Shown one piece after another: positions 1 through 47,743 of a stretch of 47,743 nucleotides of DNA (position 1 is the first letter of the stretch; each line of letters starts with the position of its first letter). The DNA lies in the NCBI GenBank assembly GCA_012839355.1, contig DUNK01000038.1, positions 1 through 47,743 of the forward strand, in the 5' to 3' direction. The DNA comes from Acholeplasma sp. (lineage in GTDB: Bacteria > Bacillota_I > Bacilli_A > Acholeplasmatales > UBA5453). The notes beneath the pieces were generated by a model. The model was not told the DNA's origin and ran no database searches. It saw only the letters and a list, made by a program, of their open reading frames with translations. Both the position numbers and the translations under genes were made by a program.

Positions 1-125
1 ATTAAGGGAATATTTACAACTAACGATAAAAAGAGAATATATAATATTACATATCCTACTTTATCTTTTAAGTATTTTCCTATTTCTGATGGCTGAAATA
101 AATTCGTGTAAATTCTTTTAAACAT
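1..125 (-). CDS. DUF1189-like membrane protein, N-terminal fragment
   Basis: Partial gene running off the left edge; the minus strand reads about 41 codons from an ATG at 125-123. A Shine-Dalgarno AAGGAG lies 7 bases upstream (133-138). The visible start is MFKRIYTNLFQPSEIGKYLK followed by a hydrophobic stretch (VILYILFLSLVV). A short amphipathic N-terminus with 'L(F/Y)xP' and then a first membrane helix is typical of DUF1189 membrane proteins, whose function is unknown. The family assignment rests on this short piece only. It is divergent from mnmM. Confidence 0.5.
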   Translation of the reverse strand, partial: MFKRIYTNLFQPSEIGKYLKDKVGYVILYILFLSLVVNIPL

Positions 126-145
126 TAGCAAACTCCTTATATGTA

Positions 146-154
146 ATTATAGCA
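146..154 (-). promoter_or_regulatory. Extended -10 promoter for the left-edge gene
   Basis: On the minus strand TGCTATAAT carries a perfect -10 hexamer (146-151) with the TGn extension. It lies 20 bases upstream of the ATG at 125. No good -35 is visible at 17 bases, which is acceptable for an extended -10 promoter. Confidence 0.45.
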
Positions 155-199
155 CAAAATTTGATTTATGATACAATAAGAGTAAGAAGAAAAACGCAG

Positions 200-230
200 T
201 TTTTGGCAAATGCTTTAATCGTGCCAAAAA
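200..230 (+). other. Inverted repeat in the mnmM leader
   Basis: TTTTTGGCA (200-208) pairs perfectly with TGCCAAAAA (222-230) around a 13-base loop, in the divergent intergenic region about 50 bases before mnmM. It could be a leader hairpin, a terminator-like structure or an operator. No function can be assigned from sequence alone. Confidence 0.4.
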
Positions 231-283
231 TAAAAATTAAATTTTTAATTTAATATCACATAATTAAAACAAGAGGTTAAAAT

Positions 284-826
284 ATGAGAAAAAAACATAT
301 TCAAGAGTTTGTCCAAAGCTATTTAAAAGAAAACATTAATAAAGATGACATTACTATTGATGCAACAATTGGAAATGGGCATGATACGGCGATTTTAGCA
401 GAATTGTCTAAGTTTGTATATGGTTTTGATATTCAAGAGTTAGCCCTTGTTAACACAACTAATTTACTAAAAGAAAAAGGACTATCTAATTATGAACTTA
501 TAAACGATAGTCACGAAAACATCTTAAATTATATTAAAGATTTCAAATGTATAGTTTTTAATTTAGGTTACTTACCGAATAGCGATAAAAAAATTACAAC
601 AACCAAAAAAACAACTCTTAAAACTTTAAAATCACTTACTTCTTATTTAAAACAAAACCAGTTTATAATTATTACTTGTTATCCTGGTCATCAAGAAGGC
701 AAAATGGAGGCTGATGCTGTTTTAGACTTTGTCGGCAAATTAAATAGTAGTTTTAGTGTTTCAAAGTATGAATTAATTAACAAAGACAACAAACCACCAT
801 TTGTAGTAATAATAGAAAAAGGCTAG
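284..826 (+). CDS. mnmM: tRNA mnm5s2U34 methyltransferase MnmM (YtqB family)
   Basis: Class I SAM-dependent methyltransferase of 180 aa. The SAM-binding motif I is DATIGNGHDT (residues 26-35), followed by the acidic residue of strand 2 (VYGFDIQ). The substrate-side motif NLGYLP is near residue 95, with YPGH further on. These features and the length match the YtqB family, shown in Bacillus to convert nm5s2U to mnm5s2U at the tRNA wobble position. The start has AAGAGG 7 bases upstream (271-276). It is the only clear plus-strand gene here, convergent with leuS and sharing a bidirectional terminator with it. Family call is confident; exact tRNA targets are inferred from homologues. Confidence 0.85.
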   Translation: MRKKHIQEFVQSYLKENINKDDITIDATIGNGHDTAILAELSKFVYGFDIQELALVNTTNLLKEKGLSNYELINDSHENILNYIKDFKCIVFNLGYLPNSDKKITTTKKTTLKTLKSLTSYLKQNQFIIITCYPGHQEGKMEADAVLDFVGKLNSSFSVSKYELINKDNKPPFVVIIEKG

Positions 827-842
827 AATGTTCTAGCCTTTT
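817..842. terminator. Bidirectional rho-independent terminator (mnmM/leuS)
   Basis: Perfect inverted repeat AAAAGGCTAGAA / TTCTAGCCTTTT around a tiny loop, between the convergent mnmM and leuS and overlapping the mnmM stop. T-runs follow on both strands (TTTT on plus, TTTTTC on minus), so it can serve both genes. Confidence 0.85.
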
Positions 843-3241
843 ACAACTATATTTACAAGTTTATTTGGTACAACAATTACCTTAACTATTTGTTTCCCTG
901 ACGTGTGTCTAACGACATTACCTAACGACAGGGCTTTTTCTTTTAATTCATCTTCTGATAAATCCATCTTAACCGTTGTTTTATCACGTGTTTTACCATT
1001 AACTTGAACGACTATTTCTGTCTCTTCTAAAACAAGTTTATTTTCATCATATGTAGGCCACTGTTCATAGGCAATACTATGTTTTCTATTAAAGACTGTC
1101 GCATATAATTCCTCAGTAATATGTGGGCAAATAGGATTTAATAATTTTAGAAATCCTATTGCTTGATTACGTGAAAACTTTTTCGCTTTATATACATCAT
1201 TAACAAATGTCATCATTTGACTAATTGCTGTATTAAAACTTAATGTCTCATAATCCTGAGTAACTTTTTTAACTGTGAAATTATAACTGTATTCTAACTC
1301 TTCTACTTCATCTTCTATCGGAAAATAATACATTCTCCAAACACGATCTAAAAAGCGTTTAGAACCATCAATTGCATCGGTTTGCCATGGTTTATCAGCA
1401 GTTAAAGGTCCCAAGAACATTTCAAACAATCTTAAAGTGTCAGCACCATGTGATTCATAAATAACATCTGGACTAAGAACATTCCCTCTGCTTTTACTCA
1501 TCTTTTGATTATCTTCACCGAGAATCATGCCTTGATTTACTAATTTTATAAATGGTTCTTTTGAATGAACAATACCTAAATCATATAAAAACTTATGCCA
1601 AAATCTCGAATACAACAAATGCCCAACAGCGTGTTCTGCTCCACCAATATATAAATCCACTGGTAACCAGTCTTTTAATTCCGCTTTGGCATCTTCTGAA
1701 TTCAAAGGAATAAAATCATAAATTGTTTTTAAAACATAACCAATATAATACCAACTTGAGCCAGCAAGCTGCGGCATTGTATTAGTGTCTCGTTTATACA
1801 TTTTTCCATCTTTTTCTACATATAGCCAATCATGATTATTGGCAAGCGGTGATTCGCCTGTCCCTGAAGGACGAATATTATCCATTTTTGGTAATGTTAA
1901 TGGTAATTCTTCAAGTGGTAACGGATAAATTTTTCCATCTTCGTCAATTAATACTGGAAATGGTTCTCCCCAATATCTTTGACGTGAAAAGACCCAATCT
2001 CTTAATCTATATGTAATGTCTTTTCTCGCTTTATTTTCAGTTTGAAGTCTTTCAACAACTTTATTAGTTGCTTCTTCATTATTTAAACCATTTAAATAGT
2101 TACTATTAATATGGATTCCATCACCAACATATGGTAATTCATCTGCTTGGACTACTTCTTTAATATCTAAGTCGTGCTTTTTCGCAAACTCATAATCTCT
2201 TTCGTCATGAGCAGGAACAGCCATAACTGAACCTGTACCATAATTATATAAAACATAATCAGCAATCCAAATTGGAATCTTTTTATTATTAGCAGGATTT
2301 ATCGCAAAGGCACCAGTAAATACTCCGGTCTTTTCCTTACTTAAATCGCCTCTATCTAAATCTGTTTTTTGCTTAGTTGCTTCTATATATTTTAAAACTT
2401 CGTCTCTTTCATCTTCTGTTGTAATTTCTAATACAAGCGGGTGTTCTGGTGCTAATACACAATAAGTTGCCCCAAATAAAGTATCTGCTCTTGTAGTAAA
2501 CACTTCAAAGGAAAGATCCATTTGATAAACATCAAATTTAATAACTGCACCTTCACTTCTACCAATCCAGTTTCTTTGCATTTCTTTAATGTTAGGTGGC
2601 CAATCAAGTAACTCTAAATCATTTAAAAGTCTATCTGCATATTCAGTTATTTTTAATACCCATTGTTGCATTTTCTTTTTAACAACCGGATATCCACCGC
2701 GCTCAGAAACCATTTTGCCATCAACAATTTCGATTTCGTCATTCGCTAAAACTGTTCCTAAACCCTCGCAAAAATTAGCCTCAACATCTCTTCGTTCAGC
2801 CAATCCCGCTTCTAATAGTTTTGTAAAAATCCATTGAGTCCATTTATAAAAATCTTCATCTGCTGTCGCAAACTCTCTATCCCAGTCAATACCTGAACCA
2901 GCTCTAATAATTTGTCTTTTAAAATTATCAATATTTTTATATGTGAAGACTCTTGGATCATTTCCAGTTTGTAATGCATATTGCTCTGCAGGCAAGCCAA
3001 AAGCATCCCATCCCATTGGATGAAGCACATTATACCCTTGCATTCTTTTGAAACGGCTCATTATATCTGTTGCAGTATAAGATGCAATATGCCCAACATG
3101 AAGTCCGTCCGCGCTTGGATAAGGAAACATGTTTAACACATAATATTTCGGTTTAATTTTATCTTTTTCGGTTTTGAAAGTTTTATTTTCTAACCAATAA
3201 TTTTGCCATTTTTTCTCTATGGTTTTAAAATCATACGCCAT
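833..3241 (-). CDS. leuS: Leucyl-tRNA synthetase
   Basis: Class Ia aminoacyl-tRNA synthetase that charges tRNA-Leu in the cytosol; 802 aa from the chosen start, normal for bacterial LeuRS. HIGH-type motif HVGH is near residue 48, the CP1 editing domain is in the first half (T-rich stretch [20 protein letters not shown]), the KMSKS loop is present as KMSKSRGN, and an anticodon-binding and C-terminal domain follows. I chose the ATG at 3241-3239 because GGAGAG (3247-3252) sits 5 bases upstream; the frame stays open 8 codons further without a better start. No T-box leader is visible in the short upstream gap. Ends with TAG inside the shared terminator region. Confidence 0.97.
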
Positions 3242-3297
3242 AATATCTCTCCTATACAAAAACAATTATAACATATTTTTTTATATTTACTCTAAAA

Positions 3298-3320
3298 AAA
3301 TAAGGGATTAACCCTTATTT
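3298..3320 (-). terminator. Terminator after acpP
   Basis: AAATAAGGG / CCCTTATTT form a 9-bp stem overlapping the acpP stop; on the minus strand the stem runs into a T-tract (TTTTTTT). It separates acpP from leuS. Confidence 0.85.
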
Positions 3321-3544
3321 GTTTCTGCTTCAATTAATTTTACTAATTGTGCGACTGTTTTAACTTCCATCGCCGCATCATCAGGAATCATAATATCGAA
3401 CTCATCTTCAATAGACATTATTAGTTCTACAGCATCCAATGAATCTGCGCCTAAATCATCTTGAATGTTTGTCTCTAAGGTTATTTTTTCAATATCAAAT
3501 CCTAATTCATCTGCAATTATTTCTTTTACTTTTTCTAAAATCAT
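3308..3544 (-). CDS. acpP: Acyl carrier protein
   Basis: Small acidic protein of 78 aa with the 4'-phosphopantetheine attachment motif GADSLDAVE, modified serine near residue 35. It carries acyl chains in fatty acid or phospholipid synthesis in the cytosol. No fab genes are adjacent. The ATG at 3544 is the only in-frame start: a TGA closes the frame 9 bases upstream. The nearest Shine-Dalgarno (AAAGGAG, 3559-3565) is 14 bases away, longer than usual. Confidence 0.95.
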   Translation of the reverse strand: MILEKVKEIIADELGFDIEKITLETNIQDDLGADSLDAVELIMSIEDEFDIMIPDDAAMEVKTVAQLVKLIEAETNKG

Positions 3545-3601
3545 AACTTTTCACCATGCTCCTTTAATTCTTTTTATATTACAAAATAAAAACTTACTAT
3601 C

Positions 3602-3630
3602 ATTATATCATAAAGCGTTTATTTGCAAAC
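3602..3630 (-). promoter_or_regulatory. Promoter of acpP
   Basis: The minus strand carries TGATATAAT, an extended perfect -10 (hexamer at 3602-3607), with a TTTGCA-like -35 about 16 bases upstream. It lies about 58 bases before the acpP ATG. Confidence 0.55.
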
Positions 3631-3663
3631 TTAAAGTCCTTTAATATCGCTATTTTAACATAT

Positions 3664-4632
3664 TTAAACTATTTGAACCGGTTCTTTGTACGGTCTTGTA
3701 AATTGTTTTTTTATTAGGTAATATGGTTCTTTAACTGTTAAGACACTAATAAGTGCCAACAATCCTACTCTTCCACCAATATTTATAAAACTTGTTCCTA
3801 CAAAAATACAAAAACTAAAAATTATACTTGCAATTATCATAATAAAATAATCATCTTTTTGATTTTTATTAGACATTCCTAAAAGCGCTGAACCATAAAT
3901 TATTGAACTAAATTCTAAACTTTTGGTAGCAGGAATTAATAAATATACACTTCCTAACAATATTACTATTCCATAGGCAATTGTCGGCCCTAAATTAAAA
4001 TCATTATTTAAAATGAATGTTAGTAATGCAGCGATAAATGATACTAATAAAATAAACAATAATTGCATATTATCTTTTGGTAAACCATTACCTAAAACTT
4101 CTCCAAAAAACATCAATACAATTATGCCTCCAACAAAAGCAATAGTCCCTGATTTTCCACCAATACCGACAAAAACCTCTTTTAAAAGTGTATTAAAGAT
4201 TCCTGCAAACACAGATATAAATATAATTCCAAAATATCCTGTGTACTGACATAAACCTGCACCAATAATAGCTCCTAAAACTGCTTCTGCGGTATATTTC
4301 TTCACTAACAAACCTGTAATAATTGCTACAAGTCCAACTGTTATATTTTTATCTATGTTAATTTCTGTCCCAAAGAAATATACAACTAATGCTCCAGTTA
4401 AAATTGCAATAAAGGAAAAAATTTCTTCTTCATCTAATTCACTAAACTCTGCTTTTTTTATTATCCTTATAAAAACAATAACAGCGGCAATAATAAATAG
4501 AAAATCTATTATAGAAAATAACACTAAAAAGCCTATTGATAGCAAATAAGCTTCCCTCGTTAAAAACATTAGTTTAATAGCACTCACCAAAAAAGTAATT
4601 ATAGCGCCAATTATTGCTAAATGTTTTCTCAT
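3664..4632 (-). CDS. Polytopic membrane protein of unknown function
   Basis: 322 aa, almost entirely hydrophobic, with about ten predicted membrane segments and one charged loop near residues 62-72 (KKAEFSELDEEE). Glycine-rich helices in the middle (LGAIIGAGL, GGIIVLMFFG) suggest a packed helical bundle. I do not recognise a family and see no transporter or enzyme signature. The start has GGGGGA 5 bases upstream. It follows the DUF2188 gene across a terminator hairpin; no separate promoter is obvious, so it may depend on read-through. Confidence 0.7.
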   Translation of the reverse strand: MRKHLAIIGAIITFLVSAIKLMFLTREAYLLSIGFLVLFSIIDFLFIIAAVIVFIRIIKKAEFSELDEEEIFSFIAILTGALVVYFFGTEINIDKNITVGLVAIITGLLVKKYTAEAVLGAIIGAGLCQYTGYFGIIFISVFAGIFNTLLKEVFVGIGGKSGTIAFVGGIIVLMFFGEVLGNGLPKDNMQLLFILLVSFIAALLTFILNNDFNLGPTIAYGIVILLGSVYLLIPATKSLEFSSIIYGSALLGMSNKNQKDDYFIMIIASIIFSFCIFVGTSFINIGGRVGLLALISVLTVKEPYYLIKKQFTRPYKEPVQIV

Positions 4633-4656
4633 TTTTCCCCCATTATTTTATTTCAA

Positions 4657-4686
4657 AATACAACGGACAATTTAGTCCGTTGTATT
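4657..4686 (-). terminator. Strong hairpin terminator after the DUF2188 gene
   Basis: Perfect 12-bp stem AATACAACGGAC / GTCCGTTGTATT with a 6-base loop, 22 bases past the stop of the upstream gene. The minus strand continues with TTTTG, a short U-tract. It sits just before the next minus-strand gene and so may act as a partial terminator. Confidence 0.75.
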
Positions 4687-4708
4687 ATCTAAAAAAGTTA
4701 AACAAATA

Positions 4709-5149
4709 CTAGTAGTTTTGTTTTCTGATTTTTCCATCCATCTTATGAATCACAATACTGCCGTCTGCTTTCTTAGCAAGATCTTCAGCAAATTTAATTG
4801 CTTCTGCTTGTGTATCAAAGTGTTGAATTGTCATTCTTGAACCTTGTTTTCTAACGCGCCATCTTTTGTAGTTAGGATTTTTTTCATCATTATTTAATAA
4901 AACATGATAAATATCCTTAACTTCTGATGCTGGTTTTGCTTCTGCTTTTGCCGCTGGCTTCGCTGCTGGTTTCGCTGCAGGTTTTGCTGCTGGCTTAGCT
5001 GCTTCTTTTTTCTCTACTTTTTCTTGAGCAGCTGGTTTTGCTGCAACTGTTTCTTTTTTAGGTTCTGCTGGTTTTTCTTCAACCTTTTTCTCTACCTTTT
5101 TTTCTTCTTTAACTTTTTTGTCTTTCTTTTTTCTTCTGAAAAAACACAT
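4709..5149 (-). CDS. Lys/Ala-rich protein with C-terminal DUF2188 domain
   Basis: 146 aa in two parts. Residues 1-78 are low-complexity and strongly basic: a CFFRRKKKDKK start, Lys/Glu repeats, then an AAKP repeat tract at residues 50-68 like histone-H1 or nucleoid-protein tails. Residues 79-146 match the DUF2188 fold (YHVLLNN..W.VRKQGS, FDTQAEAIKFAEDLAKK, SIVIHKMDGKI). DUF2188 function is unknown; the basic tail suggests nucleic-acid or polyanion binding (inference). The start is supported by GGGAGG 9 bases upstream and a -10/-35 promoter further up. It is a single-gene unit with its own terminator. Confidence 0.8.
   Translation of the reverse strand: MCFFRRKKKDKKVKEEKKVEKKVEEKPAEPKKETVAAKPAAQEKVEKKEAAKPAAKPAAKPAAKPAAKAEAKPASEVKDIYHVLLNNDEKNPNYKRWRVRKQGSRMTIQHFDTQAEAIKFAEDLAKKADGSIVIHKMDGKIRKQNY
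4946..5002. repeat. Tandem repeat encoding AAKP units
   Basis: About five 12-bp units encode the AAKP repeats of the DUF2188 protein. The units vary at the third base (gctgctggc, gctgctggt, gctgcaggt), so the peptide repeat looks selected rather than produced by very recent slippage. Confidence 0.75.
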
Positions 5150-5181
5150 TTTTATCCCTGCCTCCCAATTTATTTAACAAT

Positions 5182-5210
5182 ATTATATATTATCAACATA
5201 AATTAAACAA
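5182..5210 (-). promoter_or_regulatory. Promoter of the DUF2188 gene
   Basis: Minus strand TTGTTT (5205-5210), a 17-base spacer, then a perfect TATAAT (5182-5187), 33 bases before the start codon. The rest of the 5150-5307 gap shows only AT-rich sequence. Confidence 0.6.
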
Positions 5211-5307
5211 GTTGTTTTAATGTTTTAATACAATGTAAAACATTTGTTATTTCATATATAACATGTCTATTTCACACATATAATTACGCATTGAAAGAGC
5301 CTATTTT

Positions 5308-6792
5308 CTAAACTATTTTCTTAATTTCCACAAATTCTTCTTTTGTATACCCATATAGTTTTTTTGTTCCTAGTAACTTTCTATAATGAAAACTAATATT
5401 GCCGATCTTCATAAGTTGGTGAAATGGGTGTTGCGTATATGCTGTATTTTGGATTTTATTCCTTCTTATTAAACTTCTAACTATGGTATACGAACCAGTT
5501 CTAATTATTAAATCCTTAGTTATATCATAGCCATGATTATTCATTCGTTTATCTAATGCGTCTACTAATATGATATAGCCAATTATTAAATTGAGGACTA
5601 TTATTAAATATGTAGATTTAGCTATTAAAAACATTATGGCAATAAAAGGTAATGCTATTGTCGGTAATATTAATGGCAAGAAAATAAAATTAGTTTTTCT
5701 TAATCTTGTCGGACCAACAAATGTATCTGTAATTAGCCTTTCAGCATCTAAAATTTTTAATACTTCTAATGTTTTATCATAATTTGCAATTGGTAAAATA
5801 TATTTACTCTCGTAATTCGAATTATCATTTTGATCTTGTTGGTTAAATTCACCTATACCAATAATTGATGATTCTAAACTATATTTATCAAAGAGTCTTA
5901 AACCGATAGATTGTCTTAAATAAAGAGCATTAATTCTATCTTTCTTAAATTTAAAATACTTCTTGCTAAATAATCCATATTCATATTCAATAAAATCATC
6001 TTTTAACTTTAACTTGTACTGATAAAATGTCATATAAGTTGCTAATCCGAAAAGAAAGGTTATCAGCGCTAAAATAACAACTATAGCAGCAATTGTTAAT
6101 AATATTGCTTGAATGAAAGTAAATTCATTATCTTCAAAATAATATGCCACTTGCATAGAAGATGTAATAAACATTGTTGCAACAACAATAGTTGCTAAAT
6201 AACCAGGTCTTAATATACCAAACAAAAATAATTCTTTACCTGAGGCAGCATAAATAACATTTTCTTCTTTTATTTCTATACTATCAAACTCCTCTGGATT
6301 AGGAAGCACTAAATCTTTATTGTTCTTTTTATTTTCTAAATATTCTTTTAATGCTAACGCATAATCTTTTTCTAGTGCTAATTTTCCTTCTGGATGCGGT
6401 GATGCAGTTGTATCTGTTTCTATTTCAATTGTACTAATTCCTATTATTCTATCTAATAAACTTCTTTTAACCGCAATCATATTTATATTTTCATAAGGAA
6501 TCTTGCGTTGTTTTTTATTGATGAGCCCTGACTCAACCACAAAACTATTTCCATCATCATAAAAAACACGTCTACGCATCAAAATCCAACCAAAAACTAA
6601 ACCTAGTATTAATGGTATAACGCCCGACAAGATAAATCCTACGAAAGTATATGTGTTTTGTAGATTAAGTCCTTGTTCCTCTTCTAGAGAAGCAATAACA
6701 GCAACATATATAAATGGTATAATTATTGAACACACCACTGTTGTAAGAACTCTAGATATGTAGTTTTTCTTAGTGATATGATATTTATTCAT
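5308..6792 (-). CDS. ydbT: YdbT-like membrane protein with bacterial PH domains
   Basis: 494 aa. Paired membrane helices near residues 13-70, 185-250 and 360-410 alternate with three YdbS/YdbT-type bPH_2 domains: residues about 72-135 (VFYDDGNSFVVESGLI, KIPYENINM), about 255-330 (FIEYEYGLFSKKYFKFKKDRI) and about 415-480 (GYDITKDLIIRTGSYTIVRSL). It overlaps its partner ydbS by 8 bp, the order seen in Bacillus ydbST. There the pair is in the sigma-W regulon and linked to resistance to secreted antimicrobial compounds; applying that role here is inference. Molecular function is unknown. Confidence 0.75.
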   Translation of the reverse strand: MNKYHITKKNYISRVLTTVVCSIIIPFIYVAVIASLEEEQGLNLQNTYTFVGFILSGVIPLILGLVFGWILMRRRVFYDDGNSFVVESGLINKKQRKIPYENINMIAVKRSLLDRIIGISTIEIETDTTASPHPEGKLALEKDYALALKEYLENKKNNKDLVLPNPEEFDSIEIKEENVIYAASGKELFLFGILRPGYLATIVVATMFITSSMQVAYYFEDNEFTFIQAILLTIAAIVVILALITFLFGLATYMTFYQYKLKLKDDFIEYEYGLFSKKYFKFKKDRINALYLRQSIGLRLFDKYSLESSIIGIGEFNQQDQNDNSNYESKYILPIANYDKTLEVLKILDAERLITDTFVGPTRLRKTNFIFLPLILPTIALPFIAIMFLIAKSTYLIIVLNLIIGYIILVDALDKRMNNHGYDITKDLIIRTGSYTIVRSLIRRNKIQNTAYTQHPFHQLMKIGNISFHYRKLLGTKKLYGYTKEEFVEIKKIV

Positions 6793-7276
6793 CCTTTAAT
6801 TTCTCATCTAAATTTAAATAGCTGTTTAGCTTTTCTTGAATGCTTGCAACAACTTCATTTGCTTGTTCATTTTCTAAGCCAATAATATTAGTCAAAGACC
6901 CTGCAGTAACTATAACAACTGTTGCTTGTTTCATTAATATTTGAATTGGTCCTTGACGTTTTTCAATGTGTTGAATTCTCTTAATTGGAACATTCACTTG
7001 TTGTCTAAACAAAACCCCTGTCTCAATAACAATCTCTTCTTCACTAATCAAATAGCCATGTTTTTTATAAACATAGAAAGGTAAAATGAAATTGTATATT
7101 AATGCAAGCAGCGTTAAAAAGCTTGCCACTCCTATTAAGATGTATCTTAAAATAATTTCATCATACTCTTTAGCAGGAATCAATAATACAATAACTAAAA
7201 ACGCGTAAACAAAAAGACTGATGATTGTTCTTTTAATAAATACATATAAATTAATTTTCTTTGCAAGTTTATTCAT
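6785..7276 (-). CDS. ydbS: YdbS-like membrane protein with one bPH_2 domain
   Basis: 163 aa: two N-terminal membrane helices (residues about 14-35 and 42-66), then one bPH_2 domain (GYLISEEEIVIETGVLFRQQ, VPIKRIQHIEKRQGPIQ). The start has AAGGGG 7 bases upstream. It is co-transcribed with and overlaps the YdbT-like gene, the usual arrangement of this pair, which probably forms one membrane complex. Confidence 0.75.
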   Translation of the reverse strand: MNKLAKKINLYVFIKRTIISLFVYAFLVIVLLIPAKEYDEIILRYILIGVASFLTLLALIYNFILPFYVYKKHGYLISEEEIVIETGVLFRQQVNVPIKRIQHIEKRQGPIQILMKQATVVIVTAGSLTNIIGLENEQANEVVASIQEKLNSYLNLDEKLKDE

Positions 7277-7361
7277 AAACTTTCCCCTTTTTTTCTTGCT
7301 TCTTCAACTTTATTTTAACATGTTTTAAGACATTAAAGTAATAATGTACATTTTTACCTTT

Positions 7362-7381
7362 TTTTTACACATGTGTAAAAA
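7362..7381. promoter_or_regulatory. 20-bp perfect palindrome upstream of the ydbS-like gene
   Basis: TTTTTACACATGTGTAAAAA is a perfect palindrome with no loop. It lies in the 134-bp gap between the glycosyltransferase terminator and the ydbS-like start, about 85 bases before the ATG. A loop-free palindrome fits a dimeric repressor operator better than a terminator. A weak extended -10 (TGTTAAAAT) lies downstream. No regulator is identified. Confidence 0.4.
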
Positions 7382-7392
7382 TCTTGTAAGGT

Positions 7393-7427
7393 TATAAAAA
7401 ACCCCTTTTGCTAAAAAGGAGGTTTTT
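7393..7427 (-). terminator. Terminator of the glycosyltransferase gene
   Basis: On the minus strand, an AAAACC(T)CCTTTT arm pairs with AAAAGGGGTTTT with one bulged base, followed by a T6 tract. The stem overlaps the stop codon at 7411-7413. Confidence 0.8.
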
Positions 7428-8535
7428 CTTTATTTTTCTTATTTCTTGCGTTCTTTTTATCGATTTTTGCTTGCTTCTTTGCATTCTTTTTATCGATCTT
7501 TGCTTGTTTCTTTCTTCTTATTAATGATAAACCATTATAGTAATCTATCCAAAGATTTTTAACATTTTCTCTTGAGTAAAATTCTTTAACGCTTAAAGCG
7601 TGTCTTACTGCTATGTTGTAGTAATCTTTATCTTTACTTAACTTATCAATTGTTTCTACAAAGCCATCTACATCGCTTGCTCTATAATAACCATCTAATA
7701 AAACAGGTTCAAATAGTTTTAAGTCTCTAACAAAGATTGGATTTTCGCAACTGCATGACTCTAATATTGCCATTGGAAATAACTCATTAAATGATGGCAT
7801 AAATAATAAATCTGACATGTTATAAAAGTCTGTCATTTTTTCTCTATCAAGAATGCCTACAAACTCAACATTTTTAGGCGGATTATCCATAATTTCTTTT
7901 AATTCTTTATAACCATCTGTTATTTTACCAAACGAGAATCCTCCAGCCCAAATAAATCTAACATGTGGTAGTCGTTTAGCTGTTTCAACAAAATCAACTA
8001 CACCTTTTCTTTGTTGAACTTGACCAACACCAACTACAACAAATTCATCTTCTTTAACATTAAATTCTTTTCTAACTTCATTTCTTCTTGCTTTATCATA
8101 CTTATAAAAGACTTTTTCATTAACGAAGTTAGGTATATATGTAATTCTTTCTTCTTTTATGTTGAACTTAACTAACTCTTCAATAAATGATGGGTTTACT
8201 ACAACTATATGGTCGCTATTACGATAAATACTCAATACATATTTTTTAAACATTCCCATAAATAATCTTGGTAGTTTAATTGATCCTTCTAATGTATCAG
8301 GTAAAAAGTGAACATGAGTAACTACAGGTTTTTTAGAATATTTAGCTCCGAAATAACTCTTTGGATTAACTGTGTGTAAATGTAAAATGTCATGTTTCCC
8401 CCTTTTATTTACTAACACATTAAAATGTTCGTCAGCCTTAGTCTCGATAAGATTAATTTGTTCTTTAGTTGCTGATAATACTCCTTGGCCTTTAATCTTT
8501 TCGCCAGTATAAATCATCTTTATAGTTCTTTTCAT
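7411..8535 (-). CDS. GT4-family glycosyltransferase, probably glycolipid synthesis
   Basis: 374 aa from the chosen ATG. GT-B fold: the N-terminal domain has GQGVLSA and a DILHLHTVNP strand; the C-terminal domain has the donor-binding GVGQVQQRKG and the NELFPMAILESCSC segment typical of GT4 retaining enzymes (E-x7-E type). It resembles Gram-positive/mollicute diacylglycerol glucosyl- or galactosyltransferases that make membrane glycolipids; the acceptor is inference. Start: AAAAGGG directly abuts the first ATG, so the second ATG (8535) at 6 bases is preferred. The last 35 residues are a Lys-rich tail with a duplicated 11-residue unit, perhaps for membrane association. Confidence 0.75.
   Translation of the reverse strand: MKRTIKMIYTGEKIKGQGVLSATKEQINLIETKADEHFNVLVNKRGKHDILHLHTVNPKSYFGAKYSKKPVVTHVHFLPDTLEGSIKLPRLFMGMFKKYVLSIYRNSDHIVVVNPSFIEELVKFNIKEERITYIPNFVNEKVFYKYDKARRNEVRKEFNVKEDEFVVVGVGQVQQRKGVVDFVETAKRLPHVRFIWAGGFSFGKITDGYKELKEIMDNPPKNVEFVGILDREKMTDFYNMSDLLFMPSFNELFPMAILESCSCENPIFVRDLKLFEPVLLDGYYRASDVDGFVETIDKLSKDKDYYNIAVRHALSVKEFYSRENVKNLWIDYYNGLSLIRRKKQAKIDKKNAKKQAKIDKKNARNKKNKEKPPF
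7447..7512. repeat. Two tandem 33-bp units encoding the Lys-rich tail
   Basis: Two adjacent, nearly identical 33-base units encode KKQAKIDKKNA twice at the C-terminus of the glycosyltransferase. The high DNA identity suggests a recent in-frame duplication. Confidence 0.7.
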
Positions 8536-8574
8536 AATCATCCCTTTTCTTATAAATATTATTTATTCTAAATA

Positions 8575-8604
8575 ATTATACCTTTTTTAAAGTCATAAGT
8601 CCAA
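8575..8604 (-). promoter_or_regulatory. Promoter of the glycosyltransferase gene
   Basis: Minus strand perfect TATAAT (8575-8580) with a TTGGAC -35 (8599-8604) at 18 bases, about 40 bases before the start. Confidence 0.5.
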
Positions 8605-8616
8605 TAAGCCTATATA

Positions 8617-10173
<1,557 letters not shown>

Positions 10174-10188
10174 TTTATAGTCTCTTAA

Positions 10189-11430
10189 TTATTCTGTAAT
10201 AACAAAGTTTCCTTTTTTAAACACTTGTACTTCTTTACCGTCTTGTGTTATACCGACTATCTCTAAATCACTTGAACCAAACATAAAGTCAACATGAGTT
10301 AAAGAGTTGTTATAACCTTTCTTTTCTAAATCTTCAATAGGTGCTCCAATACCACCTTTAATATTCATTGGATACGCTCTACCCAACGCTATATGACAAC
10401 TTGCGTTTTCATCAAATAATGTATTATAAAATAAAACATTACTATTGCTAATTGGTGAATCGTGAGATATTAGCGCAATCTCGCCAATATAACTTGCATT
10501 TTCGTCAAAGTTAATAATTGATGCTAATGCTTCTTTTTCTTTTGCTGCATCAAACTCAACAACTTTACCTTTTTCAAATCTTAACCAAAAGTCTTCAATT
10601 AATTTACCATTATAATGTAAAGGTTTTGTTGCAACAACTTTACCTTCTGTCATAAACTTATGAGGCATTGTAAATGCTTCTTCAGTTGGTAAGTTAGGAT
10701 TAAAATATACTCCATTTGCCGCAGTTTCGCCACCAGCAACCCAAATATGATCTTCAACTAGCCCAATAGTTAAATCAGTTCCTAAACTATTTTTAAAATG
10801 CAATGTTTTAAAGTTGTATTTATTTAATAATGTTGAGTACTTTCTTAAATTACTATTATGTTCATTCCATACTTTTTGAATATCTTTTTCAGGGTCAATT
10901 CTTGTTGCATCAAAGATTGCTTTCCATAACGCATTAATTGCATCTTTTTGACGCATTTCTGGAAATACTTTTTTTGCCCACACCTTGTTAGCTGCACCAA
11001 CAATTGTCCACTGACCTTGATTACCCATAGTATATTCTCTTAAGAAACCCATCTTTTGTTGTGCTGCTCTACTTGCTAGTTGAACCTTGTTTGAATCAAC
11101 ATCTTTGAATAATCCTGGCATTGGCGAAGTAATATTAATAAAACAAGCATTATTATCGACGTAATATTTAGCTCTATTAACTGAATATTCAGGCACTTCT
11201 TGAAGTGTTTCATCATCCATATTTAAATATGCTTGACGACTTACTTGTTCATCTGACCAATCAACAATTACTTTTTTAGCTCCTTGTTCATAAGCTTTTT
11301 CAACAATTTTTCTTGCCAAAACTCTTGACTCTGTATTACTTCTTAAAACAACTGTTTGACCTTTTTGAACATTAGCACCAACTTTTACAGCAAGTTCAGC
11401 TAATTGATCTAAAGATTTATAAAAACTCAT
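10189..11430 (-). CDS. pepS: M29-family metallo-aminopeptidase (AmpS/PepS)
   Basis: 413 aa, full length for the thermophilic metalloprotease M29 family of two-metal aminopeptidases. Characteristic segments are GGETAANGVYFNPNLPTEEA (two Glu in the metal site), FWLRFEKGKVV, the YIGEIALISHDSPI strand, and the ASCHIALGRAYP helix ending in HVDFMFGS. No signal peptide, so cytosolic. Its ATG overlaps the stop of murQ (TAATG), so the two are translationally coupled. As last gene of the murein operon it probably trims amino acids or small stem peptides that enter with the sugar; the peptide substrate is inference. Confidence 0.88.
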   Translation of the reverse strand: MSFYKSLDQLAELAVKVGANVQKGQTVVLRSNTESRVLARKIVEKAYEQGAKKVIVDWSDEQVSRQAYLNMDDETLQEVPEYSVNRAKYYVDNNACFINITSPMPGLFKDVDSNKVQLASRAAQQKMGFLREYTMGNQGQWTIVGAANKVWAKKVFPEMRQKDAINALWKAIFDATRIDPEKDIQKVWNEHNSNLRKYSTLLNKYNFKTLHFKNSLGTDLTIGLVEDHIWVAGGETAANGVYFNPNLPTEEAFTMPHKFMTEGKVVATKPLHYNGKLIEDFWLRFEKGKVVEFDAAKEKEALASIINFDENASYIGEIALISHDSPISNSNVLFYNTLFDENASCHIALGRAYPMNIKGGIGAPIEDLEKKGYNNSLTHVDFMFGSSDLEIVGITQDGKEVQVFKKGNFVITE

Positions 11431-12347
11431 TATTTCACACCCTTTAAAGCTTCTCTAACATTTCCTTTATGTTTAACATCTAGTATTTCTTCTATTTTAT
11501 TTATATCTTCTTCTTTTGACATTATCGCAAAAATCGCATATTTAACTGATTTATATTTTTCAACATATTTTTGCGCAACTTCATTACTAACTCCTGTAAC
11601 ATCTTTTACAATTCCAATCGCTCTACTTACTAATTTTTCATTTGACATTTGAACATCAATCATTAGGTTTTCATAAACCTTACCTAATTTAGTCATTGCC
11701 CCAGTTGAAATCATATTTAAAATTAACTTTTGTGCTGTTCCTGATTTCATTCTTGTTGAACCTGTTAGTGGTTCAGGACCTGTGATTGCTTCTATCTTAT
11801 ATTTAGCAACGCTTGCAATTAACGAATTTTCAGAAGTTGTTACACACGCTGTTTGAGCACCGATTTCATTTGCATATCTAACTGCCGATACTGCATATGG
11901 TGTTCTTCCACTCGCTGTAATTCCAACAACAAAATCTTTATTTGTTAAATTTTGTGCTTTTAAGTCAACAACTGCCGCTTCTTCCGAATCTTCAGAACCT
12001 TCTAACGCATCTCTTAACGCCTTATCTCCACCAGCAATTAACCCAACAACCATCTTTGGGCTAACACCAAACGTTGGTGGACATTCACTAGCATCTAAAA
12101 CACCAATTCTACCACTTGTTCCAGCACCAACATAAAACAGTCTCCCGCCGTTTCTAAAAACTTCAGTAACCGCATCAACAACTAAGGCAATTTTATCTAA
12201 TTCTTTTTCGATTGCTAATGGGACTAGTTTATCTTCGTTATTAAAAAGACGCAACATTTCAATTGTTGGTAATGTATCTATATTTTTTGTGCGTGGATTT
12301 CTTTGCTCAGTACTAATTTTCGAAATATCTACTTGTTTCTTTGCCAC
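11430..12347 (-). CDS. murQ: N-acetylmuramic acid 6-phosphate etherase MurQ
   Basis: 305 aa SIS-domain lyase that cleaves the lactyl ether of MurNAc-6-P, giving GlcNAc-6-P and D-lactate. Family hallmarks seen: the N-terminal STEQRNPRT, the sugar-binding GAGTSGRIGVLDASECPPTF, and a second SIS half with GITASGRTPYAVSA and EPLTGSTRMKSGTAQK. Length is standard. Starts with GTG (12347), GGAG about 8 bases upstream. It overlaps pepS downstream and follows murK directly. The D-lactate it makes matches the D-lactate dehydrogenase at the head of the cluster. Confidence 0.97.
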   Translation of the reverse strand: MAKKQVDISKISTEQRNPRTKNIDTLPTIEMLRLFNNEDKLVPLAIEKELDKIALVVDAVTEVFRNGGRLFYVGAGTSGRIGVLDASECPPTFGVSPKMVVGLIAGGDKALRDALEGSEDSEEAAVVDLKAQNLTNKDFVVGITASGRTPYAVSAVRYANEIGAQTACVTTSENSLIASVAKYKIEAITGPEPLTGSTRMKSGTAQKLILNMISTGAMTKLGKVYENLMIDVQMSNEKLVSRAIGIVKDVTGVSNEVAQKYVEKYKSVKYAIFAIMSKEEDINKIEEILDVKHKGNVREALKGVK

Positions 12348-13259
12348 TTATAAGTCTCCTTCAATTTTCTTTTTCGCTAAAACGTAAGCTCCATAAACTG
12401 GTTCTCTACCATATAAATCAAAGCGAACATTAGGTATTGCTTTATTAACCTCTGCTAAAATTGTTTCATTTACATATAAAGCCTTTAACGCAAATGATCC
12501 ACGTAATGCTACCACAACTGGACTTTTTTTCACATATACTTTATATGCTTTAATGATTTGTTCAGCTAAAAGTTTACCTTCAGCAATTAAAAGTTCTTTT
12601 ACTTTTGGATCACGATTAGAGACATCTTGAATTTCTAAAGATAATTGAGCAAGAGTACTTTTATCAGTATTATAAACATATTCTACTAATTGTTTAGGGT
12701 TTTTTAAACCGATTACTTTAATTAATCTCTCAGACATAACAGAAAATGATGATTTAGTTTCATATTCATCAATTAGTTGCTTTAACGCCGCTATAACAAA
12801 ATGATAAGCAGAGCCACCATCTCCTAAAATATGACCCCAACCGCCTAAACGATTAATTTCATTTTCATGTTCAATCATAATAACTGAACCTGTTCCGCCG
12901 ATTGCCATAATTAAAGATTCATCTCTTGTTTTTTCAATTGCATATAAGCCAATTGTAGCATCTACATCTAAACTAGCTTTGCAGTCAAATTGCTCTTCAA
13001 TTTCTCTTAGGAAATCTGCAGTATCGCTTAATCTTGATGCGCCTGCAACACCCATTTGAATAAAGACTTTCTTTTCTTTTCCGATACCTGAAACTAACTT
13101 CATAATTAGTTCCATAATTGTTTTCTTTGACTTTTCAACATTAACACTAAAATTAGAAAATCCAACTTGAATTCTCTTTAGTTCATTTCCTTCATAGTCA
13201 TAAACTACTCCTAATGTTTTTGTTCCGCCGCCGTCGATTCCGATAATGTAATCATACAT
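12348..13259 (-). CDS. murK: N-acetylmuramate/N-acetylglucosamine kinase (MurK-like, BadF/BadG family)
   Basis: 303 aa ASKHA-fold kinase. Phosphate 1 motif IGIDGGGTKT (residues about 6-15), an adenosine-side GGTGSVIM, and GGWGHILGDGGSAY in the middle place it in the BadF/BadG/BcrA ATPase family. Members next to murQ (Clostridium MurK) phosphorylate MurNAc and GlcNAc at O6, replacing the PTS import route. It directly precedes murQ, supporting this role over generic GlcNAc kinase. Its ATG overlaps the end of nagZ copy 1. No signal peptide, so cytosolic. Confidence 0.88.
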   Translation of the reverse strand: MYDYIIGIDGGGTKTLGVVYDYEGNELKRIQVGFSNFSVNVEKSKKTIMELIMKLVSGIGKEKKVFIQMGVAGASRLSDTADFLREIEEQFDCKASLDVDATIGLYAIEKTRDESLIMAIGGTGSVIMIEHENEINRLGGWGHILGDGGSAYHFVIAALKQLIDEYETKSSFSVMSERLIKVIGLKNPKQLVEYVYNTDKSTLAQLSLEIQDVSNRDPKVKELLIAEGKLLAEQIIKAYKVYVKKSPVVVALRGSFALKALYVNETILAEVNKAIPNVRFDLYGREPVYGAYVLAKKKIEGDL

Positions 13260-14817
13260 ATAATGGTAACACTCCTTTTGGTTTTATTTTCCCCAAAAGA
13301 TATTCTTTTAGAGTATTGATAGAATTTTGTGTGTATTCATATAGACAAACATAATTTTTAATTTCTGGCACTAAATAATGATCATAAGGATTTCTTAGTG
13401 AAATAACATGTAATTCCGCCTTTAATTTATTTAGTATTTTTACAAGTTCTACTTGTTGTAAGTATACATTTGAATTATATGTAGTTAAAATCACTTGATC
13501 ATATTTTGAAGCTAGTGCTTCTAATTCTTTAATTTCTTCTTTTGTTGGATTTAAACTCGCTAATTGATAATCCATATTTGGTAGATGCTTTCTTAAAATA
13601 CCAATCGTACTATGTTCACCATCAGTATGGTCTGCGCCACTAGTTGAAATTGGAAGTTGGCCGATAAATAATGTTTTGCCTTTTTCTTTGTATACTTCCC
13701 CTTTAACAAGTGTTAACGCATCATTAACTGCTTGTTGAGCAAAATCTAAATGCTTTTTGTTTCCAACTATATCTTTAACATCTCCAAATTTATTTGTAAG
13801 AATACTTAAATTTAAATCTTTTTTAAACTTTAAAACTCTCTCTACTCTCTCATCTAATACTTCCATAGAAATAGTCCCATCTAATACAGCCTTTTTAAGT
13901 TCTTTTACTGCACCGATTTGTTGTTCTTCATGGTGACAATATAATAGTAAGTTTGCTCCTGCTAAGACTGCTGGTACAGATGATTCAATAGCTCCATATT
14001 TATTTAAGATAGCTTTCATTTCCATTCCATCTGTAAAAATTAACCCTTCAAAACCCATCTTTTCTCTTAGCAAGTCTGTCAAGGCTTCTTTAGAAAGTGT
14101 TGCTGGCATTCCGTTTGTTAAGTGTTTATAAACGATGTGAGCGCTCATAATTGCTTTTAAATCATCATTAATTGCCTTTTCAAACGGCGCAAGTTCAACT
14201 TCCTTTAATCTATCCATTTCAAAATTAACACGCGGCAAATCTAAGTGTGAGTCCACATTAGTATCACCATGCCCCGGAAAGTGTTTGCCTGTTGCAATAA
14301 CTTTTGTTTGCATACCCTTAATAAAGTTATTAGCATATAAACTAACTCTCTCTGCTGTATCACCAAAACTTCTTACACCGATTACAGGATTAAGTGGGTT
14401 ATTATTAACATCTAATACAGGCGCGAAATTAACATTAATTCCTAAAGCATCTAATTCTTTTGCCATATATAAACCAGATAAATAGGCATTTTCTGGGTTA
14501 TTTGTAGCACTTAATGTCATCGCTCCAGGAAAGACGGTTGCACCATTATAAAGTCTTGTAACCATTCCACCTTCTTGATCCGCCGTAATGAACGCTGGTA
14601 TACCAATATATTTCATCATTGCTTTTTGAATATTTTGGTTTAAATTAAATAATTTTTCAGGTGATGTAATATTTCTTGTGAAAAGTAAAATATTTCCTAA
14701 CTTATATTCTTTAATTAGACCATCTATTCTTTCGCTATATTCGTCTTCTGGAAAACCAAAAACGATCAACTGACCGATTTTTTCATCTAAAGTTAAATCT
14801 TTTACCGTTTTCTTCAT
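13252..14817 (-). CDS. nagZ: Beta-N-acetylglucosaminidase NagZ, copy 1 (GH3)
   Basis: 521 aa GH3 enzyme that removes non-reducing GlcNAc from murein fragments. KHFPGHGDTNVDSHLDLP carries the Asp-x-His acid/base dyad typical of NagZ; FTDGMEMKAI carries the nucleophile Asp. A C-terminal GH3 alpha/beta domain follows (residues about 340-521), as in Bacillus NagZ. There is no signal peptide, unlike the secreted Bacillus enzyme, so hydrolysis is predicted in the cytosol. Start set at ATG 14817: GGGAG abuts the upstream ATG (14823) but is 6 bases from this one. The stop is TGA, showing that TGA terminates here. It is tandem with a diverged paralogue. Confidence 0.93.
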   Translation of the reverse strand: MKKTVKDLTLDEKIGQLIVFGFPEDEYSERIDGLIKEYKLGNILLFTRNITSPEKLFNLNQNIQKAMMKYIGIPAFITADQEGGMVTRLYNGATVFPGAMTLSATNNPENAYLSGLYMAKELDALGINVNFAPVLDVNNNPLNPVIGVRSFGDTAERVSLYANNFIKGMQTKVIATGKHFPGHGDTNVDSHLDLPRVNFEMDRLKEVELAPFEKAINDDLKAIMSAHIVYKHLTNGMPATLSKEALTDLLREKMGFEGLIFTDGMEMKAILNKYGAIESSVPAVLAGANLLLYCHHEEQQIGAVKELKKAVLDGTISMEVLDERVERVLKFKKDLNLSILTNKFGDVKDIVGNKKHLDFAQQAVNDALTLVKGEVYKEKGKTLFIGQLPISTSGADHTDGEHSTIGILRKHLPNMDYQLASLNPTKEEIKELEALASKYDQVILTTYNSNVYLQQVELVKILNKLKAELHVISLRNPYDHYLVPEIKNYVCLYEYTQNSINTLKEYLLGKIKPKGVLPLYV

Positions 14818-14835
14818 TAACATCTCCCTCTACAA

Positions 14836-16401
14836 TTATATTTTAACTGGTAATTTTCCTTGCGGTTCTAAATTACCTTTTAAATAACTAATTAAAGCAT
14901 TTACTGAATTGCTAGTATATTCGTATAGACAAACATAGTTTTCTATTTCCGGCACTAAATGTAAGTCATATGGGTTTCTTAGTGAAATAACATGCAACTC
15001 TTTTTTAGTTTTAAGAAAAGTTTTAATAAGTTCAACTTGTCCTTCATACATATTAGAGTTATAAGTTGTAAGAATAACTTGATTGTAATAACAACTTTCA
15101 CTAACCAATTTCAATATTTCTTCTTTATTAGGATTAACATCACTAACTATAAACTTATATTCAGGCAATGCTTTCTCTAATTTAATAACTGCACTATCTT
15201 CTCCAGAAGCTTCTTCAACTAAAGTTAAAGCTTTTGGTTTTTGAATAATAAATAGTGTTTTATCTTTTTTATTAAATCTTTCACCTTTAACTAAGGTCAG
15301 TGCATTGTTAATAACTTCTTTAGCGAAGTTTTGATGTTCTTCTTTGTTGATTCTTTCTTTAATCTCATCAAAAGATTTTTCTAAATATTTCAAACTGATT
15401 TCTTTTTTATGTTTTAAAATTCTTTTAACTCTATCATCTAAAACTTCCATTGGGATAGTTCCCTCTAAAACTGCTTCTTTAACATAATTAAATGCTGCTA
15501 TTTGTTGTTCTTCATAATGACAATATAGTAACAAATCAGCCCCCGCTAAAACTGCGGTCACGGCTGACTTAGCTGCCCCATATTTATCATCGATAGCTTG
15601 CATTTCCATTCCATCAGTGAAAACTAAACCTTTAAACTTATATTTATTTCTTAATAAATCTATTAAAACTTCTTTTGCAAGTGTCGCAGGATAATCTTTA
15701 TTTAAAACTGGATAAATAGCATGGCTTGTCATAACACCCTTAACATTAGCGTCTATTGCCTCTTTGAATGGTACAAACTCAACTTTTTCTAATCTTTCTA
15801 AATCATGTTCAACTACCGGCAATCCTAAATGTGCATCAACCGCAGCATCACCTTTGCCTGGGAAGTGTTTAGCCGTTGCGAACACTTTTGTTTGTATACC
15901 TTCAATAAACTTTTTGCCGTACTCTGCAGCAACTTTCTGGTTATCACTATAACTTCTTACACCAATACCTGGATTTAAAGGGTTTGTATTAACATCTAAT
16001 ACTGGTGCAAAGTTAACATTTAAGCCTAAAGCGTCCATTTCTTCAGCCATATATAAACCATTTAAATAAGCATTGTTAATATCTCCTGTTGCACTTAATG
16101 TCATCGCACCAGGAAAGATAGTTGCTCCTTTAAACAATCTTGTAACCATTCCGCCTTCTTGATCAATACAAATAAAAGCTGGAGTGTTTAACTTTTCCAT
16201 CATGTTCTTTTGGATTTCTTTGTTTAAATTAAAAAGATCTTCCATTGAACTGATGTTTCTTGTGAATAAAATAATATTGCCAAACTTATATTTATTAATT
16301 AACTCATCAAGTTTTTCTGTATAGTGTGTTCCATTAAAACCTACTACAAACAGCTGGCCTATTTTTTCATCCAAAGACATGTTTTTTAAATCTTTAATCA
16401 T
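14836..16401 (-). CDS. nagZ: Beta-N-acetylglucosaminidase NagZ-like, copy 2 (GH3)
   Basis: 521 aa, same architecture and length as the downstream copy, with clearly related sequence throughout (tandem duplication). KHFPGKGDAAVDAHLGLP keeps the Asp-x-His dyad but has Lys where copy 1 has His (KHFPGHG) and Ala for Thr; FTDGMEMQAI keeps the nucleophile. The changes near the sugar site suggest a shifted preference, for example GlcNAc-anhydroMurNAc versus GlcNAc-MurNAc, or peptide-bearing versus bare sugar (inference). No signal peptide. Starts with ATG overlapping the 3' end of namZ by 8 bp. Confidence 0.9.
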   Translation of the reverse strand: MIKDLKNMSLDEKIGQLFVVGFNGTHYTEKLDELINKYKFGNIILFTRNISSMEDLFNLNKEIQKNMMEKLNTPAFICIDQEGGMVTRLFKGATIFPGAMTLSATGDINNAYLNGLYMAEEMDALGLNVNFAPVLDVNTNPLNPGIGVRSYSDNQKVAAEYGKKFIEGIQTKVFATAKHFPGKGDAAVDAHLGLPVVEHDLERLEKVEFVPFKEAIDANVKGVMTSHAIYPVLNKDYPATLAKEVLIDLLRNKYKFKGLVFTDGMEMQAIDDKYGAAKSAVTAVLAGADLLLYCHYEEQQIAAFNYVKEAVLEGTIPMEVLDDRVKRILKHKKEISLKYLEKSFDEIKERINKEEHQNFAKEVINNALTLVKGERFNKKDKTLFIIQKPKALTLVEEASGEDSAVIKLEKALPEYKFIVSDVNPNKEEILKLVSESCYYNQVILTTYNSNMYEGQVELIKTFLKTKKELHVISLRNPYDLHLVPEIENYVCLYEYTSNSVNALISYLKGNLEPQGKLPVKI

Positions 16402-17527
16402 ATAGGTGATACTTCTCCTTGATTTTCAAAAACTCTTTTTTATCTTTAGCAAACTTTGCTTTTATCTCATCAATAGTAAGAGTGTTTTCTCTAATAAAAT
16501 CATCGCCAACATTTAAGTCAATCATTCTATTGCCAAACTCAGTCCATGGCGGGTTATAACTAAACTCTTCATGTAACTTTTCTATTTCTTTTAACATAAT
16601 CATTCCAGCAATCACTGGTTCAAACTTTTTATAGTCTGTTACATATATTTCAACACCCGAACACATAACACCTTTATGCTTACTTGAGACAGGTGTAAAA
16701 TATAAAGTTTTAAACTTAGCATGAGGTATCTTTTTACTAAAAATCTCAACTAATTCTTTTGATTTAAACCAAGGTGCGCCGATAATTGAAAATGGCCTAG
16801 TTGTGCCTCTTCCCTCGCTAACGTTCGTTCCTTCAAAGATACAAGTTGCTAAATAAACAAATAGTGAATCAACTGTTGGTAAGTTTGGTGAAGGTAGGAT
16901 AAATGGCAAATTATAATCATACCATGTAGAATCTCTTTTATAACCTGACATTTTAATAACTTCTAAGTCACAATTAATACCAAACTCATTATTAAATAAA
17001 TGCGCTAACTCTCCAACAGTTAAACCATATCTTTGCGGGATTTCATAATAGCCAATAAATGAACGATATTTTAAGTTTAATATGTTCCCTTCTACTTCCG
17101 GTCCTACTGGGTTAGGTCTGTCAAATACAACTACTTTTTTGCCATGTTCTTTTGCAGCTTCCATTGTATGAGCCAAACTATAAATATATGTATAAAATCT
17201 TGCACCAACATCTTGAATGTCATAACAAATAATATCTACATCTTCTAACATTTCTTTAGTTGGTTTACGGTGTTGACCGTATAATGAATAAACCATAATT
17301 CCAGTTTCTTCATCAACATAATTATGAATTACATCTCCATCTTGAAGATTTCCTCTAAGTCCATGTTCTGGTGAAAAAAGTGCGGTTAGGTTTGTATGTT
17401 CATTTAAAATATCTACTGTCGCTCTAAAGTTTTGATCGGTTCCAGACGGGTTAGTCAGTAAACCCACTCTTTTTCCTTTAAATAAATCTAAATGTTTATT
17501 TAAGTTTTCTATTCCATATTTAAACAC
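16394..17527 (-). CDS. namZ: Exo-beta-N-acetylmuramidase NamZ (DUF1343, GH171)
   Basis: 377 aa DUF1343/GH171 protein. Conserved features: RVGLLTNPSGTD, LFSPEHGLRG with the Glu-His pair, the YDIQDVGARFYTYIYSL block and FDRPNPVG. The Bacillus enzyme (YbbC) releases MurNAc from the non-reducing end of MurNAc-GlcNAc. Here it has no signal peptide, implying action in the cytosol on imported fragments. GTG start with GGAG about 9 bases upstream. It overlaps the DUF624 gene by 8 bp upstream and nagZ copy 2 by 8 bp downstream, mirroring nagZ-namZ adjacency in Bacillus. Confidence 0.93.
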   Translation of the reverse strand: MFKYGIENLNKHLDLFKGKRVGLLTNPSGTDQNFRATVDILNEHTNLTALFSPEHGLRGNLQDGDVIHNYVDEETGIMVYSLYGQHRKPTKEMLEDVDIICYDIQDVGARFYTYIYSLAHTMEAAKEHGKKVVVFDRPNPVGPEVEGNILNLKYRSFIGYYEIPQRYGLTVGELAHLFNNEFGINCDLEVIKMSGYKRDSTWYDYNLPFILPSPNLPTVDSLFVYLATCIFEGTNVSEGRGTTRPFSIIGAPWFKSKELVEIFSKKIPHAKFKTLYFTPVSSKHKGVMCSGVEIYVTDYKKFEPVIAGMIMLKEIEKLHEEFSYNPPWTEFGNRMIDLNVGDDFIRENTLTIDEIKAKFAKDKKEFLKIKEKYHLYD

Positions 17528-18158
17528 TTTTATTCTCTCCTCTTAAAAATCTTCTTGGTTTTCTCATCAATAATACATTTAAAACTAGCGGTACTGAAAG
17601 CCCCACAAAAACAAATATCGGCATCAACATTGGGCTTATCATTAAAAACACCGGTGCAATGGTTATTATGATTACTACTATTGATCTAAAGAAATATTTG
17701 CCTGTAACAACCAAAGACACTTTAAATAAGTTTTTAAGACTTATTTCAGGTGCAATATATAATACTGTAACAGAATAAATCATTGTCATTATGAACAATA
17801 ATGAAAAGCCTGCTGTTATTAAAAAGCCTAAAGTGTACAATACATTGCCTTCGTCATTTTGAAGCATCCTTAAATAATTGTATGCTCCTAAAACGCCAAC
17901 AGCTAGTAATATTAAAAATAATGCTCCTACACCAACATCACGCCAAAAGTCTTTTTTAAGATTTTCCCAAAACCCTCTAAAAAGCGGTGTAGTTTTATCT
18001 TCTGTATAATCTACAAATAAACTATATGCTGCTTTATAGCCTGCATAAAAAGTCACTATTGGAATAGTCAGAACAACCATAAATACATTTAAAACAACTA
18101 TTCTTATAATCCAATCCGCAATTATATTTAATGTGCGTAAAAAAGGTTTATCATGCAT
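17520..18158 (-). CDS. DUF624 (YesL-like) membrane protein
   Basis: 212 aa with about five membrane helices. The N-terminal region (TLNIIADWIIRIVVLNV, then P-I-V-T-F-Y-A-G and a conserved Trp-rich FWENLKKDFWRD loop) is typical of DUF624/YesL proteins. They are commonly encoded next to CUT1 sugar transporters in Bacillota; molecular role unknown. It lies 2 bases after the permease stop and before namZ, so it is probably an accessory of this importer. Its start has only a distant AGGA. Confidence 0.75.
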   Translation of the reverse strand: MHDKPFLRTLNIIADWIIRIVVLNVFMVVLTIPIVTFYAGYKAAYSLFVDYTEDKTTPLFRGFWENLKKDFWRDVGVGALFLILLAVGVLGAYNYLRMLQNDEGNVLYTLGFLITAGFSLLFIMTMIYSVTVLYIAPEISLKNLFKVSLVVTGKYFFRSIVVIIITIAPVFLMISPMLMPIFVFVGLSVPLVLNVLLMRKPRRFLRGENKSV

Positions 18159-18160
18159 CG

Positions 18161-19174
18161 CTAACCGACAATTCCTGTTCTTTCAATCGACTCAACGAAT
18201 CCTCTTTGAACGAATAAATAACCAATTAATAATGGTAACATCATTAATAACGCACAAACATTCGTAATCATCTGCAAGAATAGTGGGTTATTCCAAACCT
18301 CATCACCGATTAAGTGAAGTAATCCAGCATAACTAAGTGCCGCATACATTCCTTCTGAAGCATTAATTAACCTCATCGTTAATAATGGGAGTTCCGCAGT
18401 TGATATTTGTAGTAAACCGACATAGTATGAGTCGTTCCAAGCCCAAACGAAACTAAAGAGCGCAACCGTAACTAATGCTCCTCTTGCGTTAGGCAGCATA
18501 ACAGACCAAAATGTTCTAAAGACTCCAGCTCCGTCAATTTGTGCAGATTCTTCTAACTCAGTTGGTAGCCCTCTAAAGAACTGTCTAAAAATGAAGATGA
18601 AGATTCCGCTTCTAATACCCATACCTAAAGCATTCATCATATAAAGTGATATTTCTTTTTGAATTAAACCTAAGTTTCTAAAATATAAATATCTTGTTAA
18701 GGATAAGGCTTGCGGTGGAATAATAATTGTCAAAATTACTCCAATAAATAAGATGTTAGAACCTTTAAATCTTAATCTCGCAAACGCATAGCCTGCTAGT
18801 GATGTTGCGACTAATTGTAAAACCATTGAAACTAAACTAACCTTAATTGTGTTTGCTAAAGCTTTCCAATAATTTAAAACAATAAGCGCTATTTTAATGT
18901 TTTCAATACTCCAAACATCTGGAATCCAAACAACTGAAGGTTTATTGATATCTTCTGGTGCTCTTAAAGCTTGTAAGATTTGTTGGATAGTTGGGAAGAT
19001 AATTACGAAACATAATCCCAGTAATAATAAGTATCTAAAAAAACTGCTAAAAAATCTTCCATACTTTCTACGTCTTCTAAACTTAGCAGCAGGACTCTTA
19101 AACTCTTCGATTCTTCCTTGAATAAATTCTTTAACTTGACTTGCTTTTAGTGCTAAACTATTTTTCTCTTTCAT
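18161..19174 (-). CDS. CUT1 ABC sugar permease, MalG-like (pair 1)
   Basis: 337 aa. A basic cytosolic N-terminus (about residues 1-45), then six membrane helices with the ABC permease EAA loop (ELEESAQIDGAGVFRTFW, then the PNARGAL element) that docks the ATPase. MalG-type (second permease) features. Overlaps the upstream MalF-like gene by 17 bp. With that gene it forms a heterodimeric importer for an oligosaccharide, by context a murein disaccharide. No ATPase subunit is encoded in the window. Confidence 0.9.
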   Translation of the reverse strand: MKEKNSLALKASQVKEFIQGRIEEFKSPAAKFRRRRKYGRFFSSFFRYLLLLGLCFVIIFPTIQQILQALRAPEDINKPSVVWIPDVWSIENIKIALIVLNYWKALANTIKVSLVSMVLQLVATSLAGYAFARLRFKGSNILFIGVILTIIIPPQALSLTRYLYFRNLGLIQKEISLYMMNALGMGIRSGIFIFIFRQFFRGLPTELEESAQIDGAGVFRTFWSVMLPNARGALVTVALFSFVWAWNDSYYVGLLQISTAELPLLTMRLINASEGMYAALSYAGLLHLIGDEVWNNPLFLQMITNVCALLMMLPLLIGYLFVQRGFVESIERTGIVG

Positions 19175-21026
19175 AATGTGATTCTCCTATTTTAAATATT
19201 TTAGCAAAGATTGCTAGTGTCAAGAGTATTACAATAATTAAACCAACATAAACCCAGCTCATCGCTGATGATAAGCCCCATTTCTGTCTGTTAAACTCGT
19301 ATGTAATAATTGTCGAAACGCTTGATGTTAAGAATGTGTCAACAATCGCATAAATTGATACTGTAATTATATGTGGTGAAACGTTCGGTAAAGTAATCAA
19401 CCAAAACTGCTCATAACCTGTCGCACCCTCAATGGTCGCAGCTTCATATAAATGTTTAGGAACACTTTGAATTGCTGCTAAGAATAATAGAATTGGTACT
19501 CCAGATAAACTAATAATGTTATAGATTCTATCAATTAAACCTACAACGAAGTTAATTATTCCTGTTCCAAGTCCCATTCCTAATAAATAATCACCCAAGT
19601 TAAAGACACCAACTGCGCTTTCTTGTAATAATAAATCAGTTAATGTTCCGCCTTGTGCTAAGGCAATTGAAACCGCACTGGAGTTTAAAATAACTGGAAT
19701 AAAGAAAATCGCTCTTATAATTGCTCTGCCTCTAAACTCATGGTTTAAAAGAACCGCAATAAACAAACTAAAGATAACTAATACAAGTAAGTTAATTAAC
19801 GATTCTTGTAAAGTGTTTAGTAACTCAATCTTAAAACTTGTATCATTCCAAACATGTTCTTGGAAAGCGTAAATATAGTTATCAAGTCCAACAAACTTTA
19901 ACTCTATTGCCCCAGGAACTGGTGTAAGTTCAAAGAAGCTATAATAAAATGATTGGATAAACGGATATACGAAAAGCAAACCAAATCCAACAATCCATGG
20001 TGCAACAAAGAATAAACCAAACAATACTTTTCTACGATTATAAGTAAGTCTTCTTGGTCTATACCCGCGAATCTTCTTAATTTCTTGTTTAACTTTAACT
20101 ACAGCATGTTTTTCTTCTTTTTTAATTTTCTTAGTTTCAACTTTAATAGCCTTTTCTTCTTCTACTGTAAGTTCAACTTTAGGAATATTCGCCACTGCTG
20201 CTTTTTTGTCTTTCAAGAGTGCTTTAATCTTAACTTTAAGTTCTTTTTTGTTTTCTTTGTACTCTCTAGTAAGTTCTTTTACAACACTATTAATACCCTC
20301 TTTATCAGGTACAACAAGTTTATTAATTTTATTATCTCTTTTTTCTGCTACAACTAAAACTCTTGCATCTTGCTCTTCTTTTAATTTTAAGAGTTCAGGT
20401 TTAATATCTTCTTTAGTTAATATTGTTAATTCTGCTTGTTTAATACTTTCTTTATATTTTAAAGTTAACTCATCAATATTTTTTTGATGTGCTTCTTTTA
20501 AAAACTCTAACTCTTCAGCAATCGCAAGTTTACCTAAATTAGAAGACTTCTTAATTTCTTTTCTTCTAAACTTATTTTTAGTTTCTAATTCTTTTAATTC
20601 TTTTTCAAATTCTCTTTGTGGTCTATTAACTGTCTTGGCATTAACAGCTCTTTCTCTTTTTTTAATGTCATCAATTATTTTCTTTTCTGCCTTTTTATAT
20701 TCATCATTGATTTCATTTAATGCTTTATCATGTAAATATAATGGTAAAGTTGTTTTTAAATAAGTTTGATTATAAGTCTCAGTTAAAAGATTGAGTTCTT
20801 CTTTTAATTTAAGAATCTCATTATCATATTTTTCTTCAACACTAATAATCTCATTTCCATTAGGACGCAATAAAAGAACTTCATTATGAGCTTCTTTTCT
20901 TATTTTTTCAATCTCTTGCTCATAAATAGCCACATCTTCTTTAATCTTTTTAAGGATTATTTCTTTATTTTCTTTTCTTTGTGTTGGCCTAAGGCTATCA
21001 TTATGAATTATATTTACGTTTTCCAT
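19158..21026 (-). CDS. CUT1 ABC permease, MalF-like, with large N-terminal coiled-coil extension
   Basis: 622 aa, about twice the usual size. Residues 1-330 are highly charged Lys/Glu-rich helix, predicted coiled coil, without membrane segments; residues 334-622 are a normal MalF-like permease (KVLFGLFFVAPW first helix, EAA loop EAATIEGATGYEQFWLITLP). The ATG has GGAGG 7 bases upstream and the frame is continuous, so this is a true fusion and not a joining error that I can see. The extension faces the cytosol and might tether the permease to a partner protein, the ATPase or the membrane cytoskeleton (inference). Overlaps the MalG-like gene by 17 bp. Confidence 0.88.
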   Translation of the reverse strand: MENVNIIHNDSLRPTQRKENKEIILKKIKEDVAIYEQEIEKIRKEAHNEVLLLRPNGNEIISVEEKYDNEILKLKEELNLLTETYNQTYLKTTLPLYLHDKALNEINDEYKKAEKKIIDDIKKRERAVNAKTVNRPQREFEKELKELETKNKFRRKEIKKSSNLGKLAIAEELEFLKEAHQKNIDELTLKYKESIKQAELTILTKEDIKPELLKLKEEQDARVLVVAEKRDNKINKLVVPDKEGINSVVKELTREYKENKKELKVKIKALLKDKKAAVANIPKVELTVEEEKAIKVETKKIKKEEKHAVVKVKQEIKKIRGYRPRRLTYNRRKVLFGLFFVAPWIVGFGLLFVYPFIQSFYYSFFELTPVPGAIELKFVGLDNYIYAFQEHVWNDTSFKIELLNTLQESLINLLVLVIFSLFIAVLLNHEFRGRAIIRAIFFIPVILNSSAVSIALAQGGTLTDLLLQESAVGVFNLGDYLLGMGLGTGIINFVVGLIDRIYNIISLSGVPILLFLAAIQSVPKHLYEAATIEGATGYEQFWLITLPNVSPHIITVSIYAIVDTFLTSSVSTIITYEFNRQKWGLSSAMSWVYVGLIIVILLTLAIFAKIFKIGESHYEREK

Positions 21027-21027
21027 C

Positions 21028-23655
21028 TTAAGCCTCCTTTATTACTGCATAATCAAGGCTATTAATAGTAACCCCATCAACAACTACATTTGTTAAATTA
21101 TAGTTAACGCATACTTCTAAGCCGTGTGAATAAGTAACTTTATATACGTTTCTCGCTATTCTTTCGTGGTTAACTAAATGTCCTTCATATAATTTAATGC
21201 TATTTAATTCAGCCATTTGGTCAGAAATAATTTCTGTCCAATGGTGATAATATGTTGACATAAACTCATTATATTCTGTATTAATTAACTTGCGAGGATC
21301 ATCATAAGAAAGTGTATACTTTAATCTTGAACCCGTTTCAATTAGCTTTAAGAAATTATACTCGTGACTTCTTGATGTATTTAAATTAAAACTTAATGAT
21401 GAATAAGGAACATAACCTGCAAGTATTAATTGTAATAATGGTATTTGGTCATCAAGTATCGGATATTGCGTTGCACCTGTTGGTAAATCAGCAGCATATT
21501 CAATATACGGAAACGCGAAACCCAACGGTGAATAAACAAGTTGATTTTGTTTAGCATTCTTCAATAATTCTTTTTGAATGTTTAACGCATCTTGACGATA
21601 TAATTGATTACCCTTTTTATAATGTCCTGTTAAAATTCTTCCAATATCTAAATGAGCAATATTATCTGTAACTAATCCTTTTTGGAACCTATTAAAGATT
21701 GATTGATAATAAGCCGGGTTAATAATATAGTCATCTTTAGATCTCTGTTCTAGTGTTTCATTATAAGGAACGCCTGTCGGCTTATGATATGTATAATAAA
21801 ACGCATGAGAACCATTTAATCTTGAAGCCGCATAACGATATTCATCAAATATTTTTTTAAAACTTCTAGCACGAGCCATATTAGTTTGAAGATATAAATT
21901 GCTTTCTAATAGTGCTAATTCTTTTTCTAATTTCTTATATCCGTTTGCCCCACCAAGTTTTTTCTCGATTTGCGCTTTAGTTTGGATTCCATTTCTAAGT
22001 CCATCTTTTAACGCTCCACGATAAATAACATCTAAATCAATACCTAATTCTTTATACTCTTGGGTAATTTTTAAGGCTTCTTTAAATGTTGTCATTGTTT
22101 TTATTTGATTATAAGGTAGACCTAAAAAATATGTTCGTTCATCATACGCCCCTACAAATTCTACCATTAAATTAGAAAATTCTTTTTCCACTTTTTGGAA
22201 ACCTTCATTTTCAATTAAATAATCTCTATATGCATTAGCAACTCCAACATAATTATTATCATCACCTGTTAATAACTTATAAGAGACAGTTAAATCACTC
22301 TTAACCATTTTTGTAGTCCATAAGTTAAGCGAGTGAGTGACATAACCTGTACCTAATGTAATAAGCTCATTTTCTCTAAAATGCATCGTTGGATAAATTT
22401 TATTATATGAATCTACCCTATTAGATGTATCGGCAGTAATGCTCGCTTGCGCATCACCTTTTGTAATAATAGCCGCAAACCCACCATTTTCTTTAATCAT
22501 ACCATAAACAGGAACGAGAATTTGTTCTTGTTCTTCTGGTTCTTTAAGTGGTAGTAAAGCTATATCATGACCATATAATCTCTTTCTATATGGTGAATAG
22601 TTTTCCTTGTTATTGTTAAAATCAATAACTGCACCATTTCCATCAGGAATAATAATTTGTCCTTCTGTTGGTGTTTTATCAGCATGTTGAGAAATTGCAG
22701 TACCTAATAAAGGATAAAGTGTAATACTCGCAATTCTAAAATCTTTCGTATCAACTAATGAATCTCTAATGATAGATGTTTCAAATCCATCTTTTGTTAA
22801 GTTAACTTGAACACCTATTTCTAATTCTAATTGTGCAGTTGCATCATAATAACCATACTCTTCGTTGATTTCAATAACTCTTTCACGTGTATAACCCAAA
22901 CTTTCTTTTGGTGAACCATCTGGATTATAAAAGATTTGGAACAATCTCTTCTTAAAGAGTTTTGACATACTATTTCCATACTTACTATCAACAAGGAAAT
23001 AAAGATTACGTTCTCTATCTAAGTTAAATTCGCTCCTAATATAAAACGCATCAAGGGCACTATATTTTTCAGGATTATCAACATCCTCTTTTGGAATAAA
23101 CTTAGGAAACCATAAGTGGTCTATTTCTCTATCAGAAATCTCATATAAAACTTGAAATCCATTTTCAATATATTTAATCTTGAAAGATCTATATCCTTCA
23201 GGGTCAATAATCGATTCTGGGTGATAAATACTATAACGATAGTTGTTAGCATCTACACGCGTTCCCCCAACTTTTATATATTGTAATGAAATGGTTGCTC
23301 TTTGGTTGTTTCTAGCTGCAGGTGTAAGAATTTTATTATCATCTAACTCCCACGGATCTTCAATACTTGGGTTTGACTCCCAAACCTCGCCGTTTCTTTT
23401 ATCAATAACTTTAAAATAAGATGTAGTTTCATCAAGATATAACTCAAAATTTGTATTTTCAGCAACTAGTTTGTTTGTATTATTTAATCCCATTGCATCA
23501 ATAAAGCCTTCTTTTGAAAACTTAATCAAATCTTCACTAGCATCAACTCTTACAGCTTTGAGGTTAAACGCAAAGAAATACACTAAAATTGCTATAACTA
23601 AAACAGCAATAATAGATAGTCTAATTGTAATTTTTTTCGTTTTCTTACTTTTCAT
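21028..23655 (-). CDS. DUF5696 membrane-anchored extracellular protein
   Basis: 875 aa: basic start, one membrane helix (residues about 9-30), then about 840 residues outside the cell. ENTNFELYLDETTSYFKVIDKRNGEVWESNP is the beta-rich N-terminal segment typical of DUF5696 proteins (positions about 65-95), and the rest has alternating Tyr-rich alpha/beta sequence reminiscent of a glycosidase-like barrel (DLDVIYRGALKDG, HAFYYTYHKPTGVPY). DUF5696 genes are repeatedly found beside CUT1 transporters with Yip1 proteins in Bacillota. Function unknown; surface glycan binding or hydrolysis is plausible. GAGGTGA is a good ribosome site. Confidence 0.75.
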   Translation of the reverse strand: MKSKKTKKITIRLSIIAVLVIAILVYFFAFNLKAVRVDASEDLIKFSKEGFIDAMGLNNTNKLVAENTNFELYLDETTSYFKVIDKRNGEVWESNPSIEDPWELDDNKILTPAARNNQRATISLQYIKVGGTRVDANNYRYSIYHPESIIDPEGYRSFKIKYIENGFQVLYEISDREIDHLWFPKFIPKEDVDNPEKYSALDAFYIRSEFNLDRERNLYFLVDSKYGNSMSKLFKKRLFQIFYNPDGSPKESLGYTRERVIEINEEYGYYDATAQLELEIGVQVNLTKDGFETSIIRDSLVDTKDFRIASITLYPLLGTAISQHADKTPTEGQIIIPDGNGAVIDFNNNKENYSPYRKRLYGHDIALLPLKEPEEQEQILVPVYGMIKENGGFAAIITKGDAQASITADTSNRVDSYNKIYPTMHFRENELITLGTGYVTHSLNLWTTKMVKSDLTVSYKLLTGDDNNYVGVANAYRDYLIENEGFQKVEKEFSNLMVEFVGAYDERTYFLGLPYNQIKTMTTFKEALKITQEYKELGIDLDVIYRGALKDGLRNGIQTKAQIEKKLGGANGYKKLEKELALLESNLYLQTNMARARSFKKIFDEYRYAASRLNGSHAFYYTYHKPTGVPYNETLEQRSKDDYIINPAYYQSIFNRFQKGLVTDNIAHLDIGRILTGHYKKGNQLYRQDALNIQKELLKNAKQNQLVYSPLGFAFPYIEYAADLPTGATQYPILDDQIPLLQLILAGYVPYSSLSFNLNTSRSHEYNFLKLIETGSRLKYTLSYDDPRKLINTEYNEFMSTYYHHWTEIISDQMAELNSIKLYEGHLVNHERIARNVYKVTYSHGLEVCVNYNLTNVVVDGVTINSLDYAVIKEA

Positions 23656-23669
23656 ACTGTCACCTCAAC

Positions 23670-24317
23670 CTAATATCTAAGCCGTAGTTCTTGATAAACA
23701 GACTTAACGAACGATAAGAATTGTTGAATTAAGTCAAAGAACAACAAACCTAAAAACGCCATGAAAGCCATAGCGACCACTGTTAATATAAACGTAAAGA
23801 TAGTCTTTAATAATCCGTACTCGTGAATATTTAGTATTCCCATAAATAACATTACACCAGTCAAGAAATAAGCCGCACTCATTGCAAGACTGTATAATCC
23901 TATTTCATCTAGTGTTAAATAATTAGAAATAAATACTGCTGGGAACCCAATAATAACAACAGGGAATAATGAATATCCTGTAACAATAAAGATTTCTCTA
24001 TATGTTCCTTTACCTTCAAGTAATGTTGTAATACTCCAATTACCAACAGTAAATAAAAATATTAGTAAGGCCACTGAAAAGAACTCATCAAAAGTATTGA
24101 GTGCAAGTGGATTACGCGGATTTATTACAAACCCTTCACCTAAATATTTATATATGCGCAGTAAAATAAATAAAAGCATAAATATTACTGCAACAGAAAC
24201 TTTCCCCTTCTTCTCTCTCTTTAACTCATCATAGCCGTCAAACGGATGAAAAAGAACGTATTTAGGAAATCTAATAAAGTTATACCAAAACTTTTGTATA
24301 GCTAATTTAATCTTCAT
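23670..24317 (-). CDS. Yip1-family membrane protein
   Basis: 215 aa from the chosen ATG, with about five or six membrane helices. The cytosolic N-terminus FPKYVLFHPFDGYDELKREKKG is characteristic of bacterial YIP1 proteins accompanying sugar ABC systems. Start at 24317 has AGGGGAG 10 bases upstream; an upstream in-frame Met (24365) would give a 59-base overlap with the NHL gene and lacks a site. Function unknown; genes on both sides are transport accessories. Confidence 0.7.
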   Translation of the reverse strand: MKIKLAIQKFWYNFIRFPKYVLFHPFDGYDELKREKKGKVSVAVIFMLLFILLRIYKYLGEGFVINPRNPLALNTFDEFFSVALLIFLFTVGNWSITTLLEGKGTYREIFIVTGYSLFPVVIIGFPAVFISNYLTLDEIGLYSLAMSAAYFLTGVMLFMGILNIHEYGLLKTIFTFILTVVAMAFMAFLGLLFFDLIQQFLSFVKSVYQELRLRY

Positions 24318-25806
24318 ACAGTAACGACTCCCCTCTCTTACGTTTCTTATAGATTGATCTACCAACCATTAAAACAATCAATGCGCCGGCACCAATCATA
24401 ATATAAGTAAAGTTATCTCTTAATATGTTGTTTCTATATTCTTTGTAAGCTTTAGAATAGTAATAAGTATCGTGTCCTAACTTAAAGTTTTCTAATGCTT
24501 TTTTATATTCACCATTTCTTAAATGAGCTCTACCAATTCCGTTATAAGCAATCTCGTAGTTAGAGTTCTTAGTTAAGATTTCTGCCCAATATTCAGACGC
24601 CTCAGCAAACTTACCATGAGCTTCTAAATCCACTGCTCTAGCAACTAAATTACCAAACTCGCTTAAACGATAAACAATAAATGTTTGTTTAATTCTATCT
24701 AAAACAATTAAATCACCTTTGAAATAATTTAACGCTACACCTTGAGTGATTTTATCTCTTTGAGCTCCCGCACTACCATCAATAAATAACAAGTTCCCTT
24801 CGCTATCATATGTAAAGATGCGCGAGCGTTTTTGGTCTAATACACTATAGATTCCTGAATCTGCATATGCAATATCTTCTAATTCACTTGGGCCATGATC
24901 AACTGCTACATGTCTGCTTCTTAAAAACTGAACATCACCCATCGGTCTAAAATAACCATTTCTATTAAGTACATCTATACCTTTAGGGTTAATTAACTGA
25001 ATTGTATTTTCAGCGTTCATATTTCTAGCTTTAGCTGTTGCATACATAAATGAATCTTCGTTAATCATTATGCTAGTAAATGTTGTTGGTAAATGTTTTC
25101 TTAACTTTTTCTTTTGTGCTTCTGTCATAAATCTTCTAGTAAACATTTCCCAAGCTGTTAATTTAATTGGGTTAACTCCAACATAGCGATTAAATTTTCC
25201 ATCTTTTGATAACTCGACAATACCTTCAAAAATGTTTTTAGCAATAACATACATTCTACCTGTTACATCAACCGTAACTCTTCTAGGTTGAAAAGATGTT
25301 GTTTCAAAAACAGGGTCTTCTGGAGTTGAGTACACATCTACTATTTCATAACTATGATTTAGTCTAATAATTCTATTATTATCAGTATCTGCGATATATA
25401 TTCCTAAATCTTTAACATCAATGCCCTCTGGTTTGTTTAAAGTTAATCCTGTTATTTGATCCGATTCAACCACAAACGAACCATCTTTAAACTCGTAATC
25501 TAGAGGATTAACTCCCTCTGCAAATGGGAAAACGGTCATTGAATCAACAAGATTAAAATCTTCATCAATGATTATAAGTGCATTAATTCCTGAATCAACA
25601 GCATAGATTGTATCATCATATACTGCAAAATATTCAGGCGATTTTAAATTAATCCCCAGTGATTTACTGTGAAAGTCTGCTTCATAAACAAATCCTGGTG
25701 ATGAATGAATAACATTACCATAAAATGAATAGTTATAAGTTGATCCCATTAAAAATGGTATTAACGATAAACTTATTAGTAGTAACCATACTTTCTTCTT
25801 CATCAT
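24307..25806 (-). CDS. Secreted NHL-repeat/TPR protein with C-terminal membrane anchor
   Basis: 499 aa. Signal peptide (residues 1-22, WLLLISLSLIPFLMG), then NHL-type beta-propeller blades (SPEYFAVYDDTIYAVDSGIN, KPEGIDVKDLGIYIADTDNN, PRRVTVDVTGRMYVIA), then a TPR-like pair near residues 395-455 (EIAYNGIGRAHLRNGEYKKA), then a membrane helix (residues 466-484) and a short basic cytosolic tail. Such NHL-TPR-TM proteins accompany large CUT1 systems; they may hold the solute-binding proteins or bind glycan (inference). The second Met (25803) is an equally good start given the AGGTGAT position. Confidence 0.75.
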   Translation of the reverse strand: MMKKKVWLLLISLSLIPFLMGSTYNYSFYGNVIHSSPGFVYEADFHSKSLGINLKSPEYFAVYDDTIYAVDSGINALIIIDEDFNLVDSMTVFPFAEGVNPLDYEFKDGSFVVESDQITGLTLNKPEGIDVKDLGIYIADTDNNRIIRLNHSYEIVDVYSTPEDPVFETTSFQPRRVTVDVTGRMYVIAKNIFEGIVELSKDGKFNRYVGVNPIKLTAWEMFTRRFMTEAQKKKLRKHLPTTFTSIMINEDSFMYATAKARNMNAENTIQLINPKGIDVLNRNGYFRPMGDVQFLRSRHVAVDHGPSELEDIAYADSGIYSVLDQKRSRIFTYDSEGNLLFIDGSAGAQRDKITQGVALNYFKGDLIVLDRIKQTFIVYRLSEFGNLVARAVDLEAHGKFAEASEYWAEILTKNSNYEIAYNGIGRAHLRNGEYKKALENFKLGHDTYYYSKAYKEYRNNILRDNFTYIMIGAGALIVLMVGRSIYKKRKRGESLLYED

Positions 25807-25811
25807 ATCAC

Positions 25812-26705
25812 CTACTTCATTCCTGATGTCTGGAATGTTTCTAGAATCTGTGATTGTGATAGTATGAACATCGTTACTGGGACAATCATCATTACGAAAC
25901 TCACTGCCGCAATTGTACCGGCCCTTTCAATAGAACCTTGTGCAATTTGCGATAGCGCATAAGAAACAGGTTTTAATTCCTCACTATAAATGAAAGTACC
26001 ACCTGTGTTTGCCCATAATCTTTGGAATAGTAATATTATTAGTGTAATCCATGCTGGTTTAACTAGTGGCATTACTATTTGCCCGAAAATACGATATTCA
26101 CTCGCACCATCAATTGTTGCAGATTCAATTAAGTCATCTGGAACTTGTTCCATAAACTGCTTCATCAAATATAATCCTAAACTTGAACCGACAGCTGGTA
26201 AAATAATTGCCCATGGTGTATCGATTAAGCCAATTCTTGCCATAATAATATAGTTTGGTGTTGAAGTAACCTGTGGAGCAAACATCAATGAGTATACAAC
26301 AATTGTAAAGAATAACTTTCTGCCCGGAAACTTATGTTTCGCAAGCGGATAAGCACACATTGATGCTAATATAACGTGTCCAATAGTTCCAACAACCGTA
26401 TTAAATATTGTGTTAAAGAAATATCTTGAAAATGGTATCCATGACTGACTCATTAATTCTGATAATGACCTAAAGTTTTCCGTAGTTAAGTTTCTTGGAA
26501 GCAACTTAGGTGGGAATAAGAAAAGTTCATCCAACGGCTTAAACGCGTTTGAGACTGTCATAATCAGCGGAAAAGCACTGAAAAAACCAAATCCTAATAA
26601 CATCAAAAATAATACTAAGTCTCCGACTAAGGATCTGTTTAATTTTCTCTTTTTAGTGAATATGTTTTGTTTAGTTGACTTCTTTAATTTCTTTGTACGT
26701 GTCAC
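25812..26705 (-). CDS. CUT1 ABC sugar permease, MalG-like (pair 2)
   Basis: 297 aa, six membrane helices, EAA loop DLIESATIDGASEYRIFGQIVMP and a MalG-type C-terminus ending QSQILETFQTSGMK. Usual length. Follows its MalF-like partner by 2 bases. This second permease pair is distinct in sequence from pair 1; both share one operon with two solute-binding proteins, so either two importers or one with alternatives is possible. No local ATPase. Confidence 0.92.
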   Translation of the reverse strand: MTRTKKLKKSTKQNIFTKKRKLNRSLVGDLVLFLMLLGFGFFSAFPLIMTVSNAFKPLDELFLFPPKLLPRNLTTENFRSLSELMSQSWIPFSRYFFNTIFNTVVGTIGHVILASMCAYPLAKHKFPGRKLFFTIVVYSLMFAPQVTSTPNYIIMARIGLIDTPWAIILPAVGSSLGLYLMKQFMEQVPDDLIESATIDGASEYRIFGQIVMPLVKPAWITLIILLFQRLWANTGGTFIYSEELKPVSYALSQIAQGSIERAGTIAAVSFVMMIVPVTMFILSQSQILETFQTSGMK

Positions 26706-26707
26706 TA

Positions 26708-27661
26708 TTAATCACCTATCCTTCTTAGACCCTTACGGACAAGCAAGTTAGCGCCAATCATAATCAAGAATAGGACAGTGGCTATCGCACTTGCATATCC
26801 TAAGTCGAACTGGATTGTCCCGAAATCCATCAAGTGGGTAACTATGGTGTGTCCGGCATAGTTGACCGATGGGAATCCCACTAAACTAATGGATATCTCG
26901 GCAATTGCCAAACTCGAAGTGATTTGCATAACAGCACCAAAGAGTAATTGTGGCTTCATCTGTGGCAAGGTGATATACCATAACTCTTGCCAGCGGTTTT
27001 GAATACCATCAATCGCTCCGGCTTCATACAGTGTCTTATCAACATTCTTAAGTCCGGCAATAAACGCTAAGAAACTCACCCCTAAACTTAGCCACAACTG
27101 AACAATAATTAAAACCGGTAAGACATATTGTTCTGTTTTTAACCAAATTATCGGGCTATCTATCATTCCATATTTTAATAAAAATCCGTTTAAGTATCCG
27201 TGTGCATCACCTGAGAAAATGATTAACCACATTAAAAAGGCGTTACCACTAATACTTGGTGCATAAAATATTAAAGTCATTATTGATTTTAAATGTTTAG
27301 GTAATTCATTAATTAACCACGCAAAAACAAACGCCAAAATATAACTAACTGGGCCTGTAACTATCGCTAAGATTAAAGTGTTTTTAAGTGAGATAATAAA
27401 AACATCATCTTCTAAAAACAACTTTAAATAGTTATCAAAACCAATAAATGTCGGCTTTTGAAGCAAGTTATAATAAGTAAATGAAATACCCAAACTCATA
27501 AATACTGGGACAACAGTAAACAAAAGAAATAGTAAGGCATAAGGAATCATTAAAACGTATAAATGTCTTGACTGTTTCACATCATGTAAAAACTGCTGCC
27601 ATCTAGTTCTATCTTTTGGTTTAACTTGTGGATTTTTTACTGCTACATCTTTCTGTTCCAT
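26708..27661 (-). CDS. CUT1 ABC sugar permease, MalF-like (pair 2)
   Basis: 317 aa of ordinary MalF-like length, six membrane helices (LYVLMIPYALLFLLFTVVPV first) and EAA loop TLYEAGAIDGIQNRWQELWY. It lacks the long coiled-coil extension of the pair 1 MalF. Directly follows the large solute-binding fusion protein, with a 10-base gap, suggesting they work together. Confidence 0.92.
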   Translation of the reverse strand: MEQKDVAVKNPQVKPKDRTRWQQFLHDVKQSRHLYVLMIPYALLFLLFTVVPVFMSLGISFTYYNLLQKPTFIGFDNYLKLFLEDDVFIISLKNTLILAIVTGPVSYILAFVFAWLINELPKHLKSIMTLIFYAPSISGNAFLMWLIIFSGDAHGYLNGFLLKYGMIDSPIIWLKTEQYVLPVLIIVQLWLSLGVSFLAFIAGLKNVDKTLYEAGAIDGIQNRWQELWYITLPQMKPQLLFGAVMQITSSLAIAEISISLVGFPSVNYAGHTIVTHLMDFGTIQFDLGYASAIATVLFLIMIGANLLVRKGLRRIGD

Positions 27662-27671
27662 ATCTATTCTC

Positions 27672-30611
27672 CTACTCTAAACCAAACTCACGACGTTTTT
27701 TACTCAATTCCTGATTAATAATTTGGACATAATCATAAATTGTTTCTCGTGGATTACTTCTATCATTAATAACTTTTCTAAGTGCGTTATCTAAGTGACG
27801 ACCCGTCATATATGAACCTGGAACGTTAGGTATTCCCTTTGTCCACTGCCATTGTTCTAGGAGAATGCTATATTCTTTAGTTGTCCAAGGAAGCTGTTGC
27901 ATTGCTTCTTTGTTGGCAGTTGGATATCTTGCCGCTGCTCCTAAAATACCTTCCATCTCACGACCAAATCTCACTTGTGTTTCTGTTGATGTCCACCATT
28001 TCAAAAACTTCCATGCTTCTTCTGGATGTTTAGTATGCTTTAACATCATTGATGCCGAAGCTGCTGAAACAGTTTCCCTTCTAATTGTTTCGCCTTCTTT
28101 AGTTCCCGGAACTAACGCAAAGTCCCATTTACCTCTAATCTCAGGCGCGAATACCGCTAGTGTATTATAAGTGTTATAGTACGCTAAACCGATTGGCATT
28201 TGTCCACTTCTAAATCTGTTTGCGAAGTTTGCTTCTAAGACAAATGAATAATCTGTATAAAATCTCGTCCATTCTTCAAATACTTCTGGACCTAAACCTG
28301 ATGCGAATCCACTCTCTTTACCATAATCATTACCTTCACCTAAATAGAAATCGCCATCTCTTTGATAAAACATCGTAGCGAAAACTGGGTTAGGTGGAAG
28401 CGACATTACGCCAACACTTGTTGGTAATGGCATATAAAAGTCTAAATTATAGTTTTGCAAGTCTGGAACTAATGTATTTACATCTTGCCAAGTTTGTGGA
28501 ACTTCAAAGCCTAACTCTTCAAAAATATCTGTACGATAAAACATTACCAAAAACATTTCCGTCTCAGGTAGCGCATATATACTATCTAAATATCTAAACG
28601 GTGTTAAACCACTTTCACTAAATCTTGTACTAACTTCTTCAAAGTCAGGGAATAAAGTTAAATCATATGCTGCATCTCTCATCGCATAGTCAACAGGGAC
28701 AGCTGAACCAACACCTAACGCAATGTCTGGCCCTTGGCCTGCTAATGTCGCTGGTAGTAATGCAGCACCACTAACCAACTTTAAGTTAACCTGAATGTTA
28801 TGCTCAGGTGTAAATGTTTCGTTAATTAATCTTCTTAAAATGTTTGCTTGGTCTTGACCAACCGATAACCAAACATCAATTGTTGTAACTTTTTCTCTAC
28901 TTGTCATACCAACAGATGCATAATTAACATAAAAAGATGCGAAGAATGATCTAATTCCATTCCACATGCTCTCAAATGTGTTTTCTCTACCACGCATTAA
29001 TTTAGCGCATGGTGATGCAACAACAAAATAGTCAATTTCTAGTGGTTGTTGGTCTAATAATATAATCAATGTACCTAACGAGGCAATATTATTTTCAAAT
29101 CTTAATAGCTTTTTATGGATTTCACTTGGTTTCTTTAAAAAGTCTTTTAATTGAATTAATACAGTATCTAAAATACCTGTTTTTTCACTCTTAGTACCTG
29201 AAATGTCAATTAATGCTTGTCTAGTGTCTTCTAATCTTTGTTTTTCCGTTTCAAATCTTTCCAATAAATTAGGAATTCTTGTTGTTAATCCATAGTCACG
29301 GAATTCATCTGGTTCAGCACCAGTATAAATAATAATTTCTCGGTAGATCTCACTTAAGTTATTAATTGCATTGTTAATTTCGGAAATTAATATACCATAC
29401 TTGCCTAAACTAACTTCCATAGAGATAGTATGTTTACCTTCTTCAAAATAAAATTGATAAGGTTTTTTAGTTGTACCAAGAGTTTGTAGACGCCAATCTC
29501 CATGCCGAACAAACTCATAGTTTTCCATTTCTTTAAATGGAATCTCATTATCAATAAATATATTTCTTGCCACAGTCATTCCTGCTGCCGTCTTCTGTTT
29601 AACTCTTAAAGTTATTTCATAAAGACCATCTTCAGGAACTATAAAATCCCAAGTAATTCTATCTCCGCTCAACCTCCAGTTATTACCACCAATTGAGTTT
29701 AAGATTTGTTTGCTTGGGTGATTTGGCATTGTTAAAGAACTTGTTCTATCATTTAAAGGATATAAAGTTGGTGAAGTTGTATTCACCGGTTTTTCAGCCT
29801 GATAAATTTCTAAAGACTTACTTGCGGCTTGATAACCTTTTTCTTGATAGTATGCTTCCATTTGTTCATAGTTCTTTAAAACTTTAATGCTTTCTAATTC
29901 AATTTTACCTATAACCATAGGCTCTCTTAATGATTCTATTTTAATCGTATTTATGCCTTCTTTAAAATAAATTTCAAATGGTTCAACGATATGACCACTA
30001 GCATCTCTTAAATACGCTTCATTCCAATCAGGTAGTTCTATTTGTCTTGGTCTAATATCATTACCGTGGATGTCTTTGATGATGTTGCCTTCTGAACCCC
30101 ATAAACGTCTAAACACGATGTTGTCTGCAGACTCAAACGGAACTTTAAATTCTCCATCTTCATCATCTTTAAGTAAAAATCTTCTTTCAATGTTTGAACT
30201 CTTTCCTTTAATAGCGTCTGCTTGCTCGCCAACATATGGAAAGTACGTTACTAATACACGATAAAAACCCGCCTCACTTACTTCTATCTCATAAGTAACT
30301 GAACCAGACTCATCAGTTAAAAGAACGTTGTTCATTCCTTCATAACTTGCCAATATTTCATGATTTCCTTCTATAGCGACATATTCTTCGCCTTTTACTC
30401 CAAATTTATCAGTTTGTGGGTAATCTTCAGGAAAACTGTTTTTATAGTTATGATAATCAGAACTTTCTTCAAATGTTGTAGTATCAATCTCCCTACTAAC
30501 TTTATTGTACTTTAAGTAGTCCGTATGAACCGCTTTAACTATAGCATCAACTATTCCATAAAGGAAAAATAAACCCACTAGTGAAATGAGTATTATCCAA
30601 ATTTTTTTAAT
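27672..30611 (-). CDS. Giant membrane-anchored solute-binding protein with N-terminal carbohydrate-binding-like modules
   Basis: About 979 aa. An N-terminal anchor or signal (KKIWIILISLVGLFFLYG), two beta-sandwich CBM-like modules (residues about 70-245 and 265-415, each with 'GFYRVLVTYFP' / 'GLYEITLRVKQK' strands and a 'KEGINTIKIES' / 'EEGKHTISMEV' return), a coiled helical linker (about 430-510), then a bacterial solute-binding domain (about 575-979: GQGPDIALGVGSAVPVDYA, PEEAWKFLKWW). Start: AAAGGAG lies 8 bases before an ATT codon (30609-30611), which opens a standard signal sequence; the first GTG (30578) would cut off the basic residues. Residue numbers count from the ATT. By context it binds murein oligosaccharides for pair 2. 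Confidence 0.85.
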   Translation of the reverse strand: MKKIWIILISLVGLFFLYGIVDAIVKAVHTDYLKYNKVSREIDTTTFEESSDYHNYKNSFPEDYPQTDKFGVKGEEYVAIEGNHEILASYEGMNNVLLTDESGSVTYEIEVSEAGFYRVLVTYFPYVGEQADAIKGKSSNIERRFLLKDDEDGEFKVPFESADNIVFRRLWGSEGNIIKDIHGNDIRPRQIELPDWNEAYLRDASGHIVEPFEIYFKEGINTIKIESLREPMVIGKIELESIKVLKNYEQMEAYYQEKGYQAASKSLEIYQAEKPVNTTSPTLYPLNDRTSSLTMPNHPSKQILNSIGGNNWRLSGDRITWDFIVPEDGLYEITLRVKQKTAAGMTVARNIFIDNEIPFKEMENYEFVRHGDWRLQTLGTTKKPYQFYFEEGKHTISMEVSLGKYGILISEINNAINNLSEIYREIIIYTGAEPDEFRDYGLTTRIPNLLERFETEKQRLEDTRQALIDISGTKSEKTGILDTVLIQLKDFLKKPSEIHKKLLRFENNIASLGTLIILLDQQPLEIDYFVVASPCAKLMRGRENTFESMWNGIRSFFASFYVNYASVGMTSREKVTTIDVWLSVGQDQANILRRLINETFTPEHNIQVNLKLVSGAALLPATLAGQGPDIALGVGSAVPVDYAMRDAAYDLTLFPDFEEVSTRFSESGLTPFRYLDSIYALPETEMFLVMFYRTDIFEELGFEVPQTWQDVNTLVPDLQNYNLDFYMPLPTSVGVMSLPPNPVFATMFYQRDGDFYLGEGNDYGKESGFASGLGPEVFEEWTRFYTDYSFVLEANFANRFRSGQMPIGLAYYNTYNTLAVFAPEIRGKWDFALVPGTKEGETIRRETVSAASASMMLKHTKHPEEAWKFLKWWTSTETQVRFGREMEGILGAAARYPTANKEAMQQLPWTTKEYSILLEQWQWTKGIPNVPGSYMTGRHLDNALRKVINDRSNPRETIYDYVQIINQELSKKRREFGLE

Positions 30612-30636
30612 TGCGATCGCTCCTTTTTTTAAATAT

Positions 30637-30668
30637 TACCCCCTTTTTGGTTCGGCAAAAAGGGGGTA
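30637..30668 (-). terminator. Intercistronic GC-rich hairpin between the two solute-binding genes
   Basis: TACCCCCTTTTT / AAAAAGGGGGTA, a perfect 12-bp stem with an 8-base loop, 26 bases after the first solute-binding gene. On the minus strand the following bases are AATATTT, a poor U-tract, so it probably attenuates transcription or protects the 3' end of the upstream message, raising binding protein over permeases. Confidence 0.75.
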
Positions 30669-30694
30669 TTTTAAATTTTATGTCTTAAAGTGTG

Positions 30695-33235
30695 TTAGTT
30701 GCCGGCAATAAATTGTCCTAGCATAGTTTCATATACACCGACAATACTTTCTACAGCACTTCTTTGTTCACCATCACGAATACCTACGTTAAGTGCTAAC
30801 TTTAAGCTGTTAGGGCTAAACGAGCCAACACCGATAGAGTTTAAGAACTCAACATAAGCTTTATCATAGATAGTCATATAAGCATTAACATATAGTTCAT
30901 CTTCAAATCTTGTCATTAGTGTATTTCTAAATCCTTCTTCTGGAGTAATTCCTTCAGTTTCCCAAATTTGAACTGCACTCCATACTTTAAACGCTAATTC
31001 TCTTCTCTCAGCAGAGTGACCAGCAGCTAAGTATGCTACAGATGTACCATAAATTGGTGATAAATATTCACCTTCATAAGTATCTGACATAGGATAAGGA
31101 ACAAATCCTAATTCAAATCCTAAGTTACCCCATCTATTAGGAGCTTTAACAAACCATAAGTCTCCTGGGTGCATTAATACTTTACCAGCTTGCCATTCAG
31201 CAGAACCTTGGTCATAAGCTCTATTAGGTTCAAATAAGTTTTCTACGAATAGTTCACGGATAAAGTCATATGTTTGCATTGCTGGTTCATCAGCAAAATG
31301 AACTGTCCCTGTGCTTAAATCTAAGTAACTTCCGCCATTTAATGGTACCATATTTTCTCCGTAGTAAGCTAATGCTCCACCTAAGGCATAATAGTCTTCA
31401 CCTTTAGTGTTTAACTGAGCTTGAGCAGCCATTGCCCACGCTTTAAAGTCTGACCAACGCCATTTTGCACCAACATCTACGCCTTCATTATAGTATAATC
31501 CTGCAGGGTTAGGAATACCTAACTCATTTAACAAGTCTACGTTGAAATATAAGCCAGATGCAACAGTTAATGCTCCAGTTGAGAACCCATAACTATTTGC
31601 TCCCAATGTTCCAGCATCAATAATCTTTTGATTAATCTTTTCACCCGGTTTACCTTCACCAAGATAATTGTTAATTGGCGCGATACCGCCTCCACCTGCT
31701 AATTGTCCTAACCAGTCTGTTGTAACGTGGTAGAATACATCCGCTAATGGTGTTCCAGCAGTACTTGCTTGAATAATAGCACTAATTCTATCTGGACCCC
31801 ATGCAGCATTATCCGGATACTGTTTATAAGTAATTTTAACATTAAATGTTTCTTCTGCTGCTATATGTAATTCTTGTCTTCTTTCTGCTTCAGTACCTGT
31901 AAATTCAGCGTGGAATGGGTCATGTTCTCTAAGGTCTCCAGACATAAATACGATTTCTTGTAATCCTGCGACTGGAGGAACAACTGTAACTTTTCTTGTT
32001 TTCTGATCAGTAACACCTTCAGAACCAACTAATAAATATGTTAACGTGTACTCTCCAAGTCTAGCAGTGTTTACTGTACCAATAACTTGAATATCAGATG
32101 TAACATTACCTTTGATAGTATCATAACCTGTAACACCTTCCATACCTTGAACCATATTACTAAATTCTGAATCAATAGTAACAGTTAAAGGTGCAATACC
32201 TCTAATTTCTACTTTGATATAGACTTTAATTGTTCTTGTTGCAACAACATCATTTCCTTCTCCATCTTTTAAATACTCTAATGGATTTTCTGGGTCAATG
32301 ATTTTGTAAGTTAAAGTATATGTGCCAGTTTTTTGTGTATTTACACTTCCAATAACTGCAATATTTTCAGCATCTACAGTTCTAGTGCCATACACGATGA
32401 TTGGATTTCCATCATCATCTAATTCTTTAACATAAACAGGATTTCCTTCTTCATCAAATACTGGATTTCCTTCTTCATCTTCTTCTTGAACATAAACTGG
32501 TTTGCCTTGTTCATCAACTATTGGTTCTCCATTTTCATCTGTTGCTTGGAGTGGTTTTTCCCATTCGATTGGCATTACTGCAGATACATTTAGTTTAGGG
32601 TCAAAGCTTGAACCATATTCTAATTGTTCTTCGTCACCACCACCAGGAACATTAATTGTTGCTTCTTTAACAACGTGGAATGTTCTTACGATTGTAGTTG
32701 TAAAATCACCAATAGTTATTACATAAACTACTTCATAATCACCAGCAACATCTTTATTAACTTCGCCAGTAATTGTGAAATACTGTGCTAAATGTTCAGC
32801 GTTATGAGCATATAACGTTCCAAGAATCGGATCTACAACAGTAACTCCTGATGTTAAATTAACTGTAGAGCCTTGACTTACTTTACGATCTTCAAGCCCG
32901 TTAATTACTACCGCTGCAACTGTAATATCTCTTTCGTAAACAAATTCAACACCATCTGTTCCAGTAACTTTGTAAGTTAAACGGTAAGTACCTGCTACAT
33001 TAGTATCAACAGTACCTTCTATTTGAATTTTACTAGTTACATCTCCTGCAACAGCGTCTGTTGCTGAAATTCCTGCTAATTCATCAAAAGACATACCTAA
33101 ACGAAGTGTAACGTCTTTTTGACCTGTGTTATTGATAACCGCAGGACCTACTTTTGCTTTTTTGCCTCCACAAGCGGCTAATAGCATAGTAGTTGCTACC
33201 AATAATGCAAAAATGAATATTCTTCTAAATTTCAT
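30695..33235 (-). CDS. Lipoprotein solute-binding protein with Ig-like (DUF5011) array
   Basis: 846 aa from the ATG at 33235 (GTG at 33247 is the alternative, but AGGAG abuts it). Lipobox LLAAC gives a lipid-anchored Cys. About four DUF5011/Ig-like units follow (VTLRLGMSF...GTYRLTYKVTG pattern repeated near residues 45-110, 115-198, 205-345, 346-424 of the longer frame), acting as a stalk, then an extracellular solute-binding domain to the end (ADVFYHVTTDWLGQLAGGGG, LYFNVDLLNELGIPNP, PNRAYDQGSAEWQAGK). An acidic DExGxP repeat lies inside the third unit. First gene after the strong promoter with the cre site, so probably the most expressed. Confidence 0.9.
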   Translation of the reverse strand: MKFRRIFIFALLVATTMLLAACGGKKAKVGPAVINNTGQKDVTLRLGMSFDELAGISATDAVAGDVTSKIQIEGTVDTNVAGTYRLTYKVTGTDGVEFVYERDITVAAVVINGLEDRKVSQGSTVNLTSGVTVVDPILGTLYAHNAEHLAQYFTITGEVNKDVAGDYEVVYVITIGDFTTTIVRTFHVVKEATINVPGGGDEEQLEYGSSFDPKLNVSAVMPIEWEKPLQATDENGEPIVDEQGKPVYVQEEDEEGNPVFDEEGNPVYVKELDDDGNPIIVYGTRTVDAENIAVIGSVNTQKTGTYTLTYKIIDPENPLEYLKDGEGNDVVATRTIKVYIKVEIRGIAPLTVTIDSEFSNMVQGMEGVTGYDTIKGNVTSDIQVIGTVNTARLGEYTLTYLLVGSEGVTDQKTRKVTVVPPVAGLQEIVFMSGDLREHDPFHAEFTGTEAERRQELHIAAEETFNVKITYKQYPDNAAWGPDRISAIIQASTAGTPLADVFYHVTTDWLGQLAGGGGIAPINNYLGEGKPGEKINQKIIDAGTLGANSYGFSTGALTVASGLYFNVDLLNELGIPNPAGLYYNEGVDVGAKWRWSDFKAWAMAAQAQLNTKGEDYYALGGALAYYGENMVPLNGGSYLDLSTGTVHFADEPAMQTYDFIRELFVENLFEPNRAYDQGSAEWQAGKVLMHPGDLWFVKAPNRWGNLGFELGFVPYPMSDTYEGEYLSPIYGTSVAYLAAGHSAERRELAFKVWSAVQIWETEGITPEEGFRNTLMTRFEDELYVNAYMTIYDKAYVEFLNSIGVGSFSPNSLKLALNVGIRDGEQRSAVESIVGVYETMLGQFIAGN
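32387..32539. repeat. Acidic DExGxP repeat in the solute-binding protein
   Basis: Five imperfect 8-12 residue units (DENGEP, DEQGKP, DEEGNP, DEEGNP, DDDGNP) separated by VY/VF/II stretches. They form an acidic insertion in an Ig-like stalk unit; calcium binding or length variation is possible. Confidence 0.75.
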
Positions 33236-33414
33236 TTTCTGATTCACTCTCCTTTTTATTTTTGTGTTTTTCTCTTATTTTAACTACATAGTTATTATAC
33301 TACATAGATTACCGAAATGCTGACAATATAATCAAGTTGTTTTTTGTTCCACTTTCTCGCACTCTTATTATTTATATAATAATATTGCTTATGAAAACAC
33401 TTCCGTACTAATTA

Positions 33415-33443
33415 ATTTTACCCTTTTTTGTAAACGCTGTCAA
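33415..33443 (-). promoter_or_regulatory. Sigma-A promoter of the transporter operon
   Basis: Minus strand perfect TTGACA (33438-33443), exactly 17 bases, then TAAAAT (33415-33420). It is the best promoter match in the window. Transcripts would start near 33408 and carry a leader of about 170 bases before the solute-binding gene; I see no riboswitch fold in that leader. The 33248-33480 gap also holds an 8-bp direct repeat CTACATAG at 16-base period nearer the gene. Confidence 0.85.
33429..33442. promoter_or_regulatory. CcpA cre site overlapping the promoter
   Basis: TGTAAACGCTGTCA matches the Bacillota cre consensus TGWAANCGNTNWCA at all 14 positions. It covers the -35 and most of the spacer of the promoter just described, so CcpA binding would block RNA polymerase, predicting carbon catabolite repression of the transport and MurNAc genes. 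Confidence 0.75.
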
Positions 33444-33480
33444 GATAATACGACAAATACACAAGTTTCACTTAATAAAA

Positions 33481-34659
33481 CTATTTTATTAGTCCCGGAA
33501 TGTAAACATATAAAGTATGTGTTCTACTTTCTCCATTGTATGTAATGGTCAAATCATAACTAACCGTCACGGCTTTATATGGAACTTTATTTAATCTTCC
33601 ATCATTAGTTAAATATTCAGTGTTATGAGAATTAATACTTAACATTAAACCTGGAAAATTGTACTCTCTGTAGTATTCTTTCTCAACTAAATCATAGAAA
33701 TATCCAGTTAAGCCTGCATTAATCATTGATTGCGGACAAACCTTTCCTGAGAAGTCCTGGTGGAACTTAACATTACCCATATGATCATTGGCTGGTAAGT
33801 TAAATTGTTTTGATAGTTTTGCAGAAAGTCTTGCAGTTCTATGCCAGATGCTCATTATATTATCACCATGTGCAACACTTGTTTCAATACCGATACCGTT
33901 TCTGTTTCCACCACCAATACCGCCTTGGTTTCCATCGCGCCATGGACTACCTGCAACAGTGCTTCCGTCACCAGCATGATATGCAACTTCTTCTAACGGA
34001 ATATGTTGATATATTTTTTTATCGTCAACTGTATAATGCCATGAAGCATATCTATCTGTTCCATTTAAATAACCATTCATCAAATAATTAGCATGCCATA
34101 ATGCACCACCGCCAACATCTGTGTTTGCAGTTTCATGAACAACTACATATTGAACATACTCAGGATTATAAATCTGCTCATCCGGTAAGTTCGGCTTTAA
34201 TCTCGGCGCTGCTGAACCTGGTCTTATTTGTGGACATTCACCAGGAATCATCATTGATAAATCAATTTCAATATCGCCAATTAACAATTTTGAAACACTA
34301 TCTAAGTATTCAGCTGTATAATCAAAATTCACACCATAAACATTCCAACTACGGAAAATAGAATAATTGACCATCGTACTTATCGCATAGTCAAACGGAT
34401 CATTCATATCAAGTTCATCAAACACTACAAACTTAAATTCTTGTCTAAGCGTATTGTCCATTTCTAAATAAACATCAATTGTTACTGGACCTGCGCCTAC
34501 TAATGAGACTAAACCAGTTTCACTAATTGTTGCAATATTCTCATCTGAAGTTTCATAAATTACTTTTTCATCTCTTATTTGATAAGGTACAACATTGACA
34601 TTTAATTGGAAAGTATTGCCAACATAAAAGTCAGAATATGTGCGATTAACCGGAACGAA
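33481..34659 (-). CDS. N-acetylmuramoyl-L-alanine amidase (Amidase_2) segment, cut off from its N-terminus by an in-frame TAA
   Basis: 392 codons open from directly after the TAA at 34660-34662, in the same frame as the upstream lipoprotein. It starts with an Ig-like Big_2 domain (VPYQIRDEKVIYETSDENIA), then a linker, then an Amidase_2 domain with zinc ligands in YVVVHETAN and VKFHQDFSGKVCPQ (His and Cys 8 apart as in T7 lysozyme/PGRP), plus SWHYTVDD and NRNGIGIETSVAHG; a C-terminal Ig-like tail follows. It cuts the MurNAc-L-Ala bond, stripping stem peptides. No ATG occurs before 34461, which lies inside the Ig domain and has no Shine-Dalgarno; on its own it has no signal peptide. Best seen as the 3' part of one gene. 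Confidence 0.8.
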   Translation of the reverse strand, partial: FVPVNRTYSDFYVGNTFQLNVNVVPYQIRDEKVIYETSDENIATISETGLVSLVGAGPVTIDVYLEMDNTLRQEFKFVVFDELDMNDPFDYAISTMVNYSIFRSWNVYGVNFDYTAEYLDSVSKLLIGDIEIDLSMMIPGECPQIRPGSAAPRLKPNLPDEQIYNPEYVQYVVVHETANTDVGGGALWHANYLMNGYLNGTDRYASWHYTVDDKKIYQHIPLEEVAYHAGDGSTVAGSPWRDGNQGGIGGGNRNGIGIETSVAHGDNIMSIWHRTARLSAKLSKQFNLPANDHMGNVKFHQDFSGKVCPQSMINAGLTGYFYDLVEKEYYREYNFPGLMLSINSHNTEYLTNDGRLNKVPYKAVTVSYDLTITYNGESRTHTLYVYIPGLIK

Positions 34660-36978
34660 TTATAAGTATGGATCTGTTGTTATTGACAACATAAACGAAT
34701 CGTACACATTTGCATTATCTCTTGCTCTTAATGTAATTAATACATCCCATGATTCAAGACCTTTAATTGTTGCTCCATTAGCTTCAATTACTGGCGTATT
34801 TGAGTAGCGCCAACTAACTGTATTATCACTTAATTCCCTTGGATAAATTACATACTCAATTGTATACTCAACACCAACTTCTATCTCATCTATTTTATTA
34901 GTGATTTCAATTTTAACCGGAACTCTTGGATTATAATCTTCTTCAGTTAATACATCTTCACTATTGGCATAGAAAGCCGCCAGCTCACTATTATTAACAT
35001 TTTCAAATTTATTAATATCGATTGTTTCTCCCCAATAGTTTAAGTTCAAATCTAAACCATGATTTTCAACTGTTATTAAGGCCGTTTCATAACCACTTAA
35101 CTTATTAAATCTTAAAACCTTTCTAATATCAGCAACATTATTTCCTTGACCTAAATTAATATCTAAACCTACTTCAATATTACTAATTTCATTCCACATT
35201 ACATCAATAATTGTTGCTGCATCAAAGTTTTCAGTTGATGATATTTTAATTCCTAAATTCCCACCATCAATGATATTTCCTTTTATGTAGTTGCTTCCTT
35301 TTTTAAGCCCTGTAATTACAATCGCTTGATTAATATTTCCAATGATTTCATTATAATTAACATGCGCATTAGAAACGCCCTCTAACTTAATAATTGTACT
35401 AGCATTAATTTCTGTAAATTTATTATTGATTACCTTAACATTATCAGTGTTACTTGTATTGGATACAGTTCCACCTTTAATTGTAAAACCATCAATTGTA
35501 ACATTACTACTAGCAATTACAACACTAGTATTAAGCGTTACTTCGCCTTGCGCTCTTAAATTAATTCCTCTATCAATTACTACTGGACTATTGTAGCTAC
35601 CAGGATAGACAAGAATTTCAGTATTATTTACAGACTCAGCAATCGCTTCATCAATATTATTAAACAAGTTCACTCCATATTCTAATGTGAAATCTAAATA
35701 TGTAATTGAATCTCCTTCGCCTTTAGTGCTATCTACAGCCATAATACTTGAAACTGTTATGTAAATTACTCTCGTAAGTTCTTGGTTGCTAAGTGAAGTA
35801 ATTTTTATACCTGCACTACCAGGACCAACTGCCGTTACTAAACCAGTATTTAAATCTACACTTGCAACCATCGGATTTAATGATTGATAAAAAGCAGTAG
35901 GATCTGCATATACTGGATTTAAAGTTAAAGATAATTGTTGCGTTTGTCCTAGTAACATTTTTTCACTGCCTACAATTGTAAAATCCACTGGTTCTGTTAC
36001 CACATTAACAATGTACTCTTCAGTAATGCTTTCATCATTTTTATTAGTAATTGTTATCACAACTTGGCCTGGACTTACCGCTATAACAAGCCCACTATCA
36101 CTAACTGTCGCAATGTTTTCATCAGCACTTTCATATGATGCGTTAGCAACTAAATCAGGAACTTGATGTTGATCTCCAGCATCTAAATGCACTTCAGTAA
36201 CTAATCCTTCTAATTGCGTAACTGTTACTTCTACTTCTTTATAATTAGTTGCATTAACTTTAGATACAACTTTAACTACTGCAGTACCTTTGTTGATGCC
36301 CGTTAATTTACCTTCGTTAGAAACCGTAACAATATTTTCGTTTGAAGAAACATAAGATACACCTAAATGAATATTTGTTTCTACATTTAACTGTAGCGTT
36401 GATTCTCTGCTAAGTGTTACACTCTCATCTACTGTAATTGTCGTTCCTTCTGTAACCGTTACTGTTACTACTCCTTTAATTCTTTCATTTTCTTTTGATG
36501 TTACTGTAACATCAACGGTTCCACCACCAACAGCTGTAATGTTGCCATTAGCATCAACCGTTACGATATTTGTATCAGCAGAACTAAAGTTTACGCCTGT
36601 ATCAAAACTCTTAACAACATTTAAAAGACTACTTTCTCCTACCATTAAAGTTAGTTCGCTTGGAACTGTTATAGTCTCGCCTTGTTCAATGCGTACTGTA
36701 ATAGTCATAGTAACATTCTTATCGCTTTTAGATACTATTTTTAAAAAACTTTGTCCTTTTTCATGACCTATGATAACTCCATTTTCATCAATAGTAAACA
36801 TCGTCTCGTTAAACGACTCAAATAGCAATCCTTTTTTATCATTAGTTTCAAAGTTTAGATGAAAAGGTTCGTTCGTATATACAGTTATAGATTCATCAAC
36901 CGTAATCTTAATTTTCGTCTTACAACCAACTAAAAGAATCGCTCCAATCATTAATATTAAATAAGTTAATTTTCTCAT
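34660..36978 (-). CDS. Lipoprotein with Ig-like (Big_2) array and right-handed beta-helix; 5' part of split amidase gene
   Basis: 772 aa. Lipobox LLVGC after a short basic signal (MRKLTYLILMIGAILLVGC). About five Big_2 repeats of roughly 80 residues (recurrent 'VSSADTNIVTVDANGNITAVGGGTV' pattern; I count units to about residue 415), then a beta-helix of short repeats (residues about 440-640: NNTEILVYPGSYNSPVVI, VTIDGFTIKGG, VKVINNKFTEI) like pectate-lyase or DUF1565 folds, then one more Ig-like unit ending DPYL and TAA. Start at ATG 36978 with GGTGAT 4 bases upstream; GTG 36987 is unsupported. Probably a wall-binding, surface-anchored stalk for the amidase domain that follows in frame. Confidence 0.85.
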   Translation of the reverse strand: MRKLTYLILMIGAILLVGCKTKIKITVDESITVYTNEPFHLNFETNDKKGLLFESFNETMFTIDENGVIIGHEKGQSFLKIVSKSDKNVTMTITVRIEQGETITVPSELTLMVGESSLLNVVKSFDTGVNFSSADTNIVTVDANGNITAVGGGTVDVTVTSKENERIKGVVTVTVTEGTTITVDESVTLSRESTLQLNVETNIHLGVSYVSSNENIVTVSNEGKLTGINKGTAVVKVVSKVNATNYKEVEVTVTQLEGLVTEVHLDAGDQHQVPDLVANASYESADENIATVSDSGLVIAVSPGQVVITITNKNDESITEEYIVNVVTEPVDFTIVGSEKMLLGQTQQLSLTLNPVYADPTAFYQSLNPMVASVDLNTGLVTAVGPGSAGIKITSLSNQELTRVIYITVSSIMAVDSTKGEGDSITYLDFTLEYGVNLFNNIDEAIAESVNNTEILVYPGSYNSPVVIDRGINLRAQGEVTLNTSVVIASSNVTIDGFTIKGGTVSNTSNTDNVKVINNKFTEINASTIIKLEGVSNAHVNYNEIIGNINQAIVITGLKKGSNYIKGNIIDGGNLGIKISSTENFDAATIIDVMWNEISNIEVGLDINLGQGNNVADIRKVLRFNKLSGYETALITVENHGLDLNLNYWGETIDINKFENVNNSELAAFYANSEDVLTEEDYNPRVPVKIEITNKIDEIEVGVEYTIEYVIYPRELSDNTVSWRYSNTPVIEANGATIKGLESWDVLITLRARDNANVYDSFMLSITTDPYL

Positions 36979-36999
36979 GCTTATCACCCTTTTATAACA

Positions 37000-38589
37000 C
37001 TATTTTCTATTAGCAGATTGACCATATTTTTTAAGTCCTTCTATTAAATTTGAAACCCCTGGTGTGAACACTGAAACTTCAATCGTTTCAATTGAAGATT
37101 GTTTATAAGATGCAAAATCACCAAAGGCTTGTATCTCAAGTTCATAAGTTCCATAATCAAAATCAAACTGATAAGAGTTTGTTGTTGTTCTATACTTTTC
37201 TCTACCATTAACTCTAATCGTATAATATTCAGCGTTAGGAACTGCATCAAATTTTAACATTTTATCTTCGCCAAAATAAAAGTGACTAGGCTTAGTTAAT
37301 ATTTCTCTTGTATCTGGATATGGTGAAGGTGGCAATTGTGCTTCTAAGTTTCCATATAAGAAGAACATACCATTAGCAACGCTTCTTAAACTAAGCGGAT
37401 TATCAGATGGTCTATTCATTGTGTCATAATAGTCAGTTTCAGGGTTATAAAATAACATCGTAGAAGATCCACCACCATCAACATTTATTGCAGTTTCTGC
37501 ACCGAAATAAAGCATTAAATAACTAAGTTGTTCATAATCCATTCCTGGTATGTTTTCTAACTTAAACCTACCATCAATTGTTACAAAGAAAACTGTCCCA
37601 TCAGCTTTTACACCAACAGCTGTACGAGGGTGAACATCCGTGTTATCTGAAACAACTCTCTCTCCATTAACTACTAACATTTGTCCGCCTGCACAACCCG
37701 ATCTAATTCCTTCATGAATTCCACCTAAAACATTATGAACGATTACTGTTTCTTCTTCTGTAATTAATCCTTCACTAAATATATCTTCACCCATTAAAAG
37801 AAAATCACCGCGTTCTAATGTAACATCTTCTGTAGTAATGTAGTTAAGTGTTCCTTCAGCAAAATATCTACCTACACTACCTTGTGTAGTTTTAACATCT
37901 ATTCCTTTAAATACCATCTTTGGCTCAGGACTAGAAATAGTATCAGTGTGATTCCAGAAAAATGCTGTAACTTCGCCTTCTTCCGGTAAACGGTTAAAGC
38001 CTGCAACATTAATTTCTTTTTGTTTTTTAGAACCAGCATTATCTAAAACTATTACTTGATAGCCTTTATATTCTGGTGGTCCAATTGTTACGCTTCCATC
38101 ATCGTGAAAACCAATCAAAGGTCTAGAATGATCCCCTTCATGAATAGTTCTATATTCAATAATATGTGAACCAATCGTCATACCTAAATAGTTAGGGTCC
38201 TCATGTCTAATGATGTAAAAGTCGCCATTCACCGCTGATACTACTTTTGCTTGGTATTGGAATCTTTGATTTATCACAAATGTTTGACCACGAATGTGAC
38301 CCATTCCAAAACCGTGAGGAATATAATTATCTCCTACTACTGCAAATAAATTTTCATCAGTAAGAATATTAGCAGCGGTATAGTTAATTTGTTGTTTAAC
38401 TATTCTTGTTCCTGTTCTAACTGAACCTGTTATTCTTCGGTGTTCTACTCCATGTAAAACCTTAGAAACATCAGTATCAATTATTAACTCAAAATACTCT
38501 GGCTCTTGTGCTCTAATACTTAATGGAAAGATTAAGGCTACAACAAAAAGAGCCACTAAACAAAACTTTTTAAAGTAGTTTTTAAGCAT
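37000..38589 (-). CDS. Secreted phosphodiester glycosidase (NAGPA domain)
   Basis: 529 aa with a signal peptide (LVALFVVALIFPLSIRAQ). The NAGPA domain covers about residues 230-420: GCAGGQMLVVNGERV, HPRTAVGVKADGTVFFVTIDG and the hallmark INVDGGGSSTM. The family removes alpha-GlcNAc from GlcNAc-1-phosphate diesters. A fibronectin/Ig-like C-terminal part follows (VPNAEYYTIRVNGREKYRTT). In a murein-degrading cluster a likely target is the GlcNAc-1-P-6-MurNAc linkage of wall teichoic acid (inference). Well-placed GGAGG start; overlaps the upstream lipoprotein gene by 8 bp. Confidence 0.88.
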   Translation of the reverse strand: MLKNYFKKFCLVALFVVALIFPLSIRAQEPEYFELIIDTDVSKVLHGVEHRRITGSVRTGTRIVKQQINYTAANILTDENLFAVVGDNYIPHGFGMGHIRGQTFVINQRFQYQAKVVSAVNGDFYIIRHEDPNYLGMTIGSHIIEYRTIHEGDHSRPLIGFHDDGSVTIGPPEYKGYQVIVLDNAGSKKQKEINVAGFNRLPEEGEVTAFFWNHTDTISSPEPKMVFKGIDVKTTQGSVGRYFAEGTLNYITTEDVTLERGDFLLMGEDIFSEGLITEEETVIVHNVLGGIHEGIRSGCAGGQMLVVNGERVVSDNTDVHPRTAVGVKADGTVFFVTIDGRFKLENIPGMDYEQLSYLMLYFGAETAINVDGGGSSTMLFYNPETDYYDTMNRPSDNPLSLRSVANGMFFLYGNLEAQLPPSPYPDTREILTKPSHFYFGEDKMLKFDAVPNAEYYTIRVNGREKYRTTTNSYQFDFDYGTYELEIQAFGDFASYKQSSIETIEVSVFTPGVSNLIEGLKKYGQSANRK

Positions 38590-39904
38590 GTTCTGGCACC
38601 TCCACTACTGTACTTGATATATCTTTAATTGTTATCGTAATACTAAACACGTAATCTTCATAAACAAATATAAACTCCATTTTATCAATATAACCCTCTT
38701 TAACTGATAATTGGAAATTTAGTACTACGCCATCCTCAGTAAATAAACTAATAAAATCATCTAGTAGATTCGCATACTTTGGATCTGCTGCATTTAATGA
38801 GTATTTTTTACTAGCATCATTGTATGAAAACGCATCAAACGTGAAGTTTTCATATAAGACATAACCATCACTTCCGCTTGTAGTTGTTGTTTCTCTTACA
38901 AAACCATCAGTTGTTTTTCTATAAACATACTGATTGCCATCAACAACCTCATAATACTCTTCTATAGTACCTGATTGTATTTTTGTCACATTGTCGTTGA
39001 ACATTAACAATATCGTGTAGTAATAGTTAATATTTTCAAAGTTCTCATTAACATAAAACTCAAGCGTATAATTAGTTAAGTTTAATGTATTGTTGACCGC
39101 CTCAGTGAAATTTATTTCTTCAGGGGCTCTGTTATCAACTATTGTAACTGTTACTATTTCATAAGCGTTCGGGTTTAATTTAGACGCTACTTTTACATTA
39201 ACTATCCCTTCAACCAACGCTTCCATATTACCTTCGGCATCAACCGTTAACTTTTCGCTATCTAATGATGTAAAAGTAACTCCTGTTGAATCATCAGTTG
39301 CAACCGTTAGTTTTTGTGTTGAGAAAAGATCCATTGTTAAAGTTTTAACAACATTAATATCATAAAGAATCTCATTTATACCTAAAACCCTAACACTAAC
39401 TGTTTTAACGAGTTTATAATTTGTCTTTGATTTAATTACAACATTAGCTGTTCCTGCCTCAAGCGCAGTAATTACGCCAGCATCATTAATTTTTAAAATA
39501 GACTCATCAGAAGACTCAAAAGTCACTCCGTTTTCATCATTAGTTTGGTAAACTAAATTATGCTCGCTATTAACATTAATTTCTAGTTGTTCAGCAGCAT
39601 TAATTGTAATTTTTTCGCCAGTAACTACTACATATAATGACCACTCTTTCTTCTTGTGTTTAACTGTAATAGTGCTTAAACCTGGCCCAACTCCTACATA
39701 AACTCCATTTTCATCAACTAAAACTACATCTTCGTTTAAACTTTCAAAAATAAGTTTTTCAGGTCCAACTCCTTTGAAAAGAACTTCTTGTTCTTCGCCA
39801 ACAGTGATATTGAATGTACCTTCTTCAACACTTACTTTGTTAGTACAAGCCGCTAAAACAAAGATTGCTAAAAATAAGACTAAAAAACTAAACACTCTTT
39901 TTAT
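38582..39904 (-). CDS. Ig-like (Big_2) surface lipoprotein of unknown function, probable ATA start
   Basis: About 440 aa. Lipobox VLAAC is followed by three Big_2-like repeats (residues about 27-95, 98-175, 180-255) and a C-terminal beta-rich domain (about 270-430: NLTNYTLEFYVNENFENI, KMEFIFVYEDYVFSITITI) that resembles LolA/LprG-like folds; unconfirmed. GGAGG (39914-39918) lies 9 bases before ATA (39902-39904), giving MKRVFSFLVLFLAIFVLAAC, a textbook signal; the GTG at 39895 would be 18 bases from the site and lose the Lys-Arg. It sits between the serine hydrolase and NAGPA genes. Confidence 0.75.
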   Translation of the reverse strand: MKRVFSFLVLFLAIFVLAACTNKVSVEEGTFNITVGEEQEVLFKGVGPEKLIFESLNEDVVLVDENGVYVGVGPGLSTITVKHKKKEWSLYVVVTGEKITINAAEQLEINVNSEHNLVYQTNDENGVTFESSDESILKINDAGVITALEAGTANVVIKSKTNYKLVKTVSVRVLGINEILYDINVVKTLTMDLFSTQKLTVATDDSTGVTFTSLDSEKLTVDAEGNMEALVEGIVNVKVASKLNPNAYEIVTVTIVDNRAPEEINFTEAVNNTLNLTNYTLEFYVNENFENINYYYTILLMFNDNVTKIQSGTIEEYYEVVDGNQYVYRKTTDGFVRETTTTSGSDGYVLYENFTFDAFSYNDASKKYSLNAADPKYANLLDDFISLFTEDGVVLNFQLSVKEGYIDKMEFIFVYEDYVFSITITIKDISSTVVEVPEHA

Positions 39905-39920
39905 ACTATTTTTCCTCCAT

Positions 39921-40916
39921 TTAAGTCAAATACTCTCTTATTCTATTTCGATAAGGAAAAACATTATTGTTTGCCCTTTTTGGATGAACACCATTTGTTA
40001 ATAAAACAAAACCTTTATTTATGTTTAAATCAATCCACATGTTACAGCCCGTAAAACCCGTATGCATAATAACTTTATCAATATCGTCTACTGGTTTATC
40101 CCAACCTAAACTGCGGTTAGTTAATCCGTATCTGCCTTCTTTTAGGATTCTTGATTTAAACATTTCTTTAACTGTTTCATCTTTTAAAACAAACTCCTGT
40201 TTTAAGATGCTTTGAATAAATTTCGCTATATCTTTAGCGGTTGAAAAAAGCCCTGCGTGTCCCGCTAAACCGCCCATCGCAAAAGATTTTTCATCGTGCA
40301 CTCTGCCGACTAAATAGCCATTATAAACATCATCTTCACGCTTTTCAGTCGGAGCTGCTCTTAAAACATCTGGCCTGTAACTAGAATCTTTCATGTTTAA
40401 CTTGCTAAAGATTACTTTTTCTGCAGCTTCGTTAATTGGCATTCCATAAAGTTTCTCGACTATTAGTCCTAGCAATATATAACCAATATCAGAATAAACT
40501 ACCTTTTCTCCCTTTTCATAAATCAAATCAAACTCATAAACTTTATTGATTACTTCTTCTCTGTTTTTAAGAGTAGCCGCTTTGGGAATATCAGCAGGTA
40601 ATCCTGAACTATGTATTAATAAATCGTATATTACTACATCGCGATGCTTAAACCTCGGTAGAATATCACTAATTTTGGCATCTAAAGAAAGCTTTCCTTG
40701 TTCAATTAAATTCATTATCAATGTTGTTGTAGAAATGACCTTAGTTAAAGAGGCTACGTCATATATTTCTTCCCCATTATTTTTTACCAATGGCTCATAT
40801 GATTTGTAACCTACATAACCACACTTTATTTCATCCTTAGTAACAACACAATATTGTCCGCCAGGAAAAGCTTTTTCTTTAACGCCTTCTAAAAGAATCT
40901 CTTTTATTTTATCCAT
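39921..40916 (-). CDS. Beta-lactamase-family serine hydrolase (AmiE/YbbE-like)
   Basis: 331 aa of the class C beta-lactamase/D-peptidase/esterase superfamily. SxxK motif SLTK near residue 56 (VASLTKVIS), Tyr motif YSDIGY, and HTG (HTGFTG) in place of KTG. No signal peptide, so cytosolic. In Bacillus subtilis the murQ operon encodes a member of the same superfamily, YbbE, annotated AmiE, that frees peptide from MurNAc. The shared context suggests the same role on imported muropeptides, though substrate cannot be read from sequence. The ATG overlaps the upstream stop (TAATG). Confidence 0.82.
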   Translation of the reverse strand: MDKIKEILLEGVKEKAFPGGQYCVVTKDEIKCGYVGYKSYEPLVKNNGEEIYDVASLTKVISTTTLIMNLIEQGKLSLDAKISDILPRFKHRDVVIYDLLIHSSGLPADIPKAATLKNREEVINKVYEFDLIYEKGEKVVYSDIGYILLGLIVEKLYGMPINEAAEKVIFSKLNMKDSSYRPDVLRAAPTEKREDDVYNGYLVGRVHDEKSFAMGGLAGHAGLFSTAKDIAKFIQSILKQEFVLKDETVKEMFKSRILKEGRYGLTNRSLGWDKPVDDIDKVIMHTGFTGCNMWIDLNINKGFVLLTNGVHPKRANNNVFPYRNRIREYLT

Positions 40917-43720
40917 TATTTTCTTTTCTTAACCAATACTAAAATTGTTAAACCACCAACCAAACTTACTCCTAAGATGATGCTACCAACGATAATCGCA
41001 ATTTGTCTATAGTTAGATTCTTTTTCGCCTACAACGATATGATTATCTAAACCTTCGTCAACAGCATTAAGATTTGTCAGCATCGCAACAATTTCTTCTC
41101 TAGAACTATTTTCATTATCTAATAATGCTTGTGCCTCGTTGATAAGTTCATTAAGTTCTGCCTTTTTCTCAGGCGTAACATATTGGTAACCTTTTCTTAA
41201 CTCTTCAGGATTTGTGTTTTCACTTGCTTTAACCTTGTCTACGCGTTTTTTAAATTCTGCTAATGCCACTTCTAAATTATCTGTTACAACGCTAATATCT
41301 TCTTCTTCAAATACTGCATTTAATGTTATTGAAGCCGTTACAACAGTGTTAAAATCGTATAAATTATCACCTAAATACCAACCAGTAAATGTATAACCTT
41401 CTTTAGTTGGGTTTGCTGGTTTTGCAACAGGCCCTGCTTCTTCTAATGTTACAGTTTCTGTTCTATCTTCACCATACACAAATGTTACTACAATTTGTGG
41501 GTCTTGTTGACCTTGGAAATAACTATTAAGTAAAGTGGTTTCTACATCTTTTAATTCGTAATAAACTGCATTAATATCAGGAGAAACCGATGTTTCATCA
41601 GCAATAATTGTTTCAGCAGCTGCAATAATATTATCAACTGCCGTTAAAACTGTTTTAGGAGCGAAGTATTGTCCTTTTGGTAATTCACTCGCTTGTTTAC
41701 CTTCAGAATCTTGAATTAGGTTTCTTCTAGTTCTTAACTGATTAACCGCTCCTTGTAATATCGATACAGCTTGATCTCTATTTGGGTCAAATGAACCTTG
41801 ATAAACAGCATCTTTAAATGCATTAAATGCGTTTTGTAAAATAACTTTTTCTTCAACAAATACAGACATCCTAAATCTATTATCAACTACCCCTTCAGCT
41901 TCTTCGATTGCCGCGTTAATCGCTGCTAAAGCAGCTGCAGATGCATATTTTTTACCAAGTATTAAATCATCTGGTTCTAATCCTTCATCAGATTGAACTT
42001 CGTTACTTGTGATATAGTTATTCACTTGAGTAATCAAGTCTCTGATTTCTTGTTTCACCGCAAGTATCTCATCGTTATCTAAAGGAAGAACCTCTACATC
42101 ACTAGCCCATGTAAAATCAACAGGCTTCGTCCAATAATAGTTTTCAAGTCTTTCAATAGTGCTAACAATTTGTGGTATTGCACGATTGAATGTTCTAAAA
42201 CTAAATGTTACATGCCCCGCTACTTCTGCATATTGACTAATATATCTTAACTGTTCAACAAAAATATCTTCATTTGTCCATGGCGTGTTATCTGTATATC
42301 TATAAAATCCCAATCCTACAAGTAAGTCAACGTTTACATCACTAACAACATCTACCCACCAGTCAACCAATACCTCAAACGCTGATGATGTAGCACCAAA
42401 ATCCCAATATAATTGTGGAAGAATATAATCTAACCACTCCTCTTTTACCCATTTTCTTGTATCTGCGAATAAAGAAACATATGATTGCCAACCTGTACTA
42501 TTTGATCCATCCGGGTGTGTAGATTTATTCGCCCATATTCCGCCAGGACTAACTCCAAATTTAACTTTTTTACCATTAGTTATATTAAAATCTTCAACGA
42601 TATCATGAACGTTTTTAATCATCATATCAACATTATTTCTACGCCAATCTGCTAATGTGCTAATGTTTGTTGGGTTGTAGTTAATAAATGTTTGCGCGTC
42701 TTCTGTTGTTGTTACATAGAAATAGTCATCAAAGTGAATTCCATCAACATCTGGATAATTTGTAAGTACTTCTTCAATAACATCGCTTAAATATTGTCTA
42801 ACCTCAGGTCTACCTGGGTCTAAAATAAATGTTGCTGTACCACCAGATGGTGCGTTAGTTTGCTTTAAAACTAAATGCGGATTTTTCTTAGCGAAGTTAT
42901 CTGCATGTAATGTCGCTAACATCTCCGCATGAGTTGTTTCAGCAGGCATATTAGCAATTCTATATGGGTTTAACCATGCATGTAACTCTAAACCGCGCTT
43001 GTGAGCTTCATCAATTGTAAATCTTAAAATATCCCAATCTAAACCTTCACCTTGTGCTCCTTTAATAAACCTTGAATAAGGCGCTAATTCAGATGGATAC
43101 ATTGCATCATTCATTGATCTTATTTGGAAAAAGATTGTGTTCATGTTTAGACTTTGAACTCTATTTAAAATAGAAATAATCTCATTTTTATATTGTTGAT
43201 CATCAACCCATTGATTTAAGTCAATATTAGCAACCGTTGACACCCAAACACCACGTATTTCTTTAGTTCTTTCTGTGTAGATAGGTAATTCAATCGGTAA
43301 ACCAGTATCCTTATGTTTAAGAATTTCATTATTTCTTATTACGTGCGGATATGTTTCAACAACATCAATATCTACCCTAATATTTATAGCTTGTTCTGCA
43401 CCATAAACACCGGCTTTCAAACTTCTATATCTTAATCTATAGTTACCTTTTCTTTGAATTAAGATTGGTTCATTATAAGTAGTCCAACTGCTCGGTGGAA
43501 TACCTTGAAATAATTGATATACAATACTAACTCCAGAAACTGAACCTGTGAACCCTAATTCAATTTCAATCGTTGATGTATATACATCATTTACTGCGTC
43601 ATACTCGCCTGTAATAGTATGAACTGGCGTTGGTGGTTCTCCTTGCGCACTAAGATTACCAACCGCTATTAAAACAAAACTTAATAATATAGTTAATACT
43701 AACAATCTAAATTTCTTCAT
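40916..43720 (-). CDS. Surface-anchored GHL10 (DigH/YngK-like) glycoside hydrolase
   Basis: 934 aa. Signal peptide (LLVLTILLSFVLIAVGNLSAQ), an Ig-like N-terminal region (about 30-140), then a GHL10/DUF187 catalytic barrel (about 150-530): REVRGVW-type start EIRGVWVSTV, FFQIRSMNDAMYPS, LELHAWLNPYR, VDGIHFDDYFY, PQLYWDF. FIVAR-like helical modules (about 590-740), an InlB/Flg_new repeat (KEGYTFTGWYLGDNLYDF) and another helix module follow, then a C-terminal membrane helix with basic tail (VKKRK). E. coli DigH, same family, cuts peptide-free ('denuded') murein glycans, matching the amidase nearby. Confidence 0.88.
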   Translation of the reverse strand: MKKFRLLVLTILLSFVLIAVGNLSAQGEPPTPVHTITGEYDAVNDVYTSTIEIELGFTGSVSGVSIVYQLFQGIPPSSWTTYNEPILIQRKGNYRLRYRSLKAGVYGAEQAINIRVDIDVVETYPHVIRNNEILKHKDTGLPIELPIYTERTKEIRGVWVSTVANIDLNQWVDDQQYKNEIISILNRVQSLNMNTIFFQIRSMNDAMYPSELAPYSRFIKGAQGEGLDWDILRFTIDEAHKRGLELHAWLNPYRIANMPAETTHAEMLATLHADNFAKKNPHLVLKQTNAPSGGTATFILDPGRPEVRQYLSDVIEEVLTNYPDVDGIHFDDYFYVTTTEDAQTFINYNPTNISTLADWRRNNVDMMIKNVHDIVEDFNITNGKKVKFGVSPGGIWANKSTHPDGSNSTGWQSYVSLFADTRKWVKEEWLDYILPQLYWDFGATSSAFEVLVDWWVDVVSDVNVDLLVGLGFYRYTDNTPWTNEDIFVEQLRYISQYAEVAGHVTFSFRTFNRAIPQIVSTIERLENYYWTKPVDFTWASDVEVLPLDNDEILAVKQEIRDLITQVNNYITSNEVQSDEGLEPDDLILGKKYASAAALAAINAAIEEAEGVVDNRFRMSVFVEEKVILQNAFNAFKDAVYQGSFDPNRDQAVSILQGAVNQLRTRRNLIQDSEGKQASELPKGQYFAPKTVLTAVDNIIAAAETIIADETSVSPDINAVYYELKDVETTLLNSYFQGQQDPQIVVTFVYGEDRTETVTLEEAGPVAKPANPTKEGYTFTGWYLGDNLYDFNTVVTASITLNAVFEEEDISVVTDNLEVALAEFKKRVDKVKASENTNPEELRKGYQYVTPEKKAELNELINEAQALLDNENSSREEIVAMLTNLNAVDEGLDNHIVVGEKESNYRQIAIIVGSIILGVSLVGGLTILVLVKKRK

Positions 43721-43725
43721 ATTTT

Positions 43726-44934
43726 TTACCTTCCTTTGTTAAATAACTTTTTAAGTTCAAGCATTCCTTCTTTTTCAGGCCCATCTTGAACGAATGTTTT
43801 GTATGTAAAGAAAATGTTTCCTTGTACTTCTTTAAATTGGTTTGCATATTTTACTTGATTAACAATCTCCATCTTATCTTCATACTGCCCATCTCTTCCT
43901 AAACGGTAAGCACCATGACCTATATAAAGTTTTACATTAGTTCCTTTACATAAATCAACCCACCAATTAGTCATATCGGCAAACGGAGCCTTCTCAAAAG
44001 CAAAATCCCAATAAAGTTGTGGAACTATATAATCAATAAATCCTTCTTTAACCCATCTATATGAGTTAGCGTGTTGGCTAATCCCTGATTCATAGACTCC
44101 ACCAACGTTTCTTGAACCGTTAGGATCAGATAAGTTAGTCTTCCAAACTCCAAACGGACTTACACCAAATTGAAGTTTTGGATTATACGCTTTTACCGCA
44201 TCATAAACGCCTTTAATTACCTCATCAACTTGACGTTCTCTAAAATCATCTAACGATTGATTTTTATCTTTTCTTTTTTCATACTCCTCGATATCATCAT
44301 GCTCATGATGTAAAGGCTTATAAGGATAAAAATAATCATCAAAATGTATCCCATCAACATCATAATTCTTAATAATCTCCATCATAGAATCAATAATATG
44401 TTGTTTAACTTCGGCCTTTGCAGGATTTAAAATTATCAATCCTTCAGTATCTAAAACAAGTAAATCTTTTCTTCTTTTAGCCAAATTTAAATCACTTGCT
44501 GATTCTAACCATTCGTCTTTATCATGGTTTGCCATAGAAACACGATACGGATTACACCACGCGTGTAATTCTATATTGTTTTTATGTGCTTCCTTCACTA
44601 TCCAATCAAGCGGATCAAATAGCAATGGATCTCCCTCTTTACCAACTAAATAACGACTAGTAGGATTTAATTTTGATTTATAATAAGCGTCATTATTAGT
44701 TCTAACTTGAAAAAATATCGTATTAATATTGTAATTTTTAGCCGTTTCAATTATTTCTTTTAATTTTTCTTTGTATTTTTTAAGATCTAATTGGTTAGGC
44801 ATATCAATATTTACAACATTTGAAACCCAAAAAGCTCTGACTGGCTTTTCATGATATTTTTTTGGAATAACAACTTGATTTCCATCCCAATCTAAAATCG
44901 GCTTATTAGGTTCTTTAAATGTGTATAATTTCAT
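43726..44934 (-). CDS. GHL10 hydrolase without signal peptide
   Basis: 402 aa, essentially only the GHL10 barrel: ARAFWVSNVVNIDMP-like start (residue about 30), FFQVRTNNDAYYKSKLNP, IELHAWCNPYR, VDGIHFDDYFYPY and PQLYWDF. Closely related to the neighbouring anchored enzyme but with no signal, stalk or anchor, so predicted cytosolic. It may trim longer imported glycan chains, or be exported by an unknown route. AAAGGGGG precedes ATG at 7 bases. A 5-base gap separates it from the anchored copy. Confidence 0.87.
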   Translation of the reverse strand: MKLYTFKEPNKPILDWDGNQVVIPKKYHEKPVRAFWVSNVVNIDMPNQLDLKKYKEKLKEIIETAKNYNINTIFFQVRTNNDAYYKSKLNPTSRYLVGKEGDPLLFDPLDWIVKEAHKNNIELHAWCNPYRVSMANHDKDEWLESASDLNLAKRRKDLLVLDTEGLIILNPAKAEVKQHIIDSMMEIIKNYDVDGIHFDDYFYPYKPLHHEHDDIEEYEKRKDKNQSLDDFRERQVDEVIKGVYDAVKAYNPKLQFGVSPFGVWKTNLSDPNGSRNVGGVYESGISQHANSYRWVKEGFIDYIVPQLYWDFAFEKAPFADMTNWWVDLCKGTNVKLYIGHGAYRLGRDGQYEDKMEIVNQVKYANQFKEVQGNIFFTYKTFVQDGPEKEGMLELKKLFNKGR

Positions 44935-44997
44935 TTTTTATCCCCCTTTAAATGTGTATCTCAATTTTGTTTATTGCTTGTTTTGGCTGTTTTCTAT

Positions 44998-46143
44998 CTA
45001 TTTAGTTATAACATTAGATATTTGTCCTAATATTACATCCTTTTTTGCGCCTGTAGCACTTTTTACGTTGCTTGACTTACCGCTCAACGTCTCATTTCCT
45101 AATATTACAAACGCAAGAGCTTCTTTTGCATCAACATTTAAGCCATAAAAAGAAGTTGTTGTTACTTTAACTTCTTTTAAATACTCGCTTAGTAATTTTA
45201 GTAAATAAGCATTGTGCGCTCCTCCACCCGATGCAATTAATTCAAAACCTTCTAATTTATCACATATTAATTTACAACCCATACTAATTGTTTTGGCTGT
45301 AAAATGTGTTGCTGTCGCTATTAAATCTTCTTTTTTTTCGTTTTTATACTTGTTTAAAATCTCTTCTGAGAAACTACTCCCAAAATCTTCTCTACCAGTA
45401 GACTTTGGATAAGGCAATTTAAAATATTCATTGTTTACCAGTTCTTCAAAAAGCGGCTTAATTAGTTCCCCTTTTTTAGCAATATCTCCATTATTATCAT
45501 ATGGTAAATCATAAAGTTTCTCCATAAAATAATTAATGATCATATTGCCAGGCCCTGTATCAAAGGCGATTACATCATCTAAACTTCCGCCTTTTTTCAA
45601 ATATGTAACATTGGCTATTCCACCAATATTTAACATTATTCTTTCAACCTTATCACTACTATATAAACAATAATCAGCATAAGGTACTAAAGGTGCTCCT
45701 TGGCCTCCTACTGCCATATCTGCCGTTCTAAAATTGCTAATAGTTGTAATATTTAAATTATTTGCAAGGACTGAGCCATCGCCTAACTGTAGCGTAGAAG
45801 GCCTTAAATCACCTATTTCTTTTGGTAAATGATAAATCGTCTGTCCGTGTGAAGCGACAAATGATATATCTTCGCTCGTTAAACCGTTCGCCTCCAACAA
45901 ACTTTTTGTTTGTCTAGCAAACATTTCCGAAATTTCAAAATTTAAACTTGTAATTTCTTTTACATTGCTAGTATTTAAATTTAGTTGAGATATAATTCTT
46001 CTTTTTATCTCTTTTTCAATTGGATAAGTTTTAAAATCAACTATTTTTACTTTAGTGTCTTTAAAATTTTCCTTAATTTGTACGAGTACTACATCAACAC
46101 CATCTAGTGATGTGCCGCTCATAATCCCTATCGCTAATTTCAT
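44998..46143 (-). CDS. anmK: 1,6-anhydro-N-acetylmuramic acid kinase
   Basis: 381 aa ASKHA kinase that opens and phosphorylates anhydroMurNAc to MurNAc-6-P. N-terminal IGIMSGTSLDGVDVVLV is the AnmK signature; ASHGQTIYHLP, LNIGGIANVTYL, FDTGPGNMIIN and ASGGGAHNAYL follow in the family order. ATG at 46143 is chosen because GAGG is 6 bases upstream; a TTG at 46155 overlaps that site. Substrate anhydroMurNAc comes from lytic transglycosylases, showing the organism can use fragments shed by other bacteria. Own promoter and a cre-like site precede it. Confidence 0.96.
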   Translation of the reverse strand: MKLAIGIMSGTSLDGVDVVLVQIKENFKDTKVKIVDFKTYPIEKEIKRRIISQLNLNTSNVKEITSLNFEISEMFARQTKSLLEANGLTSEDISFVASHGQTIYHLPKEIGDLRPSTLQLGDGSVLANNLNITTISNFRTADMAVGGQGAPLVPYADYCLYSSDKVERIMLNIGGIANVTYLKKGGSLDDVIAFDTGPGNMIINYFMEKLYDLPYDNNGDIAKKGELIKPLFEELVNNEYFKLPYPKSTGREDFGSSFSEEILNKYKNEKKEDLIATATHFTAKTISMGCKLICDKLEGFELIASGGGAHNAYLLKLLSEYLKEVKVTTTSFYGLNVDAKEALAFVILGNETLSGKSSNVKSATGAKKDVILGQISNVITK

Positions 46144-46166
46144 ATTAAACCTCAACTTTTCTTAAA

Positions 46167-46180
46167 TAAAAGCGCTTTCT
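46167..46180. promoter_or_regulatory. cre-like site at the anmK transcription start
   Basis: Minus strand AGAAAGCGCTTTTA matches the palindromic cre TGAAAGCGCTTTCA at 12 of 14 positions, including the whole central AAAGCGCTTT. It lies just downstream of the -10, a repressing position. Confidence 0.5.
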
Positions 46181-46186
46181 ATCTTT

Positions 46187-46216
46187 ATTATAACATATAG
46201 CTTAATATTGAAACAA
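46187..46216 (-). promoter_or_regulatory. Promoter of anmK
   Basis: Minus strand extended -10 TGTTATAAT (hexamer 46187-46192) with TTGTTT (46211-46216) at 18 bases, in the 85-bp gap between the dehydrogenase and anmK. It allows anmK and downstream enzymes to be made separately from the etf-dehydrogenase unit. Confidence 0.65.
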
Positions 46217-46228
46217 TATTACTTATGA

Positions 46229-47626
46229 CTATATATCTACGATTTTGCTAGGATTCAAGATGTTTTTAGGGTCAAACAATCTCTTAATTCCTTTCATTAA
46301 TTCAAGTTGTGTAGATCCAATTTGAGTCGCTAAATATTCTTTTTTCAAATAACCTACAGCATGTTCTCCTGATGTTAATCCACCAAGACTAAATGCTTTA
46401 CTGTACATTAAATCAAAGGCTTCATCTAATTTTTCTTCAAAGACTTTTAAGTCCATATCATCTTTACAAAAGTAAATATGTAAATTCCCATCGCCAACAT
46501 GACCAAAATATGGCATTCTTATGCCTAACTTTTTACTTACTTCTTCAGTGTACTCTAAATATTCAGGAATCACTGCTCTTGGTACAACAACGTCTAACTC
46601 ATCCATTAAAGGCGTTGAAGCTTTAATTGCTTCTAAGAAAGCACCTCTAATTGTCCAAACGCTACTGTTTCTCTCATCAGTATCAATTAAATAAACATCA
46701 ATTGCTCCTAATTCCATACATAACTCACTTGCTCTATCAATATCTTTTCTAAGTGCGTCTTTGCTAGTACCATCATAACTTAAAAGTAAATACGCATCAT
46801 AAATATCATGTGGCATGTGTTTGCCTAAAAACTCTTTACTATATTTAAGTGATGGTTGGTTCACATATTCAACCGCTGTTGGAGTTACATGTTTCTCAAT
46901 TAATTGTGCTGCAGCTTTTACTGCAGTTGCTGTATTTTTAAATGGAACTAATAAAGATGTTGAATATTTTGGTAATGATGTTAGTTTCAGTGTTGCTTCA
47001 ACAATAATTCCTAAAGTTCCTTCCGTTCCAATAAACAATTCTTTAAGTGGATAACCTGAAGAGTTTTTAACTACTTTACCACCAACATTGATTACTTCTC
47101 CGTTCGCTAAAACAACTTCTAAACCTCTCACCCATTCTCTTGTAGTACCATATTTAATCGCTCTCATACCACCAGCATTTGTTGAGATTGTTCCGCCAAT
47201 CGTCGCAGTTTTTTCACCTGGATCTGGCCCATAAAATAGATCATGTTTTAAAACTTCTTCATATATATCAAGCATTAATACGCCTGGTTGAACTTTCAAA
47301 GTCATATTTGTGTGGTCAAGTTCAAGAATTTTATCCATTCCTGATAAATCTAATAAAATTCCACCTAAAACTGGAACTGCACCACCAACTAAACCTGTAC
47401 CAGCACCTCTTACTGTAACAGGAATATTTTCTTTATGAGCATATTTCATCACTTTAGAAACTTGCTCTTTATTTTTAGCAACAACTCTCACTTCGGGATA
47501 AGCAACTATTAATCCTATCTCATCTTTAGCGTATTCTTCAGCAATCTCATCGCCAACATAAGTATTGTTGTCGCCAAATATTTCTTTTAACGCTTTTACG
47601 TCTTTATCGGTAATTTTCTTATACAT
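46229..47626 (-). CDS. lctD: FAD-linked D-lactate dehydrogenase (GlcD/LctD family)
   Basis: 465 aa. FAD_binding_4 (PCMH) domain with TVRGAGTGLVGG (residues about 71-82) and ATIGGTISTNAGGMRAIKYG, then FAD-oxidase C domain with MPYFGHVGDGNLHIYF and LTSGEHAVGYLKKEYL. The family oxidises D-2-hydroxy acids such as D-lactate or glycolate. The gene 2 bases upstream is etfA, the arrangement of the Acetobacterium LctBCD lactate dehydrogenase-Etf complex, which couples D-lactate oxidation to NAD+ with ferredoxin. GGAGG at 9 bases supports the ATG. MurQ in the same cluster makes D-lactate, so D-lactate is the most likely substrate. Confidence 0.88.
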   Translation of the reverse strand: MYKKITDKDVKALKEIFGDNNTYVGDEIAEEYAKDEIGLIVAYPEVRVVAKNKEQVSKVMKYAHKENIPVTVRGAGTGLVGGAVPVLGGILLDLSGMDKILELDHTNMTLKVQPGVLMLDIYEEVLKHDLFYGPDPGEKTATIGGTISTNAGGMRAIKYGTTREWVRGLEVVLANGEVINVGGKVVKNSSGYPLKELFIGTEGTLGIIVEATLKLTSLPKYSTSLLVPFKNTATAVKAAAQLIEKHVTPTAVEYVNQPSLKYSKEFLGKHMPHDIYDAYLLLSYDGTSKDALRKDIDRASELCMELGAIDVYLIDTDERNSSVWTIRGAFLEAIKASTPLMDELDVVVPRAVIPEYLEYTEEVSKKLGIRMPYFGHVGDGNLHIYFCKDDMDLKVFEEKLDEAFDLMYSKAFSLGGLTSGEHAVGYLKKEYLATQIGSTQLELMKGIKRLFDPKNILNPSKIVDI

Positions 47627-47627
47627 C

Positions 47628-47743
47628 TTAAGCTACCTCCTCTAATAATTTATTAAGTTCAGGCAATATTTCGTATAAATCACCAACAATTGAATAATGA
47701 CTAACATTAAATAGTTTGCAGTCTGGGTCATTACTAATACTAA
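47628..47743 (-). CDS. etfA: Electron transfer flavoprotein alpha subunit, C-terminal fragment
   Basis: Minus-strand frame entering from the right edge, 38 codons ending TAA at 47628-47630. The peptide contains SNDPDCKLFNVSHYSIVGDL and ends YEILPELNKLLEEVA. This is the conserved EtfA C-terminus (N-x-D-P-x-A-x-I-F ... Y-G-I-V-G-D-L-x-E-x-L-P-x-L), part of the FAD domain. The stop is 1 base before the dehydrogenase ATG, whose Shine-Dalgarno lies inside it, so the two are coupled. Whether it carries the N-terminal ferredoxin domain of confurcating types is outside the window. Confidence 0.85.
   Translation of the reverse strand, partial: SISNDPDCKLFNVSHYSIVGDLYEILPELNKLLEEVA

What the first reader, a model, noticed from the sequence alone, without database searches (positions are those of the whole stretch)
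10189..47743. Apparently complete peptidoglycan-scavenging and MurNAc-fermentation superoperon with ABC import
One co-directional cluster holds amidase, two GHL10 murein hydrolases, NAGPA, two solute-binding proteins, four permeases, NamZ, two NagZ, MurK, AnmK, MurQ, an M29 peptidase and a D-lactate dehydrogenase. Single families are known, and Bacillus has a smaller murQRP-amiE-nagZ-namZ operon, but this combination is unusual: extracellular stripping, ABC uptake instead of PTS, cytosolic NamZ and NagZ, and both the anhydro and reducing-end branches. It reads as a system for eating other bacteria's cell walls. If the host is wall-less (inference), it would be scavenging rather than recycling.
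Basis: partly seen in the sequence, partly recalled or inferred. Interest (0 to 1): 0.85.

Follow-up and report, generated by a model that had tools for sequence, protein, structure and literature searches.

The report
Wall-less bacterium's cell-wall-eating gene cluster
A bacterium whose relatives have no cell wall carries a long, conserved gene cluster that looks built to break down, import and ferment other bacteria's cell walls, and the cultured model organism Acholeplasma laidlawii appears to carry nearly the same cluster, so the idea can be tested now.

Summary
The cluster is real. The host is an Acholeplasmatales MAG (964 kb, 86% complete) with no Mur ligase and no penicillin-binding transpeptidase. 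Of 38 NamZ-bearing genomes among 150 sampled from the order, 37 lack Mur ligases, so foreign murein is the likely substrate. The ~35-kb gene order is conserved across wall-less Acholeplasmatales, including genomes whose lengths equal those of A. laidlawii PG-8A and A. brassicae. I found no report of this in the held library.

Corrections: the set is not quite complete. An in-frame TAA splits the surface amidase lipoprotein (intact in relatives). The ATPase, NagA and NagB lie on other contigs. A RpiR/MurR-like regulator and EtfAB flank the dehydrogenase in relatives but were not found here. The dehydrogenase is LctD of the electron-confurcating LDH-EtfAB complex. Walled relatives hold the core, so it was probably inherited from recycling ancestors and repurposed.

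Inferred mechanism: amidase plus Cwp19-like lytic transglycosylase outside; ABC import; NamZ, NagZ, AnmK/MurK, MurQ inside; products to glycolysis and pyruvate. Biochemistry is untested.

The parts
46229..47626 (-). FAD-dependent D-lactate dehydrogenase, LctD-type (confurcating LDH-EtfAB family); removes the D-lactate released by MurQ
   Evidence: PDB 7qh2_C LctD E=5.7e-167, 559 bits, next best 226; EtfA (LctC, 3e-127) and EtfB adjacent in G025
44998..46155 (-). AnmK, 1,6-anhydro-MurNAc kinase
   Evidence: NF007142 468.9 bits, cut-off 435; FDTGP and SGTSLDG motifs
43726..44934 (-). GHL10 protein b, no export signal: predicted cytosolic Cwp19/DigH-type murein glycan cleaver
   Evidence: Cwp19 5oq2 E=3.7e-81 with putative active-site residues aligned; no TM/signal
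40916..43720 (-). GHL10 protein a, signal peptide and C-terminal TM anchor: surface lytic transglycosylase candidate
   Evidence: PF02638 200 bits; Cwp19 1e-79; TM peaks at residues 6 and 909
39921..40916 (-). cytosolic serine beta-lactamase-fold hydrolase (S12; YfeW/AmiE-like?), possible MurNAc-peptide or D-amino-acid hydrolase
   Evidence: PF00144; best NCBIfam PBP4B/YfeW, 130.7 bits, below cut-off 385; SLTK, YSD, HTG motifs
38582..39895 (-). Big_2 surface lipoprotein, unknown role
   Evidence: PF02368; lipobox LAAC
37000..38589 (-). exported NAGPA phosphodiester glycosidase
   Evidence: PF09992 107 bits; signal peptide
34660..36987 (-). N-terminal part (Big_2 repeats) of the surface amidase lipoprotein; ends at in-frame TAA 34660-34662
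   Evidence: lipobox LVGC; fused to Amidase_2 in relatives; stop read
33481..34461 (-). C-terminal Amidase_2 part of the same lipoprotein (N-acetylmuramoyl-L-alanine amidase)
   Evidence: PF01510 62.9 bits; in frame with the upstream ORF
33415..33443 (-). best promoter-like site of the region (TTGACA-17-TAAAAT), upstream of the first SBP gene
   Evidence: consensus match only, total matches not above shuffles
30695..33247 (-). lipoprotein solute-binding protein with Ig-like stalk
   Evidence: PF16403 x3, SBP_bac_1; lipobox LAAC
30637..30668 (.). strong hairpin (13 pairs) between the two SBP genes
27672..30578 (-). solute-binding protein with N-terminal CBM6-like modules (membrane anchor clear in relatives)
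   Evidence: SBP_bac_8/SBP_bac_1; CBM6 and sugar-SBP fold matches, low-to-moderate confidence model
26708..27661 (-). ABC permease A
   Evidence: PF00528
25812..26705 (-). ABC permease B
   Evidence: PF00528
24307..25806 (-). NHL/TPR membrane-anchored protein
   Evidence: PF01436, TPR
23670..24365 (-). Yip1-domain membrane protein
   Evidence: PF04893
21028..23655 (-). DUF5696, N-terminally anchored; GH129/GH101-like fold, catalysis untested
   Evidence: PF18952 495.8 bits; model pLDDT 86.4, best matches GH129 enzymes 5opq, 5wzq
19158..21026 (-). ABC permease C with a ~300-aa N-terminal charged extension absent in relatives
   Evidence: PF00528 slightly below cut-off; 309 aa in same-genus L002
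18161..19174 (-). ABC permease D
   Evidence: PF00528
17520..18158 (-). DUF624 membrane protein
   Evidence: PF04854
16394..17527 (-). NamZ exo-N-acetylmuramidase, no export signal
   Evidence: PF07075 280.5, PF20732 148 bits
14836..16401 (-). NagZ-like GH3, second copy
   Evidence: PF00933 304 bits; KHFPGKGDAAVDAH and FTDG; PRK05337 198.7, just below cut-off 207
13252..14823 (-). NagZ, GH3 beta-N-acetylglucosaminidase
   Evidence: PRK05337 216.7, cut-off 207; KHFPGHGDTNVDSH and FTDG
12348..13259 (-). MurK-like MurNAc/GlcNAc kinase
   Evidence: PF01869; PDB 8zo3 E=6e-22
11430..12347 (-). MurQ, MurNAc-6-P etherase
   Evidence: TIGR00274 377.7, cut-off 302; DASECPPT, EGSED
10189..11430 (-). M29 aminopeptidase; in this cluster only in G000 and G025 of the genomes compared
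   Evidence: PF02073 522 bits

Best explanation
A complete-in-outline murein catabolic system of a wall-less bacterium that feeds on other bacteria's (probably dead) walls. Outside: the lipoprotein amidase strips peptides and the anchored Cwp19-like GHL10 cuts the denuded glycan, leaving anhydro and reducing MurNAc ends. Two surface binding proteins (CBM6-like and Ig-stalk fusions) pass the sugars to CUT1-type ABC permeases powered by a shared MalK-type ATPase encoded elsewhere. Inside: GHL10b, NamZ and NagZ cut the oligosaccharides to GlcNAc, MurNAc and anhydro-MurNAc; MurK and AnmK phosphorylate; MurQ splits MurNAc-6-P into GlcNAc-6-P and D-lactate; NagA/NagB feed glycolysis; an LctD-type dehydrogenase oxidises D-lactate to pyruvate. 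The core was inherited from walled ancestors that recycled their own wall and was repurposed after wall loss. Shown: gene content, localisation signals, synteny, absence of Mur ligase and transpeptidase genes, the operon tree. Inferred: substrate, transporter specificity, order of steps, activity of every enzyme, and direction of the evolutionary change.
For: Murein-specific families: MurQ, AnmK, NamZ. No Mur ligase or transpeptidase in G000 or its sampled family, while both searches ring in 22-23 other genomes of the order, so they have power. NamZ and Mur ligase coexist in only 1 of 150 genomes (G004). NagA, NagB and one MalK-type ATPase are present elsewhere in G000. Export signals on the outer enzymes, none on the inner ones, in this genome and three relatives. 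~35-kb synteny in 15 wall-less relatives. Cwp19 yields both anhydro and reducing ends (PMC6016235) and both GHL10 proteins match it best. LctD 5.7e-167, EtfAB next door in relatives. Tree separates wall-less from walled operons with 100% support. Independent ecology: Acholeplasma was the main assimilator of 13C-labelled dead E. coli within 2 h (PMC4628116).
Against: No expression or biochemical data. In this MAG the amidase lipoprotein is interrupted by a stop codon, so the outer step may be broken here, or the stop is a sequencing error. The authors of the 13C study attributed the label to nucleic acid precursors, not murein. A digester enrichment on purified peptidoglycan did not list Tenericutes among enriched phyla (PMC7511781). 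SBP specificity is unknown; DUF5696 and NAGPA have no obvious role on plain murein. The MAG is 14% incomplete.
Confidence: 0.78

Rival explanations
1. Recycling of the cell's own wall: the host makes some peptidoglycan and this is an ordinary recycling operon.
For: Walled relatives (f9, f12, G004) carry the same core; recycling is the known role in Bacillus; the MAG is incomplete.
Against: No Mur ligase or transpeptidase in G000 or in any of the 12 other family members searched, 5 of them rated 99% complete or better with at most 1% contamination. Other wall genes (MraY, MurG, FtsW) were not searched.
Confidence: 0.06
2. The cluster serves another aminosugar glycan (chitin, host glycoprotein or wall glycopolymer), with the MurNAc enzymes as a side activity.
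For: DUF5696 folds like alpha-HexNAc/anhydro-galactose hydrolases of GH129; NAGPA cleaves alpha-GlcNAc phosphodiesters in animals (own knowledge); the SBP matches generic sugar binders.
Against: MurQ, AnmK and NamZ act on MurNAc compounds as far as known, and they are among the most widely kept genes of the cluster.
Confidence: 0.08
3. Predation: the surface hydrolases lyse living bacteria rather than harvesting debris; a wall-less cell cannot be harmed by its own murein hydrolases.
For: Surface-anchored amidase and transglycosylase; Anaeroplasma bactoclasticum, a wall-less relative, is reported to lyse bacteria (from memory, no paper read here).
Against: No toxin, secretion or contact machinery recognised in the cluster; prey with an outer membrane would be shielded.
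Confidence: 0.15

Closest known systems
Bacillus subtilis murQ-murR-murP-amiE-nagZ-namZ operon
   Same: NamZ, NagZ, MurQ, a serine beta-lactamase-fold hydrolase (AmiE-like, from memory), and in relatives a RpiR/MurR-like regulator.
   Different: ABC instead of PTS MurP; kinases AnmK and MurK present; NamZ and NagZ without export signal (secreted in Bacillus, from memory); adds surface amidase, GHL10s, CBM-fused SBP, LctD; host makes no wall.
Cwp19 of Clostridioides difficile / DigH of E. coli (murein glycan cleavage)
   Same: Cwp19 is the best solved match of both GHL10 proteins; active-site residues align.
   Different: One copy is anchored by a C-terminal TM without CWB2 repeats, the other has no export signal; both sit in a catabolic cluster.
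Agrobacterium YejBEF-YepA muropeptide ABC importer (PMC9790009, abstract)
   Same: ABC transporter used for murein fragments instead of AmpG.
   Different: Serves recycling and is a different transporter; here CUT1 sugar-type permeases with sugar SBPs.
Acetobacterium woodii LctBCD (LDH-EtfAB)
   Same: LctD 5.7e-167 here; EtfA/LctC 3e-127 and EtfB adjacent in same-genus G025.
   Different: Linked to MurQ-derived D-lactate rather than to growth on lactate (inference); EtfAB not found in this MAG.
Tannerella forsythia MurNAc scavenging (MurT, MurK, AmpG; PMC5790795, PMC7670621 abstracts)
   Same: MurK-type kinase and dependence on external MurNAc.
   Different: Tannerella needs MurNAc for its own wall; here it can only be food.

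Membership tests
MurQ-dependent MurNAc dissimilation | MurNAc-6-P etherase equivalog with catalytic Glu motifs | tested here: met
   TIGR00274 377.7 bits over cut-off 302; DASECPPT, EGSED
MurQ-dependent MurNAc dissimilation | downstream NagA and NagB in the genome | tested here: met
   nagA on C15 336.7 bits, nagB on C29 253 bits, intact
Bacillus murQRP-amiE-nagZ-namZ operon | PTS transporter MurP in the operon | tested here: not met
   only ABC permeases in the cluster
Bacillus murQRP-amiE-nagZ-namZ operon | exported NamZ and NagZ | tested here: not met
   no signal peptide or TM in own genome or 3 relatives scanned
Bacillus murQRP-amiE-nagZ-namZ operon | AmiE amidase | tested here: inconclusive
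   S12/beta-lactamase fold with SxxK; no AmiE reference sequence available
AnmK | equivalog score over cut-off | tested here: met
   NF007142 468.9 over 435; NF007148 453.7 over 387
MurK | MurNAc/GlcNAc kinase rather than another sugar kinase | tested here: inconclusive
   best solved match 8zo3 MurK 6e-22, but a hexokinase is close behind at 5e-21; NagK model far below cut-off
GHL10 lytic transglycosylase (Cwp19 type) | fold family and conserved active-site residues | tested here: met
   E=1e-79 and 3.7e-81; NPYR, FDDYF, VPQLYW aligned
GHL10 lytic transglycosylase (Cwp19 type) | anhydro-MurNAc product | not testable with these tools
   needs an enzyme assay
CUT1 sugar ABC importer | SBP plus two permeases, ATPase shared (MsmX/MalK type) | tested here: met
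   two SBPs, two permease pairs; one OB_MalK ATPase on C13
LDH-EtfAB (LctBCD) | LctD | tested here: met
   7qh2_C 5.7e-167
LDH-EtfAB (LctBCD) | EtfA/EtfB in the same genome | tested here: inconclusive
   adjacent in G025; EtfA not within 1.6 kb of contig ends of G000, rest of genome not searched for it
GH129 | GH129 fold and catalytic acids | tested here: inconclusive
   DUF5696 fold match 3.9e-27 at 12% identity; significant profile match only to the N-terminal part; catalytic residues not tested

The most novel reading that the evidence does not exclude
Free-living wall-less Acholeplasmatales, including A. laidlawii, are specialised murein eaters: an ancestral recycling operon of walled Bacilli became, after wall loss, a surface-anchored machine for digesting other bacteria's walls, used by cells that are themselves immune to murein hydrolases, and possibly for attacking living neighbours.
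Probability: 0.45. Interest if true: 0.82.

Novelty: new variant of a known kind. Interest (0 to 1): 0.66.

Why it matters
Mollicutes are known for having no wall; the held A. oculi comparative-genome paper does not contain the words peptidoglycan, muramic, murein or cell wall. A conserved ~35-kb murein catabolic cluster in wall-less lineages would help explain how acholeplasmas win dead bacterial biomass, puts GHL10, NamZ, CBM-fused SBPs and a confurcating lactate dehydrogenase into one pathway, and shows what can become of a recycling operon when the wall is lost. It is testable in a cultured model organism.

Tried and rejected
Looked for EtfA and the regulator at contig ends of G000: none. 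'NagB broken by TAA' rejected: the stop is the natural end of the gene. 'NamZ marks wall-less cells' rejected as a general rule: 15 of 24 NamZ-bearing genomes of the class from outside the order have Mur ligases. Promoter consensus counts were not above shuffles. The second structure model (CBM-fused SBP) is weak over the SBP half. Literature: no held paper joins Acholeplasma with N-acetylmuramic acid 6-phosphate, nor Mollicutes with peptidoglycan and necromass; the library is open-access only. NAGPA as remover of teichoic acid linkage units (GlcNAc-1-P-6-MurNAc) was considered; no paper found in support.
Full report
WHAT IS THERE. The window is contig 37 of a 964-kb, 41-contig MAG, 86% complete. 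A digester MAG contig holds the same NamZ at 100% identity (L001), and a same-genus contig, 72% identical in NamZ, is titled Acholeplasmataceae bacterium (L002; G025 contig C12 has the same length, 47,508 bp). From 47626 down to 10189 lie 25 ORFs on the minus strand, most overlapping or at most 25 bp apart.

CORRECTIONS TO THE READING. The amidase ORF is not a separate gene: it continues in frame the Big_2 lipoprotein ORF 34660-36987 after a single TAA at 34660-34662; relatives have one lipoprotein of 856-1393 aa with Big_2 repeats and a C-terminal Amidase_2. Either the gene is broken here or the MAG has an error; without the upstream part the amidase has no export signal. The 'D-lactate dehydrogenase' is LctD: 559 bits to A. 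woodii LctD against 226 for the next solved protein; in the same-genus genome the next two genes are EtfA (LctC, 3e-127), with a cysteine-rich N-terminus, and EtfB. A RpiR/MurR-like regulator lies between AnmK and LctD in relatives and is absent from that place here. The M29 gene belongs to the cluster only in G000 and G025, and only these two have both NagZ copies, of the genomes compared.

HOST AND WALL. Mur ligase (PF01225) and transpeptidase (PF00905) are absent from G000 and from all 12 other family members sampled. In 150 genomes of the order, Mur ligase is found in 23 (22 in family f3, one in f5), transpeptidase in 22 of the same genomes, NamZ in 38 (10 f1, 27 f4, 1 f5); only G004 (f5) has both NamZ and a Mur ligase. 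AnmK and over-cut-off MurQ follow NamZ closely (36 and 37 genomes). I did not search MraY, MurG, FtsW or MurJ. A 2024 survey reports repeated loss of peptidoglycan in these orders (PMC10868615).

CONSERVATION. The order regulator-AnmK-GHL10b-GHL10a-S12 hydrolase-amidase lipoprotein-SBP-SBP/CBM-permeases-NHL-Yip1-DUF5696-permeases-DUF624-NamZ-NagZ-MurK-MurQ recurs with minor changes in wall-less f1 and f4 genomes. Two of them have contigs of exactly 1,496,992 and 1,877,792 bp, the published chromosome lengths of A. laidlawii PG-8A and A. brassicae O502; this identifies them by length only. Walled genomes of f9, f5 and especially f12 carry the core; f12 includes both SBPs and DUF5696, and G198 also GHL10, two ORFs of EtfB/EtfA size and LctD. 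In a concatenated tree of NamZ, MurQ, AnmK, two permeases, MurK and NagZ one branch with 100% support separates the walled operons from all wall-less ones; inside the wall-less clade several nodes are weak, and G217 (f16, no Mur ligase) falls among f4. This fits inheritance of a recycling/uptake operon followed by repurposing; a species tree was not built.

MECHANISM. Export signals sort the products: surface GHL10a, NAGPA, amidase lipoprotein, SBPs, DUF5696; cytosolic GHL10b, NamZ, NagZ, AnmK, MurK, MurQ, S12 hydrolase, M29. Cwp19, the best match of both GHL10s, makes 1,6-anhydro-MurNAc ends and also reducing MurNAc ends (PMC6016235), and E. coli DigH cuts glycan denuded by amidases (PMC12288456; that DigH is GHL10 is from memory). 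This would explain why amidase and GHL10 travel together and why both AnmK and MurK are kept. The cluster has no ATPase; one MalK-type ATPase lies on C13. NagA and NagB are on C15 and C29. M29 and the S12 hydrolase suggest that some peptide-bearing fragments enter the cell (inference).

UNEXPLAINED PARTS. DUF5696 is anchored outside, in the core of the cluster in walled and wall-less genomes alike, and its confident model (pLDDT 86.4) folds like GH129 exo-glycosidases. Paralogues are numerous in these genomes, so it may be a general partner of such transporters. With NAGPA it might remove alpha-linked decorations or secondary polymers from the wall; this is speculation.

ECOLOGY AND LITERATURE. 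RNA stable-isotope probing found Acholeplasma to be the main rapid assimilator of dead E. coli in manure slurry, though the authors suspected nucleic acid precursors (PMC4628116). A digester enrichment on purified peptidoglycan did not name Tenericutes (PMC7511781). My searches found no held paper describing murein catabolism in acholeplasmas; subscription papers were not searchable.

VERDICT. Real, conserved, and most likely a system for living on foreign murein. All enzymes are of known families; the new point is the assembly of a full import-and-ferment route in wall-less bacteria and its ancestry. New variant of a known kind.

Noticed in passing
window 19158-21026: ABC permease C carries a ~300-residue charged N-terminal extension not seen in relatives; another assembly (L001) shows the same 622-aa ORF, so it is unlikely to be an assembly error.
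   Followed up: partly
window 30637-30668: 13-pair hairpin between the two SBP genes; may set the SBP-to-permease expression ratio.
   Followed up: no
L017:3482-6019 (G025) and equivalents: A 793-944 aa surface protein with C-terminal anchor and no Pfam match sits between amidase lipoprotein and SBP in relatives but is absent in the window.
   Followed up: no
L028:17235-18527 (G012) and G015: A GH4-family enzyme lies between GHL10b and AnmK in several relatives; candidate extra glycosidase of the pathway.
   Followed up: no
order survey: DUF5696 occurs in up to 7 copies per genome in wall-less Acholeplasmatales; family of unknown function with a GH129-like fold.
   Followed up: partly
family f19: Family f19 mixes NamZ-bearing genomes with and without Mur ligases, and the stretches read lack the long cluster: a second group in which wall loss and MurNAc use could be compared.
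   Followed up: no
window 5308-7276: Two adjacent membrane proteins, the larger with bacterial PH domains (bPH_2), outside the cluster.
   Followed up: no

What the first reader, a model, noticed from the sequence alone, without database searches (positions are those of the whole stretch)
46229..47743. Etf-coupled D-lactate dehydrogenase as dedicated sink for MurQ-derived D-lactate
MurQ releases D-lactate from every MurNAc-6-P. The first genes of the cluster are etfA (C-terminus clearly readable) and an FAD-linked D-lactate dehydrogenase, the pair forming an electron-confurcating lactate dehydrogenase in Acetobacterium. Linking murein sugar breakdown to confurcating D-lactate oxidation would let the cell recover the lactyl carbons as pyruvate. 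I am not aware of this connection being described.
Basis: partly seen in the sequence, partly recalled or inferred. Interest (0 to 1): 0.8.

Follow-up and report, generated by a model that had tools for sequence, protein, structure and literature searches.

The report
Lactate-oxidising enzyme tied to wall-sugar breakdown
A wall-less bacterium that appears to eat other bacteria's cell walls carries, beside its wall-sugar genes, an enzyme complex that most likely burns the D-lactate released from those sugars, and the same pairing recurs, sometimes in one operon, across many related bacteria.

Summary
Window 46229-47626(-) encodes a close relative of Acetobacterium woodii LctD (53% identity, all ten substrate-pocket residues kept). 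The 37 residues upstream are an EtfA C-terminus most like LctC. The contig ends there, so etfB and most of etfA are lost to assembly. In relatives that read through, the order is etfB-etfA-lctD. EtfA has the four-cysteine ferredoxin domain, and all 62 EtfB keep the glycine diagnostic of bifurcating ETFs. The cluster recurs as etfB-etfA-lctD-murR-anmK with murQ about 33 kb away. In other families it is anmK-murQ-(hydrolase)-etfB-etfA-lctD with overlapping genes. LctD+ genomes are MurQ+ in 33/33 (order) and 51/54 (class), against 6/127 and 51/341 otherwise. One family (f22) carries the complex without murein genes. Most likely mechanism: MurQ-derived D-lactate is oxidised by a confurcating Ldh-EtfAB, with reduced ferredoxin from pyruvate:ferredoxin oxidoreductase. 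Biochemistry is inferred. Oxidation of MurQ-derived D-lactate is already proposed in Fidelibacter; I found no paper on the Etf-coupled operon form. Anomaly: three Acholeplasma genomes keep lctD-murR-anmK but have no ETF.

The parts
47628..47743 (-). etfA (lctC-like), last 37 codons; cut by the contig end
   Evidence: best match LctC of A. woodii, E 8e-7; full gene with ferredoxin domain in the same position in relatives
46229..47626 (-). lctD, FAD-dependent D-lactate dehydrogenase subunit, 465 aa; one base separates it from etfA
   Evidence: FAD_binding_4 + FAD-oxidase_C; 53% identical to A. woodii LctD; ten pocket residues identical
46167..46180 (-). palindromic operator-like (cre-like) site AGAAAGCGCTTTTA with TATAAT at 46187-46192, between lctD and anmK
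   Evidence: the same TATAAT/operator arrangement precedes murR in relative L034; by pattern alone it is not more than chance in the window
44998..46155 (-). anmK, anhydro-MurNAc kinase (ATG start likely at 46143)
   Evidence: NF007142, 468.9 bits over a 435 cut-off
43726..44934 (-). GHL10 glycosidase-like protein, cytoplasmic form, conserved in the cluster
40916..43720 (-). GHL10 glycosidase-like protein, secreted form
39921..40916 (-). beta-lactamase/PBP4B-like protein, conserved in the cluster
33481..34461 (-). N-acetylmuramoyl-L-alanine amidase (Amidase_2)
16394..17527 (-). namZ, exo-beta-N-acetylmuramidase
   Evidence: NamZ_N 8e-84, NamZ_C 5e-43
13252..16401 (-). two nagZ-like GH3 beta-N-acetylhexosaminidases
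   Evidence: 13252-14823 tested directly; 14836-16401 judged from its sequence and neighbours
12348..13259 (-). BadF/NagK-type sugar kinase
11430..12347 (-). murQ, MurNAc-6-phosphate etherase, the source of D-lactate
   Evidence: TIGR00274 377 bits over a 302 cut-off

Best explanation
The genes are the end of an lctBCD-type unit (etfB-etfA-lctD) that serves the catabolism of MurNAc scavenged from other bacteria. Secreted and cytoplasmic hydrolases and kinases make MurNAc-6-P. MurQ splits it into GlcNAc-6-P and D-lactate inside the cell. LctD oxidises the D-lactate to pyruvate. The electrons pass by FAD to an electron-confurcating EtfAB, which combines them with electrons from reduced ferredoxin to make 2 NADH. 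Pyruvate goes through pyruvate:ferredoxin oxidoreductase (PFOR), which regenerates exactly the ferredoxin used, so the net reaction is D-lactate + CoA + 2 NAD+ -> acetyl-CoA + CO2 + 2 NADH. Shown by sequence: gene identities, pocket residues, ferredoxin domain and bifurcating EtfB glycine (in relatives), conserved linkage and co-occurrence with murQ, and PFOR in the genome. Inferred: D-lactate as the physiological substrate, confurcation, and the ferredoxin balance.
For: LctD identity and pocket. EtfA/EtfB of the sister genome match LctC/LctB far better than other ETFs: 428 against 237 or fewer bits, and 296 against 194 or fewer. Four cysteines in all full-length EtfA and the bifurcating glycine in 62 of 62 EtfB (criterion from PMC12630350). 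Linkage to murein genes in 49 of 61 relatives' loci outside family f22, and murQ directly before, or one gene before, etfB, often with overlapping genes, in families f5, f9 and f19. LctD+ genomes are MurQ+ 33/33 and 51/54, against 6/127 and 51/341 of LctD- genomes. The lctD-murQ distance is 31-39 kb in 15 genomes of the order. A full-length PFOR is in the window's own genome and 11 of 12 others of the family. No lactate permease or racemase was recognised among the window's genes (read from the ORF list and the Pfam scans). The only Mur-ligase-like gene is folC, so the wall is not made and murein must come from outside (order described as largely peptidoglycan-deficient in PMC10868615).
Against: No assay. 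etfB and most of etfA of this organism are not in the assembly. In the window's clade lctD may be transcribed apart from the murein genes (terminator-like hairpins after lctD and a promoter-like site before murR in relatives). Family f22 has the complex with no murein genes nearby, so the enzyme itself is not murein-specific. Three Acholeplasma genomes keep lctD-murR-anmK without any ETF, so confurcation is not required everywhere. Genomes are related, so the Fisher p-values overstate independence.
Confidence: 0.8

Rival explanations
1. The complex is a general D-lactate utilisation system for imported or fermentation lactate; its place beside murein genes is incidental.
For: LctBCD does this in A. 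woodii and gut anaerobes (PMC9232219, PMC12630350); family f22 carries it alone or behind a GntR-type regulator.
Against: Two different murein arrangements, one with genes overlapping murQ, across eight families; near-complete restriction to MurQ+ genomes; no permease or racemase recognised among the window's genes.
Confidence: 0.1
2. The ETF is canonical and passes lactate electrons to butyryl-CoA dehydrogenase, as in Fusobacterium nucleatum, with no ferredoxin.
For: This coupling is demonstrated for F. nucleatum (PMC12630350).
Against: Bifurcating glycine in 62/62 EtfB and ferredoxin domain in EtfA of relatives; no acyl-CoA dehydrogenase in the window's genome, its sister, or genera g2 and g4.
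Confidence: 0.05
3. The dehydrogenase acts on glycolate or another 2-hydroxy acid, as automated GlcD models suggest.
For: The best NCBIfam model is glcD.
Against: The score of 375 is far below that model's 568 cut-off; the pocket is identical to LctD, while GlcD-like paralogues in some relatives differ at Leu80, Glu344 and Tyr386; the context is D-lactate release.
Confidence: 0.04

Closest known systems
LctBCD (Ldh-EtfAB) of Acetobacterium woodii, electron-confurcating lactate dehydrogenase (PDB 7QH2)
   Same: Gene order etfB-etfA-lctD, EtfA ferredoxin domain with Cx17CxxCxxC, pocket residues, closest solved sequence for all three subunits
   Different: Genomic setting: murein catabolism genes instead of a stand-alone lactate operon; here the lactate source is predicted to be internal
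MurNAc-6P-derived D-lactate oxidation in Fidelibacter multiformis (PMC11652737)
   Same: An anaerobe living on exogenous muropeptides oxidises MurNAc-6P-derived D-lactate to pyruvate by a D-lactate dehydrogenase
   Different: Different phylum; it rebuilds a wall from the fragments; Etf coupling or an operon with murQ is not mentioned in the passages I could search, and the primary paper (Nat Microbiol 2024) was not held
Ldh-ETF-Bcd of Fusobacterium nucleatum (PMC12630350)
   Same: D-lactate dehydrogenase encoded with an ETF
   Different: Canonical ETF and butyryl-CoA dehydrogenase partner; neither fits here
Corynebacterium glutamicum engineered for MurNAc use (PMC6165865)
   Same: Lactate released by MurQ is consumed after transient accumulation
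   Different: Quinone-dependent Dld, respiratory, engineered uptake and MurQ

Membership tests
Electron-confurcating Ldh-EtfAB (LctBCD) | LctD-type FAD dehydrogenase with His423/Glu422/His377/His384/Arg328 pocket | tested here: met
   Window protein: all ten pocket residues of PMC9232219 identical; 53% identity
Electron-confurcating Ldh-EtfAB (LctBCD) | etfB and etfA directly upstream of lctD | tested here: inconclusive
   In the window only 37 codons of etfA precede the contig end; an ETF gene is adjacent in 66 of 70 relatives' loci; the four others are three Acholeplasma and one truncated contig
Electron-confurcating Ldh-EtfAB (LctBCD) | EtfA N-terminal ferredoxin domain, one [4Fe-4S] | tested here: inconclusive
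   Not readable in the window; in relatives 58 EtfA carry exact Cx17CxxCxxC and 6 other full-length ones have the four cysteines at x16 or x18 spacing
Electron-confurcating Ldh-EtfAB (LctBCD) | EtfB glycine that lets beta-FAD bind | tested here: inconclusive
   No etfB in the assembly; glycine in 62 of 62 EtfB of relatives
Electron-confurcating Ldh-EtfAB (LctBCD) | Lactate oxidation needing both NAD+ and reduced ferredoxin | not testable with these tools
   Needs the purified complex
MurQ-dependent MurNAc catabolism | MurNAc-6P etherase with kinase and exo-hydrolases | tested here: met
   murQ, anmK, nagK-like kinase, nagZ and namZ in the window
GlcD glycolate oxidase | Score over the TIGR00387 cut-off | tested here: not met
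   375 bits against 568
Fusobacterium-type canonical Ldh-ETF-Bcd | Acyl-CoA dehydrogenase partner | tested here: not met
   None in this genome or its sister; the genome is 86% complete

The most novel reading that the evidence does not exclude
Wall-less Bacilli that feed on other bacteria's peptidoglycan run a self-balanced lactyl route: PFOR supplies exactly the reduced ferredoxin that a confurcating LctBCD needs, so D-lactate from MurQ becomes acetyl-CoA plus 2 NADH with no hydrogenase, Rnf or respiratory chain. The Etf-Ldh would then be a standard, until now unrecognised, step of anaerobic MurNAc catabolism in these lineages.
Probability: 0.55. Interest if true: 0.72.

Novelty: new variant of a known kind. 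Interest (0 to 1): 0.62.

Why it matters
The fate of the lactyl group released by MurQ is rarely settled, and NAD+-linked lactate oxidation is uphill for an anaerobe. A conserved operon joining MurQ to a confurcating lactate dehydrogenase would answer both for a large group of Bacilli. It would also explain how wall-less bacteria gain energy from peptidoglycan and give a genomic marker for murein feeders. The ETF-less Acholeplasma clusters offer a natural comparison.

Tried and rejected
Searching the genome for missing etfB: none, because of the contig end. The genome-contig scan returned few close hits but named the sister MAG and Acholeplasma oculi. The phylum search added only one new genome with a match beyond the class sample. 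The cre-like pattern scan in the window is not above chance, so the operator is kept only as a lead. The RpiR hit near one f22 locus (L132) is 27% identical and not counted as murein linkage. FeFe hydrogenase was not found in this genome or its sister, so hydrogen as an electron sink is not supported here. Literature searches joining MurQ with ETF found nothing relevant, but most subscription journals are not held and the Fidelibacter primary paper could not be read.

Full report
Observation. The window is the complete contig C37 of a 964-kb, 41-contig assembly estimated 86% complete. On the minus strand, 46229-47626 encodes a 465-residue FAD_binding_4/FAD-oxidase_C protein. The 37 codons before it, running off the contig end, are an EtfA C-terminus. 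The best solved relatives are subunits of one known complex: LctD (559 bits; next best family 226 bits) and LctC (E 8e-7) of the Acetobacterium woodii electron-confurcating lactate dehydrogenase. No ETF domain is found elsewhere in the assembly, so etfB and the EtfA N-terminus are most likely lost to the contig break rather than absent.

Identity of the enzyme. The window LctD is 53% identical to A. woodii LctD. It keeps Leu80, Arg328, Leu332, Glu344, Asp346, His377, His384, Tyr386, Glu422 and His423, the pocket listed in PMC9232219. A GlcD-like paralogue present in a few relatives differs at positions 80, 344 and 386. The generic NCBIfam glcD model scores 375 against a cut-off of 568.

Completing the cut genes from relatives. 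In the sister genome (G158, 71% identical LctD; the same contig is named as an Acholeplasmataceae MAG) the order is PIG-L, etfB, etfA, lctD, murR, anmK, two GHL10 proteins and a PBP4B-like protein. Its EtfA and EtfB match LctC and LctB (428 and 296 bits) well above every other solved ETF. In the relatives, 58 EtfA carry exact Cx17CxxCxxC. Six other full-length ones have the four cysteines at slightly different spacing, and two more are cut by contig ends. All 62 EtfB of at least 200 residues carry the glycine that PMC12630350 gives as the mark of bifurcating ETFs.

Linkage to murein genes. I read the neighbourhoods of 70 LctD loci in the class. Arrangement 1 (families f1, f2, f16, f24) is etfB-etfA-lctD-murR-anmK, usually followed by a GH4-like protein, GHL10 proteins and PBP4B. 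Arrangement 2 (f5, f9, f12, f19) is typically namZ-nagZ-nagK-anmK-murQ-(about 245-aa alpha/beta hydrolase)-etfB-etfA-lctD, often with genes overlapping by a few bases, which points to one operon. Outside f22, 49 of 61 loci have a murein gene within 9 kb, and several of the rest are short contigs. In f22, none of 9 loci has a real one; the single hit is a 27%-identical RpiR regulator. In the window's order, lctD and murQ lie 31-39 kb apart in 15 genomes with both genes on one contig and closer in two others. The long cluster seen in the window is therefore conserved.

Co-occurrence. In 160 genomes of the order, all 33 with LctD have MurQ, against 6 of 127 without LctD. In 395 genomes of the class the figures are 51 of 54 against 51 of 341. 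Two of the three exceptions are assemblies 61% and 82% complete. Fisher p-values are below 1e-27, but relatedness inflates them. On a tree of LctD, the window sits with the arrangement-1 genomes (branch support 100), and f22 and A. woodii fall outside the murein-linked set (support 92 for the whole set).

Biology of the host. The sister MAG is named Acholeplasmataceae and a relative is Acholeplasma oculi; the order is described as largely peptidoglycan-deficient (PMC10868615). The only Mur-ligase-like gene in the window's genome is folC. The murein genes are therefore most likely catabolic, with murein coming from outside. PFOR is present. FeFe hydrogenase and acyl-CoA dehydrogenase are not found in this genome or its sister. 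By the established stoichiometries of LctBCD and PFOR, the two together are balanced in ferredoxin. That balance is an inference.

Regulation. In relatives of arrangement 1, a terminator-like hairpin follows lctD, and TATAAT plus a palindromic cre-like site precedes murR (read by eye). In the window murR is missing between lctD and anmK. The gap (46156-46228) keeps TATAAT and AGAAAGCGCTTTTA at 46167-46180, like the site before murR in L034. This fits a loss of murR that left its promoter in front of anmK. By pattern count alone the site is not above chance.

What is known. LctBCD, MurQ and their chemistry are known. Fidelibacter multiformis is described as oxidising D-lactate from MurNAc-6P with a D-lactate dehydrogenase (PMC11652737), and engineered C. 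glutamicum consumes MurQ-derived lactate (PMC6165865). No held paper joined MurQ with an ETF. Two recent papers on lactate use that I checked do not mention peptidoglycan. I therefore rate this a new variant: a known enzyme in a newly recognised, strongly conserved metabolic setting, with function still to be shown.

Anomaly. Genomes G002, G004 and G007 (genus g5; the G007 locus matches the A. oculi contig NZ_FUZK01000001) keep lctD-murR-anmK but have no etfB/etfA at the locus and no ETF alpha domain anywhere, though 99% complete. Their LctD pocket is unchanged. They must use another electron acceptor. Oxygen is possible, since the F. nucleatum Ldh alone shows lactate oxidase activity (PMC12630350).

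Noticed in passing
L058, L059, L060 (genomes G007, G004, G002); L070: Acholeplasma genomes keep lctD-murR-anmK but have lost etfB/etfA and have no ETF at all, so this LctD must use another electron acceptor, perhaps oxygen.
   Followed up: partly
window 46156-46228: murR, present between lctD and anmK in nearly all relatives of this arrangement, is missing here; its promoter/operator-like sequence seems to remain in front of anmK.
   Followed up: partly
L102, L107-L114, L116, L119, L121-L125, L135: A conserved alpha/beta hydrolase of about 245 aa sits between murQ and etfB, often with overlapping genes; its role in MurNAc catabolism is unknown.
   Followed up: partly
window 43726-44934 and 40916-43720: A pair of GHL10 glycosidase-like proteins, one without and one with a signal-like N-terminus, is conserved in the cluster across families; substrate unknown but by context murein.
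   Followed up: no
window 37000-38589; L032, L034, L037-L060: A NAGPA-type phosphodiester glycosidase is repeatedly next to the cluster, often directly before etfB.
   Followed up: no
L062-L068: A GlcD-like LctD paralogue (about 40% identity) with altered pocket residues lies in some relatives without adjacent ETF.
   Followed up: partly
L032 16822-17547, L034 2221-2943: A PIG-L type de-N-acetylase precedes etfB in genera g1 and g4.
   Followed up: no
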